This document shows positions 1-44,054 of a stretch of DNA of 44,054 bases, piece by piece (position 1 is the first letter of the stretch; each line of letters begins with the position of its first letter). The stretch covers positions 1-44,054 of the IMG/VR virus record IMGVR_UViG_3300044858_005324; one strand, written 5' to 3'. Below the pieces are notes generated by a model. That model saw only the letters and a list, made by a program, of their open reading frames with translations. It had not been told where the DNA came from and made no database searches. A program made the position numbers and the translations under genes. Origin of the DNA: a virus.

Positions 1-132
1 GCGCCGTCGGAGCCGTACACGACGTTTAAAAATCTGTGGTTTGACCACCCACTACCCGCGTACAAGCTGTCGGGTTTCGTGCTTGCGTTTATCTACCGCT
101 GTAACGAGATCTACGAGAATACTAATGCCTGA
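1..132 (+). CDS. 3' end of an unknown structural gene (partial)
   Basis: Reading frame 1 is open from the first base to a TGA at 130-132 and gives 43 residues ending in NEIYENTNA. The stop overlaps the ATG of the next gene (ATGCCTGA, ATG at 125), the tight junction seen throughout this operon. The fragment is aromatic-rich and has no motif I recognise. From its position just before a hub-like gene it is probably a tail or baseplate component, but that is context only. The 5' part lies outside the window. Confidence 0.7.
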   Translation, partial: APSEPYTTFKNLWFDHPLPAYKLSGFVLAFIYRCNEIYENTNA

Positions 133-1756
133 TCCGTACGTTCGTTCAGAATTTCAAATTGAAGCCAAAATCGGCGGCATCGTCTTCAAAGACGTTGTGT
201 CGTACTCGTCGACGTTCGGTTTGAATTCTATTCCCACGGCGTCACTGATCGTAGCAACTGGGTATGAAGTCCGCACGGGAAAACCCGCGACGATCCACGA
301 CGCGGTATACAGCATGAAACCGCGCGACCCCGCTACAGTGACATTAACCATAACAACAACTGACGGGTTTCTGTCCAAGATGCCCGCCGGAAAGTATGTC
401 ATTTTTGAAGGCTACTACGCTGGTATCGGGTATCAGCGCAGTAGCACAAACTCTTGTTACACGCTGCATTTAATTCACTGGCTCGACGACCTGAACTCGT
501 CATCTATGGTCAACGGCAATTGGGCTGTCGGCGTGCCGCATGATCTTGCCACCGCTGCGAGCATGCACGCGGCCAGTCAAGGTGGTGGTGGCGGGTATGC
601 GAACAGTGTGCCGATTGTTGATCGACAGCGAAAAATCATTACTAAAGCGAACATGGAAGAAGATCTTTGGGATCAGGTAATAAAACCTATTTTCAAAGAA
701 GTGGCTGATTTTCCGCACCCCAAGCTGCGCGACGACGACGCGGCAAATAACGACCCGAACAAAAACGGCAATAACGCCGCTGCGTTAAACGCGCTCGCTA
801 AAATGCCCGGCGACGCGCCTGTGCCCGGCCTGCTGAAATTAAACCTAAAAGGCCTCAATGAAAAACTTATCGGCTATTCTGCTAATATGGGCATTAGCCG
901 TATGGCTACAGACGGGATGGCGTATACGTCTTTTTGGGGCAAACTGATCGGTGAATTTGGCGCATCATTTCTTTTTGCTGTATCGCCGGGCGTGACATTC
1001 GCGAATGTCATTCCGTTTTTTCCGGGCTTGCGCCAGCCGTGGATTACGATTCAGGGCAATGAGTACAACGCGGCAAATTTTAATGCTAGCGTCGCTGCGC
1101 TCATTGAGTCTGTTGATATTTTTTACTCGCAGCAAGCCGGCTCTGGTTACTCGACAGGCGGAACAATGCCGCAGCCGCTGTCTTATTACCGCCCGTGGGG
1201 TCGATTCCCAGAAGAGAATCAAGATTTCCGCGGACAGATTTTGATAAAAGAACCGCCCGCGTGGCTGTCGAGTCCTGTACCGCACTCGATATACGCGTCA
1301 GAAACAACGAGTACAACTGGAAAACAAGCTGGTGACGGCGCAGCGCCCGGCACCGGATCGGAATCAGGCGCAGATGGCACCCCGCGACCGACTGAATCCG
1401 AGCATAATTTCAAAGAAGCAAACATCCTTAACCGCTTTGCAAAGCATTGGTACCAGAGCGAAGTTCTGTCGCAGCGGTACGGCGAGTTATCAGGCAAATT
1501 GCGCTTTGATATCGCGCCCGGCAGCGTTGTTAGAATCATGACGCCAGACAGCGCCATTGGTGACGAGATGCCCATGCTGGGTAGTGTTGTGCAGGTGTCT
1601 ATCGTGATTAACGCAGAGCAGCACACAGCAGGCACATCGTTTACGCTGGCTAATTTGCGCACAGAACAAGAAAACAAAAACGACAATTTAACTTCGAATG
1701 AGCCGCCTTTATATTCTGAACGTTGGACCGGCGGACCGCTAGCTATTCAAGAGTGA
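125..1756 (+). CDS. putative baseplate hub-like tail protein
   Basis: 543 residues from ATG 125. I chose this start because the frame upstream to 41 overlaps the reading frame of the preceding gene and has a low-complexity Arg/Ser/Thr composition, while ATG 125 overlaps that gene's stop. The N-terminal part (about residues 5-130) is beta-rich with a pattern of the type IGGIVFKDVVSYSSTFGLN, as in hub/VgrG-type proteins whose first domain builds the hub ring. A Gly/Asn/Asp-rich linker lies in the middle, and the C-terminal part has LRFDIAPGSVVRI followed by a beta-rich end (about residues 455-520), as in gp27/gp44-like hubs. It precedes wedge genes, which supports a baseplate role. No enzymatic motif was seen. 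The hub call is an inference from fold-like pattern and context; another central baseplate protein is possible. Confidence 0.5.
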   Translation: MPDPYVRSEFQIEAKIGGIVFKDVVSYSSTFGLNSIPTASLIVATGYEVRTGKPATIHDAVYSMKPRDPATVTLTITTTDGFLSKMPAGKYVIFEGYYAGIGYQRSSTNSCYTLHLIHWLDDLNSSSMVNGNWAVGVPHDLATAASMHAASQGGGGGYANSVPIVDRQRKIITKANMEEDLWDQVIKPIFKEVADFPHPKLRDDDAANNDPNKNGNNAAALNALAKMPGDAPVPGLLKLNLKGLNEKLIGYSANMGISRMATDGMAYTSFWGKLIGEFGASFLFAVSPGVTFANVIPFFPGLRQPWITIQGNEYNAANFNASVAALIESVDIFYSQQAGSGYSTGGTMPQPLSYYRPWGRFPEENQDFRGQILIKEPPAWLSSPVPHSIYASETTSTTGKQAGDGAAPGTGSESGADGTPRPTESEHNFKEANILNRFAKHWYQSEVLSQRYGELSGKLRFDIAPGSVVRIMTPDSAIGDEMPMLGSVVQVSIVINAEQHTAGTSFTLANLRTEQENKNDNLTSNEPPLYSERWTGGPLAIQE

Positions 1757-1759
1757 CGT

Positions 1760-2569
1760 ATGAACAATACACCAAAACCGCAAAAGTCGCCGTCCATCCT
1801 TGGCGATGTAACACCGCCATTTTCAGGTACACGTCCCACAGGTGTTGCGCCTGAGTTTGACACAGCGTTTTCATCTTGGCAGGTAGATAAAACGCCAAAA
1901 ACAAATACGCACCTGTTATCCACACTGCAGCCCGTCATCGACACGGCGGTTACGAGCTATGGCGGCGCAAGTCCCAGCCCAACGCTACGCTCGCGCGCCC
2001 GGCTGATGGCGCTAAAAGCAATGCATACGTATGACCCGCAGCGCGGTAACGTGCGCACGCACTTGTTATCGCAGATGCAAGGACTCCGGCGGCTGTCTGC
2101 GCAAGAGCAAAACATTATTTCTATCCCAGAGCAGGTCGGTTTAGATTTTCAAAGGCTTCACGCGGCACATCAAGAATTGTCCGACCAGCTCAACCGTGAA
2201 CCTACTGACGACGAACTGGCAGACTATACCAATCTGTCATCGCGCCGCATTAATAAAATTAGGGCGTTTAATCAGCCGTTAGCGGAAGGCACCACAACGA
2301 TCGACACAGGCGACGGCGAAAACTCCGGTGCGGCTGCCAGTAATCTTCCGGGCGACCACAGGCATATCGACGCGTGGATGAATTTTGTATATGACGACCT
2401 GAGCCCAACCGATAAGCTTGTTATGGACATGACGCTTGGTCGTAATGGTCGGCGGCGCGCAAGCACACAAGATATTGCAAAAAAGTTGAACATTACGCCG
2501 GGCGCGGTCAGTCAGCGTGCGGCTAAGATCCAGACCATGTTAGACAAACGATACACACATAACTTCTGA
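1760..2569 (+). CDS. sigma-70-like RNA polymerase sigma factor
   Basis: 269 residues, starting three bases after the hub-like gene. After a Pro/Thr-rich N-terminus (1-45), residues about 78-125 resemble the end of sigma region 2 (MALKAMHTYDPQRGNVRTHL). Residues 143-172 look like region 3 (LNREPTDDELADYTNLSSRRI). Residues 213-262 match region 4, with LSPTDKLVMDM and a helix-turn-helix (TQDIAKKLNITPGAVSQRAA). Such a protein would direct host RNA polymerase to phage promoters. Region 2 is short and its aromatic promoter-melting residues are not obvious. It lies within the baseplate operon rather than in an early region, as might suit a late-gene regulator. Family assignment is fairly sure; the promoters it reads are unknown. 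Confidence 0.75.
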   Translation: MNNTPKPQKSPSILGDVTPPFSGTRPTGVAPEFDTAFSSWQVDKTPKTNTHLLSTLQPVIDTAVTSYGGASPSPTLRSRARLMALKAMHTYDPQRGNVRTHLLSQMQGLRRLSAQEQNIISIPEQVGLDFQRLHAAHQELSDQLNREPTDDELADYTNLSSRRINKIRAFNQPLAEGTTTIDTGDGENSGAAASNLPGDHRHIDAWMNFVYDDLSPTDKLVMDMTLGRNGRRRASTQDIAKKLNITPGAVSQRAAKIQTMLDKRYTHNF

Positions 2570-2576
2570 GAGCGCT

Positions 2577-3035
2577 ATGTCACACGGCATAAAAAAAGGT
2601 ATCGTTGATCCGCAATTTACAAAGCGTATCGACGATCTGGAAGAAAAAGCACAAAAGATCTCCGAGTCTTTCAAGACTATGGGATCTTTGCGGCCTTGGC
2701 ACATGCCAAAAGAAACTGGCGATCCGTTAGACGTGCCGAGCTTGCACAATCCGGCGTGGGAGCGCAACGCGATTAATCAGCTGTACTCAGAAACAATTCT
2801 TGCCGGTCCCGGTAAAGAAGGCGGCACATGCGGTGACCTGATCGGCATGAAGTGGCAAGCTGATTTTATGGCCGTAGAAGAACGGGCATTTCGTACGCGG
2901 CACGCCAGTTTTGTACGCTGCGCCGCGCTGGCCCACGGCCGATTTGACGGCCACGGCAAAGCATCCGTAGGCATATTCTCTTTTTTGAAAGACGGCGTGC
3001 AAACACAGATCGACGCTGGCGGCGTAACAGGGTAA
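2577..3035 (+). CDS. unknown protein in the baseplate operon
   Basis: 152 residues starting seven bases after the sigma-like gene, with only a weak ribosome site (GAGAG). I do not recognise the family. The first 40 residues are charged and may form a helix (RIDDLEEKAQKISESFKTM). The C-terminal half is rich in Gly, Ala, His and aromatic residues, including VRCAALAHGRFDGHGKA. No signal peptide or membrane segment is visible. Its place between the sigma-like gene and the gp25-like wedge gene suggests a tail or baseplate part, for example a spike or hub accessory protein, but no direct evidence separates these. Confidence 0.6.
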   Translation: MSHGIKKGIVDPQFTKRIDDLEEKAQKISESFKTMGSLRPWHMPKETGDPLDVPSLHNPAWERNAINQLYSETILAGPGKEGGTCGDLIGMKWQADFMAVEERAFRTRHASFVRCAALAHGRFDGHGKASVGIFSFLKDGVQTQIDAGGVTG

Positions 3036-3039
3036 TTAC

Positions 3040-3507
3040 ATGAGCTTACAAGACTACGCAACACGCAAATACGACTACCTTGCGTTTCGAAATGTCGATC
3101 CGGTCAAAAACGTAAAGCTCGACATGGAGTTGTTCACGCCCAGCTCGTCGGGAGAAATTTGCGTCGGTGTGCAAAAATTGGCGCAGCGCTGGGTGCTAGA
3201 GTTTTTTACAGAAACAGGCTCCATTTTGGCTGACCCAACGCGCGGCTGCGATTTTATGACCGCGGTACGGCAAGGTCGGTTGCGCACAGATCTGAACGTT
3301 CGTACCACGTTTTCTGCGGCGGATTTAGATATCAGGCGCAATTTGAAGAACGAAGAATACGCCGATATGCCCGATGACGAAAAGTTCGGCTCGGTGGAAT
3401 TGCTGAGTACGGCAATTCTGGCCGGGTTTCTCCAGTTAAATGTTAAAATCAACAGCGTCGCGGGTACGTCGAGACAAGTTATTATTCCGGTCGCCACGCT
3501 TCTGTAA
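3040..3507 (+). CDS. gp25/W-like baseplate wedge protein
   Basis: 155 residues. The core (about 45-85) reads VQKLAQRWVLEFFTETGSIL followed by DPTRGCDF, matching the gp25/GpW pattern in which several copies of a small protein join the sheath to the baseplate wedge. The C-terminal half alternates beta strands, including LQLNVKI and QVIIPVATLL. Length is close to the usual 110-150 for this family. It is directly followed by a J-like gene, the order common in contractile-tail operons (gp25, then J/gp6). The gp25 match is by pattern only, so confidence is moderate. Confidence 0.55.
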   Translation: MSLQDYATRKYDYLAFRNVDPVKNVKLDMELFTPSSSGEICVGVQKLAQRWVLEFFTETGSILADPTRGCDFMTAVRQGRLRTDLNVRTTFSAADLDIRRNLKNEEYADMPDDEKFGSVELLSTAILAGFLQLNVKINSVAGTSRQVIIPVATLL

Positions 3508-3515
3508 GGTGCCAC

Positions 3516-5165
3516 ATGCCGATTTCCATCACTGATTTAAAAAGCCTTGATCCCGCTAAGATTGAAAGCGTTGTGACGACGCTTACGCAACTTGTGCAGG
3601 AACGGCACCCGGAAATTGAGATCACCCGCGGTGTATTCCACGATTTGGTGCTGTATTTTAATGGACTGCTAAACACAGCCGTGCAGGAAAACGTAGACCG
3701 CGTTTTACAAAGCAAAAGCCTGCTGGCCATCACACAAGATCCCACGCTGGCAGACACAGACCTTGTGGATCAGGTGTTGTCTAACTACAACATCGCCCGC
3801 GACAACGGCACACCCGCAACAGGTGTCATTACACTCATATTTAACCTGCCGACACGCACGGCGATTACGACAGCCGGCGGATTCACCGCAAATAGCGTTA
3901 CATTCGTAGCGACTGACAATTTCACTGTACTGCCGCCGGGGTCTTCGCCGTCAAGCAGCACGGACCGCGTCATGGTCCCGGTTGGCGACGGTACTTACAC
4001 CGCTAACATTACTGTCACCGCGACAACTGTTGGCGCCGCGGGCAATATTAAGCGCTACACAAAGATGCTGCCGAACTTTGTGCCCAATAACGTGCTGGGT
4101 ATCTTTGCGACAAGCGATTTTATTAGTGGGCGTAACCCGCTGACAAACGAGGAATACATCACCAAACTGTCTGCCGGGTTAGCGGCTAAAACTGTTGGCA
4201 GCCGTAAAAGCTACGAAGCGTTTATTCGCAATCAAACCGCGTTTAAAAATACGCTCCATCTGTCGATACTCGGTTGCGGCGACGCGGAACAGCAGCGCGA
4301 CCAGCACAGCCTTTTTCCGATCTCTGGCGGCGGCAAGGTAGATATCTACGCGCAAACAAACAGCCACGCGCAAACCACCGATCACGTATTAGATGCGGTA
4401 TTTATTCGGCAATCGCCGAATGGCGGAATCTGGCAAGTTACGCTTACACGCGATACAGCGCCGGGTTTTTACGAAATCAGCCGCGTGTCAAAGCCGACGG
4501 ACATTACAAGTAACGGTTACGCTGTTGTTAACGATGTGCGCGGCGCCGATTTAGCGTCGAGTACGTTTGTACCGGATATCCAACTGCTGCCTGAAAGCGC
4601 TTACACACGTTACCAGACGGCCGTAATTCAGTTTGAAGACACGGACACGCCAGTCGGCCCACTTGTTCCAAACGAGTCGACGGCCAAATACGCTGTAACA
4701 ACGGTGGGGCTGCCGCTTATTGGTGAAATGAGCGACGTTATGACAGACCACGCCGTGCGCCCGCGTGGAACGGATGTTCTCGTAAAAGCAGCGGTACCGT
4801 GCTTCACAAAGATCGCTTTTCAGGTGCGCACTGAAGTCAACGCGCAGCTCGACGACACGACCATTTCAGCGATCAAAGCGGCTATTGTGGCCGCGGTAGC
4901 AAAAGTCGGGTTTTCAGGTCAGCTGCATGCGTCGCTAATCACTGGCGCGGCGCAAAGTTTTCTGACCGGCAGGCAAGCTATTAGCGAAGTTGACATGTTT
5001 GGTCGAATTCGCCGGCCTGACGGTTCAGTAGCGTTCATTCGCGATAGCGCAGTTTTAACTGTACCTAATGATCCCGCACGACTTGTCACAGGGCGCACGG
5101 TGGCTTTCCTCGTCGGCCCAGATGATATCTCGATTTCATCTGTTGCCGCTGGCTTCTTGAGCTAA
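3516..5165 (+). CDS. baseplate J-like (gp6-type) wedge protein
   Basis: 549 residues. The N-terminal part (ITRGVFHDLVLYFNGLLNTAVQENVDRVLQS, here described by its ends at about 37-67) is the typical start of baseplate J family proteins. Next come Gly/Thr-rich beta segments with AAGNIKRYT near residue 180 and ISGRNPLTNEEYITK near 205, the usual J motif that links the beta domain to the helical one. The C-terminal third holds a hydrophobic alternating helix/strand pattern near AIKAAIVAAVAKVGFSGQ. Members form the periphery of the baseplate wedge and trigger sheath contraction. Neighbours (gp25-like before, unknown wedge gene after) agree with this. The assignment is reasonably firm; the length is longer than P2 gpJ but usual for larger myoviruses. 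Confidence 0.75.
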   Translation: MPISITDLKSLDPAKIESVVTTLTQLVQERHPEIEITRGVFHDLVLYFNGLLNTAVQENVDRVLQSKSLLAITQDPTLADTDLVDQVLSNYNIARDNGTPATGVITLIFNLPTRTAITTAGGFTANSVTFVATDNFTVLPPGSSPSSSTDRVMVPVGDGTYTANITVTATTVGAAGNIKRYTKMLPNFVPNNVLGIFATSDFISGRNPLTNEEYITKLSAGLAAKTVGSRKSYEAFIRNQTAFKNTLHLSILGCGDAEQQRDQHSLFPISGGGKVDIYAQTNSHAQTTDHVLDAVFIRQSPNGGIWQVTLTRDTAPGFYEISRVSKPTDITSNGYAVVNDVRGADLASSTFVPDIQLLPESAYTRYQTAVIQFEDTDTPVGPLVPNESTAKYAVTTVGLPLIGEMSDVMTDHAVRPRGTDVLVKAAVPCFTKIAFQVRTEVNAQLDDTTISAIKAAIVAAVAKVGFSGQLHASLITGAAQSFLTGRQAISEVDMFGRIRRPDGSVAFIRDSAVLTVPNDPARLVTGRTVAFLVGPDDISISSVAAGFLS

Positions 5166-5175
5166 CGGTAACAGC

Positions 5176-6891
5176 ATGAAACAACAAGTATTTACGTACC
5201 CGGGATCAGACTTGGACCGTAGCCGCACAATGCTGGCAGCGTTGGGGTCGTTCTGGATGCGCACGTTCACAGGCCGCGACCAGCTTACGTCGTATATAAA
5301 TGCCACAGCCTACACCGTCGCCGAGACGCATCGAAAGCTGATGGCTGTAGTCGCCGCACTGAGCCGCTACGACGTGCCGCTATTTGAAGAAAAAACGCTT
5401 GTGCCCATCACAATTAAGAAGGCGCAGCTCAACACATTTGTGACGAACAGCGACAAGTTCGACACCACGCTGGCGCATTTTGACGACGGCACCTTTTTTG
5501 ACGTGCTAACAAACAAAATGTTTTTTGCGTATCCGGCGCCAAGTCAGCTTGCCGGCGTCGAGCAGCTTTTCAATAAGATCACGTTCCCCACTGTTATGCT
5601 GGACAGGAATATCGATTTCGTATTGGACCCTGTTGCCGGCGCGCTTATTTTTAGCAGCGACCCGTTCGATAACGAAGCTTTCTTGCGGCATGCTGTTAGC
5701 GAAAACGACGAAGAGATTACGCTGTGGGGCTTCTGCGGCAAGTTCGATTACGAGCTTGTGTTTAATCAGTTCGCGTATGCTCTGGGGGTCAAGCTCCAGA
5801 GCAGTCAAGGCTACAAAGATCTGACGAACGCTATTATCGACGGCCTTATTGATGGCGGTGCGACAGCCGCCACGTTAGACATAGCGCTCGCGGCTATTTG
5901 CGGCATTCCCGTAAGCGCCGAACCTGTCGAAACCGTTGAAACTATGGATTACGACAACCGCGGCTTTTTTATCGCTACGGATAAGACGGTGTACCGTTTT
6001 AACAACACAGTAGAACCCCGAGTCGGTCTTGGGCAGGTTATTACAGCCGGCACGCAACTTATCGGCGGCGTAGAGATCAGCGAGTTTTTTGTCGGTAATC
6101 AGTACGCTACATTAAACGCGCAAGACGCCGTTATCTGTTACCCGCCCGGCGACGGCAAATGGTCCGACAACGTCTGGAAACCATTGCTGCCAGAAACAGA
6201 CAAAGACTTGATACTTAACCCGAATCTGTTTCCATGCCGCGCCGCGCGAAAAGACTTGGCTGCGCTGGCGCTGGACGGCGGATTCCTGTCGGCTTGTTTC
6301 TACAGCGATTTGATATTTGAAAATAAGCAAATCCCGCTGGAGGTCGATACCGAGCACCCGAGCGGTTATACATACCTGCGGTTTGGCCTCGGTGGTCTGC
6401 CGGCTGACGTAGAGCGGTTTTTTGATGAGCTGCATTATCGCGGGGTGCAGGCCGCTTCCGAGCCGCCACCAGATTGCCCGCAACCGCATAAACGGCACGG
6501 TACGCTTGCGCACTTACTAGATAGCCGCGTAAACCCCGCCACCGAACCGAACGAAACACATTTACCGCGCACTATCAATCCGCTGCAGTTTTTAGTGGAA
6601 AATGTGCTTAGAAATAACGTATTTGTTGTCAGAATTTTAGTGTCGGCATTGGGGCAAAATAGCCTCGGCCTGTACAATATTAGACACCTGCGCCAATTGT
6701 TGCCGCCACAAACGGCCATGATCGTTATATTTGAGCTGGCGCCGGGCACGGACACCGTAAATGGCGCAGATAACGTGCGGGAGACGCTAGATACGTTTAC
6801 AGGTATGGCGCGGCGGCAGGATACGGTACCCGCGACACTTCTGCGGGATTTTGAGGCGACGGCGCGGGTTGTATCAGGTACGTGTCAGTAA
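5176..6891 (+). CDS. probable baseplate wedge or tail-tip protein, unknown family
   Basis: 571 residues, ten bases after the J-like gene. I do not recognise a family. The N-terminus (MKQQVFTYPGSDLDRSRTML) leads into an apparently helical region to about residue 75. The rest is mixed, with many aromatic residues and an acidic mid-section. In contractile phages the gene after J usually encodes another wedge part (P2 gpI or T4 gp7/gp8 role), so I infer such a role from order alone. No catalytic motif, signal peptide or repeat is visible. Confidence 0.55.
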   Translation: MKQQVFTYPGSDLDRSRTMLAALGSFWMRTFTGRDQLTSYINATAYTVAETHRKLMAVVAALSRYDVPLFEEKTLVPITIKKAQLNTFVTNSDKFDTTLAHFDDGTFFDVLTNKMFFAYPAPSQLAGVEQLFNKITFPTVMLDRNIDFVLDPVAGALIFSSDPFDNEAFLRHAVSENDEEITLWGFCGKFDYELVFNQFAYALGVKLQSSQGYKDLTNAIIDGLIDGGATAATLDIALAAICGIPVSAEPVETVETMDYDNRGFFIATDKTVYRFNNTVEPRVGLGQVITAGTQLIGGVEISEFFVGNQYATLNAQDAVICYPPGDGKWSDNVWKPLLPETDKDLILNPNLFPCRAARKDLAALALDGGFLSACFYSDLIFENKQIPLEVDTEHPSGYTYLRFGLGGLPADVERFFDELHYRGVQAASEPPPDCPQPHKRHGTLAHLLDSRVNPATEPNETHLPRTINPLQFLVENVLRNNVFVVRILVSALGQNSLGLYNIRHLRQLLPPQTAMIVIFELAPGTDTVNGADNVRETLDTFTGMARRQDTVPATLLRDFEATARVVSGTCQ

Positions 6892-6900
6892 GGAAACACT

Positions 6901-7527
6901 ATGGCTACCGACAAAATTAGCCCGAATACTGGCGTGCGCGGCCACGTAACGCTCTGGCGCGTCGACGATAAAACAGGCTTAAAAACGCCTGTTGTGGCGC
7001 AGCCTAATCAAATTCAGTATGCGTGGGGCTATATCGCTGCCAAACAGCTCGGCTATAAGCGGCAGGCAGACAGGCTCGATTACAGCATTTCTGCGCTGTA
7101 TATCGAGTTTGAAAACCAAGCCGACCCGGCTACGCCGATTTCCGCCGCTCCGTTTGCCCGCGATATTGATATCAATTACTACAACTCGCTGGTCGACTCT
7201 AGTTCGCGCGACTTTTTGCGAATCCCGCTATCAATTGAGCCGGCGCTGTCCGTATCGGCTGGCTATGTAGAAAAGCTGCCGAGCACCCAGCAGGGCAATC
7301 AGCTAACGTTTTTCGTGCAGACTGCGGGCACAGCTGGCGTGTACGGCAAGACATTCAGCCACCTTGTAAACAGCAAAGTGTTCTCGGCCGCGCTGGTTGC
7401 CGCCCCAGTGTTTAGCGACAGGACAAAAGACGTCGTGTTTGCGCGCACGATCTTTACGGCCGAAAACCAAGTCACAAAAGAACCGTCCTCCCAGATCGGT
7501 ATTACATGGGATGTGGCGTTTGAGTAA
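6901..7527 (+). CDS. unknown tail/baseplate protein
   Basis: 208 residues. The ribosome site AAGGA (6890-6894) lies six bases before ATG and sits between a short inverted repeat (GT/AC) giving the loop AAGGAA. The protein looks like a compact beta-rich structural protein: RGHVTLWRVDDKTG at the start, then IQYAWGYIAAKQLGY, and WDVAFE at the extreme C-terminus. I do not recognise it. Its place between wedge genes and the first fibre gene suggests a fibre-attachment or baseplate-rim protein. That role is inferred. Confidence 0.55.
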   Translation: MATDKISPNTGVRGHVTLWRVDDKTGLKTPVVAQPNQIQYAWGYIAAKQLGYKRQADRLDYSISALYIEFENQADPATPISAAPFARDIDINYYNSLVDSSSRDFLRIPLSIEPALSVSAGYVEKLPSTQQGNQLTFFVQTAGTAGVYGKTFSHLVNSKVFSAALVAAPVFSDRTKDVVFARTIFTAENQVTKEPSSQIGITWDVAFE

Positions 7528-7545
7528 TTGTCTATAACCGCCGGA

Positions 7546-7559
7546 GGACAAGGATGTCC
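7546..7559 (+). promoter_or_regulatory. candidate CsrA-binding hairpin at the fibre gene start
   Basis: GGAC-AAGGAT-GTCC forms a 4-bp stem with a hexaloop that has GGA at positions 3-5 and contains the first bases of the start codon (ATG 7554). Bases 7546-7557 match 11 of 12 positions of the known CsrA consensus RUACARGGAUGU. An alternative 5-bp stem (CCGGA 7541-7545 with TCCGG 7557-7561) would also cover the start. The Shine-Dalgarno GGAGG (7543-7547) overlaps the site. The structure is seen; CsrA binding is inferred, supported by the phage csrA at 28924. Confidence 0.5.
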
Positions 7560-9710
7560 GGGAACTGGCTGCACAACATTAAACACGTCAACCCCGGCGA
7601 GCCTGTACAGGCTGGCATTGTGGGCCGGCCCGATCGCGCACTGGCGGATCGCACGGATTATCTCAAAGACCGCCTTGACGCATCTTCCGTCGGGCAGGCA
7701 TTGTTCGACTCGGGCGCCACAATTGCACCCGATGTGCTTCCCGGACATCCTGTGTACTGGAACTACACATCGCACAGATATGAAAAAGCGCTTGCCGCTG
7801 CAGCCATCGACGCAACCACACAGCTGCTGACTATTCAGCCGTCGTCTGATTGCGTTGGTTTATGCTTGCGTAAACGATCTGAAACGCTTGGCGATATTGT
7901 GCTACGCGGCGTTGTCGAGATCGCCGAGCTGGGAAATGCCGTTACAACTCCGCTGCTCGAAGATAATGTGACTCACGCCCCTATTCCCGCCGGCCGCTAC
8001 TACTTATCCGCCGCTGAGCCGGGCAAGCTGGTGCAGCAGAAGCCGGGCGTAACCGTTAGCGTGTGCTACGTACAGGGCCCGAAAGACAACTGCAGCGACG
8101 TACCGCGCGTTGTCGTAATGCCGCATACAGGCGACTTTATCAGCGAGCACACGCATTACCGATTTGATCTGGTTCCAGCTCCCGCCGGCCAGCACGACCC
8201 TGACGCTGCCGTAAACACCAACCGCCATCAGATCACGAGCCCTAACCCGGCTCTCCCGGGCTGGTTGCCCGCGAACCACGCAAGCTTTAACGGCAAAGCG
8301 CCTGTAGGCGCATGGTTCGGTTACAACCTCGCGCAGCATCCAGCTCTGGCTAATGTTTGGCCGCCTGTGCCAATCCAGTCCGTCGCGCTGCTGTGGGACA
8401 AAGGCGTCAACCGCGTCGGCGCTACAGAAGTGCCGCAGGGTGTTGAGGGGCTTGTCGTATGTGATCTCAACGGCATCTGGTGGATGAGCAACTGCTACGG
8501 CGATGTGCCGTGGCCGGCTACGATCGACACAGCAAACCCGCAAACGCCGCCAGACGCGACGACGGGCGAGTGCCCCCGCGTAGAAGCTATGCGCGTCGTG
8601 GTAGTGTTTTTGCGCATGCTCGTCGGCAACGATCGCAGCGTGGTTACAAGCCTGCAGCCGGATACCGACAGCCCGATCACCGTCACTAATTGCGCGGGCG
8701 CGCCGGCTATGACTGGCGATTTGGCGCTTAACCTGAATCTGCCCGTTGTACCGGAAGAAGCAATCGGCGGGCAGGTATTTAAAGAGCTGGTTTCCGGCCG
8801 CAAGCTCAAGCGTGGCTGGGTTTCCGATGGCGTATTTACGCTGTCAAATCAGCTGTCGATCGCCGGTTCGCGAAATTTATCCGCGCGCACAGTAACGATC
8901 ACGCTGGCAAACCCCGGCGTATTTACTGCCGCTAATCACGGGCTCACCGCAAACGCTCCAGTGCGTTTTAAAACAGCAGGCATTCTGCCCGGCGGCGTGC
9001 TCGCGAATAAAACGTACTACGTGTTAAGCGCAGGTTTGACGACGAACACATTTTGCGTGGCAGACGCGCCGGCTGGAACAGCTGTAATTACGACTGGCCC
9101 GCAAGCCGGCCCGCACACTGTAGAAACAATTCGGCTGTTAACGAATGCCGAAAAAACGGGCTTCAACATTCCGTTGTCGCAAGAAGTGCTCGTGCAGCAG
9201 GGCGTAATCAAGATCGACTACACCGATAATCTGGTGGAGCGGGAAATCGCGCCACAGATCATTCGGCTTGATGATACGGTCGAACGCCTGTATTTAGATA
9301 TCCCGTACATTGGTTTTCCGTCCGGGCAGGCGTCTGCGATTCGGGTTCGATTCAATGTAGCGCACGCGAATTTGGGGTCGAACTTAAATATGAAAGTGCG
9401 CGTGCACTTTTTTGGCCGCGGCGGCACGCCGACACAGGCGGCAACATTGCCTTCCTTGCTTATGACGTATCGCAGAATCCAAGCCCCCGCCACAAATGGT
9501 ACCGCGCTACCAGTGTCGGACACGGCGATTGGCTTTACGTCGAATGTCACGCTGCCTTCTGACACGGCGGTCGTGCGCGACAGCGAGGCGTTTGACGTCG
9601 CAGCGGGCGATACCGTGCTGGTCACGCTGCTCCGAGCAAACAACCCCGCAGACGTGTACGCTGAAGTTGGACTGCTGCGCATTGACGGTATTGTTTACAA
9701 CGTAACATGA
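7554..9710 (+). CDS. large tail fibre / baseplate-attached structural protein
   Basis: 718 residues from ATG 7554, preceded by GGAGG. The first 45 residues read as a phage fibre attachment module: HVNPGEPVQAGIVGRPDRAL then RTDYLKDRL, the pattern found at the N-terminus of many fibre proteins that dock on the baseplate. The remaining sequence is beta-rich with many Pro, Gly and Thr. Examples are a segment near 445-510 with AANHGLTANAPVRF and KTYYVLSAG, typical of phage fibre and gp10-like shaft repeats, and a C-terminal beta domain. It probably begins the host-contact apparatus encoded to 24647. Translation may be controlled by the hairpin at 7546-7559. The receptor-binding role is inferred. 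Confidence 0.65.
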   Translation: MSGNWLHNIKHVNPGEPVQAGIVGRPDRALADRTDYLKDRLDASSVGQALFDSGATIAPDVLPGHPVYWNYTSHRYEKALAAAAIDATTQLLTIQPSSDCVGLCLRKRSETLGDIVLRGVVEIAELGNAVTTPLLEDNVTHAPIPAGRYYLSAAEPGKLVQQKPGVTVSVCYVQGPKDNCSDVPRVVVMPHTGDFISEHTHYRFDLVPAPAGQHDPDAAVNTNRHQITSPNPALPGWLPANHASFNGKAPVGAWFGYNLAQHPALANVWPPVPIQSVALLWDKGVNRVGATEVPQGVEGLVVCDLNGIWWMSNCYGDVPWPATIDTANPQTPPDATTGECPRVEAMRVVVVFLRMLVGNDRSVVTSLQPDTDSPITVTNCAGAPAMTGDLALNLNLPVVPEEAIGGQVFKELVSGRKLKRGWVSDGVFTLSNQLSIAGSRNLSARTVTITLANPGVFTAANHGLTANAPVRFKTAGILPGGVLANKTYYVLSAGLTTNTFCVADAPAGTAVITTGPQAGPHTVETIRLLTNAEKTGFNIPLSQEVLVQQGVIKIDYTDNLVEREIAPQIIRLDDTVERLYLDIPYIGFPSGQASAIRVRFNVAHANLGSNLNMKVRVHFFGRGGTPTQAATLPSLLMTYRRIQAPATNGTALPVSDTAIGFTSNVTLPSDTAVVRDSEAFDVAAGDTVLVTLLRANNPADVYAEVGLLRIDGIVYNVT

Positions 9711-9725
9711 TACCGGGTTGCTGCT

Positions 9726-10667
9726 ATGCCTATTGGAAATTGGAATCTACAGTGGCTTAACCACAATTCGCAGCGGTCTTATCCGCTGACAGAGCAAGCC
9801 ACAAAAACAGATATCACCGGAACGATAACGCTGCCGGACAGTTTTATTGTCGGGCTGTATTTACCGGTGCATTCCGGCATCGCCTTCACGCCCAACAATT
9901 TTTTTATCAGAACGGTTGTTATCGCCCCGACCGGTTTCACAATCACGGTCGCCTACATCGCCGACGACGTAACGATAGATGTAGCAACTGCCGTAATTGC
10001 ACGAAATAATTATGTTGCTAATCAGTCGTATGCGCTGGGCGGTATAAATAACTTTGACGACTGTGTCGGGCGCATTGTACTCGGCGCACTTGATGAAATT
10101 GATAAACTGCCCGCCGGCGCATACACATTTAATTTGGCTGGCGGCGGGCTCGAAACAGACGTCATACGCCCAATGATTCGCGCCGTGTCTCGGCTGCGTG
10201 TGCTTAACAATAATGAACTTAGTGCCCCAATTTACGGCGACGTCGTGCTTGTTGCTGGCACAAATGTCCGGCTTAGCGTTGCGCAGTCGGCAAACACAAC
10301 CGAAATCACATTTGACGCTATTTCCGGCGTGAATCTCAATCAAAGCTGTCAGTGCGCTGTACCGCAAACGGGCGCCTGCATTACGTGCATCAACGGTGTG
10401 TGCAGCACAGACGGCACGTTTACATTTGCGCAAGACGAATGCATCAGTATTCAACCGATCACCAACGGCTTGTCGTTTGCTGACACATGCGCGTCTCCGT
10501 GCTGCGGCTGTACAGAACTGGACGCGATTACACAGCAAATTAACCGTTTCGGCGACGGCGTTACAACGTTACAAAATTTCGTTACGCGACTCGGTTCTGA
10601 GGTCACGCAAATGAGCTTGGTTGTGCTCAGCAGCAAGCTTGGCGACTCAGGCTGCCAGACGGGGTGA
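9726..10667 (+). CDS. adhesin-like structural protein, YPL-family member 1
   Basis: 313 residues. The N-terminus has NWNLQWLNHNSQRSYPL, which shares the (R/D)xYP(L/F) core with the next four genes. The C-terminal half carries a cysteine-rich stretch (QSCQCAVPQTGACITCINGV) including the CINGV form of the INGxxPDxxGN motif shared by the set, and ends in a possible coiled coil (AITQQINRFGDGVTTLQNF, about 275-293). The N-terminal 150 residues look beta-rich. No enzyme motif was seen. The shared ends suggest a set of related baseplate-attached adhesins or decoration proteins that differ in their middle parts. Family unknown to me. Confidence 0.6.
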   Translation: MPIGNWNLQWLNHNSQRSYPLTEQATKTDITGTITLPDSFIVGLYLPVHSGIAFTPNNFFIRTVVIAPTGFTITVAYIADDVTIDVATAVIARNNYVANQSYALGGINNFDDCVGRIVLGALDEIDKLPAGAYTFNLAGGGLETDVIRPMIRAVSRLRVLNNNELSAPIYGDVVLVAGTNVRLSVAQSANTTEITFDAISGVNLNQSCQCAVPQTGACITCINGVCSTDGTFTFAQDECISIQPITNGLSFADTCASPCCGCTELDAITQQINRFGDGVTTLQNFVTRLGSEVTQMSLVVLSSKLGDSGCQTG

Positions 10668-10670
10668 CAT

Positions 10671-12233
10671 ATGCCGTGCCCCGATTTTGTTACATCTTCG
10701 TACGGTCGCCGCGGCATTGGCGTTGTGCAGCCGCAAAGCGGTTTGGATTATCCGCTAGTCTCGCCGACGACCGAGGCGCAAGACGATATCCGCTATTTAT
10801 TGGCAGATCTGTACTTTGAGTACGACGATCCGCACGTCTACGACAATACGACGCCAACTGCGCATCCGTTACGTATTGCGTACCTGTACGGCGTTGGCTG
10901 CAACGATAACGTTGGCGCTTATCCAGATTTTCCTGCGCCGGCGCATGATGCAGACATCGTAATTGTCGACGCTGCAAATAACGTGATTTTTGACACCACA
11001 GTTGGCGACATTGTTTTTAACAGCGCGCCGTGGGGAAATGACTACATTATTTATGAGTGGAAAAAATCATACGCGGTTTGCCGGCTTGTCGCTTATGTCA
11101 CGTGGCCCAGCGGCGATACGGCTGCCAAAAATTATGACAAGTACATCAAACCGGCCAACGCGATAATTGACGAGCGCGCTGTGTATAAAATGCCCAAACG
11201 CGTGTTGTCAGTTGCGGTTAAAAACGGCGCGACGACAAGCCAAAAATACACCGGCCGGTTTTTGTTTGTAAACGGTTATAACGTAGAGATTGCGCCCGCC
11301 GCGCCCGCAGTGCGTAATTTTAGAAATGAAACGCCCGTTACCTTCACCGCCGAAGCGGGCACCGGCCGCGGTAAGTATACAGACTGCAGCGAAATTACGG
11401 CCCCGGCGGCAATTACGAGCATAAACGGCATTGGCCCAGACAATGTCGGCGACTTCTTGTTGTCGGGTAAAGATTGTTTGTGGGTTCGCCGACCAACTGC
11501 ACACGAGCAAAACAGTAATAACGCGTTGATTGTAGCGCCCGCCACAACCGCGCAGCAGCAAATTGGCGCCGATTGTTTACCGTGCTGCAGTTGTGCGGAT
11601 TACGCCGCCACCGCAAAGTACATGAACGATACCAGTCTGCGCTACAAACTTATTGGCGCGCGAAGCGAAAACATTCGCGCGTACCACGAAAACAACATCA
11701 GCCGTTGGAACGATCAGCGCGCATGCAGTTTGGCGCGCCCGTTAAAGTTGTTGTTTTTACCGCAACGTTGTCCGTACTTAGACGTTGTTGTGATGTTATG
11801 CAACCCGTGCGATACGTGCATTCCAGCGAGCACATTAAAACTAAAGTTAACTATCGACACCGACGTTACTATGGCGTTAGAATGCGGCCACTCCGCGTTT
11901 TACGCGACTGGCGCGCCGGTAAGCACGCCAGCGTTAATACCGCTCGTAGACGAAATAGGTTACACAATACCGTTTCCAGAAATTCGCGGCGGTGACTCCG
12001 CTTACGCGCAATTCAGACTTAAATTTTTGGAGCCAGATGTAACACAGACGCCGCCCTTTAGGCGCGCCCGCAGCCCGTACGAAATAGCTGGCATACTGAC
12101 CGCAACTATTAACAGCACAAATAAACCATTAAAAATCAACTGTTCTACCGCGGACAGCGAGTTGGCCGCAGAGTCGCAAACGTCGCAACTGTTGAATTGC
12201 GATGAGAACGGTCACACACCAGTTGCGTGCTAA
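10671..12233 (+). CDS. adhesin-like structural protein, YPL-family member 2
   Basis: 520 residues, three bases after member 1. The N-terminus has GVVQPQSGLDYPLVSPTTEA, a divergent form of the shared YPL core. Near residue 245-265 it carries SINGIGPDNVGDFLLSGKDC, the shared ING motif followed by a Cys. Next come a CLPCCSC cluster at about 302-308 and a C-terminal beta domain with paired cysteines (CNPCDTC). A long aromatic, beta-rich section precedes the ING motif. The cysteine spacing suggests disulfides or metal binding in the virion. The function is inferred from neighbours and shared motifs only. Confidence 0.6.
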   Translation: MPCPDFVTSSYGRRGIGVVQPQSGLDYPLVSPTTEAQDDIRYLLADLYFEYDDPHVYDNTTPTAHPLRIAYLYGVGCNDNVGAYPDFPAPAHDADIVIVDAANNVIFDTTVGDIVFNSAPWGNDYIIYEWKKSYAVCRLVAYVTWPSGDTAAKNYDKYIKPANAIIDERAVYKMPKRVLSVAVKNGATTSQKYTGRFLFVNGYNVEIAPAAPAVRNFRNETPVTFTAEAGTGRGKYTDCSEITAPAAITSINGIGPDNVGDFLLSGKDCLWVRRPTAHEQNSNNALIVAPATTAQQQIGADCLPCCSCADYAATAKYMNDTSLRYKLIGARSENIRAYHENNISRWNDQRACSLARPLKLLFLPQRCPYLDVVVMLCNPCDTCIPASTLKLKLTIDTDVTMALECGHSAFYATGAPVSTPALIPLVDEIGYTIPFPEIRGGDSAYAQFRLKFLEPDVTQTPPFRRARSPYEIAGILTATINSTNKPLKINCSTADSELAAESQTSQLLNCDENGHTPVAC

Positions 12234-12236
12234 TTT

Positions 12237-13916
12237 ATGTCAATCAGAAACCAAAACTGGTACAACCTACAATCTACGCGCAGCTACCCGCTCGACGAAA
12301 AGAGTACGGGCGAGGATGACGCGAACGTGTTTATCCGTAATGATATTTTAGTTGATTGCCATATCAAATTTCCGTCGACAGCTGGTGGTTGTTTATATGT
12401 GCAGGCGATCACGGTTTCAGCCGGTCTTGTAACGGTCGTTTTCGGCGCAAGCGACGGTAGCCCGCAGGACGTCGGCTACACTATCGCTACGGTGTCTGTG
12501 CCGCAGCCCGTCGCGCCGTATGTCAATTATCCGATTACTGGACTGATACCCGGCATTTCTGGCTGGGTTGTGTTTGGTCCCGGCGTTGATACTAGCTTTG
12601 TGGGCCGTTACTCTAAACCAATTCAAACGCTTTTACAGCCACGCTGCGCGCGGCCGTACCGCGCGTTACCAATCCCAACACTCGGCAAAATCAATTTAGA
12701 AGATCAGCTTAGCGGTGTCATAACGCTGGCGGCGACGACACCTGTTACAGCTAAGTACACGCGACTGGTCACGGCCGGCACACCGCGAACGGCCGTAATC
12801 TTTGCGATAGATACAACACAGATAACTACAAATTACAATCCGCTCATAGAGTTTCTCGGGCCGTGTGGTCAGCGGCCTGAAAGCGGCACATGTCCAAAAC
12901 CGGCAATTGAGTCGATCAACGGCATACAGCCAGATTGCGCCGGCAATATTGCCCTCGATTTTGTTGGTTTTACGCCGCGCAATTTTACGGCCTGCGGGGG
13001 ATTAGACGTACTTGCGGATACGGGTTTGGCAGAAATTTGCGCGGCCAATAAACCGCCAAAACCGCAGGAATTTAGCGATGACTGTTGTAATCCAGACAGC
13101 CCCGTGTTTGACGGCGAAAATGAATACTGTTGGCCAGATCCAACCACGCAAATTGACACCGTCGTAGACGAAACAATTGTCGCGCCAGATTACCCGTGCT
13201 TAAACTTGCCGCTGTGTATTGATTTTAGCGCGTGCACAATATCGCCGTACTTTGAAACACGTGACGGTCGATTTTTTATCACACAAACACGCGCACCAGA
13301 GATATGCCCGTGCAGCATTCCTGCGCCAGATCCCGATGCCGACCCGAATACAAATCCCGACCCTATCGTACCACCGGAACTGCCAACAAACAGCCTTACG
13401 GATCACAATGTTTATGCAGCGGGCCGCGTTGCAAATTTAAACATCTCAGTGTTAAGAAATTGCCCGACCGATTGGGTATACGAGCGCACGATCGCAGTGG
13501 AGACGCGAATTGGCGCCTCGGGTTTAACGCGTAACGCCGGCCTCATTTTGAACTACAAACAAGAATTGGTACTGGGCGTCGTTACGACAACCTATATTGT
13601 CGCGCTGCTCGATGCGGCACAGGCGCAATTTCGTATTTTGCGGTATAATAACAGCCAATTTATAGAGGAAGCGCGCGTCAATTTCGACATAAAACTTACC
13701 AAGTGGTATCGCATCAGCCTAAACCCGGTACTTGCCGCGCCGGTAAATGATGTATTTACCACAGTCAATCTTAATTTCGCGGTCACAGTACTTGACGAAA
13801 ACACTGCTGGGATTAGCGGAACGGTGCCAATGAGCATTTCAACATTTGGACAAGGTCTTGCCGGCATATTCGCAAATCGCTCGTACGCCGTATTTAATCG
13901 TTTCACTGTGACATAG
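12237..13916 (+). CDS. adhesin-like structural protein, YPL-family member 3, LamG-like C-terminus
   Basis: 559 residues, three bases after member 2. The N-terminus NWYNLQSTRSYPLDEKSTGE is the clearest YPL motif. SINGIQPDCAGNIALDF follows at about residues 223-239. A cysteine- and Pro/Asp-rich linker (about 270-385, with DPDADPNTNPDP) leads to a C-terminal beta domain (about 390-559). That domain ends with WYRISLNP and GIFANRSYAVFNRFTV, the pattern of concanavalin/LamG-like jelly rolls that often bind glycans. The likely role is attachment to a surface polysaccharide. The jelly-roll call is by pattern and moderate in confidence; no catalytic acid pair was identified. Confidence 0.6.
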   Translation: MSIRNQNWYNLQSTRSYPLDEKSTGEDDANVFIRNDILVDCHIKFPSTAGGCLYVQAITVSAGLVTVVFGASDGSPQDVGYTIATVSVPQPVAPYVNYPITGLIPGISGWVVFGPGVDTSFVGRYSKPIQTLLQPRCARPYRALPIPTLGKINLEDQLSGVITLAATTPVTAKYTRLVTAGTPRTAVIFAIDTTQITTNYNPLIEFLGPCGQRPESGTCPKPAIESINGIQPDCAGNIALDFVGFTPRNFTACGGLDVLADTGLAEICAANKPPKPQEFSDDCCNPDSPVFDGENEYCWPDPTTQIDTVVDETIVAPDYPCLNLPLCIDFSACTISPYFETRDGRFFITQTRAPEICPCSIPAPDPDADPNTNPDPIVPPELPTNSLTDHNVYAAGRVANLNISVLRNCPTDWVYERTIAVETRIGASGLTRNAGLILNYKQELVLGVVTTTYIVALLDAAQAQFRILRYNNSQFIEEARVNFDIKLTKWYRISLNPVLAAPVNDVFTTVNLNFAVTVLDENTAGISGTVPMSISTFGQGLAGIFANRSYAVFNRFTVT

Positions 13917-13926
13917 CGGGTGATAC

Positions 13927-14697
13927 ATGACCGACGCACGTATCCTATACCCGCAGTTTCGCGACGAACAGTCAGATTCACGCTACCCGTTTGCTGACGC
14001 CGCTACGCTTAAATCGACAGACGCGAAATTCGTAATTCGCCCGACGGCGTTCATTGATGCCGTATTTTTTATCATTGGCGGTGGCTCGCGGCTGTATATC
14101 TCTAGCGTTGCAGTCGGGGCGGAAACAGTTTCAATAACTGTTGGCGACCCTGACACGCCTGCGCGAGCAATCGGCGAATACGCGATATCCGCTATTCCGA
14201 GCAACGGGCTAATTTCGTTTTTTGATATTTATGGCCGACCTGTCGGTTCTTTGCTGTCGAGTCCGACTGAATTAGCGAACCTAGCCGATAACGACATCGG
14301 GACGTACGCGTTTGCTGTCACAGCCACCGAATTCGTGTCGAGCGTTGTTATACCGGCTAACGAGCCCGGCGTACGCGGAATACTGGCGGATAACAGCCCG
14401 TTACTGACCGGCGACATATGGCTGATTGGCGACCGCGGCGTTGTTTTACGCCACGAGCCGCCGAATATTATTCGTGTAGATGTCATTGGCGTGCCGCTGT
14501 ATCAGCGCCTTTTGTGCGAACCGTACGGTAGTTTTCAGAGCAAACGGTTTTTAAAAACGATCAACGGTTGCCCGCCAGATGCGTTCGGCAATTTCACAAT
14601 CACGGCCACAGGAGAACTGGCCGCCGACACGGCGCTGCGTGTGTACCCGCAAAACGGCACGCTTGTTATCGATACCGCTGGACGGAGTTTAATCTAA
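13927..14697 (+). CDS. adhesin-like structural protein, YPL-family member 4
   Basis: 256 residues. The N-terminus LYPQFRDEQSDSRYPF carries the shared R-YPF core, and near the C-terminus TINGCPPDAFGNFTITA is the shared ING motif in its cleanest form. Compared with members 2 and 3 it is short: it has the N-terminal beta domain and the ING motif but no long C-terminal domain. Its stop TAA (14695-14697) shares its last base with the ATG of the next gene. A small decoration or fibre-connector protein is plausible. Confidence 0.6.
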   Translation: MTDARILYPQFRDEQSDSRYPFADAATLKSTDAKFVIRPTAFIDAVFFIIGGGSRLYISSVAVGAETVSITVGDPDTPARAIGEYAISAIPSNGLISFFDIYGRPVGSLLSSPTELANLADNDIGTYAFAVTATEFVSSVVIPANEPGVRGILADNSPLLTGDIWLIGDRGVVLRHEPPNIIRVDVIGVPLYQRLLCEPYGSFQSKRFLKTINGCPPDAFGNFTITATGELAADTALRVYPQNGTLVIDTAGRSLI

Positions 14698-15623
14698 TGC
14701 CGCGTCCCGGATTTTATAACGACAACGAATACCGCGCATACCCGTTTGTATTCAAACCAAATTTGCCGGATCCGCTTCTACCCACAAATGTGATCGTAGA
14801 CGCTGGAATTATTTTGGGGCTGGACGCGTTTAGCGCCAATGTCGGGGACTACACCGTGTGGCTCGCGGCTGTCGAACGGCAAGCGACCACATTTGTTTTC
14901 ACGCTCAGGTACGCAGAAAAAAACTACACAGCGTCACCCGCGCCGCTTGTATTTGTGTGCCCCGCCGACGCACCAGACTGGGTGACCGTTTTTGCCGAGT
15001 CCGTACCCGTGTCGACCGAAACAGCAGACCCAATCTGGGAGGGTTTTATCGTTATTGGAAAAATCGAAACGCTTGTCGCCACAATGACGGTCGGGCAGAC
15101 GCTTGTTTTTGCGCAGAATAACTATCAGATCGAGCCGGGACGGATTCAAAATCTGCACAAAGCTTACTTGCGGTCCGTAACACTTGCTAATTATGACCGC
15201 CCGCGCGTACCGGATTGCGGCGCAGAAGCTATTGCCCCGGGCGAACGAACACTCGTAGTGGCCAGCAGCAATTTAAAGGGGCCGCTCGTTTTTAAAGAAG
15301 GTTATAATTGTCAAATTACGCAGATAACCAGATCTAACGAGATTTCAATCAGCGCGCTTAAAAATGCCGGCGCGCCAGTCGATGCCGATTTCTGCGCGCA
15401 CGGCAGCGAGGTGCCACTGTACGTCGGCGAACCGTTTGATCCGGTTACGCAACTCTACAGTAACAGCCCTACGTGCAAACAGGTCATCAGCACTATTAAC
15501 GGCGTCGGCGGTAAAAACATAAATATTATTGGCGGTAACGGGGTAACAATTGCGACGGACGGCGACAACAATAAAATAACCGTCACCAAAAAATTGAACG
15601 CGCAAACGAATTGCACAGCGTGA
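14697..15623 (+). CDS. adhesin-like structural protein, YPL-family member 5
   Basis: 308 residues from ATG 14697. I chose this start because it overlaps the preceding stop (TAATG) and because [17 protein letters not shown] aligns with the N-termini of the other four members. The frame is open upstream to 14568, but only through the previous gene. Near the C-terminus [20 protein letters not shown] is the shared ING motif. A hydrophobic alternating pattern in the first 150 residues suggests the same beta fold as the other members. There is one cysteine close to the ING motif and one at the end (NCTA). Confidence 0.6.
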
Positions 15624-15630
15624 GCGGACT

Positions 15631-18600
15631 ATGACAGAAAACTTGTTCAAAGACTCTAATTGTCCAATTGAGGCCGTGCCAAAAGCCGACTTCAATTTCA
15701 TCGCGCTTGACGTGTGCAACATTCCGCCGGCGCCAAAACCGATCTACGGCTGTACTGCGCCGTTCATCGCTCCCGAGCCGCCCGATGACGTTGGCCCAAC
15801 TTGCCCCGTATTTCTCGCCACCGCGACGCTAAACCTTGGGTACGCGGATGGCGGCAACGGGAACCCGTGTAATATCGGCCCCGCTGCGGCGGTAATCACA
15901 CTTGATAAAAAAGATATAGACCCGTGTACGTACAGCCTCGACTTTGATCTCACGATACCGATTCCAAAACCGCCGTGCGCACCCAATGTAACTATCGGCG
16001 CATTTAATTTTGCGGTAGCGTACGACAAATGCCCATTGCCGCCATCGCGTTTTCTGGTTCAAAAAAATGTCACGGTTGGCGACTGCTCTACGCTAGACGA
16101 ATGTGATTTTAGTTTAGATCTAGAGATCAACGTCCCAATTCCGACACCGGAGTGCCCGCGAATCAATGTAAATTCGTTCGAGGTACTCGCCGGCTATGCG
16201 CCGTACGACGGCAACCCGGGCTGCATAGATAAAAAAGCATTTTTTACCGTTACGCCGCGCATCGAAGTGGGCAGCTGCGACCTACCCGATAAATGCAACT
16301 TTGATATCGACGCAAGCATAGTCGTGCCGATCCCGCGACCGTTGTGTACGTCAATTAATCTTACTAAGTTTAACGTTACAAGCGGCTACTCCAAGGATCT
16401 CTGCCTTGAAAATGGCGCCAATAATTTCAGCATCACGCCAGTGCATATTTTTGGCGACGGCTGTAGTACGCCTGACCAGTGTCGTTTTGATGTTGAGTTG
16501 GAAATTCTTATTCCAATTCCAGCGCCAACCTGCCCCGACATTAATATCAGTAATTTTAAAGTCAACGCCGGTTTTACGGGCCGCGAGTACGACGAAAATA
16601 ATTACCCGCTAGATATTAAATGTTTTGTTGGGCCAGTAAATAAAATTAGCGTGCCGTTCGACGACGGTTGCTACATCGTAAGAACCCTGTGGTATTGCAC
16701 TGGAAATCTGCTTTTAAACTCGTTCAACGGATCGGCTAGCTTGCGCTGTCCGTGCGCAGAGCTATTGGACGACGAAGGTCTGCCGCTATATCCGCCAGAT
16801 TGCGACCAAGCGACAACCCAATACGCTTTCTATACCGGCCCGCAGAATGCTTTGATAACCGGCACGGGCGTAATAACCGGAACTATCGGCGCCGGTATCG
16901 TTTATCCGCCGCCCGACCCGTGGGGTGTTGGCGGTTGGTGGGTGCCCGACGGTGATTTTAGCGGCGCGGAGGTTGTTCCGTGGATGCCGGTCTCGCCAGA
17001 AATTACAGCCTACAACGGCACGCTCGTAACGATAGGCAACAGTTGTACTGGCGAAGTTCGCGACGCAGAAGAAAAACACAGTAAATTTCGCATCACGCCA
17101 ACGATCGTACCCGGAGATTGCAACAATCCAGATCAGTGTAATTTTGACGTTGATTTGCAGGTCGTTCTGCCGCTGCCGCGGCAATTTTGCCCAGTTATTA
17201 ATGTCAACAGTTTCGACGTCGTTACGGCGTATGACGACGCTATTTGTTTTACTGGCGTCGAACAAAAATTTGAAATCACAACAGAGCACATACAGGGCGA
17301 ATGCGATCAACCCGACCAGTGCAATTTTTTAGTAGACCTAGCGCTGGCTATCCCTATTCCGCGCCCACCGTGTCCCGTAATTAATACAAAAACGTTCGAC
17401 GTGTCTGTCGGTTTTGCAGCTGCCGACGCCGAAATCGGCGTAGACAATAAGTGCTTGTTTGGCAAGAACACGCGCTTCGCCATTACGCCGACCATTATTC
17501 CGGGCGGCTGCGACACGCCAGATGAGTGCCAATTTGATGTTGAACTGGAACTCGCCATTCCAATTCCGAAACAACCGTGCCCGAATATTTTTGTTAACAA
17601 TTTCACTGTAGTTAGCGGATTTCAACCGGCAGATATTAACGATAAAAATTCGTGCCTCTATGGCGTCACGCCAGCATTCACCATTACGCCGAGAATTGTT
17701 GTCGGCAATTGCAATACGCCGGACCAGTGCGACTTCGATGTCGATCTTGCTATCGCAGTCCCAATTCCGCGCACGCCGTGCCCAGTTATCAGCGTGCAAA
17801 ATTTTGGGTTAACTGTTGGCTTTATCGGAAACGATTCCGATAGTAAGTGCTTCACAGGAAAAAATAAATTCAGCATTACGTCCGAACACGTGCCGGGCAC
17901 AGACTGTGATGATCCGGGTGAGTGTCGTTTTAACGTTGAGCTAGATTTAGAAGTTCCAATCCCGCGACAGCCGTGCCCAAATCTCAACGTTATAAATGTT
18001 GACGTACGCAGCGGATACATCGTCAGTGGCAGCGGCGGCACTAGTGGCGGCAGCACAAAGCTCTCTTTCACTGCCGCCGGTGGTGGTAATAGTAGCGGCG
18101 GCACGAAGCTCTCGCTCACGGATCCCAATAGCAACAGCGCCGGCGTCGAGTTTTGTCCCGGCGGGTATGCATTAAGGTACACCGTGGTTGGCGACCCCGC
18201 GTCGATCACGTGTGTTTCTATTGACCAACACTGCGCTACCTTGTTGGCGAACGGCTACTTCGACAGCATAGAAAATGGCGTCGTGGTACCCGGGACAATG
18301 GAGCAATGCAGAATACATCTCGCTAGTAGCGGTTTTTCTGCAGACGGGGTGTGTTATGCAGATTCAAATTGTAAAGTATCAAGTAGCGAGAGCGCGACTT
18401 GTTCGGGCGAATACGTCTTAATATACCGCCCCGCCGAATGCGAAGACTGCGGCGACGGGACAGAATGTCGTCAAGTTGAAACATACTGCGCCGGCGAGGT
18501 AGCGGCTGGGCGCTACGCGACAATGGCTGTGTGCAGATCAGCGCAGTACAACATGGCTATGGGTAACGTGTGTTATTCAGATTCAAATTGTCAAATACAA

Positions 18601-21600
18601 AGCGGCAGCGTCACCAATAATGGCGGCGGTGGTGGCGGTGGTGATAGCGGCGGAACACCTGAAAACATTTTTGAGAATTTCACGTCCGGGCTCGCCGTTA
18701 CACCGCGCGTCACGCAGGGCAATTGCGATACGCCCGACCAGTGCGATTTTGATATCGACCTAAAAATCGCAGTCCCGATCCCGCTGCCGCCCTGCCCTAT
18801 TATTGCGGTACAAGCGGTTTCAATGACCGTTGGGTTTACGGACGGCGGCGGCGTTACTTGCGCAGACGGCGAAAACGTTTTGCGCATTACGCCAGAGCAT
18901 ATACCGAGCAGCAGCCACAACGATCCCGGGCAATGCCAATTTAATGTCGAACTGGAGCTGAACGTTCCAATTCCGCGCGCGCCATGCCCGCAGCTGCGGC
19001 TTACAGCTTTTGATGTCACGACAGGCTACGAAACGTGCTCGTCATTGGTGGGTAAATCGAATTACTTTGCAATAACCCCAAACCATAAACTCGGGGAAGG
19101 TTGCGACGATCCCGGCAAGTGCGAATTTGACGTCGAGCTATTACTCGCTATTCCGATTCCAAAACCGCCGTGCCCGGTAATTCGTCGCCGCACTTTCGCG
19201 CAAAACGTGTTTTATAGCACGCAGTGCACAAAAGGACTCGGCGCAAGCAAATTTGAAATAATAAACGCATCGACTACGGATGAGTGCGGCGTCGACAACT
19301 GCGAATTCAACGTCGATCTGGAATTAAACATTCCGATTCCGCCGCCGCCGTGCCCAGTAATTAATGTTAGTCGCTTGGACGTGCGGAGTGGGTATGCCGG
19401 GTCGGCGTGCGTTGCGGGTAAGTCCAGCTCGTTTAGCGTCGTGTCGCGGCAAACACCGGTTGATTGCGGTGCGCCGCAGTGCGAATTTGATCTTGATCTC
19501 GCGATTGTTATCCCGATCCCTGAGCCGCCCTGCGTTGAAATTAAAAGCGGCGAGGTGCGAGTGACCACCGGTTTTGCCGGTGCGGCGTGCGTCAGCGGAA
19601 AACAGAATAAGCTCACAGTCACAAAAAGAACAATTCCGTCGTCGGCGTGCACTACGCCTGACACGTGCGCGTTTGATTTGGCGTTAGATCTTTTTGTGCC
19701 GGTTCCGCCGCCGGTATGCGCGACTATGTCGACGAGCGGCACGTTTTTTACGCGCTACGAAGACGTTGCGCCTTTGCGCACCGGTAGTTTTCTTGCAATC
19801 ACGCCGGTCACCAGCGGCCCAAGTTGTCGAGACCCGGGACAGTGTCTGTATCACTTTGATATCAACATTGACACGCTGCTTCCGCGACCGCCGTGCCCGG
19901 TTATCAATGTTGTAAATCAAAGTTTGCGTGTCGGTTACGGCGCAGCATCGACGGTGCTGCTTGAAATTTTACCAACGCATACGCTGAATATCGGCGTAAA
20001 CGAACCGCCGCAATGTAACTTCGATGTTGTACTGGATTTAGACATCCAAATACCGACGCCGCCGTGCACAATCTGGACTGGCGCCGTCAATGTGACATCA
20101 CTACCGCCGACAGCAGACCCAGTCGGCAGCATGAGCATTACGCCGGCATATTTTCCGGGGCAAAGTTGCGCGACAGACGTTGTCATTAATCTCGGCATTC
20201 CCAAACCGTGTATTCCAGTTATTATTGGTAAAACTGGAACACTTTATTCCGGTAAAGATCTCGACAATACCGTAACGCTTAATGTGGCGCAAACGGATCT
20301 TTGTCGTTGGGAAATCACGCCGTATGTTTCCGTCAAAGCGATTACAGCGTGCCCCATTTTCGGCGCCGGCGACTACAAAATTGACCCGACGCCAGTACAG
20401 TATGCCGGCGGTGGAGAATACACGCCAATTTCCGGCGGTGCTTTATCAATCACACCACGCGGCGATAAAAACGGCGACTGTTTTTATGACATCAAATTAC
20501 TCACCGCGACAAACACGCTACAAGGCGGCACAGTAACTGTTACCGGCGGCAGTCAAAAAATTGGTGGCGGTTATGTAGATATAAAAAATAACGTCGTCAA
20601 TGTCACGGTTACATTAGATACGACTGATTGTCCGTCTGACGGCACCGGCGGCGGTGGGAGCAAAGGCGATCAAGGTGAAAGAGGCGCAACCGGCCCGCAA
20701 GGTAAGACCGGCGCTACTGGCCCCGCTGGCCCAACCGGCCCGCGCGGTTTAATGGGTATGCCGGGCGCTATGGGTATGATGGGCCCGCAAGGCCTGCAGG
20801 GCGAGACGGGCGAAAGCGGACCTAGTGGTCCGACAGGTCCGACCGGCCCCCGCGGCGCAACTGGTCCGCAAGGGCCCGCGGGTCCAGCGGGGCCGCGCGG
20901 TGCAACGGGCCCAACAGGTTGTATTGGTCCAACAGGAGATATGGGGGCGAGTGGCGCAACAGGACTTACAGGCGCTACCGGGGTAACAGGCGCAACAGGA
21001 GTTACCGGCGCAACAGGGCCAAGCGGCGTTACCGGCGCAACAGGCGCAATTGGCGCAACAGGTATAAGCGGCGCAACTGGGCCGAGCGGCGTCGTTGGTG
21101 AAACCGGCCCGATTGGTCAAACCGGCGCCGTAGGCGCCACTGGCGCGCAAGGCGCTACCGGCGTTACAGGCGCAACTGGCGCAACGGGTATAAGCGGAGC
21201 GACAGGCCGCCAAGGCGTGTCGGGTGCAACAGGCCCGCGCGGTCAAACCGGCGCCACAGGCGCCGTTGGCGCGCGCGGCGCAACAGGCGCAACTGGCAAT
21301 CAGGGTATTACCGGCGCGACCGGCGCGCGCGGGTTTACAGGCAGCACGGGCGTTACAGGTGTGCCCGGCGCAGCAGGCGCCGCTGGCCCACGCGGCGTCA
21401 CAGGCGTTACCGGCGCAACGGGCGCAACTGGTGTAACGGGCTTAGTTGGGCCGCGTGGCCTCAAAGGCGATAAGGGCAATAAGGGCGACAGAGGGCTGAC
21501 TGGATCGCCCGGAGCGACAGGTCCGCGCGGAGAAAAAGGCGCGCTGGGCCAAACCGGCCCTCGGGGGCTTCGCGGCGCGCGAGGAACCGCCGGCGCTACT

Positions 21601-23193
21601 GGTCCGATCGGGCCCACGGGCGCGCGGGGGGCAACTGGCGCAATGGGCAACAAGGGCGACCGCGGGATCGACGCCGGCTATGCAGCTGCGTTGTATACGC
21701 GCGGCACATGGAATGATTATTTAGTTTTCGGAAACGTTGAGCTGTTGTCGGATCTCACGGTCGGTAACATCACGAGAAAAGTACCGACGGTTGAAAATGT
21801 AGAGCTAACATATCGTTACGGGCCTTTTAGCGTTGGCGGGGCAGTGATTGTCGTTACGGACGAAGGCCTAGGCTACCGATCAGACCCGCTCTCTGGTCGG
21901 CGGCAACTCAATCCAGTCCCGGAACCAGCCGACGACGACGACGACGGCGTGTCAATGGAAGATGTCATATTGGGCGCGCAACCCCCGGCCGAAGCCGGCG
22001 ACGCGTTTTTATGGTTCAACGATACTTCGACAATCGGGACGATGAACGACGGTTTATTGCCAGACCCGCCGCGCGTCGGGTGGATCAATATTGGGCCGAT
22101 TGATATTAATCTTACAAACACCGATGAATGTTTGAAATACGTACCGGAAGACGTAATTCGAGCGCGCTACGAAGAATACTACACACTTCGCTATAGCGTG
22201 GACATGGCCCGCCCAGATGTCGATCCTGACCCACTTGCACCCCCGCCATCGGCAGAAGACCCGCCAGAACCACCAGCGCGTCGGTATCCGACAACGCGCG
22301 ATTGGTTTATCGGAACAAATCGCACACCGCCCGACCAACTGCCAATTTTTTATAAGGGCCTCGCAACAGATTTTCCGCTGCGTTTGTACGACAACCCGCC
22401 GCGAGACGAATCCAAACCACAGATTCGCCCGCAGCGCTCGCCGACGTATGGTGACTTTTGGATCGAAAAACCGACATTGTTCGCGTACGTATGGACGCCG
22501 TACCAAAAAACAGTAATTGTTGACGGAGCGGAAGAAAAACTCGACATCAAGGGCTGGCAGAAGTTCGATACTATTCTCGACGGGCGTCAAATCGGTCCAA
22601 CTGGTGCGACAGGCTGCGCCGGAGAAACAGGCCCAGAGGGTGAAAGAGGTGCTCCGGGTCTGCCGGGGGCTGCTGGGCCGGCGGGCGTTCAGGGCTCGCG
22701 CGGTGTCACTGGCCCGACGGGCGTTGCCGGCGAAATAGGCGCTACTGGCGCTAGTGGCGTTAGCGGCGCAACGGGTCCGTGCGGAAATGACGGGCAAATA
22801 GGCGCAACCGGTGTCCGTGGTGCAACAGGCCCAACTGGCAATCAGGGTGTTACAGGTGCCACAGGCGCGCAGGGGGCAACTGGTGTGCGCGGTATTACCG
22901 GGCCGGTCGGCGCCCGTGGTGCTACAGGGCCGCAGGGCGCGACCGGACCGCAAATTGCGTTAGTCGGCAATAATTTTATCTCGTCGCGACCGGCTGTGCT
23001 GTCGGGTAATGTTACAATTGTTGATAACGCAGTTATTGGCGCAACAATAGAGTTCAACACAAAAAATCTGGCGGCAGATGCTGATTTTACCACGGCGTTA
23101 ATTACGCAACTTGGTTTGAACACAAACGGACAACCAGTTAACCCGACGTTGCGAGCAAAGTTTCGCGCCTTGATATTAGAGCTGCTGGAATAA
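15631..23193 (+). CDS. giant cysteine-repeat and collagen-like fibre protein
   Basis: 2520 residues. Residues about 90-1555 hold some 17 copies of a roughly 60-residue unit with the core CxTPDQCxFDVDLxLxIPIP then PPCPxI, a hydrophobic strand, a Gly-Phe/Tyr step and a fourth Cys. Two units carry insertions. One (about 350-480) is Pro/Gly-rich; the other (about 800-1010) holds two copies of a Cys module ending in VCY(A/S)DSNC, flanked by Gly/Ser linkers. Residues about 1678-2013 and 2320-2440 are collagen-like Gly-X-Y repeats rich in GAT and GPR/GPQ, split by a globular domain (about 2014-2320). A short C-terminal domain (about 2440-2520) may trimerise the stalk. It is probably a long disulfide-rich fibre for host contact. 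The repeats are seen; the role is inferred. Confidence 0.75.
15900..20290 (+). repeat. protein-coding tandem repeat, about 17 cysteine units of about 60 residues
   Basis: Tandem units within the giant fibre gene. Each has an N-terminal ITPxxxxGxC segment, a second Cys in DQC or its equivalent, the acidic FDVDLxL strand, the IPIPxPPCP hinge with a third Cys, and usually a fourth Cys before a GK step. The DNA of units is diverged, so this is an old expansion rather than a recent tandem copy. The last two units (after about 20050) are degenerate and have lost part of the Cys pattern. Confidence 0.75.
20659..21669 (+). repeat. collagen-like Gly-X-Y repeat, block 1
   Basis: An almost unbroken run of about 112 Gly-X-Y triplets, mostly GAT, GVT, GPQ and GPR. 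At the DNA level it is rich in GGCGCAACAGGC-like steps. Such blocks form rigid trimeric stalks in phage fibres. A 51-base segment (21319-21369) is identical to part of the next gene. Confidence 0.85.
21319..21369 (+). repeat. 51-base exact repeat, copy 1
   Basis: This segment, which encodes [16 protein letters not shown], is identical base for base to 23862-23912 in the next collagen-like gene. Surrounding codons differ, so the identity points to a recent exchange. Confidence 0.85.
22591..22953 (+). repeat. collagen-like Gly-X-Y repeat, block 2
   Basis: About 40 Gly-X-Y triplets following the globular domain of the giant fibre protein, with the same GAT/GPT/GVR style as block 1. The last triplets lead into the short C-terminal domain (IALVGNNF onwards). 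Confidence 0.8.
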
Positions 23194-23198
23194 ATATC

Positions 23199-24647
23199 AT
23201 GACCGAAAACAACGACAATGCGCAGCCAGAAGAAGAAGAGATCGTACTGCAATCTTTCGATGCGCCGGTTTTGCCGCTAACATCTGCCGGTTGCGGCGCT
23301 GCAGTCGGCCCGCCCGGCCCACCCGGACCGCAAGGCGATCCCGGCGCTACTGGTGTTACCGGCGCAACAGGCGCCACTGGCGTTACCGGCGCTACTGGCG
23401 CTGTCGGCGCTACTGGCGCAACCGGCATTCAGGGCGCAACCGGCGTAACCGGCCCGCAGGGCATAACTGGCCCAACAGGCGTTACCGGCGCAACAGGCGC
23501 CGATGGCGTTACCGGCGCTACTGGGGCCACCGGTATTACCGGCGCGACCGGCGCGCGCGGCGCAACAGGCGTTACCGGTATAACAGGTGCAACTGGCGTA
23601 ACAGGCGCCAAAGGGGCCACTGGTACTGCAGGCGCTCGCGGCGCTACGGGCGCAACTGGCGCAACTGGACAAACTGGCCCGCAGGGTTTTGTCGGCCCGC
23701 GCGGCGCTACGGGCGTTACTGGCTTGCGCGGAATTAACGGTATTACCGGCGCGACCGGCGCGCGCGGCGCAACAGGTGCTACCGGGCTGCGCGGGCTTAC
23801 AGGCGCAACCGGCCCAACCGGCCCGCGCGGCGCTACCGGTGTCCGCGGCTCTGTCGGTTCTACCGGCGCGCGCGGGTTTACAGGCAGCACGGGCGTTACA
23901 GGTGTGCCCGGCAGAGACGGCACAAATGGCGTGCCCGGTGCAACCGGCGCAACCGGCCCGGTTGGCCCTGTCGGTGCCGATGGCCCGCGAGGTCCCACCG
24001 GATTACAAGGTTTTCCCGGGCTACTAGGGCCGGAGGGACGACAAGGACCAACAGGCGCTACCGGTCCGCGCGGTTATTTAGGCCCGGCCGGCCCGCGCGG
24101 CCAGCGCGGCCAGCGCGGTGCGCCGAGTGAGACAGGCGCTACGGGCGCAACTGGCCCGCAGGGTGCGGGCGGTATTACGGGCCAAGAAGGCGCTACGGGT
24201 GCGACAGGGCCGGTAGGTATGACTGGCGCTACAGGGCCGTGCGGTAACCCCGGAGAGCGCGGTATAACGGGCGCAAGCGGCCCGGCAGGGGCCGTCGGCC
24301 CCAGCGGCCCTAGCGGCGCTATCGGCCCTAGCGGGGCCACAGGCGCGACGGGCGCGACCGGTCCCGCCGGAAGCACTGGCCCTACAGGCGTAGCTGGCCC
24401 TACAGGCGCATCAGGCCCCACAGGTCCGCTGGGACCAAGCGGACCCCGTGGTGCCGACGGCAATCGCGGAGCCACGGGCGCTACCGGTGTATTGGGTCCG
24501 GCGGGCGCGACCGGACCGCTCGGTCCAGTTGGCGCGACTGGGCCGACGGGGCCAAATGGCGGACTGACAATTAGCCAGCTTGTTGCAGCAATTCAAACAA
24601 ATGCCGTGCTCCGCGCGGCGATTAAAGAGGCAGCAACAAACCCATGA
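23199..24647 (+). CDS. collagen-like fibre protein
   Basis: 482 residues, starting five bases after the giant gene's stop. An acidic N-terminal segment (about 1-35, [19 protein letters not shown]) is followed by one unbroken Gly-X-Y block (about 38-455) dominated by GAT, GVT and GPx triplets. A short C-terminal tail ([20 protein letters not shown]) looks helical and could trimerise. It resembles the collagen blocks of the preceding protein, with which it shares a 51-base exact segment. No globular receptor-binding head is visible, so it may be a stalk or decoration fibre that works with another subunit. Confidence 0.8.
23862..23912 (+). repeat. 51-base exact repeat, copy 2
   Basis: Identical to 21319-21369. 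The next base differs (A here, G in copy 1), as does the preceding one. Confidence 0.85.
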
Positions 24648-24722
24648 GCCGGCTACACGTAAATGGCTGCACAAAAAATAATCCGCCGCTAAAATACGTG
24701 ACAACCAACCCGGAGAAAAGCC

Positions 24723-25091
24723 ATGGCCGGCAATATGACCCGCATGCTGTCATTGAATCGCGACAATATTTTACAAATGGGTAAAACGCCCGAGTTTTTT
24801 GACCGCAATCCGGGGTTAAAACACTTAAAAGAAACGATGGACGCCTGCAACGCCGCGTTTGAAAGCTCGGCAAAAAACGCCGGTTGCCGCTGCCGTGCAG
24901 ATACTACGCTTATTGCCGGCTGCGTATCGGAGTTGTTAGAAACGCTTGAGGCCGCGAAGCAAACAAACCCCGAAACGGTGCAGCAGTTTGTGCGCTATGT
25001 TGCAAAGACAGATAACATCGAGTCGACAGGTGTTACAATATTCTACGCCAAGCCGAACGAAACAACGCCGACAAGATATCTATTTCCGTAG
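24723..25091 (+). CDS. unknown small protein
   Basis: 122 residues from ATG 24723, seven bases after GGAG (24712-24715). Mostly helical in appearance, with a cysteine-containing middle (ACNAAFESSAKNAGCRCRAD, about 41-60) and a C-terminal strand (TIFYAKPNE). No family recognised. It follows the fibre genes and could be a fibre-assembly chaperone, but nothing in the sequence proves this. Confidence 0.6.
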   Translation: MAGNMTRMLSLNRDNILQMGKTPEFFDRNPGLKHLKETMDACNAAFESSAKNAGCRCRADTTLIAGCVSELLETLEAAKQTNPETVQQFVRYVAKTDNIESTGVTIFYAKPNETTPTRYLFP

Positions 25092-25099
25092 AGGCCCTA

Positions 25100-25624
25100 A
25101 TGTCAGATTGCCGCGCGCCAAACCCGGACGATGAAATCAAAATCCCTGACACGATCGGGATGGATTTTTATTCGCCGCGCATCGCGCCCATGGCCGTCAC
25201 AAGCAGCGGCCGGCGGGTCAGGCTGACGTGGCAAGTAAGCCGGTATAACTATCACGCAACAGACGGCATCCGTGTGCGCATCGTGGCGAGCGACGCGCTC
25301 CTGATGCCGATTAAAATTTTTGCGTACCTTCTGCTGCCGCTCAAGCCGGGTGAATCGGAACGCGTCGGCGCGTTTGATCATGTCTGCTCGCCGACTGATC
25401 TCGAAGAATATCCAGAAGACGAGCCGATCCCGGACACGCGACCAGAGTGGTTTCGCCTTGACTTCGTAGACGTTCTTTTACGCTCGCGTGCAGAGGTAGA
25501 GGCATTCATCCGCGACGTTGCTGAAGACGTGCAACGCTTAAAAGCCACGCTGGATCTGACAGACACATTACTTCCCGGCGGCCAAATCTGGATTGGCGAC
25601 GCGCCATCAGCGCCACCACCGTGA
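25100..25624 (+). CDS. unknown protein
   Basis: 174 residues. The N-terminal two-thirds look beta-rich (VRLTWQVSRYNY, GIRVRIVASDALLMPIKIFAYL), then DRP-type acidic loops and a C-terminal helix (SRAEVEAFIRDVAEDVQRLKATL). This pattern resembles small structural or accessory phage proteins, but I cannot name a family. The stop overlaps the ribosome site of the next gene. Confidence 0.6.
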   Translation: MSDCRAPNPDDEIKIPDTIGMDFYSPRIAPMAVTSSGRRVRLTWQVSRYNYHATDGIRVRIVASDALLMPIKIFAYLLLPLKPGESERVGAFDHVCSPTDLEEYPEDEPIPDTRPEWFRLDFVDVLLRSRAEVEAFIRDVAEDVQRLKATLDLTDTLLPGGQIWIGDAPSAPPP

Positions 25625-25633
25625 GGATGTATT

Positions 25634-25933
25634 ATGTCTGCGCTAGTTGTTATAGAGGATAGCACCATCTTCTCGATGTTGCACGACGCTAAGTTTGCAG
25701 GCATCCCGTGCTTAATTAATAAGCGCGATATTTTTGCGTCGTCAAAATCTGGCTGCGGGGCGTGCGCCCGTAAACGGCAAGAACACCAGCGCGGCGAGAT
25801 GGCCAAGATCAAAACATGCTTGGCTGGCATGAGCAGCGAAAAGAAAAAAGAATTCAAGCAGCTTATCGACGCCGAAAAAGTTCGGATTGTTTACGTCAAC
25901 GCTGGCGGCCAAGTGGTACAGCTGACGTTTTAG
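25634..25933 (+). CDS. unknown small protein with a CxxC pair
   Basis: 99 residues, ATG at 25634 with AGGA at 25624-25627. The sequence has one CGAC pair at residues 41-44 and an isolated Cys26, with a basic linker (ARKRQEHQRGEMAKIK) and a C-terminal strand (KVRIVYVNAGGQVVQLTF). The leader bases 25624-25630 (AGGATGT) match the last seven positions of the CsrA consensus, but the potential stem has only G-U pairs. Function unknown. Confidence 0.6.
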   Translation: MSALVVIEDSTIFSMLHDAKFAGIPCLINKRDIFASSKSGCGACARKRQEHQRGEMAKIKTCLAGMSSEKKKEFKQLIDAEKVRIVYVNAGGQVVQLTF

Positions 25934-26057
25934 CGTCGCGTTCCATTTTCTGGAAACTGGAAACCGCTAAATTTCTCGCGATATCGCGGCATATTAGTTG
26001 ACGCTACTGTGTTGTATCAGTGGGTCAACATCCGTGCCTCGCGAGGGATTTAAAGTC

Positions 26058-26444
26058 ATGGTTGCTGCAGCTGTTTCGCCGGTCGTTGAAAAGTTTCGTG
26101 GCAATGTGATCAAGCGGCTCTACAAAGCCGCCCCGTCGTTTCAAATCGTGCCCGAAAAGGCTGTGCGTCTTTTCGAGTACGTAATGGAAGGACACGCCGA
26201 AGCCGTCGACAACATCGACGGGTTTTGGTCGAAGGCCGCGTTCATTCGGGAGCGCGTGCTGGAAATCACCGCCACTTCTCGGCGGGGAAACATGTCGCGG
26301 CTGTACAACGAGTACACTGCGGCTATGTTCAGGGGCATGCTTGCCTCTGAAGGTGAGGACACAGTCCTCAAGCCGGCTGACCCCCACGCTGAGGCGCGGG
26401 CGCAGTATCATGCCTACGTGGCGTGCACTGCGAGTCTCGACTGA
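26058..26444 (+). CDS. unknown protein
   Basis: 128 residues from ATG 26058, nine bases after GAGGGA (26043-26048). The frame is open back to a TTG at 25998, but that has no ribosome site, so I prefer 26058. The protein looks all-helical and basic-acidic in alternation (VEKFRGNVIKRLYKA, FWSKAAFIRERVLEI). No family recognised. It follows a 124-base gap that contains a 12-bp palindrome (25977-25988) and precedes the hairpin at 26454. Confidence 0.6.
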   Translation: MVAAAVSPVVEKFRGNVIKRLYKAAPSFQIVPEKAVRLFEYVMEGHAEAVDNIDGFWSKAAFIRERVLEITATSRRGNMSRLYNEYTAAMFRGMLASEGEDTVLKPADPHAEARAQYHAYVACTASLD

Positions 26445-26453
26445 TCAATCCGT

Positions 26454-26534
26454 ATCACTGGCTGTGCAGCTGGGATACACATCTACTGTCCTAACCCGAC
26501 GGTAATGTGTATTCCCAGTTGTGCAGCCGGTGAT
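26454..26534 (+). ncRNA. 81-nt RNA hairpin, 36 bp with five G-U pairs
   Basis: Bases 26454-26482 pair with 26505-26534 over 29 bp with one bulge (26513), and the helix continues as 26484-26490 with 26498-26504 after a bulged C (26483). The apical loop is seven bases (CTAACCC). Every non-Watson-Crick position (26459, 26465, 26466, 26469, 26487) is a G-U or U-G pair on the plus-strand RNA and would be an A-C mismatch on the other strand. It lies between two genes with no ORF across it and is followed by a U-rich stretch. It may be a processed ncRNA, an RNase III site or an unusual terminator. The structure is read directly; the role is unknown. Confidence 0.7.
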
Positions 26535-26555
26535 TTCAATTTTCCTTAGCTATCA

Positions 26556-27023
26556 ATGAAACGCAAACTAAAACTCGATAAAAAACCAGAGAAGGCTAAG
26601 CCGCCGTTCGTCATGGCCGAGCCAAATGACGACGCCGCAGCGTTTGGTTGGTCGCTTGGAAAGCTGCGCTATCCGTCAAAAGACTCCAAACCTGATGACG
26701 TGTGGCCCGGCGCATGTATGTTTGAAGTCCCCGTCCCGTATGAAGTCAAACAAGTTTACGGGCACATCATCGAGTTCATAAACCCGGCGTTTGTGCAACT
26801 CATGCTGGACAGCGACCCCGACATCAGAAAAGGCGCGGAAAAAGTGCGGCGCGCTAATTACACGCCAGAGGCGCTAGCTAAGTATCAGAAAACAATCTTG
26901 ACCGTGTTCACAACCAAGATTGTGCCCGAAATCGTGAAACGTTTTACTGCCGTTGCCGGAAATGTTGCAGAGTTCTATTCTGCCCGGCTCGCCCACATCG
27001 ACACATTTGGACTAGAGGAATAG
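26556..27023 (+). CDS. unknown protein
   Basis: 155 residues, starting 22 bases after the long hairpin. No good Shine-Dalgarno sequence precedes the ATG, which suggests that the hairpin or coupling affects its translation. The N-terminus is very basic (KRKLKLDKKPEKAKPPF). The rest is soluble and mostly helical at the C-terminus (PEALAKYQKTILTVFTTKI, about 104-122). No family recognised. Confidence 0.6.
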   Translation: MKRKLKLDKKPEKAKPPFVMAEPNDDAAAFGWSLGKLRYPSKDSKPDDVWPGACMFEVPVPYEVKQVYGHIIEFINPAFVQLMLDSDPDIRKGAEKVRRANYTPEALAKYQKTILTVFTTKIVPEIVKRFTAVAGNVAEFYSARLAHIDTFGLEE

Positions 27024-27024
27024 C

Positions 27025-27201
27025 ATGCGAAAACAAACGATTACGTTAGAAATCATATGCAGCGGGGCCATTGATCCGCCGCAGTATTGGAAGTGGGCAG
27101 AGCTGCTCGATCTTGAGCCCACAGAAAGCGTCAGAGTAACCGCGTTTACCAAAATAACCGAAGTCCCGGACGTAATAGAAAGCGATGCCGATGAAAACTA
27201 A
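27025..27201 (+). CDS. unknown 58-residue protein
   Basis: A short ORF from ATG 27025 to TAA 27199-27201. It starts one base after the preceding stop and has AGAGGA (27014-27019) as ribosome site, partly in the loop of a 3-bp hairpin (CTA-GAGGAA-TAG). The product has an acidic C-terminus and a strand-like start (MRKQTITLEIICSGAIDPPQ). It overlaps the next gene by 17 bases, consistent with the packing here. Function unknown. Confidence 0.5.
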   Translation: MRKQTITLEIICSGAIDPPQYWKWAELLDLEPTESVRVTAFTKITEVPDVIESDADEN

Positions 27202-27523
27202 AACCAAAAAGACCGTTATCAAAAAGAAAACCGCGCCGCGTAAAAAACGCAGCGCGGCCCCTAAGTCCGGCATGACCGGTTATCTCGTTATCTGGCGGCA
27301 CACCATGGACGACGTACCGGTCGGACTGTTCGCTGACCGTGAAGAGGCGTTCAAGGTTGCGAAAAAAATGAGCCTTCGCGCCGGACAGGCGGTCACTGCC
27401 AAACTTGAAATCGACTGCACGACACCAGTTTGTTTTTCCGTTGTTCAGTTCGAAAAAGGCAAACCGGTAGCCGTTCTTTGGGTCGACCGCAAAGACGACC
27501 ATTACGGACTAGAGCGACGCTAA
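27185..27523 (+). CDS. unknown basic protein
   Basis: 112 residues from ATG 27185; ATG 27191 in the same frame is an alternative. The first 30 residues are strongly basic (KTKTKKTVIKKKTAPRKKRS), which suggests nucleic-acid binding. The remainder is a compact alpha/beta piece (YLVIWRHTMDDVPVGLF, then EEAFKVAKKM) of the kind seen in small phage modulators. Its 3' end overlaps the minus-strand gene at 27509 by 15 bases. Confidence 0.55.
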   Translation: MPMKTKTKKTVIKKKTAPRKKRSAAPKSGMTGYLVIWRHTMDDVPVGLFADREEAFKVAKKMSLRAGQAVTAKLEIDCTTPVCFSVVQFEKGKPVAVLWVDRKDDHYGLERR

Positions 27524-27784
27524 AATGACAAAGTCGCGCTGATAACCGGCGACCGGCCCACGCTTGCCCATCATAAGCTCATCGTCAGTCTTGCCGTTCT
27601 CGTCAACAGGGTACGGACCGCTAGCGTTGGAAACACCGGGTCGGTTCAGTCCAAGCTCGGCCGCCTTCTGCAGAACCATATTTGACGTTGCAGCCGCCAT
27701 GAGTTCTTCGATACCATTACCGCTGACCACAAATTCAGCCCGGCCCGTAGAGACGTTAGAAAGCGAGTCGACGATGGAAACCAT
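27509..27784 (-). CDS. unknown 91-residue protein on the minus strand
   Basis: Start ATG at 27784-27782 with a strong ribosome site GGAGG (27794-27790) six bases before it on the minus strand. The frame is open further upstream, but that part is antisense to the next plus-strand gene and has a poor composition, so I start here. The product begins MVSIVDSLSNVSTGRAEFVV, contains NGIEELMAAATSNMVLQKAA, and looks like a normal soluble alpha/beta protein. It fills a stretch (27524-27773) that is otherwise empty on the plus strand. Its start codon overlaps the start region of the plus-strand gene. Function unknown. Confidence 0.6.
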   Translation of the reverse strand: MVSIVDSLSNVSTGRAEFVVSGNGIEELMAAATSNMVLQKAAELGLNRPGVSNASGPYPVDENGKTDDELMMGKRGPVAGYQRDFVILASL

Positions 27785-28304
27785 GGAAACCTCCGGTGAA
27801 AAAAAGAGCCTTACGCTGAATATGGTAATGCGCGTTGTAGAGTTAAGCAAGCTACAAATCCGGTCTATTTTTAACACCATTCTCAGCGCGGAGTTGCCGG
27901 CTGAAACCGACCCGCTGCCGGTTAATGTTATTTTTATCCTGCTCGCTGCGGACATGCTGCATCGGCTGGGGTTCCTGCAGCCGGAACAGCGGGCACTCAT
28001 CCTCGCAAACATCGCGCCGCTGTTTGACGGCAGTTGCGACACGTGCCTAAAGCAGCTTGTGTTTGCCGATAACCGATATTGCACGTGGACCGGCCACACG
28101 GGTTTTACCGATCTCCAAACGGGCGAACAGGTTACGACACTTCCGCATCCTCCCATGGAGACGATTGCGTATAATCTAGGAGAGCTGTACCGCCGGGGCG
28201 TACTGCAGATCGAGAAAAGAGCAGGGATGCATGTCAAACCTAATGCAAATAGCGTGGACGAGTCGGGAAACATTTGGCAGCGTGCTTCTGACGTTGTTTC
28301 TTGA
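27774..28304 (+). CDS. unknown protein with a CxxC pair
   Basis: 176 residues from ATG 27774. A second in-frame ATG at 27783 forms CATG with the minus-strand start and may be the true one; neither has a strong ribosome site. The frame extends to 27564, but that section is antisense to the minus-strand gene and looks Ser/Pro-rich, so I exclude it. Residues 12-85 look helical (LNMVMRVVELSKLQIRSIF; VIFILLAADMLHRLGFL), followed by DGSCDTCLKQLVFADNRYC, a possible small metal site. The 3' end overlaps the next gene by 74 bases. Function unknown. Confidence 0.55.
   Translation: METMETSGEKKSLTLNMVMRVVELSKLQIRSIFNTILSAELPAETDPLPVNVIFILLAADMLHRLGFLQPEQRALILANIAPLFDGSCDTCLKQLVFADNRYCTWTGHTGFTDLQTGEQVTTLPHPPMETIAYNLGELYRRGVLQIEKRAGMHVKPNANSVDESGNIWQRASDVVS
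28221..28230 (+). promoter_or_regulatory. candidate CsrA-type site before gene 28231
   Basis: GC-AGGGAT-GC gives a hexaloop with GGA at positions 3-5, next to ATG 28231. Against ACARGGAUGU it differs only at the outer pair (A-U replaced by G-C), so pairing is kept. The stem is only two base pairs, as in the bare consensus. The match is seen; binding is inferred. Confidence 0.3.
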
Positions 28305-28899
28305 CCGCTTCGGCATGGAGGGGCTGGAATGGGACCCGGCGACTATTGCGCTGGAGATCGAAGAAGAGTTCAACGTCAAGCTGAGCCAGAGTTCGCTAGA
28401 TAAGCTTATCGTCTGCATTCAGATCCTGACCACCGACCGGTTCTTCAAGAATCTGCCAGACTTCATCTCGTTCTGCAACGTGCTGGGCGATGACACATAC
28501 CGCCCGGATATGTGGGACCCGGCCGACGCTGAAGAAATCGCATGGGGTATTACCGAGGCCCTGCTGATCGAACCGCCGGACGAAAAAGACCCGGAACCGT
28601 TTACAGACGAGATCCGCGGGTACATCGGTGCCGTGCTGGACAGCGAGGGCATTATTAATCCGCCCGATATCCTGCGGATTGCTCTGCGCACAAATCGCGT
28701 ATCGAAAAACATCACGGACTTCTCGGACGACCCGGAAATGTTTAACGCTGTCTACGACCTCGAAACAGGCAAGACAGAAGATATCAATAACACCATTCGA
28801 ATAAAGACCAAGTTGTTAGCAGAGCAAATGGCCGCGCTGCATTTAAAAAATGGCAGCACGCAGCATGTCGTTGAAATGCTGCAAAATGTTCACAAATAG
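28231..28899 (+). CDS. unknown acidic protein
   Basis: 222 residues from ATG 28231, which has GCAGGG just upstream; ATG 28227 is in another frame. The protein is acidic and appears helical throughout, for example GLEWDPATIALEIEEEFNV and AEEIAWGITEALLIEPPDEK. A Pro-rich acidic loop separates two helical halves. No signal, membrane segment or catalytic motif is visible and I cannot assign a family. It lies directly before csrA and may share its transcript. Confidence 0.6.
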   Translation: MSNLMQIAWTSRETFGSVLLTLFLDRFGMEGLEWDPATIALEIEEEFNVKLSQSSLDKLIVCIQILTTDRFFKNLPDFISFCNVLGDDTYRPDMWDPADAEEIAWGITEALLIEPPDEKDPEPFTDEIRGYIGAVLDSEGIINPPDILRIALRTNRVSKNITDFSDDPEMFNAVYDLETGKTEDINNTIRIKTKLLAEQMAALHLKNGSTQHVVEMLQNVHK

Positions 28900-28923
28900 C
28901 GGTAACGCTGAAAAGAGGTTGTC

Positions 28924-29124
28924 GTGTTGGTGCTATCTCGGAAGAAGGAAGAAGAGATCATCATTGGCGACCGGATTGTCGTAGTGCGGGTTCTCGAAAT
29001 CTGCGGAGATCGTGTGAAGCTCGGCTTTACGGCACCGGAGGCCGTATCAATCCTGCGCGGTGAAGTAGTCGCCGCCGAACAAAGAAAGCAACGCAAGCAT
29101 GGGGTGGAACGACAGACTCCCTGA
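28924..29124 (+). CDS. csrA: CsrA-type translational regulator
   Basis: 66 residues from GTG 28924 (MLVLSRKKEEEIIIGDRIVV is the classical N-terminus), with AAGAGG five bases before the start. CsrA dimers bind GGA motifs in mRNA leaders and usually block ribosome entry. The RNA-binding strands are present: beta-1 LVLSRK (residues 2-7) and beta-5 region AVSILRGEV (40-48), with Arg45 at the place of E. coli Arg44, one residue shifted by a small insertion. RVKLGFTAPE (30-39) is also typical. The length is normal. Its own leader has no GGA, so simple autorepression is not obvious. Several phage starts carry GGA hairpins (see findings). Family assignment is firm. Confidence 0.93.
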   Translation: MLVLSRKKEEEIIIGDRIVVVRVLEICGDRVKLGFTAPEAVSILRGEVVAAEQRKQRKHGVERQTP

Positions 29125-29518
29125 AGACCCGAATATTCCATATGAATCACAGCAAGACAGAGACGATTACGACGCGTGGGCAGAGTATGTCGAAGACAAT
29201 CGTTCGGCTGTATCTGACGCTAAAAACTGGCTTGTAAAAGTTGTAGCGTACGCAATTGCGGCAGAGACAGTTATGGCCGAGAATAATTTTGCGCTCAAAG
29301 ATCGCGAATATTTGCGCGCGCTGATGAACAGTTATATCAAAGAAGCCATGGAAGATTTTGTAACCTTGACGGGGCAAACGGGGCAAACGCTGACGTCTCA
29401 AAATATTGATCCGGGCGCTCTTGTAACGTTGCCAGAAAACGAACCCGAGCGCGGAACTGTAATACGCGAAACGCTAGAACGTTGTCTAGCGAAGTTTGTT
29501 AGAGGGCCAAAGCAATGA
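29099..29518 (+). CDS. unknown protein
   Basis: 139 residues from ATG 29099, which overlaps the csrA end by 26 bases, so translation is probably coupled. The N-terminus MGWNDRLPEDPNIPYESQQD is rich in acidic and aromatic residues. A helical middle follows (DAKNWLVKVVAYAIAAETVM). No family recognised. The ribosome site is weak (GAAAG), in line with coupling. Confidence 0.6.
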   Translation: MGWNDRLPEDPNIPYESQQDRDDYDAWAEYVEDNRSAVSDAKNWLVKVVAYAIAAETVMAENNFALKDREYLRALMNSYIKEAMEDFVTLTGQTGQTLTSQNIDPGALVTLPENEPERGTVIRETLERCLAKFVRGPKQ

Positions 29519-29700
29519 CGCCAGAAGAAAAAGAAGTCGTTGCGGAACTGCGAAGTCGCGGTTACGCAGTTATTATCTGGACGCCAGAAGAGCTTGCCGG
29601 CGCTAGCCGCAAGCATGTTGAAGACCGCAGTGTAGAACTTGGCTGGCAGGTCATCGACGACCTGAAAGACATGGGCCCGGACAGCGACGATGATGACTAA
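29515..29700 (+). CDS. unknown 61-residue protein
   Basis: Starts in an ATGA overlap with the preceding stop. The product reads MTPEEKEVVAELRSRGYAVI then WTPEELAG and ends in an acidic tail (DSDDDD). The ELRSRGYAVIIWTPEEL pattern resembles small helix-strand phage proteins. Its stop TAA (29698-29700) overlaps the stop of the minus-strand gene, with a shared stretch of four bases. Confidence 0.55.
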   Translation: MTPEEKEVVAELRSRGYAVIIWTPEELAGASRKHVEDRSVELGWQVIDDLKDMGPDSDDDD

Positions 29701-30869
29701 CCGTTCGCCAGCTCATGGAGCTTGGCCAGCGGCAGCAGCCCTTCAAACGACGCCGACTTCACGACAGCGCCGGCGGTCTTCTCCGACATAAGTCGGTCAA
29801 GCGTGGACGCCATGCCACGATCAAGCGTGGGCACAATCTCGGCCAGCTTGTCGCGGTCCATGTAAACGCCGCCGGCGCTGACAGCGTCGGCAAAGTCGTC
29901 GCCCAGCCACTCGCGGACGTCTTCCACGGCCAGCTTCTCCAGATCGTCAAGCGCGTACACGTTACCCGTGGTCGTCTCAACGTTCTGATCAAGGAAGTCA
30001 CGCGCCACCTTCTCGGTGATCGCGAACAGGACTTCTTCAGGCCGGGCCAGCCCGCCGGCGTCGTACAGCCGATACAGGCCGGTATTCTTATCAAAATTAT
30101 CGACCGCGCTCGCCAACTTCAGTCGAGTATCGACCTCCCGGGCTTTTTCCGGGTTCTGGTCGACAATCTCGGCCAACTTGGACAACTCAGCCGCCAGATC
30201 GCCGTGCTGGCGGGCGGTAAGCCGTACGCGGTCTTTGAGCATTTGGCTGGCAACCTTGGCGGCGCAGGCACCTTGGCCCGCGGCCAGTTCCAGCGTGCCG
30301 CCGGCGTCACTCACGTCGGCGCCGTACTGCGCAGCTTTTTCGAGGATCTTGTTCGCAATCGTGTGCCGGTCGTCAAACACAAACTCGTCCCGGTACTGCT
30401 TAAAGCTAGCCGCGGCGAACTTGACCTCGTTGGCGTTGCGCAGGGGCCAGTGGCGTTCTTTGCCCGTGTCGCTACCCCAGACAATGGCAAACTCAGAATC
30501 AGGCAGCTGGTCTAAAGTCTGACCAACTTCGGCTGCCATCTTCTCTTCCAGATCGCCCACCAGCCCGGCAATACCGAAATACTCGGCGGCTAGCTGGATG
30601 CGTGTACGAATGTATTCCGAAGCAACTTTGTTAAACTGGGCCTGCTTGTCGTTGAAAAACAACGCAGACATCCATGTTGCAGCCGCAGTATGGCACGGGT
30701 AAAGTTTATTGTTCTGATCAGCGTACAGATGGCGCGGCAGGGTTTCGTCGCCTTGCAGCCGATCCTGCGATGCCGCCTTGACGAAATCGGGGCTCGGGTG
30801 CAGGGTTGTTAACCGGTGTGTCTCGCGACCACTGACGTCGTGTGCCTGATCGAGCGGGATATCTGTCAT
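29697..30869 (-). CDS. unknown 390-residue protein on the minus strand
   Basis: Start ATG at 30869-30867, with an AGGTAGG-like ribosome site at 30883-30877. The protein is soluble and mostly helical, beginning MTDIPLDQAHDVSGRETHRL. Its central part includes KQYRDEFVFDDRHTIANKIL, and its end KTAGAVVKSASFEGLLPLAK. Codons here are more GC-rich at third positions than in the neighbouring plus-strand genes, which hints at high expression or a separate origin. I do not recognise the family; a virion-associated or capsid-accessory protein is possible. The start codon overlaps that of the plus-strand gene at 30868 within CATG. Confidence 0.65.
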   Translation of the reverse strand: MTDIPLDQAHDVSGRETHRLTTLHPSPDFVKAASQDRLQGDETLPRHLYADQNNKLYPCHTAAATWMSALFFNDKQAQFNKVASEYIRTRIQLAAEYFGIAGLVGDLEEKMAAEVGQTLDQLPDSEFAIVWGSDTGKERHWPLRNANEVKFAAASFKQYRDEFVFDDRHTIANKILEKAAQYGADVSDAGGTLELAAGQGACAAKVASQMLKDRVRLTARQHGDLAAELSKLAEIVDQNPEKAREVDTRLKLASAVDNFDKNTGLYRLYDAGGLARPEEVLFAITEKVARDFLDQNVETTTGNVYALDDLEKLAVEDVREWLGDDFADAVSAGGVYMDRDKLAEIVPTLDRGMASTLDRLMSEKTAGAVVKSASFEGLLPLAKLHELANG

Positions 30870-33492
30870 GGGATTGCCTACCTGTTTAGTCCGCCGACAT
30901 CACCACATAAACGCCTTGTCGGCTTTAGGCGTGGCACCGGAAAATCCATCTTTCCCGGCGGTGGTTTCCTGTCCGTTATGTCAACAAAACACGTTACATT
31001 TGTTTGACGACACCATTACGGACGGCATATGGCTGCACTGTAATGCGTGCGCCGCCCATGGAGATATCATAACGTTTGGAGCGGCGATATGGAATACAAG
31101 CCTGCCCAGCACGTTAAAGAAATTTGCCGAGCTGGGACTGGTAAATCAAGGCGAAAAAGACCATTTAGCCGGCGATTACGAACGTACGCTTAGTCGGCAG
31201 CACGCCATCGAGAGCTTTTGGTTCGACGCCGAGGCACAAATATGGAATCACGGCGACGACGTTATCGCGTGCCGATTGCGCGAATTGGGCGTATATCACG
31301 AGATCAATGCGTCCGGGCTTGTCGGCGTTGCGCACAAAGATCAGGTAGTAAAACTATGCGCAGCTCTGGGCAGGGCAAAACCGACAAAATTACGAGAAAA
31401 CGGCGCAACGCTTGTATTCCCGTTTTACGATCTGCCCGGCCGTCTTACCGGCGTCTTACTTGTGCAATACGCCGATGATTTCACGTCCAAGTCAACGTTT
31501 GTGCCAACAACCGGATATCGTCGGCAACGCCCCGACGCCGGTTATTTTTTACTGCATAGCGCGTTGCGTGCCGCCCCTACAGCACTCCGCGGCGCACAAT
31601 TCATTGTTGACGACCCGTTTTGGGCGCTCAGCGCGCAGTGCACACAATTAAAGCGCGGCTTAAACCTTCTGCCTATTATGTCCAGCTATAACGGCACAGA
31701 GGCGAACAGTTACGGCACAAGTTGGCAGGCGTTTCCGGTTATCCCGCGGTTGTTTCATGGCAGCGCAATTACGCCAGAGTTAATCAGTCGCGCGTGCGCA
31801 GCCAAAGGGTATGTCTGCGTTACGCCGCTCACGCATAAAACAAAAAGCCCCAACCCGATCTTAGAGCAACTCGCCAACATTCATAAACACGCGGAAACGT
31901 GGCAAACGAGCTTACAACACACATTACACGGCATGAGCGAAGTCGCCGCGTATTCGTTCGCCTCGCGGTTGCTGGTGCCGCACGAAAAGTTGAACCTGTT
32001 TTTTAAAAAAACGGATACGCAATTTTCACCCGGTTTTGTGACGCGCGTACTTAACTCTGTGTCTGTCACGCCTGCGGCGCCAACCAAAGCCCACCGGCGC
32101 TGGATTGTCATAGAAAAAGAAAATGGCTGGTGGAACCACATCGGGCATCAAGTCTGTTCTGCGCGTGTTGTTATTGAAAAAATTGTGCAGTCGGATACAG
32201 GTGACAGAAGCTATGTCGGCAAAATATACGTCGACGACATTGCTATAGATTTCGTAGACAGCGCGCAAACTATTGAAAACATGGGCCTGCTAGCGTATGC
32301 CGCCGCGACAGCTGCATCGAGCGGAAAACTCATCGTATTTGACCGAGCATGGAATCGTCGCAGTCATTTGCTTGCTATACAGCTGCATCAACCAGAGCTG
32401 GTGGTTGTCTCTAGTCGCATGGGGTGGGATGACCGCAACTCCGTATTCAGATTTGCCGATTACGCTATCGACAGTTTTGGTTGCGCGACAGACACAACGG
32501 CTGGCGTCACGAGAAAAAATAGGATCATTTTTCCGCGACCAACCCTTGTGGGTCCTCCAGCTATCAGACAGTTTTTAACGCCCAGTTACGAAAACGCATT
32601 TGTCTGGAATGTGGTCGCTGCCGTGGCCACAAATCTGCTGGCGCCCATATTGCGTAAAGATAACATTGCGACAGGTATTATCGGAGAAAATTTCGCTGTC
32701 GCGGCCAAACTTGGCGGGGCGCTTGGCTGCCGGCACCTGCGCTTGTCGATGATGCAAAAAAACCACGTCAGCAAACAACTGACTGATTCTACACACGAGT
32801 TAGACTGGCCGCTGTTTGCGTCCAGCGAGTTCAATGACGCCACGTTCAACTCATCTATCGTGAAATGCCATAATCGCCCGCTGCTGTCGCGCCTGACGGC
32901 GATGTCCGCTGCTGTAGCGCCGGGATATAACTGGCAGATCATTCAGGGCACGGCGCCGCCGGCTAACACCGATTTCTCTGTATTCCAGCACATTCTACCG
33001 GCGTACATCCAACGGTCTTTGCGCAACAGAATGCGGCTCGCCGCCCAAGACGAGTCATTTACGCGCGCCGTTATTCGCGATCTGCACGAGTGGCTGACGC
33101 AGACATATGAAGCGTCATTTCAGCTGTCGTGCGCCCAGAATCAGCTGCTCACGCCAGAACTGGCGCATGTTGCCTTGTTAACCGAGCTAAATACCGCAAT
33201 ACAGGCCGAAAAATTGGCGGTTTTGCCGCGGCCAAGACGCAAAGATCAGCCTCAAAATTACGTGCTCCGGCGCAAAGATAACTGGTGGCTAAACCAACGC
33301 GCAATTGACCGTTATTTTTATACCGAACGTACCACTGCCCCAAATTGGCTAATAATTGTAGACTTATTACTCGCCGCCGGCCTCTTTGCCGGCGAAGAAG
33401 TCATACACGGTGCAAACGGAATTCTTGTAAATACAGCTTGGTGTGATCAGTTTTGGCGAAATACTAACTCCATTGTGCGCGAGATAGGCTAA
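30868..33492 (+). CDS. primase-like replication protein with CHC2-type zinc finger
   Basis: 874 residues from ATG 30868 with GCGGGA upstream. Cys35, Cys38, Cys58 and Cys61 form CPLC-x19-CNAC followed by AAHGDIITF, the signature of the zinc-binding domain of DnaG-like and phage primases. A toprim-like stretch may lie around residues 215-255 (GAQFIVDDPFWALSAQ), but its acidic triad is not clear. The C-terminal half (about 470-874) has no clear Walker A; the nearest is IIGENFAVAAKLG, which lacks GKS/T. It may be a primase with a degenerate helicase or a specific C-terminal domain. Zinc domain assignment is good; the overall activity is inferred. Confidence 0.65.
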   Translation: MGLPTCLVRRHHHINALSALGVAPENPSFPAVVSCPLCQQNTLHLFDDTITDGIWLHCNACAAHGDIITFGAAIWNTSLPSTLKKFAELGLVNQGEKDHLAGDYERTLSRQHAIESFWFDAEAQIWNHGDDVIACRLRELGVYHEINASGLVGVAHKDQVVKLCAALGRAKPTKLRENGATLVFPFYDLPGRLTGVLLVQYADDFTSKSTFVPTTGYRRQRPDAGYFLLHSALRAAPTALRGAQFIVDDPFWALSAQCTQLKRGLNLLPIMSSYNGTEANSYGTSWQAFPVIPRLFHGSAITPELISRACAAKGYVCVTPLTHKTKSPNPILEQLANIHKHAETWQTSLQHTLHGMSEVAAYSFASRLLVPHEKLNLFFKKTDTQFSPGFVTRVLNSVSVTPAAPTKAHRRWIVIEKENGWWNHIGHQVCSARVVIEKIVQSDTGDRSYVGKIYVDDIAIDFVDSAQTIENMGLLAYAAATAASSGKLIVFDRAWNRRSHLLAIQLHQPELVVVSSRMGWDDRNSVFRFADYAIDSFGCATDTTAGVTRKNRIIFPRPTLVGPPAIRQFLTPSYENAFVWNVVAAVATNLLAPILRKDNIATGIIGENFAVAAKLGGALGCRHLRLSMMQKNHVSKQLTDSTHELDWPLFASSEFNDATFNSSIVKCHNRPLLSRLTAMSAAVAPGYNWQIIQGTAPPANTDFSVFQHILPAYIQRSLRNRMRLAAQDESFTRAVIRDLHEWLTQTYEASFQLSCAQNQLLTPELAHVALLTELNTAIQAEKLAVLPRPRRKDQPQNYVLRRKDNWWLNQRAIDRYFYTERTTAPNWLIIVDLLLAAGLFAGEEVIHGANGILVNTAWCDQFWRNTNSIVREIG

Positions 33493-33493
33493 C

Positions 33494-33808
33494 ATGCATC
33501 AATCATCGGCTCTGTCGTTAACGTGTAAAAACGTCCACAGTCGTCACGACGACGGTCTCGATGATGATTTTATCGAAGAAGAGTGGCATTTCGTTGACGA
33601 CAACAATGACGATGATGATGACAGCAATATTACTGAGGTTAAACCAAAAGTAAATTTCTACATCGATGACGACGACGACGAAATGTTTGAAGAAGCAGAA
33701 GAATGGGTCGACGATGTCGAAGACGATGACGCACTAGACGATGATGACGACGCGGCTTACGAAGACGATTATGACGCAGATGACGACGAGTACACCGATG
33801 ACGAATAG
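33494..33808 (+). CDS. highly acidic protein
   Basis: 104 residues, starting one base after the primase-like gene stop. After residue 18 it is almost entirely Asp/Glu with aromatic spacers (DDDDDEMFEEAEEWVDDVED). Such proteins may mimic DNA or bind basic proteins, and in phages some act as anti-host or scaffold-type factors. No domain is recognisable. Coding at the DNA level is rich in GAC/GAT, and the antisense Arg/His-rich frame is a shadow. Function is open. Confidence 0.55.
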   Translation: MHQSSALSLTCKNVHSRHDDGLDDDFIEEEWHFVDDNNDDDDDSNITEVKPKVNFYIDDDDDEMFEEAEEWVDDVEDDDALDDDDDAAYEDDYDADDDEYTDDE

Positions 33809-33818
33809 AAGGAGCTAT
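33805..33818 (+). promoter_or_regulatory. candidate CsrA-type hairpin at gene 33817 start
   Basis: ATAG-AAGGAG-CTAT forms a 4-bp stem whose hexaloop AAGGAG is the Shine-Dalgarno sequence, with GGA at loop positions 3-5. The 3' arm contains the first bases of ATG 33817. This is the layout in which CsrA blocks initiation. The structure is seen; binding is inferred. Confidence 0.4.
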
Positions 33819-34278
33819 GCAAACGTTTTTACCGCACGCCAGCTTTCGCAAGTCGGCGCGCTGTCTTGATAACAAAAGGTTGGGTAAACAACGAGTCGAA
33901 TGTAAACAAATCTTATTAGCGCTTGGCGTGGGCATCGGACAACACGAGCCCTACGTATCTCGCTGGCGCAATCATCCGGCCGTAAAAATGTGGACCGGGC
34001 ACGAGCTGGCGTTAGTCGTATACGCCGCCGTCATTTGCCGTGAGTGGATTTCACGCGGCTTCAACGACAACCTGCACCCGGAATTCATGGCAGCGTATGC
34101 GCGGTTGCGACCGCTCGTGGTACACAATCACTATCCGCCGTGGATCGGCAGCCGCAGATTTCACGCATCGCACAGAAGCAACCTGCTGCGTAAAGACTAC
34201 GCGTACTACTCAAAATTTGGCTGGCAAGAACCTGTAGATCTGCCATACTATTGGCCGGAGGCTGCAGCGCTCACGTAA
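33817..34278 (+). CDS. Pyr_excise / MSMEG_6728-like protein (possible pyrimidine-dimer DNA glycosylase)
   Basis: 153 residues with AAGGAG ahead of ATG. The N-terminus MQTFLPHASFRKSARCLDNK then RLGKQRVE matches the MSMEG_6728 family, related to the T4 endonuclease V (Pyr_excise) group. Other family marks are WRNHPAVKMWTGHELAL (about 49-65) and HRSNLLRKDYAYY (about 118-130). T4 endonuclease V cuts DNA at cyclobutane pyrimidine dimers; whether this broader family does so is not settled, so I leave the activity as possible. A DNA repair role would suit a phage exposed to sunlight. Family assignment is good. Confidence 0.75.
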   Translation: MQTFLPHASFRKSARCLDNKRLGKQRVECKQILLALGVGIGQHEPYVSRWRNHPAVKMWTGHELALVVYAAVICREWISRGFNDNLHPEFMAAYARLRPLVVHNHYPPWIGSRRFHASHRSNLLRKDYAYYSKFGWQEPVDLPYYWPEAAALT

Positions 34279-34285
34279 AAAGACT

Positions 34286-34358
34286 GCCAGTGTAGCTCAG
34301 TTGGTAGAGCGTTTGTTTTGTAAACAAAATGTCGCCGGATCGTTCCCGGCCACTGGCT
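34286..34358 (+). tRNA. tRNA-Thr (anticodon TGT)
   Basis: Acceptor stem GCCAGTG (34286-34292) pairs fully with CACTGGC (34351-34357). The D arm is GCTC/GAGC, and the anticodon stem TTTGT/ACAAA encloses loop TTTGTAA with anticodon TGT at 34319-34321, reading ACA (and possibly other ACN) codons. The T stem is GCCGG/CCGGC with loop ATCGTTC. The discriminator is T and CCA is not encoded. The T loop is unusual: the canonical T54-A58 pair is A54-T58 here. All four stems are perfect, so the gene is probably functional. Confidence 0.9.
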
Positions 34359-34371
34359 TTGTTAAAATTTG

Positions 34372-34395
34372 TGGTAAGTCGCGGAGGACTTGCCA
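34372..34395 (+). promoter_or_regulatory. SD-sequestering hairpin with GGA hexaloop (candidate CsrA site)
   Basis: Bases 34372-34380 (TGGTAAGTC) pair with 34387-34395 (GACTTGCCA) over 9 bp with one T-G wobble, enclosing the hexaloop GCGGAG. GGA sits at loop positions 3-5 and is part of the Shine-Dalgarno GGAGG (34383-34387). The A of the start codon ATG 34395 is inside the stem. This is a clear ribosome-blocking structure; CsrA or another factor could stabilise it. Confidence 0.5.
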
Positions 34396-34838
34396 TGGAT
34401 TTTCGGATTATCGTCAAAGATATCAATAAGCTCGGGACCATCGACGTTTCGGCTATCTATACGCGCCTGTCGTGGCCGGACTCCAAAAGCGACAGCTCGA
34501 TTCAAAAAGAGCTGGAAAAACGCTACGTCACGCCCACGCCGGGCCCGCACCCCGAAATGGCCATCGCGCTTGTCTGGTGCAACGGCATGCTCGCGGGCTG
34601 GGTCGGCACCCGCCCATGGCCCGAAAAATTCAAGGGCGAGACAATTACGGCACAAACCATAGAATGCTTTGTCGACCCAGAACTGCGGAGTCGTGGGTTT
34701 GCGCGACTGGGCCTACAGGCGCTGATTACCGCCGGCGCCCTAAAACGCGAAAACCCCGTATCGGTTTACGCAACGAATGTCGTAAACATTGCCAAACAAT
34801 GCGGATGTAAAACCGTCTTACTTTGTGAGGTCACCTAA
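34395..34838 (+). CDS. GNAT-family acetyltransferase-like protein
   Basis: 147 residues from ATG 34395, seven bases after GGAGG. The frame extends to 34329 but that part overlaps the tRNA, so I reject the longer start. The motif ECFVDPELRSRGFARLGLQA (about 94-113) is the acetyl-CoA binding V-x(n)-R-x-x-G-x-A element of GNAT enzymes, and VYATNVVNIAKQCG (about 126-139) fits the last helix. The N-terminal half is less typical. Substrate unknown. Initiation is probably limited by the hairpin at 34372-34395. Its stop overlaps the next start (TAATG). Confidence 0.65.
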   Translation: MDFRIIVKDINKLGTIDVSAIYTRLSWPDSKSDSSIQKELEKRYVTPTPGPHPEMAIALVWCNGMLAGWVGTRPWPEKFKGETITAQTIECFVDPELRSRGFARLGLQALITAGALKRENPVSVYATNVVNIAKQCGCKTVLLCEVT

Positions 34839-35089
34839 TGCAGCGTTACCACGAAGAAAAGCATATCATTGAACATCGCGTAAAGATGTATAAACAGCTC
34901 GGCGGCTATCTTGGCCCGCAGAACGACAAGTTCGTTCCAGACGTAGGCCGCTTCCGTAAAACGTGGCGCTGTTCGGGCTGCCGCCAGAGCCGCTGCTATG
35001 TATGCCACTCTGACAAGTTTCCCAAGCGCAAACTAACGCGGCAAGAACAACAGGTCAATCAGGATTTTAATAACACAGAGTGCGAATAA
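34838..35089 (+). CDS. small zinc-finger-like protein
   Basis: 83 residues. Cys45, Cys48, Cys53 and Cys56 form CSGC-x4-CYVC, a plausible zinc site, within a basic surrounding (GRFRKTWRCSGCRQSRCYVC). The N-terminus is charged and helical (RYHEEKHIIEHRVKMYKQL). It starts in a TAATG overlap with the GNAT-like gene and is probably translated by coupling. It may bind nucleic acid; no family is recognised. Confidence 0.6.
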   Translation: MQRYHEEKHIIEHRVKMYKQLGGYLGPQNDKFVPDVGRFRKTWRCSGCRQSRCYVCHSDKFPKRKLTRQEQQVNQDFNNTECE

Positions 35090-35133
35090 CCCGGCGCGGC
35101 AAAAACATGTGCCGGTGGAGTATGTGATACATA

Positions 35134-36768
35134 ATGCCTATTATCCAGCAGTTTACTGTCGGTGAAATTTATACGTGGTACGTCGCGGGTCTTGACTTGC
35201 TGCCGGACGGCGGAAATCCGATTTTATTGCCCGCGCCAGTCGGCGACGAACAATTTGCAACTTATATTGCCCGTGTAGGCGGCGAAAACATTCTGCACAA
35301 TGGCGACATACTGTTTGCTTTTTTGATCTTTAAACTGTCAAGTGCCGGCGGCGACGGCCGCACAGCTGTCCGCCTGCTCGATCGCGCAATGCGAAATCTA
35401 ACGCAGGTGCGTATCAAGTTACTACGCAAATTCCCGAATGGACCGATCTGCCCGCCAATCAACCATCCGCCATCGGGAACAAATGCGGTTATCGCAATAC
35501 AAGAAGACAGCGATTACATATTCAGCGCCAGCGACTTTGGTTTCACAGACCCAGATGACGCGCCGCCAAATACATTTTTTGCTATAAAAATCACAACGTT
35601 GCCTGCCGCAGGTACATTGCGTTTCAACAATGTCGCCGTTGTTGCCGGCGATTTTATTCCGGCAAACAGTATTTCTTCATTGGTATTCCGGCCGGCTTTA
35701 AACGCAAACGGCGTAAACTACGCAAGCTTCCTGTTCCAAGTGCAAGACGACGGTTTTCAGGGGCTAGACCCCGACGTCTTAGCCCGCGGCGGAAGTGACA
35801 TCGACGACACGCCAAACAGAATAACGTTTGACGTAACGCCAGTAAATGACGCGCCGACAGGAACAGATAAAACTATTACGCTGCTAGAAGACAGCAGCTA
35901 TACGTTTAAAATTAGCGATTTTGGGTTAACAGATGTAAACGACAATCCGCCAAACAACCTTTTGCTCGTAACAATTTTGACGACTGCTGGCAGCGGCGAA
36001 TTAAAACTCGACAACAGCGCTATTGTCGTTCCGCAAATAATTACGGCCAATGATATCGTAGCTAATAAATTTGTGTTCGTGCCGGCAGCAAACGCTTACG
36101 GATTGAATTACGCAAATTTTACGTTTCGAGTGCAAGACGACGGCGGTACGGAAAACGACGGCGTAAGTATTTCGCCTACCGTAAACACGCTGACGTTGGA
36201 TGTAGTCAGCGTAAACGACGCGCCGACCAGCGCGAATAGAACAATAACCGTGTCAAAAACCCGGGATTATGCTTTTACAGCCGCCGATTTCGAATTTGCA
36301 GACGGCAATGACAGTCCGCCAAACAATTTTATAGCCGTAAAAATTGTAACATTGCCCGCGACAGGATTGTTGACGCACAACAACGTACCCGTCGTAAGCA
36401 ATCAAACAATTTTAGCAGCGGAAATTGCATCGTTAAAGTACAACGCGCAATACGAAACAGAAAATTTTGCCGGGTTTACGTTCCAATTACCCAATAACGG
36501 CGCGCTAACAGATCCGCTCACAGTAACAATTACAGCGTTGCCAGCAACGGGGACACTTACACTGGACAACGTGCCCGTAGCCGTCGGCGATCTAATCCCA
36601 GCCGGCGATCTGGCGCGGTTGATTTATACGCCTCTCGAAACCATTATGAATTACTCGCATTTCACGTTCCGAGTGCAAGACGACGGCGGCACAGAGAGCA
36701 CCGGCGCAGACCTTTCTGCCACCGCGAACACGATCACGATTGACGTGGCGCCTGATTTATCCCCGTGA
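35134..36768 (+). CDS. protein with cadherin-like repeats and an N-terminal domain shared with gene 37571
   Basis: 544 residues from ATG 35134; an in-frame TGA shortly upstream excludes a longer start. Residues 1-100 resemble the whole product of the gene at 37571 (FATYIARVGGENIL, NGDILFAFLIF). The rest is a row of bacterial cadherin/Ig-like units with VNDAPTxxxxTITxxED at the start and FTFRVQDDGG at the end of each, as in large surface adhesins. There are two full units, then a third and a fourth that are fused, each lacking part. The GGAG ribosome site is 13 bases away, longer than usual. It is probably a virion surface protein; binding target unknown. Confidence 0.7.
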   Translation: MPIIQQFTVGEIYTWYVAGLDLLPDGGNPILLPAPVGDEQFATYIARVGGENILHNGDILFAFLIFKLSSAGGDGRTAVRLLDRAMRNLTQVRIKLLRKFPNGPICPPINHPPSGTNAVIAIQEDSDYIFSASDFGFTDPDDAPPNTFFAIKITTLPAAGTLRFNNVAVVAGDFIPANSISSLVFRPALNANGVNYASFLFQVQDDGFQGLDPDVLARGGSDIDDTPNRITFDVTPVNDAPTGTDKTITLLEDSSYTFKISDFGLTDVNDNPPNNLLLVTILTTAGSGELKLDNSAIVVPQIITANDIVANKFVFVPAANAYGLNYANFTFRVQDDGGTENDGVSISPTVNTLTLDVVSVNDAPTSANRTITVSKTRDYAFTAADFEFADGNDSPPNNFIAVKIVTLPATGLLTHNNVPVVSNQTILAAEIASLKYNAQYETENFAGFTFQLPNNGALTDPLTVTITALPATGTLTLDNVPVAVGDLIPAGDLARLIYTPLETIMNYSHFTFRVQDDGGTESTGADLSATANTITIDVAPDLSP

Positions 36769-36842
36769 TCTATGCGTGATCGGCCTACCGCGCCGCGCAA
36801 AAAACAACAGGCCAATAATGACCTCACCACCCCGGAGTAACA

Positions 36843-37574
36843 ATGGGCGCGTGTTTTCACACCGAAGTTTTTGACGGAAAGCTAACACCGAAAGAATTAG
36901 AGAAAGCATATAACGCGCGTGTCGAGTCACTGCGCGACGAATACGGCAGCAACGCCTACAACGGCACCTTCTCAACGCTGCACGGAATCACGGTCGGTAA
37001 CCGCGTGTTTGAGACACAACGCGAAGCAGACGACTATCTCGACGGTGTCTGCGAGAAATGGGGCAACGCGGTCGCGGTCAAGTACAAAGATCGCCGCGAA
37101 GAGAAGACGAAAGAGCCGACGTTTCAAGGCAAGCCGAGCAAAGAATACAACTGCGCTGTCATCATCACCGACGCGTCTGATTGTACGTACGGCCTGCGTT
37201 GCGCAATTAGCGTACTCGCTGCGCCAGACTACACGCGCCGAATGCTTATTGCCGACCAGCTCACGCCGGCACAACGCGCACGATTCGCCAAGGTCTACGA
37301 TACGTGGCGCGCAAAACACGATGCGGCGCGTACGGCAGAAAACACATTTCGCGATTCGCTGGCTGTGATTGGCGCCACAAAAGAGACAATAACAACCGAG
37401 ATGCTGAAGCCGCTAAAGGTTTTCGGCAACCAGCGGCACAAGCTGCGGGCTGCCGCTGACGTGGCCGCCCTGCGGCTGCGAACCGTGGACGCAAAGCTCG
37501 CAGAAAAGCTTTACGCCACAAAAATTGTTGACCACGGCGAACAATGGCTCGTGGGAGGAGTATGCGCTGAATGA
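36843..37574 (+). CDS. unknown protein
   Basis: 243 residues, with GGAG (36834-36837) ahead of ATG. The N-terminus MGACFHTEVFDGKLTPKELE is followed by an alpha/beta section (NAYNGTFSTLHGITVGNRVF) and a charged helical C-terminal half with several Arg/Lys/Ala stretches (AARTAENTFRDSLAVIGA). A possible cysteine in CTYGLRCAISVL lies mid-protein. No family recognised. Its stop overlaps the next start by four bases. Confidence 0.6.
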   Translation: MGACFHTEVFDGKLTPKELEKAYNARVESLRDEYGSNAYNGTFSTLHGITVGNRVFETQREADDYLDGVCEKWGNAVAVKYKDRREEKTKEPTFQGKPSKEYNCAVIITDASDCTYGLRCAISVLAAPDYTRRMLIADQLTPAQRARFAKVYDTWRAKHDAARTAENTFRDSLAVIGATKETITTEMLKPLKVFGNQRHKLRAAADVAALRLRTVDAKLAEKLYATKIVDHGEQWLVGGVCAE

Positions 37575-37858
37575 CCGTCACGCCTAAAGATATCTATGAC
37601 GCGTATCCCGGGTCGGACCTATTGGCACTGTTTCCGCCAGAAGAAAACGAAACGTTTGCCGCCTACAAAGAACGCATGGGTGGGCGCGAAGGCATTCTCG
37701 ATTGTGGTGACACGCTGTTCGCTTTTTTGTTATTTGAAGCGGCAGACGAGTCCGCCAATCCCGATGAAGTAATCCGCCGCTTTGACACGGCGATTTCCGA
37801 TATAGAACAAGTTGTTGAAGCACTAGCTAACAAATACGATAAGGAAGAAGACCAATGA
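37571..37858 (+). CDS. small protein, paralogue of the N-terminal domain of gene 35134
   Basis: 95 residues, starting in an ATGA overlap, with the purine-rich GGGAGGAG ten bases upstream. It aligns along its length with residues 1-100 of the cadherin-like protein: DIYDAYPGSDLLALF, FAAYKERMGGREGILDCGDT and LFAFLLFEAA match in order, followed by an Arg/Asp helix (RRFDTAISDIEQVVEAL). Acidic overall. No known family. It may be an assembly partner or a stand-alone copy of a small domain. Confidence 0.65.
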   Translation: MTVTPKDIYDAYPGSDLLALFPPEENETFAAYKERMGGREGILDCGDTLFAFLLFEAADESANPDEVIRRFDTAISDIEQVVEALANKYDKEEDQ

Positions 37859-38169
37859 GTAATTACGCAAACAAGATCGAACAAGCCGCTGTCACACTGG
37901 CCGACGCCGTCGTCCACGAAATGGAGCTGGAAGACAACCGGCACGTCGTCAAGCTGAACGCCATCGAGTACATCATGGGCAGCGGCGACAACAAGCTGAC
38001 CGGGAAGCCGCACAGCTTTTCCAGCGCCGAAGCGCTGGTCCACACCGACGATAGCTACGCCGCGCACCTCACCAAGTTGCGGCACGCCGCCCGCGACCGT
38101 ATTCTGGCCAAGGGTCGCTACGACGCTGCTGTCGCTGCCGCCCGTTTGCAGGAGAACATCAATGCTTGA
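37855..38169 (+). CDS. unknown small protein
   Basis: 104 residues, ATGA overlap with the preceding gene and AAGGAAG ahead. The product is helical at both ends (MSNYANKIEQAAVTLADAVV; AARDRILAKGRYDAAVAAAR) with a more polar middle (SGDNKLTGKPHSFSS). Third-position GC is higher than in its neighbours. I do not recognise a family. Confidence 0.6.
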   Translation: MSNYANKIEQAAVTLADAVVHEMELEDNRHVVKLNAIEYIMGSGDNKLTGKPHSFSSAEALVHTDDSYAAHLTKLRHAARDRILAKGRYDAAVAAARLQENINA

Positions 38170-38605
38170 CGACAATGACACGCACCACACGCATACAGGC
38201 GTAGAAGAAGTCCGAAATCTGGCACTGCACGGCTTTCACCGATTTCTTGAAAAAATGTGCGAGGAAAAACTGCCGCAAATGACCGAGCACATGAAAGAGT
38301 TTTTATCTACGCAAGAAACAATTAACATCATCAAAGAGCACTGTAATATTGTTACAGAGCATGAATTCGGAATCGGCGCCGACACCGAAACTGAGTACAA
38401 ACAGAAGATGCTGAAAATGATGCACGCGCTTGGCGAGCGCATTATGTCAAATGTACTGCACGCCGGCGTAAAGCGCGGTTTGCTTGACGCTGAATTCGAC
38501 ATCGATAAGGGCGCATTTGCGTTCTCGATCACAGAAAAGGGCAAAAATCTTGGAAAACTCCTCGACGAAATCGGCAGAGATGGTGGTACCGCTGGAGGCG
38601 ATTAA
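38162..38605 (+). CDS. unknown protein
   Basis: 147 residues, overlapping the preceding gene by eight bases. It has a His-rich start (MLDDNDTHHTHTGVEE) and is otherwise helical and acidic (FHRFLEKMCEEKLPQMTEHM; QKMLKMMHALGERIM). No domain recognised. Confidence 0.55.
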   Translation: MLDDNDTHHTHTGVEEVRNLALHGFHRFLEKMCEEKLPQMTEHMKEFLSTQETINIIKEHCNIVTEHEFGIGADTETEYKQKMLKMMHALGERIMSNVLHAGVKRGLLDAEFDIDKGAFAFSITEKGKNLGKLLDEIGRDGGTAGGD

Positions 38606-38906
38606 AGCGTGGATTAAAGAGTTTGAGCAAATCCAAAGCAAGTATCGTTCGTTCGGCGCAAATGACACAGAACCAGATGGCGTATTTCAAAGCTTGCTGG
38701 ATGCCGCCGTACACGGTAAAGGCCCAGCAATTCCGAGAACAGGCGCTGGCTGGGATCTATACACCAGTAGTATGGATTGCACAGAAGCTGCAAATGCCAT
38801 GCACGACGCTGCGTTAGTCGTGGTGCGGAATATCGAAGCCACGCCAATTCGCGACATTGCGATAGTAAAAGAATATCTGCGCAACTACTGCTGGCGGATC
38901 TACTAG
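38580..38906 (+). CDS. unknown protein
   Basis: 108 residues from ATG 38580. The frame is open back to 38484 but that section is Ser/Thr/Arg-rich and lies inside the preceding gene, so I choose 38580 with GGCAGAG as a weak ribosome site. The product (MVVPLEAIKAWIKEFEQIQS onward) is helical and has an ANAMHDAALVVVRNIE helix near residues 70-85. Its stop TAG (38904-38906) overlaps the stop of the minus-strand terminase by three of four bases in CTAG. Function unknown. Confidence 0.55.
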   Translation: MVVPLEAIKAWIKEFEQIQSKYRSFGANDTEPDGVFQSLLDAAVHGKGPAIPRTGAGWDLYTSSMDCTEAANAMHDAALVVVRNIEATPIRDIAIVKEYLRNYCWRIY

Positions 38907-40834
38907 TAGCCCATATACCGGCCGCTAATTGCGTCATCGGCCCAGTCGTCATCGTCGATGCGCTCCGCGGCAGCCTGTCGTGGCGTAATCCGCGCTACGC
39001 CGGCAATAGCGGCAAAGTTGGGCCACGCGTCATTGATGTGCCAGAGCGCAGCGCAGCCAAGATTCACGGCCTGTGCAAAGTCGTCGGTGAGAAGCGTGTT
39101 CCGGGTAATGGTATAAATATCACTACTGGTTCGGGAGTCCGCTTTGTTTTCGACAAGCGCCAAGAAGTCAGAGATTAAACCCGGCATATCCTGCGACGCC
39201 CAGTCGTACTGAAAAAACCGGACTTGTTTCAGTTTGATAGCTTGGCAGGTGTACAGCAGCGATCTAGTCTTGTCGATACTGTAATGGGCGCGGTGATTAA
39301 TCTCGGTCGGCGGTTTGTACACCAGCAGATCCTGCGCCGCCGACCGAACAAGCCGCATTGCCATGACGCGGTCAAGATTAAACCCGGCTTGAACCATTAC
39401 TGTCTCACGGACAGTGCCGGCGCCTGTGTAGTCATGCGTCACGAAGTCGCACTTGAAGAAGTTCGACCACTTCATGCACTCCACGGCTTCGGCCAAGTGA
39501 TCGCCGCCGATAAGTAGCCGCTTGGACCACAGCACGTCGATTGTGCCGTCTGGGCGGAAACCCATTGCGGTGAGCACAGTGAAGCTAATACCAGCTTCGC
39601 CGCCGCCGCCCCAGTCAATGGCTAGAATGCGGTGCTTGTAGTCTGCCAAGTTTTTGTAGCACTTGGGATCGGGTTCTTTCTTGTTTTCCCAGTCCAGCAC
39701 ACACGCAGCCTTCAAATCCGTTTCGCTGATGAGCTTCTGCCCGGTGTCAACGCTTTCGCCCATGACTTCGTTGTAGAACTGGGCTTGGGTCATGTTGCCA
39801 TACCCCTCCCGTTTTAATAACAAAGTCGACCACTTTTCCGGGTCGGCAAAGTGCAACGGCAGAATAATCTGCGGAACGTGGTAGCCAGCAAACTGCCAGC
39901 GGCGCTCGGGGTATCTATGCACCCATCGCCCGTGCCGCGGGTTGATCGGCTTGCGGCATTTCGCGCAGACAGTGCCCGGGTGCTTCTCGCTGATATGAAT
40001 GCTGTAGTCGCCGATCATGGCGTCAAGATCATGCTCAAGCGCTGGGATGTTCCAGTGCTTGCATGAATCACAAGGTATAAACCATTCGGCTTGCGATGAG
40101 CGCTTGTATAATCCGTAAATTAAGTTGTCGAGGGTCTTCGGCGTGCCCGTGTAATAACTAGTGCCCCAGCGACTATACGACATTGTTTCTTGAATGATAG
40201 GTACATGGTCTGGGTCCATGTCCTGAACCTCGTCGATGCACACGCGGTCAGCAGACACACCGCGGACTCTATCGGCATCGAGCAGCGCGAAACTGAACAA
40301 CATCATTGAGTTGTTCTTGAACGAACGCTGCAATACAGAATTCTCCGTACTTGTACCGCTCCACTGCGATTTAATCGGAGACAGGTCAATAAACGGACGT
40401 ACGTAGTTGTTACTAAACCTTCGCACCTGCTCAAACCGAGGAGTGATATACAATGTTTTGAAAAACGGCACAGAGTTGGCGAACACTACGCCATGCGCCG
40501 CGAGCGATGTCGATTTTGATACCTGACGCCCGGTGCACCACACTTGGTTTTTCGGTGTCAAGACGCGGAATAAAGGCGAAAAAGCGAAATGGTCCTTAAT
40601 AGTGTACGGGCGACCATTAAGATTCAGTACAAGCGGAAGTAATGGTTCAAGGGACGGGAACGCGTGCCGCCCCGCCAACTCCCGCATGACGGCTGCTTTA
40701 GCGTGTACAGACGCTTGATCAGTCGCGTCGATTGACAGAAGATCGTCGATAAGAGCTTGAATACCGGCTGTCGGTATATCAAGCGCCTGCTTTTTATCCA
40801 GCGAGGACTTACCTCGCACTATTTTTGGTGCCAT
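38903..40834 (-). CDS. terL: terminase large subunit (GpA-type)
   Basis: 643 residues from ATG 40834-40832; a GTG at 40852 in frame would add six residues and lacks a ribosome site. The protein packages DNA into the capsid. Near residues 100-110 the P-loop reads CTGRQVSKSTS, a Walker A variant with Ser for Gly before Lys. VCIDEVQDMD (about 198-207) is Walker B plus catalytic Glu, and YTGTPKT (about 230) is the coupling motif. A CDSC/CAKC zinc pair follows (about 265-310), then the nuclease Asp segment AIDWGGGGE (about 408). The length is typical of GpA-like terminases. It is alone on the minus strand and abuts the plus-strand gene at 40835 (CATATG). Assignment is firm. Confidence 0.9.
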   Translation of the reverse strand: MAPKIVRGKSSLDKKQALDIPTAGIQALIDDLLSIDATDQASVHAKAAVMRELAGRHAFPSLEPLLPLVLNLNGRPYTIKDHFAFSPLFRVLTPKNQVWCTGRQVSKSTSLAAHGVVFANSVPFFKTLYITPRFEQVRRFSNNYVRPFIDLSPIKSQWSGTSTENSVLQRSFKNNSMMLFSFALLDADRVRGVSADRVCIDEVQDMDPDHVPIIQETMSYSRWGTSYYTGTPKTLDNLIYGLYKRSSQAEWFIPCDSCKHWNIPALEHDLDAMIGDYSIHISEKHPGTVCAKCRKPINPRHGRWVHRYPERRWQFAGYHVPQIILPLHFADPEKWSTLLLKREGYGNMTQAQFYNEVMGESVDTGQKLISETDLKAACVLDWENKKEPDPKCYKNLADYKHRILAIDWGGGGEAGISFTVLTAMGFRPDGTIDVLWSKRLLIGGDHLAEAVECMKWSNFFKCDFVTHDYTGAGTVRETVMVQAGFNLDRVMAMRLVRSAAQDLLVYKPPTEINHRAHYSIDKTRSLLYTCQAIKLKQVRFFQYDWASQDMPGLISDFLALVENKADSRTSSDIYTITRNTLLTDDFAQAVNLGCAALWHINDAWPNFAAIAGVARITPRQAAAERIDDDDWADDAISGRYMGY

Positions 40835-41161
40835 ATGCGTAAATATAGACACGCGAGAAATCGCGTATATTCAGAAGCCAATGAGCCGGAACTGCAATGG
40901 GTGGAAGATAGCTGCGGCATTCTAGGCCAATTTGCGGTGCTGTACGTCCAAATGATTGTATGCGGCCTGTGTGAAATCGCCTACAGTCTTTGGCTTGCGT
41001 GTGTGGGGGTTGTCACTTTGTTCAACAAAACAAAACAACGGCCCAAAGAAATACCGCAACAGATTACGGTATTTGTGTTGCCCCCGCAGCCCCGCACCGC
41101 AATTCGCGCGAAGCAAAAGCGGCTGCCGTATATCACTGTGAAGGCGTTGCCGCCACAGTAA
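40835..41161 (+). CDS. small membrane protein
   Basis: 108 residues from ATG 40835, back to back with the terminase start. The frame extends to 40757 but only through terminase coding sequence. Basic N-terminus (MRKYRHARNRVYSE), one long hydrophobic stretch at about 29-63 (FAVLYVQMIVCGLCEIAYSL) that could cross the membrane once or form a hairpin, then a basic Pro-rich tail (QPRTAIRAKQKRLPY). It might take part in lysis or membrane attachment. No ribosome site better than GGTG. Confidence 0.55.
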   Translation: MRKYRHARNRVYSEANEPELQWVEDSCGILGQFAVLYVQMIVCGLCEIAYSLWLACVGVVTLFNKTKQRPKEIPQQITVFVLPPQPRTAIRAKQKRLPYITVKALPPQ

Positions 41162-41208
41162 CTACAACCCACGCAACTGCAACGGTATACTAGACGGTGA
41201 GCCGCTGC

Positions 41209-41225
41209 AGTTTAAGGAGCAAATT
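41209..41225 (+). promoter_or_regulatory. GGA-loop hairpin at gene 41226 start
   Basis: AGTTT (41209-41213) pairs with AAATT (41221-41225) with one G-T wobble, leaving the loop AAGGAGC, which is the Shine-Dalgarno sequence. GGA lies at loop positions 3-5 of a seven-base loop. Less ideal for CsrA than a hexaloop. The stem ends one base before ATG 41226. Confidence 0.3.
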
Positions 41226-41453
41226 ATGCCACAGATTGGCCGATCAGCAAAACTGTATCAAGAACGCCGACAACCAATTTTCCAGAGCACATTGCGTGGT
41301 CCGGGTCCCCGCGTTTATCTACCGGATAACGCAGTTAACCATTTAAACCTCGAACCGCCGTACGCCGACGCGCAAACTACACAACAAAGCTGCACACCGG
41401 CAGATACGGGTAGAACGCGCGTATGGCCATTTGGCGATCAGTACGCAGAATGA
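41226..41453 (+). CDS. unknown small protein
   Basis: 75 residues from ATG 41226, with AAGGAG at 41214-41219. Pro/Arg/Gln-rich and probably unstructured (STLRGPGPRVYLPDNAVNHL). No family recognised. The 64-base gap before it holds a TATACT at 41186-41191 but no good -35 element at the right distance, so I do not call a promoter. Confidence 0.5.
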   Translation: MPQIGRSAKLYQERRQPIFQSTLRGPGPRVYLPDNAVNHLNLEPPYADAQTTQQSCTPADTGRTRVWPFGDQYAE

Positions 41454-41459
41454 CATTTA

Positions 41460-41687
41460 ATGTCTCCCGAATTCAACGTAACGCATACTGTTTTCATGAG
41501 TATTGCCGCTGCGTTATTAGTTAGCGCTGCCGTTAATTATCGCGCTATGGGCATCAGCGGCTTTATTGTTGTCGGTTTTGTGATCTATTGTATGTCTGCT
41601 GCTATGTCCGGGTTTCGGCAAGGCGAACAAGAAGCCGCACAAAAACTCAAACAAGCCCGCAGAAGGAAAAGAAAAGAGCTGCCATGA
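41460..41687 (+). CDS. small two-span membrane protein, holin candidate
   Basis: 75 residues. Two hydrophobic segments (about 9-26, VFMSIAAALLVSAAV; about 31-51, GISGFIVVGFVIYCMSAAM) with a very short turn and a basic C-terminus (KLKQARRRKRKELP). Size and layout suit class II holins, which make membrane holes at lysis, but other phage membrane proteins look alike, and no endolysin was identified in this window. Stop and next start overlap (ATGA). Confidence 0.5.
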   Translation: MSPEFNVTHTVFMSIAAALLVSAAVNYRAMGISGFIVVGFVIYCMSAAMSGFRQGEQEAAQKLKQARRRKRKELP

Positions 41688-42028
41688 TTTCATACTTTGA
41701 CTTTTTTGCTGTTGTATTTGCAGCTGGCGCGGTCATCGAGGTGTGGCATAAGGGTTCAATTTTTGCGTTGATGCGCGCCTACACTCAAGCATTGCAGGAC
41801 GTCACGCCGCACAACACGCTTAAAGGCTACGTGCTCGAATGGATTGGATGTCCATTTTGCAAGTCATATCACATACCTATCTACCTGTTTTTGCTGCTCT
41901 TGGCAGGGAACTGGGTAGGCGGTATTCTGGGCGGCGCGATAAAACTCGTGATCTACGGTCTTGCGGCAACGCGGCTCGGCAATATCATTGACGGCCTGCT
42001 CCCAGAACGAATGCGATATACCCAATAA
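41684..42028 (+). CDS. membrane protein, DUF1360-like
   Basis: 114 residues from ATG 41684 (ATGA overlap); a longer frame from 41588 runs through the previous gene and is rejected. Hydrophobic segments at about 5-22, 62-78 and 80-96 suggest three membrane passes. The motif EWIGCPFCKSYHIPIYLFLL (Cys56, Cys59) resembles the conserved CPxC segment of the DUF1360 family of phage and bacterial membrane proteins with unknown function. It may act with the preceding small membrane protein. Confidence 0.5.
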   Translation: MISYFDFFAVVFAAGAVIEVWHKGSIFALMRAYTQALQDVTPHNTLKGYVLEWIGCPFCKSYHIPIYLFLLLLAGNWVGGILGGAIKLVIYGLAATRLGNIIDGLLPERMRYTQ

Positions 42029-42039
42029 CAAGGACAAGC

Positions 42040-42429
42040 ATGGACGCCCAAGCCCAGCCTCAGACCGAAATTCCCGTCAGCCGTTTGCCGTTCGACGCAG
42101 AATTCATCAAAAAAACTGAAGAGTTCTGCGTTGACGTCCTGCGCACAATTCCAGAACTCCACGGAATTGCTATTATTCCTGTGTGGGAAAACAAACCAGA
42201 AAAAATGCCGGCCGGTCTGCTGCAATTACGCAATACACAGCCGCCCTATTACGTCAGCCTCATCACTCTTTTGGGGCAGTTAGCCAATTTTAGCGGCGAA
42301 GTCCATAAAGATCTCGTCGGGCAGCTGAAATTCTTCCAGCATTACGCTGTTGAACTGCACACCAAGATTCAAGAACACACTGAAGAATTGAACAAAATTG
42401 CAACAACCCAAACCAATGACCCAGCCTAG
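42040..42429 (+). CDS. unknown protein
   Basis: 129 residues with AAGGA upstream (the leader ACAAGGA at 42028-42034 matches the core of the CsrA consensus but no stem forms). Mostly helical and soluble: SRLPFDAEFIKKTEEFCVDV, then PELHGIAIIPVWENKPE, and a C-terminal helix rich in His/Glu/Lys (AVELHTKIQEHTEELNKI). No family recognised. Confidence 0.55.
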   Translation: MDAQAQPQTEIPVSRLPFDAEFIKKTEEFCVDVLRTIPELHGIAIIPVWENKPEKMPAGLLQLRNTQPPYYVSLITLLGQLANFSGEVHKDLVGQLKFFQHYAVELHTKIQEHTEELNKIATTQTNDPA

Positions 42430-42745
42430 CCGGACAAAACCGCGGACAACAAATATCGACGTTGCCGCTGATGCCAGCGCCGCGCTAACGCACTTGTTAG
42501 ATAATCGTTTCGCCAATATGGATGCGGGCGAAGTGCGCGCAATATTAGAAGCCGCGTACCCAAATGCCCCGCAGACCAATGACCAAAATGTGTGGACCAG
42601 CGAACAACTGCTAGATATTTTTGAAATCTCGCATTTTGAGCCGCCGTATGTCCACGTTATACGAAAAGCAGACGCCGTACGCGGCACTGTGCTCTTCGTT
42701 GCTGCGCCGAGATTTTATTTTGCATTTCAACCCGTAAAGGATTGA
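42416..42745 (+). CDS. unknown protein
   Basis: 109 residues from ATG 42416, overlapping the preceding gene by 14 bases; the TTG at 42398 is a less likely start. The product begins MTQPSRTKPRTTNIDVAADA, has a helical middle (ALTHLLDNRFANMDAGEVRA) and an alpha/beta C-terminus (GTVLFVAAPRFYFAFQPV). Function unknown. Confidence 0.55.
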   Translation: MTQPSRTKPRTTNIDVAADASAALTHLLDNRFANMDAGEVRAILEAAYPNAPQTNDQNVWTSEQLLDIFEISHFEPPYVHVIRKADAVRGTVLFVAAPRFYFAFQPVKD

Positions 42746-42747
42746 TG

Positions 42748-43158
42748 ATGACAGAAGAGCGGCATGAATACGCCAGCGGCGCTGTCCGCAGCGCAGATTG
42801 CGATACCGTTCGATACGATCTGATTTCGCCAATTGGGCTGCACGCGCTGGCCAAAACGTACGCCGAGGGAGCTGAAAAATTCGGCGCCCACAATTGGGAA
42901 AACGGCATGCCAGTGAGCGACCTGCTAAATCATGCTATTGCCCACGTGTACAAATTTTTAGCGGGCAACCAAGACGAAGACCATCTGGGTCACGCCGCGT
43001 GGAATATTCTGGGTGCCATACACTCGTTAGAAAAATGGCCCGAACTCAACACAGGCCGCCTGCGCGGACCCAACTGTCAGATTCCTGACAACGATGTTGT
43101 GCTGACAACTAGCGCCCCAATAGATGCGCCGCGCGACAAAGTTGTCGGCAACCAATAA
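42748..43158 (+). CDS. dATP/dGTP diphosphohydrolase-like protein (DUF5664 type)
   Basis: 136 residues from ATG 42748, six bases after AAAGGA (42736-42741); ATG 42745 is possible and TTG 42742 unlikely. The motifs RYDLISPIGLHALAKTYAEG, EKFGAHNWENGMPVSDLLNH and AGNQDEDHLGHAAWNIL match the phage protein family with a dATP/dGTP diphosphohydrolase-type N-terminal domain (MazG-like). These hydrolyse dNTPs to nucleotide monophosphates and adjust dNTP pools, sometimes for base-modified DNA. The Glu and Asp residues expected for metal binding (EGAEKFG, EDHLGHAAWN) are present. Family good; substrate inferred. Confidence 0.8.
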   Translation: MTEERHEYASGAVRSADCDTVRYDLISPIGLHALAKTYAEGAEKFGAHNWENGMPVSDLLNHAIAHVYKFLAGNQDEDHLGHAAWNILGAIHSLEKWPELNTGRLRGPNCQIPDNDVVLTTSAPIDAPRDKVVGNQ

Positions 43159-43283
43159 CCCTGATTTACGGGCAGTTTACGTAAATTCTACCGGGGTGTT
43201 GATTTTTGATTTTTGCGGCGTATTGTGTATTTAGCCGCATGGATGCCCGAAAAGTTTTGGGCGCGGTACGACTGGAGATAAAA
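43159..43283. promoter_or_regulatory. leader region before gene 43284
   Basis: 125 bases without a convincing gene. It contains the palindrome TTTACGTAAA (43176-43185), a TTGATT/TATTGT pair (43199-43204 and 43221-43226, 16-base spacing) that could be a sigma-70-like promoter, and a 7-bp hairpin GCCCGAA-AAGT-TTTGGGC (43245-43262, one G-T pair) 11 bases before the ribosome site. This is the longest non-coding leader at the right side of the window and plausibly starts a transcript. Function inferred. Confidence 0.35.
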
Positions 43284-44054
43284 ATGCCAAAGAAAAGCGC
43301 TGAAGCTTTCACAATGTCAGAAAACATGTGGGGAAAGCCACTCGCGTCGTCAGTGCGGCAAGCAACTGACGACAAAAAGAAAAAGGTCACACGGATGCAG
43401 ACCGAAGATGATGATGCTGTCGACTCGGACGTCGATGATGAGTTGGAAGACGGCGACGACACTGAAGAAGTGACCGTTACCGACGAAGACGACGCCGAAC
43501 TTGTTGCCGAAGAGGCTTTGGCCGAAAGCGACGAGTCCGGCAATGACGATGACGACGAAGAGTTTGACGAGGAAGATGAAGAGTCCGACTCGGATGACGA
43601 CACCGTCGCAGAAACGGAAAATGAAGTCGCCGCCACCGTGGACGACGACGAAGAAGATGCGCCGGCTACAACCGGAGCCAAAAACAGGAAGGTAGTTATG
43701 TCCGAGAAGAAAAGTGGTGCTGATCACATCCGTGATGAAATTGAAAAGCGTAAGCGCGCTGGTGATTCGATGCGCGGCGTTGACATTGTGGCGGCGCTGG
43801 CCAAGCGCAAGATTGAAGTCAGCCCGGCGCAAGTTAGCCAGCTTTTGAAGAAGGCTGGTCTGGGCGGCGCTCCGCGCGGCAAGAAGGTTGCCGCCGGCGT
43901 CGAAGAAAAGAGCCGGATTGCCGGAAAGGCGAAGCGCCAGCCCGCGGCCGAGCCGCCGCGAGCCACGCCCAAGCGGCCCGTCGTGACTGGCGGAAAGTCG
44001 ACCACGCTGCCGATGGCGCAGCTGACGGCTGCCGGTGCGTTTCTGGCCGCGTGC
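43284..44054 (+). CDS. acidic protein with a basic C-terminal domain (partial)
   Basis: Open from ATG 43284 (GGAGA at 43274-43278) through the window edge, at least 257 residues. Residues about 40-130 are a run of Asp/Glu. From about 139 the protein becomes basic, with a helical segment of the type HIRDEIEKRKRAGDSMRG and then VSPAQVSQLLKKAGLGG. This looks like a small helical DNA-binding module, similar in style to short modules common in planctomycete proteins, followed by a Pro/Lys/Arg-rich linker. ATG 43239 in frame is an alternative start without a ribosome site. An internal ATG 43698 has its own good site. The 3' end lies beyond the window. Confidence 0.65.
   Translation, partial: MPKKSAEAFTMSENMWGKPLASSVRQATDDKKKKVTRMQTEDDDAVDSDVDDELEDGDDTEEVTVTDEDDAELVAEEALAESDESGNDDDDEEFDEEDEESDSDDDTVAETENEVAATVDDDEEDAPATTGAKNRKVVMSEKKSGADHIRDEIEKRKRAGDSMRGVDIVAALAKRKIEVSPAQVSQLLKKAGLGGAPRGKKVAAGVEEKSRIAGKAKRQPAAEPPRATPKRPVVTGGKSTTLPMAQLTAAGAFLAAC
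43686..43700 (+). promoter_or_regulatory. internal ribosome site and start (AGGAAGG, ATG 43698)
   Basis: AGGAAGG (43686-43692), five bases, then ATG in frame with gene 43284. Initiation here would give a product lacking the acidic N-terminal 138 residues and keeping only the basic helical part (MSEKKSGADHIRDEIEKRKR). The site is stronger than that of the full-length start. Whether it is used is unknown. Confidence 0.4.

Follow-up and report, generated by a model that had tools for sequence, protein, structure and literature searches.

The closest described systems are those in which CsrA, RsmA or RsmE represses glgC, hcnA and psl, and the locus analysed here shares with them the protein family, the ANGGAN ligand and the placement of that ligand at the Shine-Dalgarno (SD) sequence or AUG (PMC7652899). 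According to that source, the CsrA/RsmE ligand defined by SELEX and NMR is an ANGGAN hexaloop on a short stem, the CsrA consensus is given as RUACARGGAUGU, and L4 and R44 are named as RNA-contact residues. Phages can also carry csrA: the gene is reported in 30 of 2517 phages (PMC7366521), and F116, the Bcep22-like JC1 (gp47) and PTXU04 (gp28) possess it, as does the phage studied here. Knock-down of the PTXU04 gene leads to smaller plaques (PMC11879866). The targets that authors have proposed for phage-borne CsrA are host or defence functions (PMC8450108), and our literature search found no report of phage-gene targets for a phage CsrA.

The DNA analysed here (the window, 44,054 nucleotides; the genes described and the hairpins at 7546, 33805 and 34364 lie on the plus strand) is a fragment from a family of uncultured phages whose genomes measure about 200 kb. 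Other members are designated by G numbers and individual loci by L numbers. A terminase profile search of genome contigs for a link to a host returned no relative. The window does encode a clear CsrA, as an earlier note on this sequence had stated: the gene at 28924-29124 (66 aa, GTG start) matches Pfam PF02599 with 68.2 bits against a cut-off of 27 (E 6.1e-19) and the CsrA-like PHROG 9500, and in an alignment with solved CsrA chains its L4 and R45 fall on their RNA-contact positions L4 and R44. A search of the phage collection with this protein gave no match, and the CsrA of G017 matched 81 records. Alignment of the conserved gene upstream of csrA (28231-28899) was used to gather 29 loci, near-duplicates counted, and csrA is found at this single locus in 26 of them; where it has been lost, the homologue of the gene that overlaps its 3' end (29099-29518) directly follows the 28231 homologue. 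No ANGGAN hairpin, even of 3 bp, occurs in 14 csrA leaders, those of G000 and G011 having been inspected by eye since their starts were called inside the gene. There is thus no sign of csrA autoregulation.

One candidate target in the window is the hairpin GGAC-AAGGAT-GTCC at 7546-7559, which is exactly as first described and agrees with 11 of the 12 letters of the CsrA consensus. Its loop (7550-7555) is of the ANGGAN type, and the start codon (7554-7556) falls in the loop and the closing pair. The putative regulated gene is an open reading frame for a 718-aa tail-region protein (7554-9710), which has relatives and no match in a PHROG search; we call it "fibre" by position only. An A.GG-ATG hairpin is present in 39 of the 55 fibre loci examined, and among 20 chosen hairpin-bearing leaders three of the four pairs are changed on both sides. 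These compensatory changes support the proposal that the fibre gene may belong to a CsrA-type regulon. Other sites put forward with it fared less well. The sequence ATAG-AAGGAG-CTAT does exist at 33805-33818, at the start (33817) of a pyrimidine-dimer glycosylase gene, yet as a target hairpin in front of this repair gene it is unsupported, with a fold of -1 kcal/mol (z -0.18) that is found in none of the 10 orthologues with a locatable start (the start of an eleventh was not located). The ANGGAN motifs at 28221 and 6888, where pairing had been thought to be kept through base changes, have 2-bp stems, and their orthologues have 0-3 bp or no motif; the motif at 41209-41225, before the start at 41226, is stemless both in the window and in the single motif-bearing orthologue; and at 27012-27023, a site without an orthologue for comparison, the ANGGAN hairpin is absent.

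The case for a regulon is carried by the family rather than by the window. The gene starts of 12 records contain 1006 ANGGAN hexamers, of which 163 cap a stem of at least 4 bp, against 16.8±4.1 (maximum 30) in 1000 leader shuffles that preserved the hexamer and the start codon, a check that the earlier note had proposed. When one random member per gene group is drawn, ANGGAN gives 41.5/335 and non-A loops 6.3/385.5. ANGGAN ranks first among 247 hexaloop classes at starts, with stems of at least 4 bp at 78 of 459 sites versus 2.1% across all hexaloops. Among loop geometries, NN-GGA-N is the sole peak (94 of 1102 GGA sites), with 47 and 51 at the settings that shift the same helix by one pair and 10-28 at all others. 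Adenine is the first loop base in nearly every case (A 84/515, C 4/202, G 4/220, T 2/160), loops that begin with another base show no excess at starts, and the closing pair is C-G in 52 of the 84 A-first hairpins. The combination of A at position 1, GGA at positions 3-5 and a six-base loop looks like protein recognition. The excess in the relatives lies on the coding strand, with offset peaks at -11 to -16, -4 and 0 from the start; the SD GGA or the AUG stands in or beside the loop, and the hairpin overlaps one or the other. Among the records retrieved, seven reach 190 kb or more, and each of these has 13-26 genes with a start hairpin; permutation gave no significant result in 8 of 19 records, all of at most 88 kb. 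For the proteins of groups 24 and 68, AlphaFold gave models too poor to use (mean pLDDT 31.6 and 30.9, respectively).

In the window, ANGGAN hairpins with stems of at least 4 bp are all single. In some relatives two hairpins stand at one start, separated by 18-27 nt; bridging by a dimer would call for a second site 10-63 nt away. Compensatory changes occur in a tandem leader as well. The tandems of G005, G008, G010, G014 and G018 were considered as sponge RNA and rejected, an AUG lying directly behind the second hairpin; we read them as double-site leaders whose AUG is upstream of the called start. No cluster of at least three ANGGAN hairpins within 150 nt, as expected of a CsrB-like sponge RNA, was found in 14 records. 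One intergenic stretch of G017 is dense in ANGGA.

The other supported leader is that of the GNAT acetyltransferase gene (34395-34838, 147 aa). The longer open reading frame (34329-34838) matches Pfam PF00583 over the cut-off, and the start at 34395 within it was set by the gene caller and by orthologues. A tRNA-Thr(UGU) gene (34286-34358) lies directly upstream of the leader, and tRNA-like 3' ends were seen by eye to precede it in several relatives. The 9-bp stem first noted at 34372-34395 understated the structure: a 17-bp helix, some of its pairs G-U, spans leader and start (34364-34403; -20.2 kcal/mol, z -5.15), with the SD in the loop GCGGAG (34381-34386) and the AUG in the 3' arm. In 12 orthologues 11 of the 17 pairs are changed on both sides, and covariation is 0.486 versus 0.190 after shuffling, with none of 500 shuffles as high. 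Some hairpins of this family are thus maintained through compensatory stem changes, and those in this leader support placing the GNAT-like gene in the putative CsrA-type regulon. Its long, AUG-pairing stem may work as in the RsmA-psl switch, with CsrA stabilising the sequestering hairpin. A serious competitor, to which we give roughly one chance in three, is that this leader alone works independently, sequestering SD and AUG as a switch that may be linked to how the upstream tRNA is processed, and is no CsrA target in the window. It would account for the 17-bp stem, far longer than SELEX ligands, which mostly have at most four contiguous stem pairs (PMC7652899), for the non-canonical G that takes the window loop out of the ANGGAN class, and for a first loop base that varies among the 12 orthologues (A in 6, G in 5, T in 1). 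It sits less easily with the A-first loop in half of these orthologues and with the prediction, for 23 of 27 GNAT loci, of a fold that has NNGGAG as its six-base loop.

Similar weighing applies to the hairpins as a whole. That they arise by chance, GGA being part of ordinary SD sequences, would fit site 33805 and the window alone, where 2 of 13 ANGGAN sites at starts have stems of at least 4 bp and 334 of 1000 permutations are as high, which means that the window's own hairpins do not exceed chance. For the family, the shuffles and permutations have already refuted chance, which is left with a negligible probability. General structures of the initiation region (SD display, mRNA stability or thermosensing) that do not involve CsrA are very improbable too: SD sequences do lie inside many loops, the GNAT leader is very stable and its stem is kept whichever of A, G or T opens the loop, yet the family requires a six-base loop that begins with A and carries GGA at positions 3-5, some hairpins are placed at offsets 0, +5 and +7, positions at which GGA does not serve as SD, and controls have no comparable excess. 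In csrA-less control phages 10 of 360 ANGGAN sites are closed, Salmonella phage Arash (1/87) included; the control Pseudomonas phage PB1 has 1/19. Some counts weigh against a CsrA regulon: the csrA-less control Vibrio phage D181 is mildly raised (6/121, 45 of 1000 permutations); unlike the window family, the unrelated csrA-bearing phages F116 (0/18) and Vibrio D65 (0/35) are without start hairpins and PTXU04 has 2/32, with hairpins at the gp26 and gp36 starts that are candidate sites; the distant csrA-bearing members G042 (0/20), G049 (0/15) and G062 (0/3) have none in the loci seen. A further reading, unlikely in our judgement, is that host CsrA reads the hairpins and tunes phage genes to host physiology, with the phage csrA serving, for example, host manipulation, in keeping with the host targets proposed for phage RsmA (PMC8450108). 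It draws on the lineage G027/G028/G035, which lost csrA and retains several hairpins: 5 of 29 ANGGAN sites are closed in the 56.9 kb of G027 that were covered, and those kept include the fibre-region hairpin, that of group 68, ggaac(ATGGAG)gttcc, and one at the GNAT gene that is shorter. As a natural knock-out this lineage gives a mixed answer, most hairpins being retained and the GNAT fold weaker (-9.9 kcal/mol); the csrA-bearing loci L332/L333 come near that value (-10.2 kcal/mol), and the csrA-bearing L328 is without such a GNAT hairpin. Against host CsrA as reader stand the low counts in Arash and PB1, whose hosts we take to be CsrA-bearing, and in distant records that lack csrA and are 177-205 kb long (G041, G045/46 and G051; 1/27 together, with about 20 kb of each seen).

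Based on these comparisons, we propose that the window phage family probably runs a CsrA regulon on its own genes. The regulon suggested by the earlier note withstands the sequence checks named there, with shuffled leaders, with phages that lack csrA and for compensatory changes. The fibre and GNAT leaders are supported as members, and its repair gene and four weaker sites find no support. The phage's own CsrA, not that of the host, is the likely reader, and only likely because the csrA-less lineage keeps several hairpins. A phage CsrA together with matching hairpins at starts suggests that CsrA controls the timing of phage protein production. The CsrA dimer, assumed to be that of the phage with host CsrA possibly sharing the task, would bind the ANGGAN loops and shut out the 30S subunit, and in a few leaders would bridge two hairpins 18-27 nt apart. 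Besides the tail-region protein, the set held back in this way would take in an M10 peptidase, a probable capsid protein with its neighbours, and others, and repression would end once free CsrA runs out or its binding sites outnumber it. We lean, by a small margin over even chances, towards the broader view that a deep clade of ~200-kb phages made CsrA its own timing regulator through evolved hexaloops, independent of the host Csr system.

Many phages carry csrA, one such gene matters for plaque size, and the targets proposed in print lie in the host. In the family studied here the ligand is present across the genome on phage genes themselves and is under selection, so that one protein and a few short RNAs would suffice for a direct test of the putative targets. 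If correct, the proposal would add to phage gene control a post-transcriptional layer in which a readable code marks a defined regulon, and the hairpin motif provides a sequence rule for finding similar regulons in other phages. T4 RegA and the MS2 coat protein are phage-encoded translational repressors that bind phage mRNA starts; they are other proteins with other ligands, whereas here a bacterial global regulator and a fixed hairpin motif would serve. Compared with cellular CsrA/RsmA/RsmE systems, no CsrB-like sponge RNA is seen in the 14 records and the putative targets are phage genes. What was known, then, is that phages carry csrA genes with proposed host targets; what appears to be new, judged from sequence comparison, is a CsrA-type ligand on the phage's own genes.

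CsrA is encoded in the window at 28924-29124, as the earlier note had recognised, the product matching PF02599 (E 6.1e-19) and PHROG 9500. Aligned to solved CsrA chains, it keeps L4, and an arginine (R45) falls at R44; L4 and R44 are the residues highlighted for CsrA in PMC7652899. In three sets of further records, with many fragments and some near-duplicates, 15 of 18, 14 of 19 and 21 of 37 have csrA above the Pfam cut-off. In 26 of 29 loci, the gene lies directly behind the homologue of the conserved 28231 gene; the other three (L329-L331) form one near-identical lineage in which the absence is clean, the downstream gene directly following that homologue, and which is a natural knock-out of this regulator. 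The distant relatives G021, G022, G039, G040, G042, G043 and G044 each carry two separate CsrA matches.

The window is a whole IMG/VR virus record of 44,054 bases. In it lie genes for a large terminase of GpA type (38903-40852), for a baseplate wedge and for a sigma-factor-like protein; the last (1760-2569) adjoins baseplate genes, and the sigma factor (gp10) of Salmonella phage Arash likewise lies among structural genes. A 66-kb record (G001) is the same phage, with a mean identity of 100% (rounded) over 45 protein pairs. A terminase profile search gave 170 matching stretches, the best 80 of which were kept; the best match in the phage collection is Arash, at 28.9% identity over 76%, so that, judged by terminase, the phage has no close cultured relative. 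As to the host, the terminase profile search of genome contigs gave no relative. Relatives of the tail-region ORF (7554-9710) occur at 16 viral loci, of which 7 lie on contigs of at least 190 kb. Two proteins encoded at 15631-24647, one of 2520 aa and the other, collagen-like with GXT repeats, of 482 aa, both match tail-fibre PHROGs, and an extremely acidic, Asp-rich ORF of 104 aa (33494-33808) precedes a pyrimidine-dimer glycosylase gene.

Genes were called with a simple purpose-written script, which reproduced 62 of 72 checked annotated Arash starts, and hairpins were sought from −25 to +10 around starts, with stems of at least 4 bp and G-U pairs allowed. In five records, 78 of 459 ANGGAN hexamers at starts are closed by such a stem, all hexaloops pooled giving 2.1%, and ANGGAN ranks first of 247 loop classes (runner-up, 5.6%). 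Around GGA, the sole loop geometry standing out in seven records has two bases before and one after (94/1102 sites); closed sites there begin with A in 84/515, C in 4/202, G in 4/220 and T in 2/160, and 52 of the 84 A-first hairpins have a C-G closing pair. The SELEX-defined ligand is RUACARGGAUGU, mostly in hexaloops, and the RsmE NMR structures contain ANGGAN (PMC7652899); judged by sequence, the loop enriched at phage starts is this same ligand. With flanks shuffled and the hexamer and start codon retained, 12 records gave 16.8 ± 4.1 closed sites (maximum 30 in 1000 shuffles) against 163 of 1006 observed. The earlier idea of CsrA-type hairpins at gene starts holds across the relatives against shuffled leaders, the window alone, with 2 of 13 sites, not rising above permutations. 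One random member per gene group gives 41.5/335 for ANGGAN versus 6.3/385.5 for non-A sites. In per-record permutations within offset classes, 11 of 19 records exceed all 1000; the remaining 8, the window among them, are all ≤88 kb. Gene interiors (+40 to +160) showed no excess in three records tried.

At least one hairpin occurs in 68 of the 766 gene groups, and 25 groups show it in at least two genomes. Conservation at a constant offset is highest for the tail-region gene, in 13/14 cases, followed by 10/11 for group 68 (a 192-aa protein), 10/12 for group 170 (GNAT, any first loop base), 9/10 for group 124, 8/9 each for group 47 (M10 peptidase carrying a peptidoglycan-binding domain) and group 95 (HD-like, its match falling short of the Pfam cut-off), and 8/10 each for groups 6 and 129. 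Group 24, whose protein weakly matches a major capsid protein (6wkk, E 0.0045), has it at one offset in 5/13, or in 8/13 when called starts may differ. In wider samples, 39 of 55 loci have the AUG-holding hairpin of the tail-region gene (these 55 being 54 from a set of 56, two whose match begins inside the protein being dropped, and L020), and 42 of 57 have that of group 68 (L374 excluded); loci lacking them are all distant (≤41% identity, best segment) except L010, whose loop is shorter by one base.

The arms of the tail-region leader hairpin (7546-7559) read GGAC/GUCC in near relatives, UGCC/GGCA in L411, GCUC/GAGC in L434 and GGGC/GUCC in L020, pairing being kept though the 3′ arm doubles as coding sequence. 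Across 20 leaders hand-chosen among hairpin bearers, in which full pairing is therefore by construction, three of four pairs vary on both sides (reached by 18 of 500 shuffles) and covariation is 0.577 versus 0.150 ± 0.051 shuffled (0/500). Five genomes share a third leader whose two hairpins, spaced 26-27 nt, come before an AUG, pairing being preserved through stem changes; this spacing falls inside the 10-63 nt range for dimer bridging (PMC7652899). In the GNAT leader (helix 34364-34403; 12 group orthologues after removal of near-identical copies), changes on both sides affect 11 of 17 pairs, with covariation of 0.486 versus 0.190 ± 0.032 shuffled (0/500) and ≤0.129 for slid partners; only 80% of cells pair, and the outer helix end is not general. 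The GNAT gene was found in 27 of 29 csrA-region loci. NNGGAG forms a six-base loop in the predicted fold of 23 of these 27; in L308, L314 and L326 it occupies a smaller loop at the corresponding position, and L328 has no such hairpin. A tRNA-Thr lies directly upstream of the leader hairpin (34286-34403), and tRNA-like 3′ ends precede it in several relatives (by eye), so that the 5′ end of the GNAT message may be one left by tRNA processing.

The earlier note had singled out 7546, now seen to be a conserved hairpin, and had looked to compensatory changes, which occur on both sides of the stem in the tail-region and GNAT leaders. Its site at 34372 is a conserved structure and, at 17 bp, longer than claimed, but the loop begins with G (first base A in 6, G in 5 and T in 1 of the 12 orthologues, window included), which makes CsrA binding at the window's leader less sure. 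Its other sites are not supported: the fold at 33805 is weak, with an ANGGAN hairpin in 0 of 10 orthologues with a locatable start; stems at 28221 and 6888 are of 2 bp, orthologues having 0-3 bp or no motif; 41209 is an ANGGAN without a surrounding stem; and 27012 has no ANGGAN hairpin in the window and no orthologue for comparison.

These data show the protein, the CsrA-type ligand sequence, its placement at starts and selection on it. In the mechanism that we propose, CsrA would bind the start hairpins of phage genes and block 30S entry where the SD or AUG sits in the loop, a control that would have a timing role. In GNAT-like leaders, with the AUG hidden by the stem, the direction could reverse, CsrA stabilising or opening the stem; CsrA-type stabilisation is described for psl and opening for ymdA (PMC7652899). 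The phage's own CsrA as reader is suggested by the deep-clade co-presence of csrA and sites and by the lack of comparable excess in csrA-less controls, where 10 of 360 sites are closed in five phages together: Arash 1/87, Vibrio D181 6/121 (45 of 1000 permutations being equally high), PB1 1/19, CcrColossus 0/23 and phiM12 2/110, only 40, 100 and 160 kb of the last three being used. Against this reader counts the G027/G028 lineage, which has lost csrA and kept hairpins (5/29 sites in G027, 56.9 kb covered); csrA may have been lost recently, or the host's CsrA may do the work. The contrast with csrA-less phages that the earlier note proposed to look for is seen in the controls. Among relatives (~20-60 kb per record), 11/85 sites are closed in csrA-less and 69/327 in csrA-bearing records, both counts being biased upward because loci were picked around hairpin genes, with G047 (0/5; CsrA match below cut-off) excluded and some csrA-less records fragments. 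In G041, G045/46 and G051, which are long, distant and csrA-less, 1/27 sites are closed, and the distant csrA-bearing G042 (0/20), G049 (0/15) and G062 (0/3) have no closed sites in the loci sampled. An intergenic stretch dense in ANGGA motifs on the G017 minus strand (~66644-66695, script coordinates) is a possible sponge RNA candidate.

Published work counted csrA in 30 of 2517 phage genomes (PMC7366521) and proposed, for phage RsmA in GenBank and IMG/VR, host manipulation including CRISPR-Cas (PMC8450108). Phage csrA has been termed a moron gene, perhaps virion-associated (PMC9144972). According to PMC11879866, what it does during the phage life cycle had gone untested before that work, in which knock-down gave smaller plaques. 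In searches of open-licence PMC papers, we saw no published account of CsrA sites located on phage genes. The unrelated csrA-bearing phages F116 (0/18) and Vibrio D65 (0/35) have no start hairpins, and PTXU04, a phage with a known csrA phenotype, has 2/32 sites closed (annotated starts used), so that a csrA gene by itself does not imply phage targets. The two ANGGAN hairpins of PTXU04 (MK373772, starts 29400+ and 35869−) are candidate sites in a cultured phage. On sequence grounds, the present clade differs from these csrA-bearing phages in its start hairpins.
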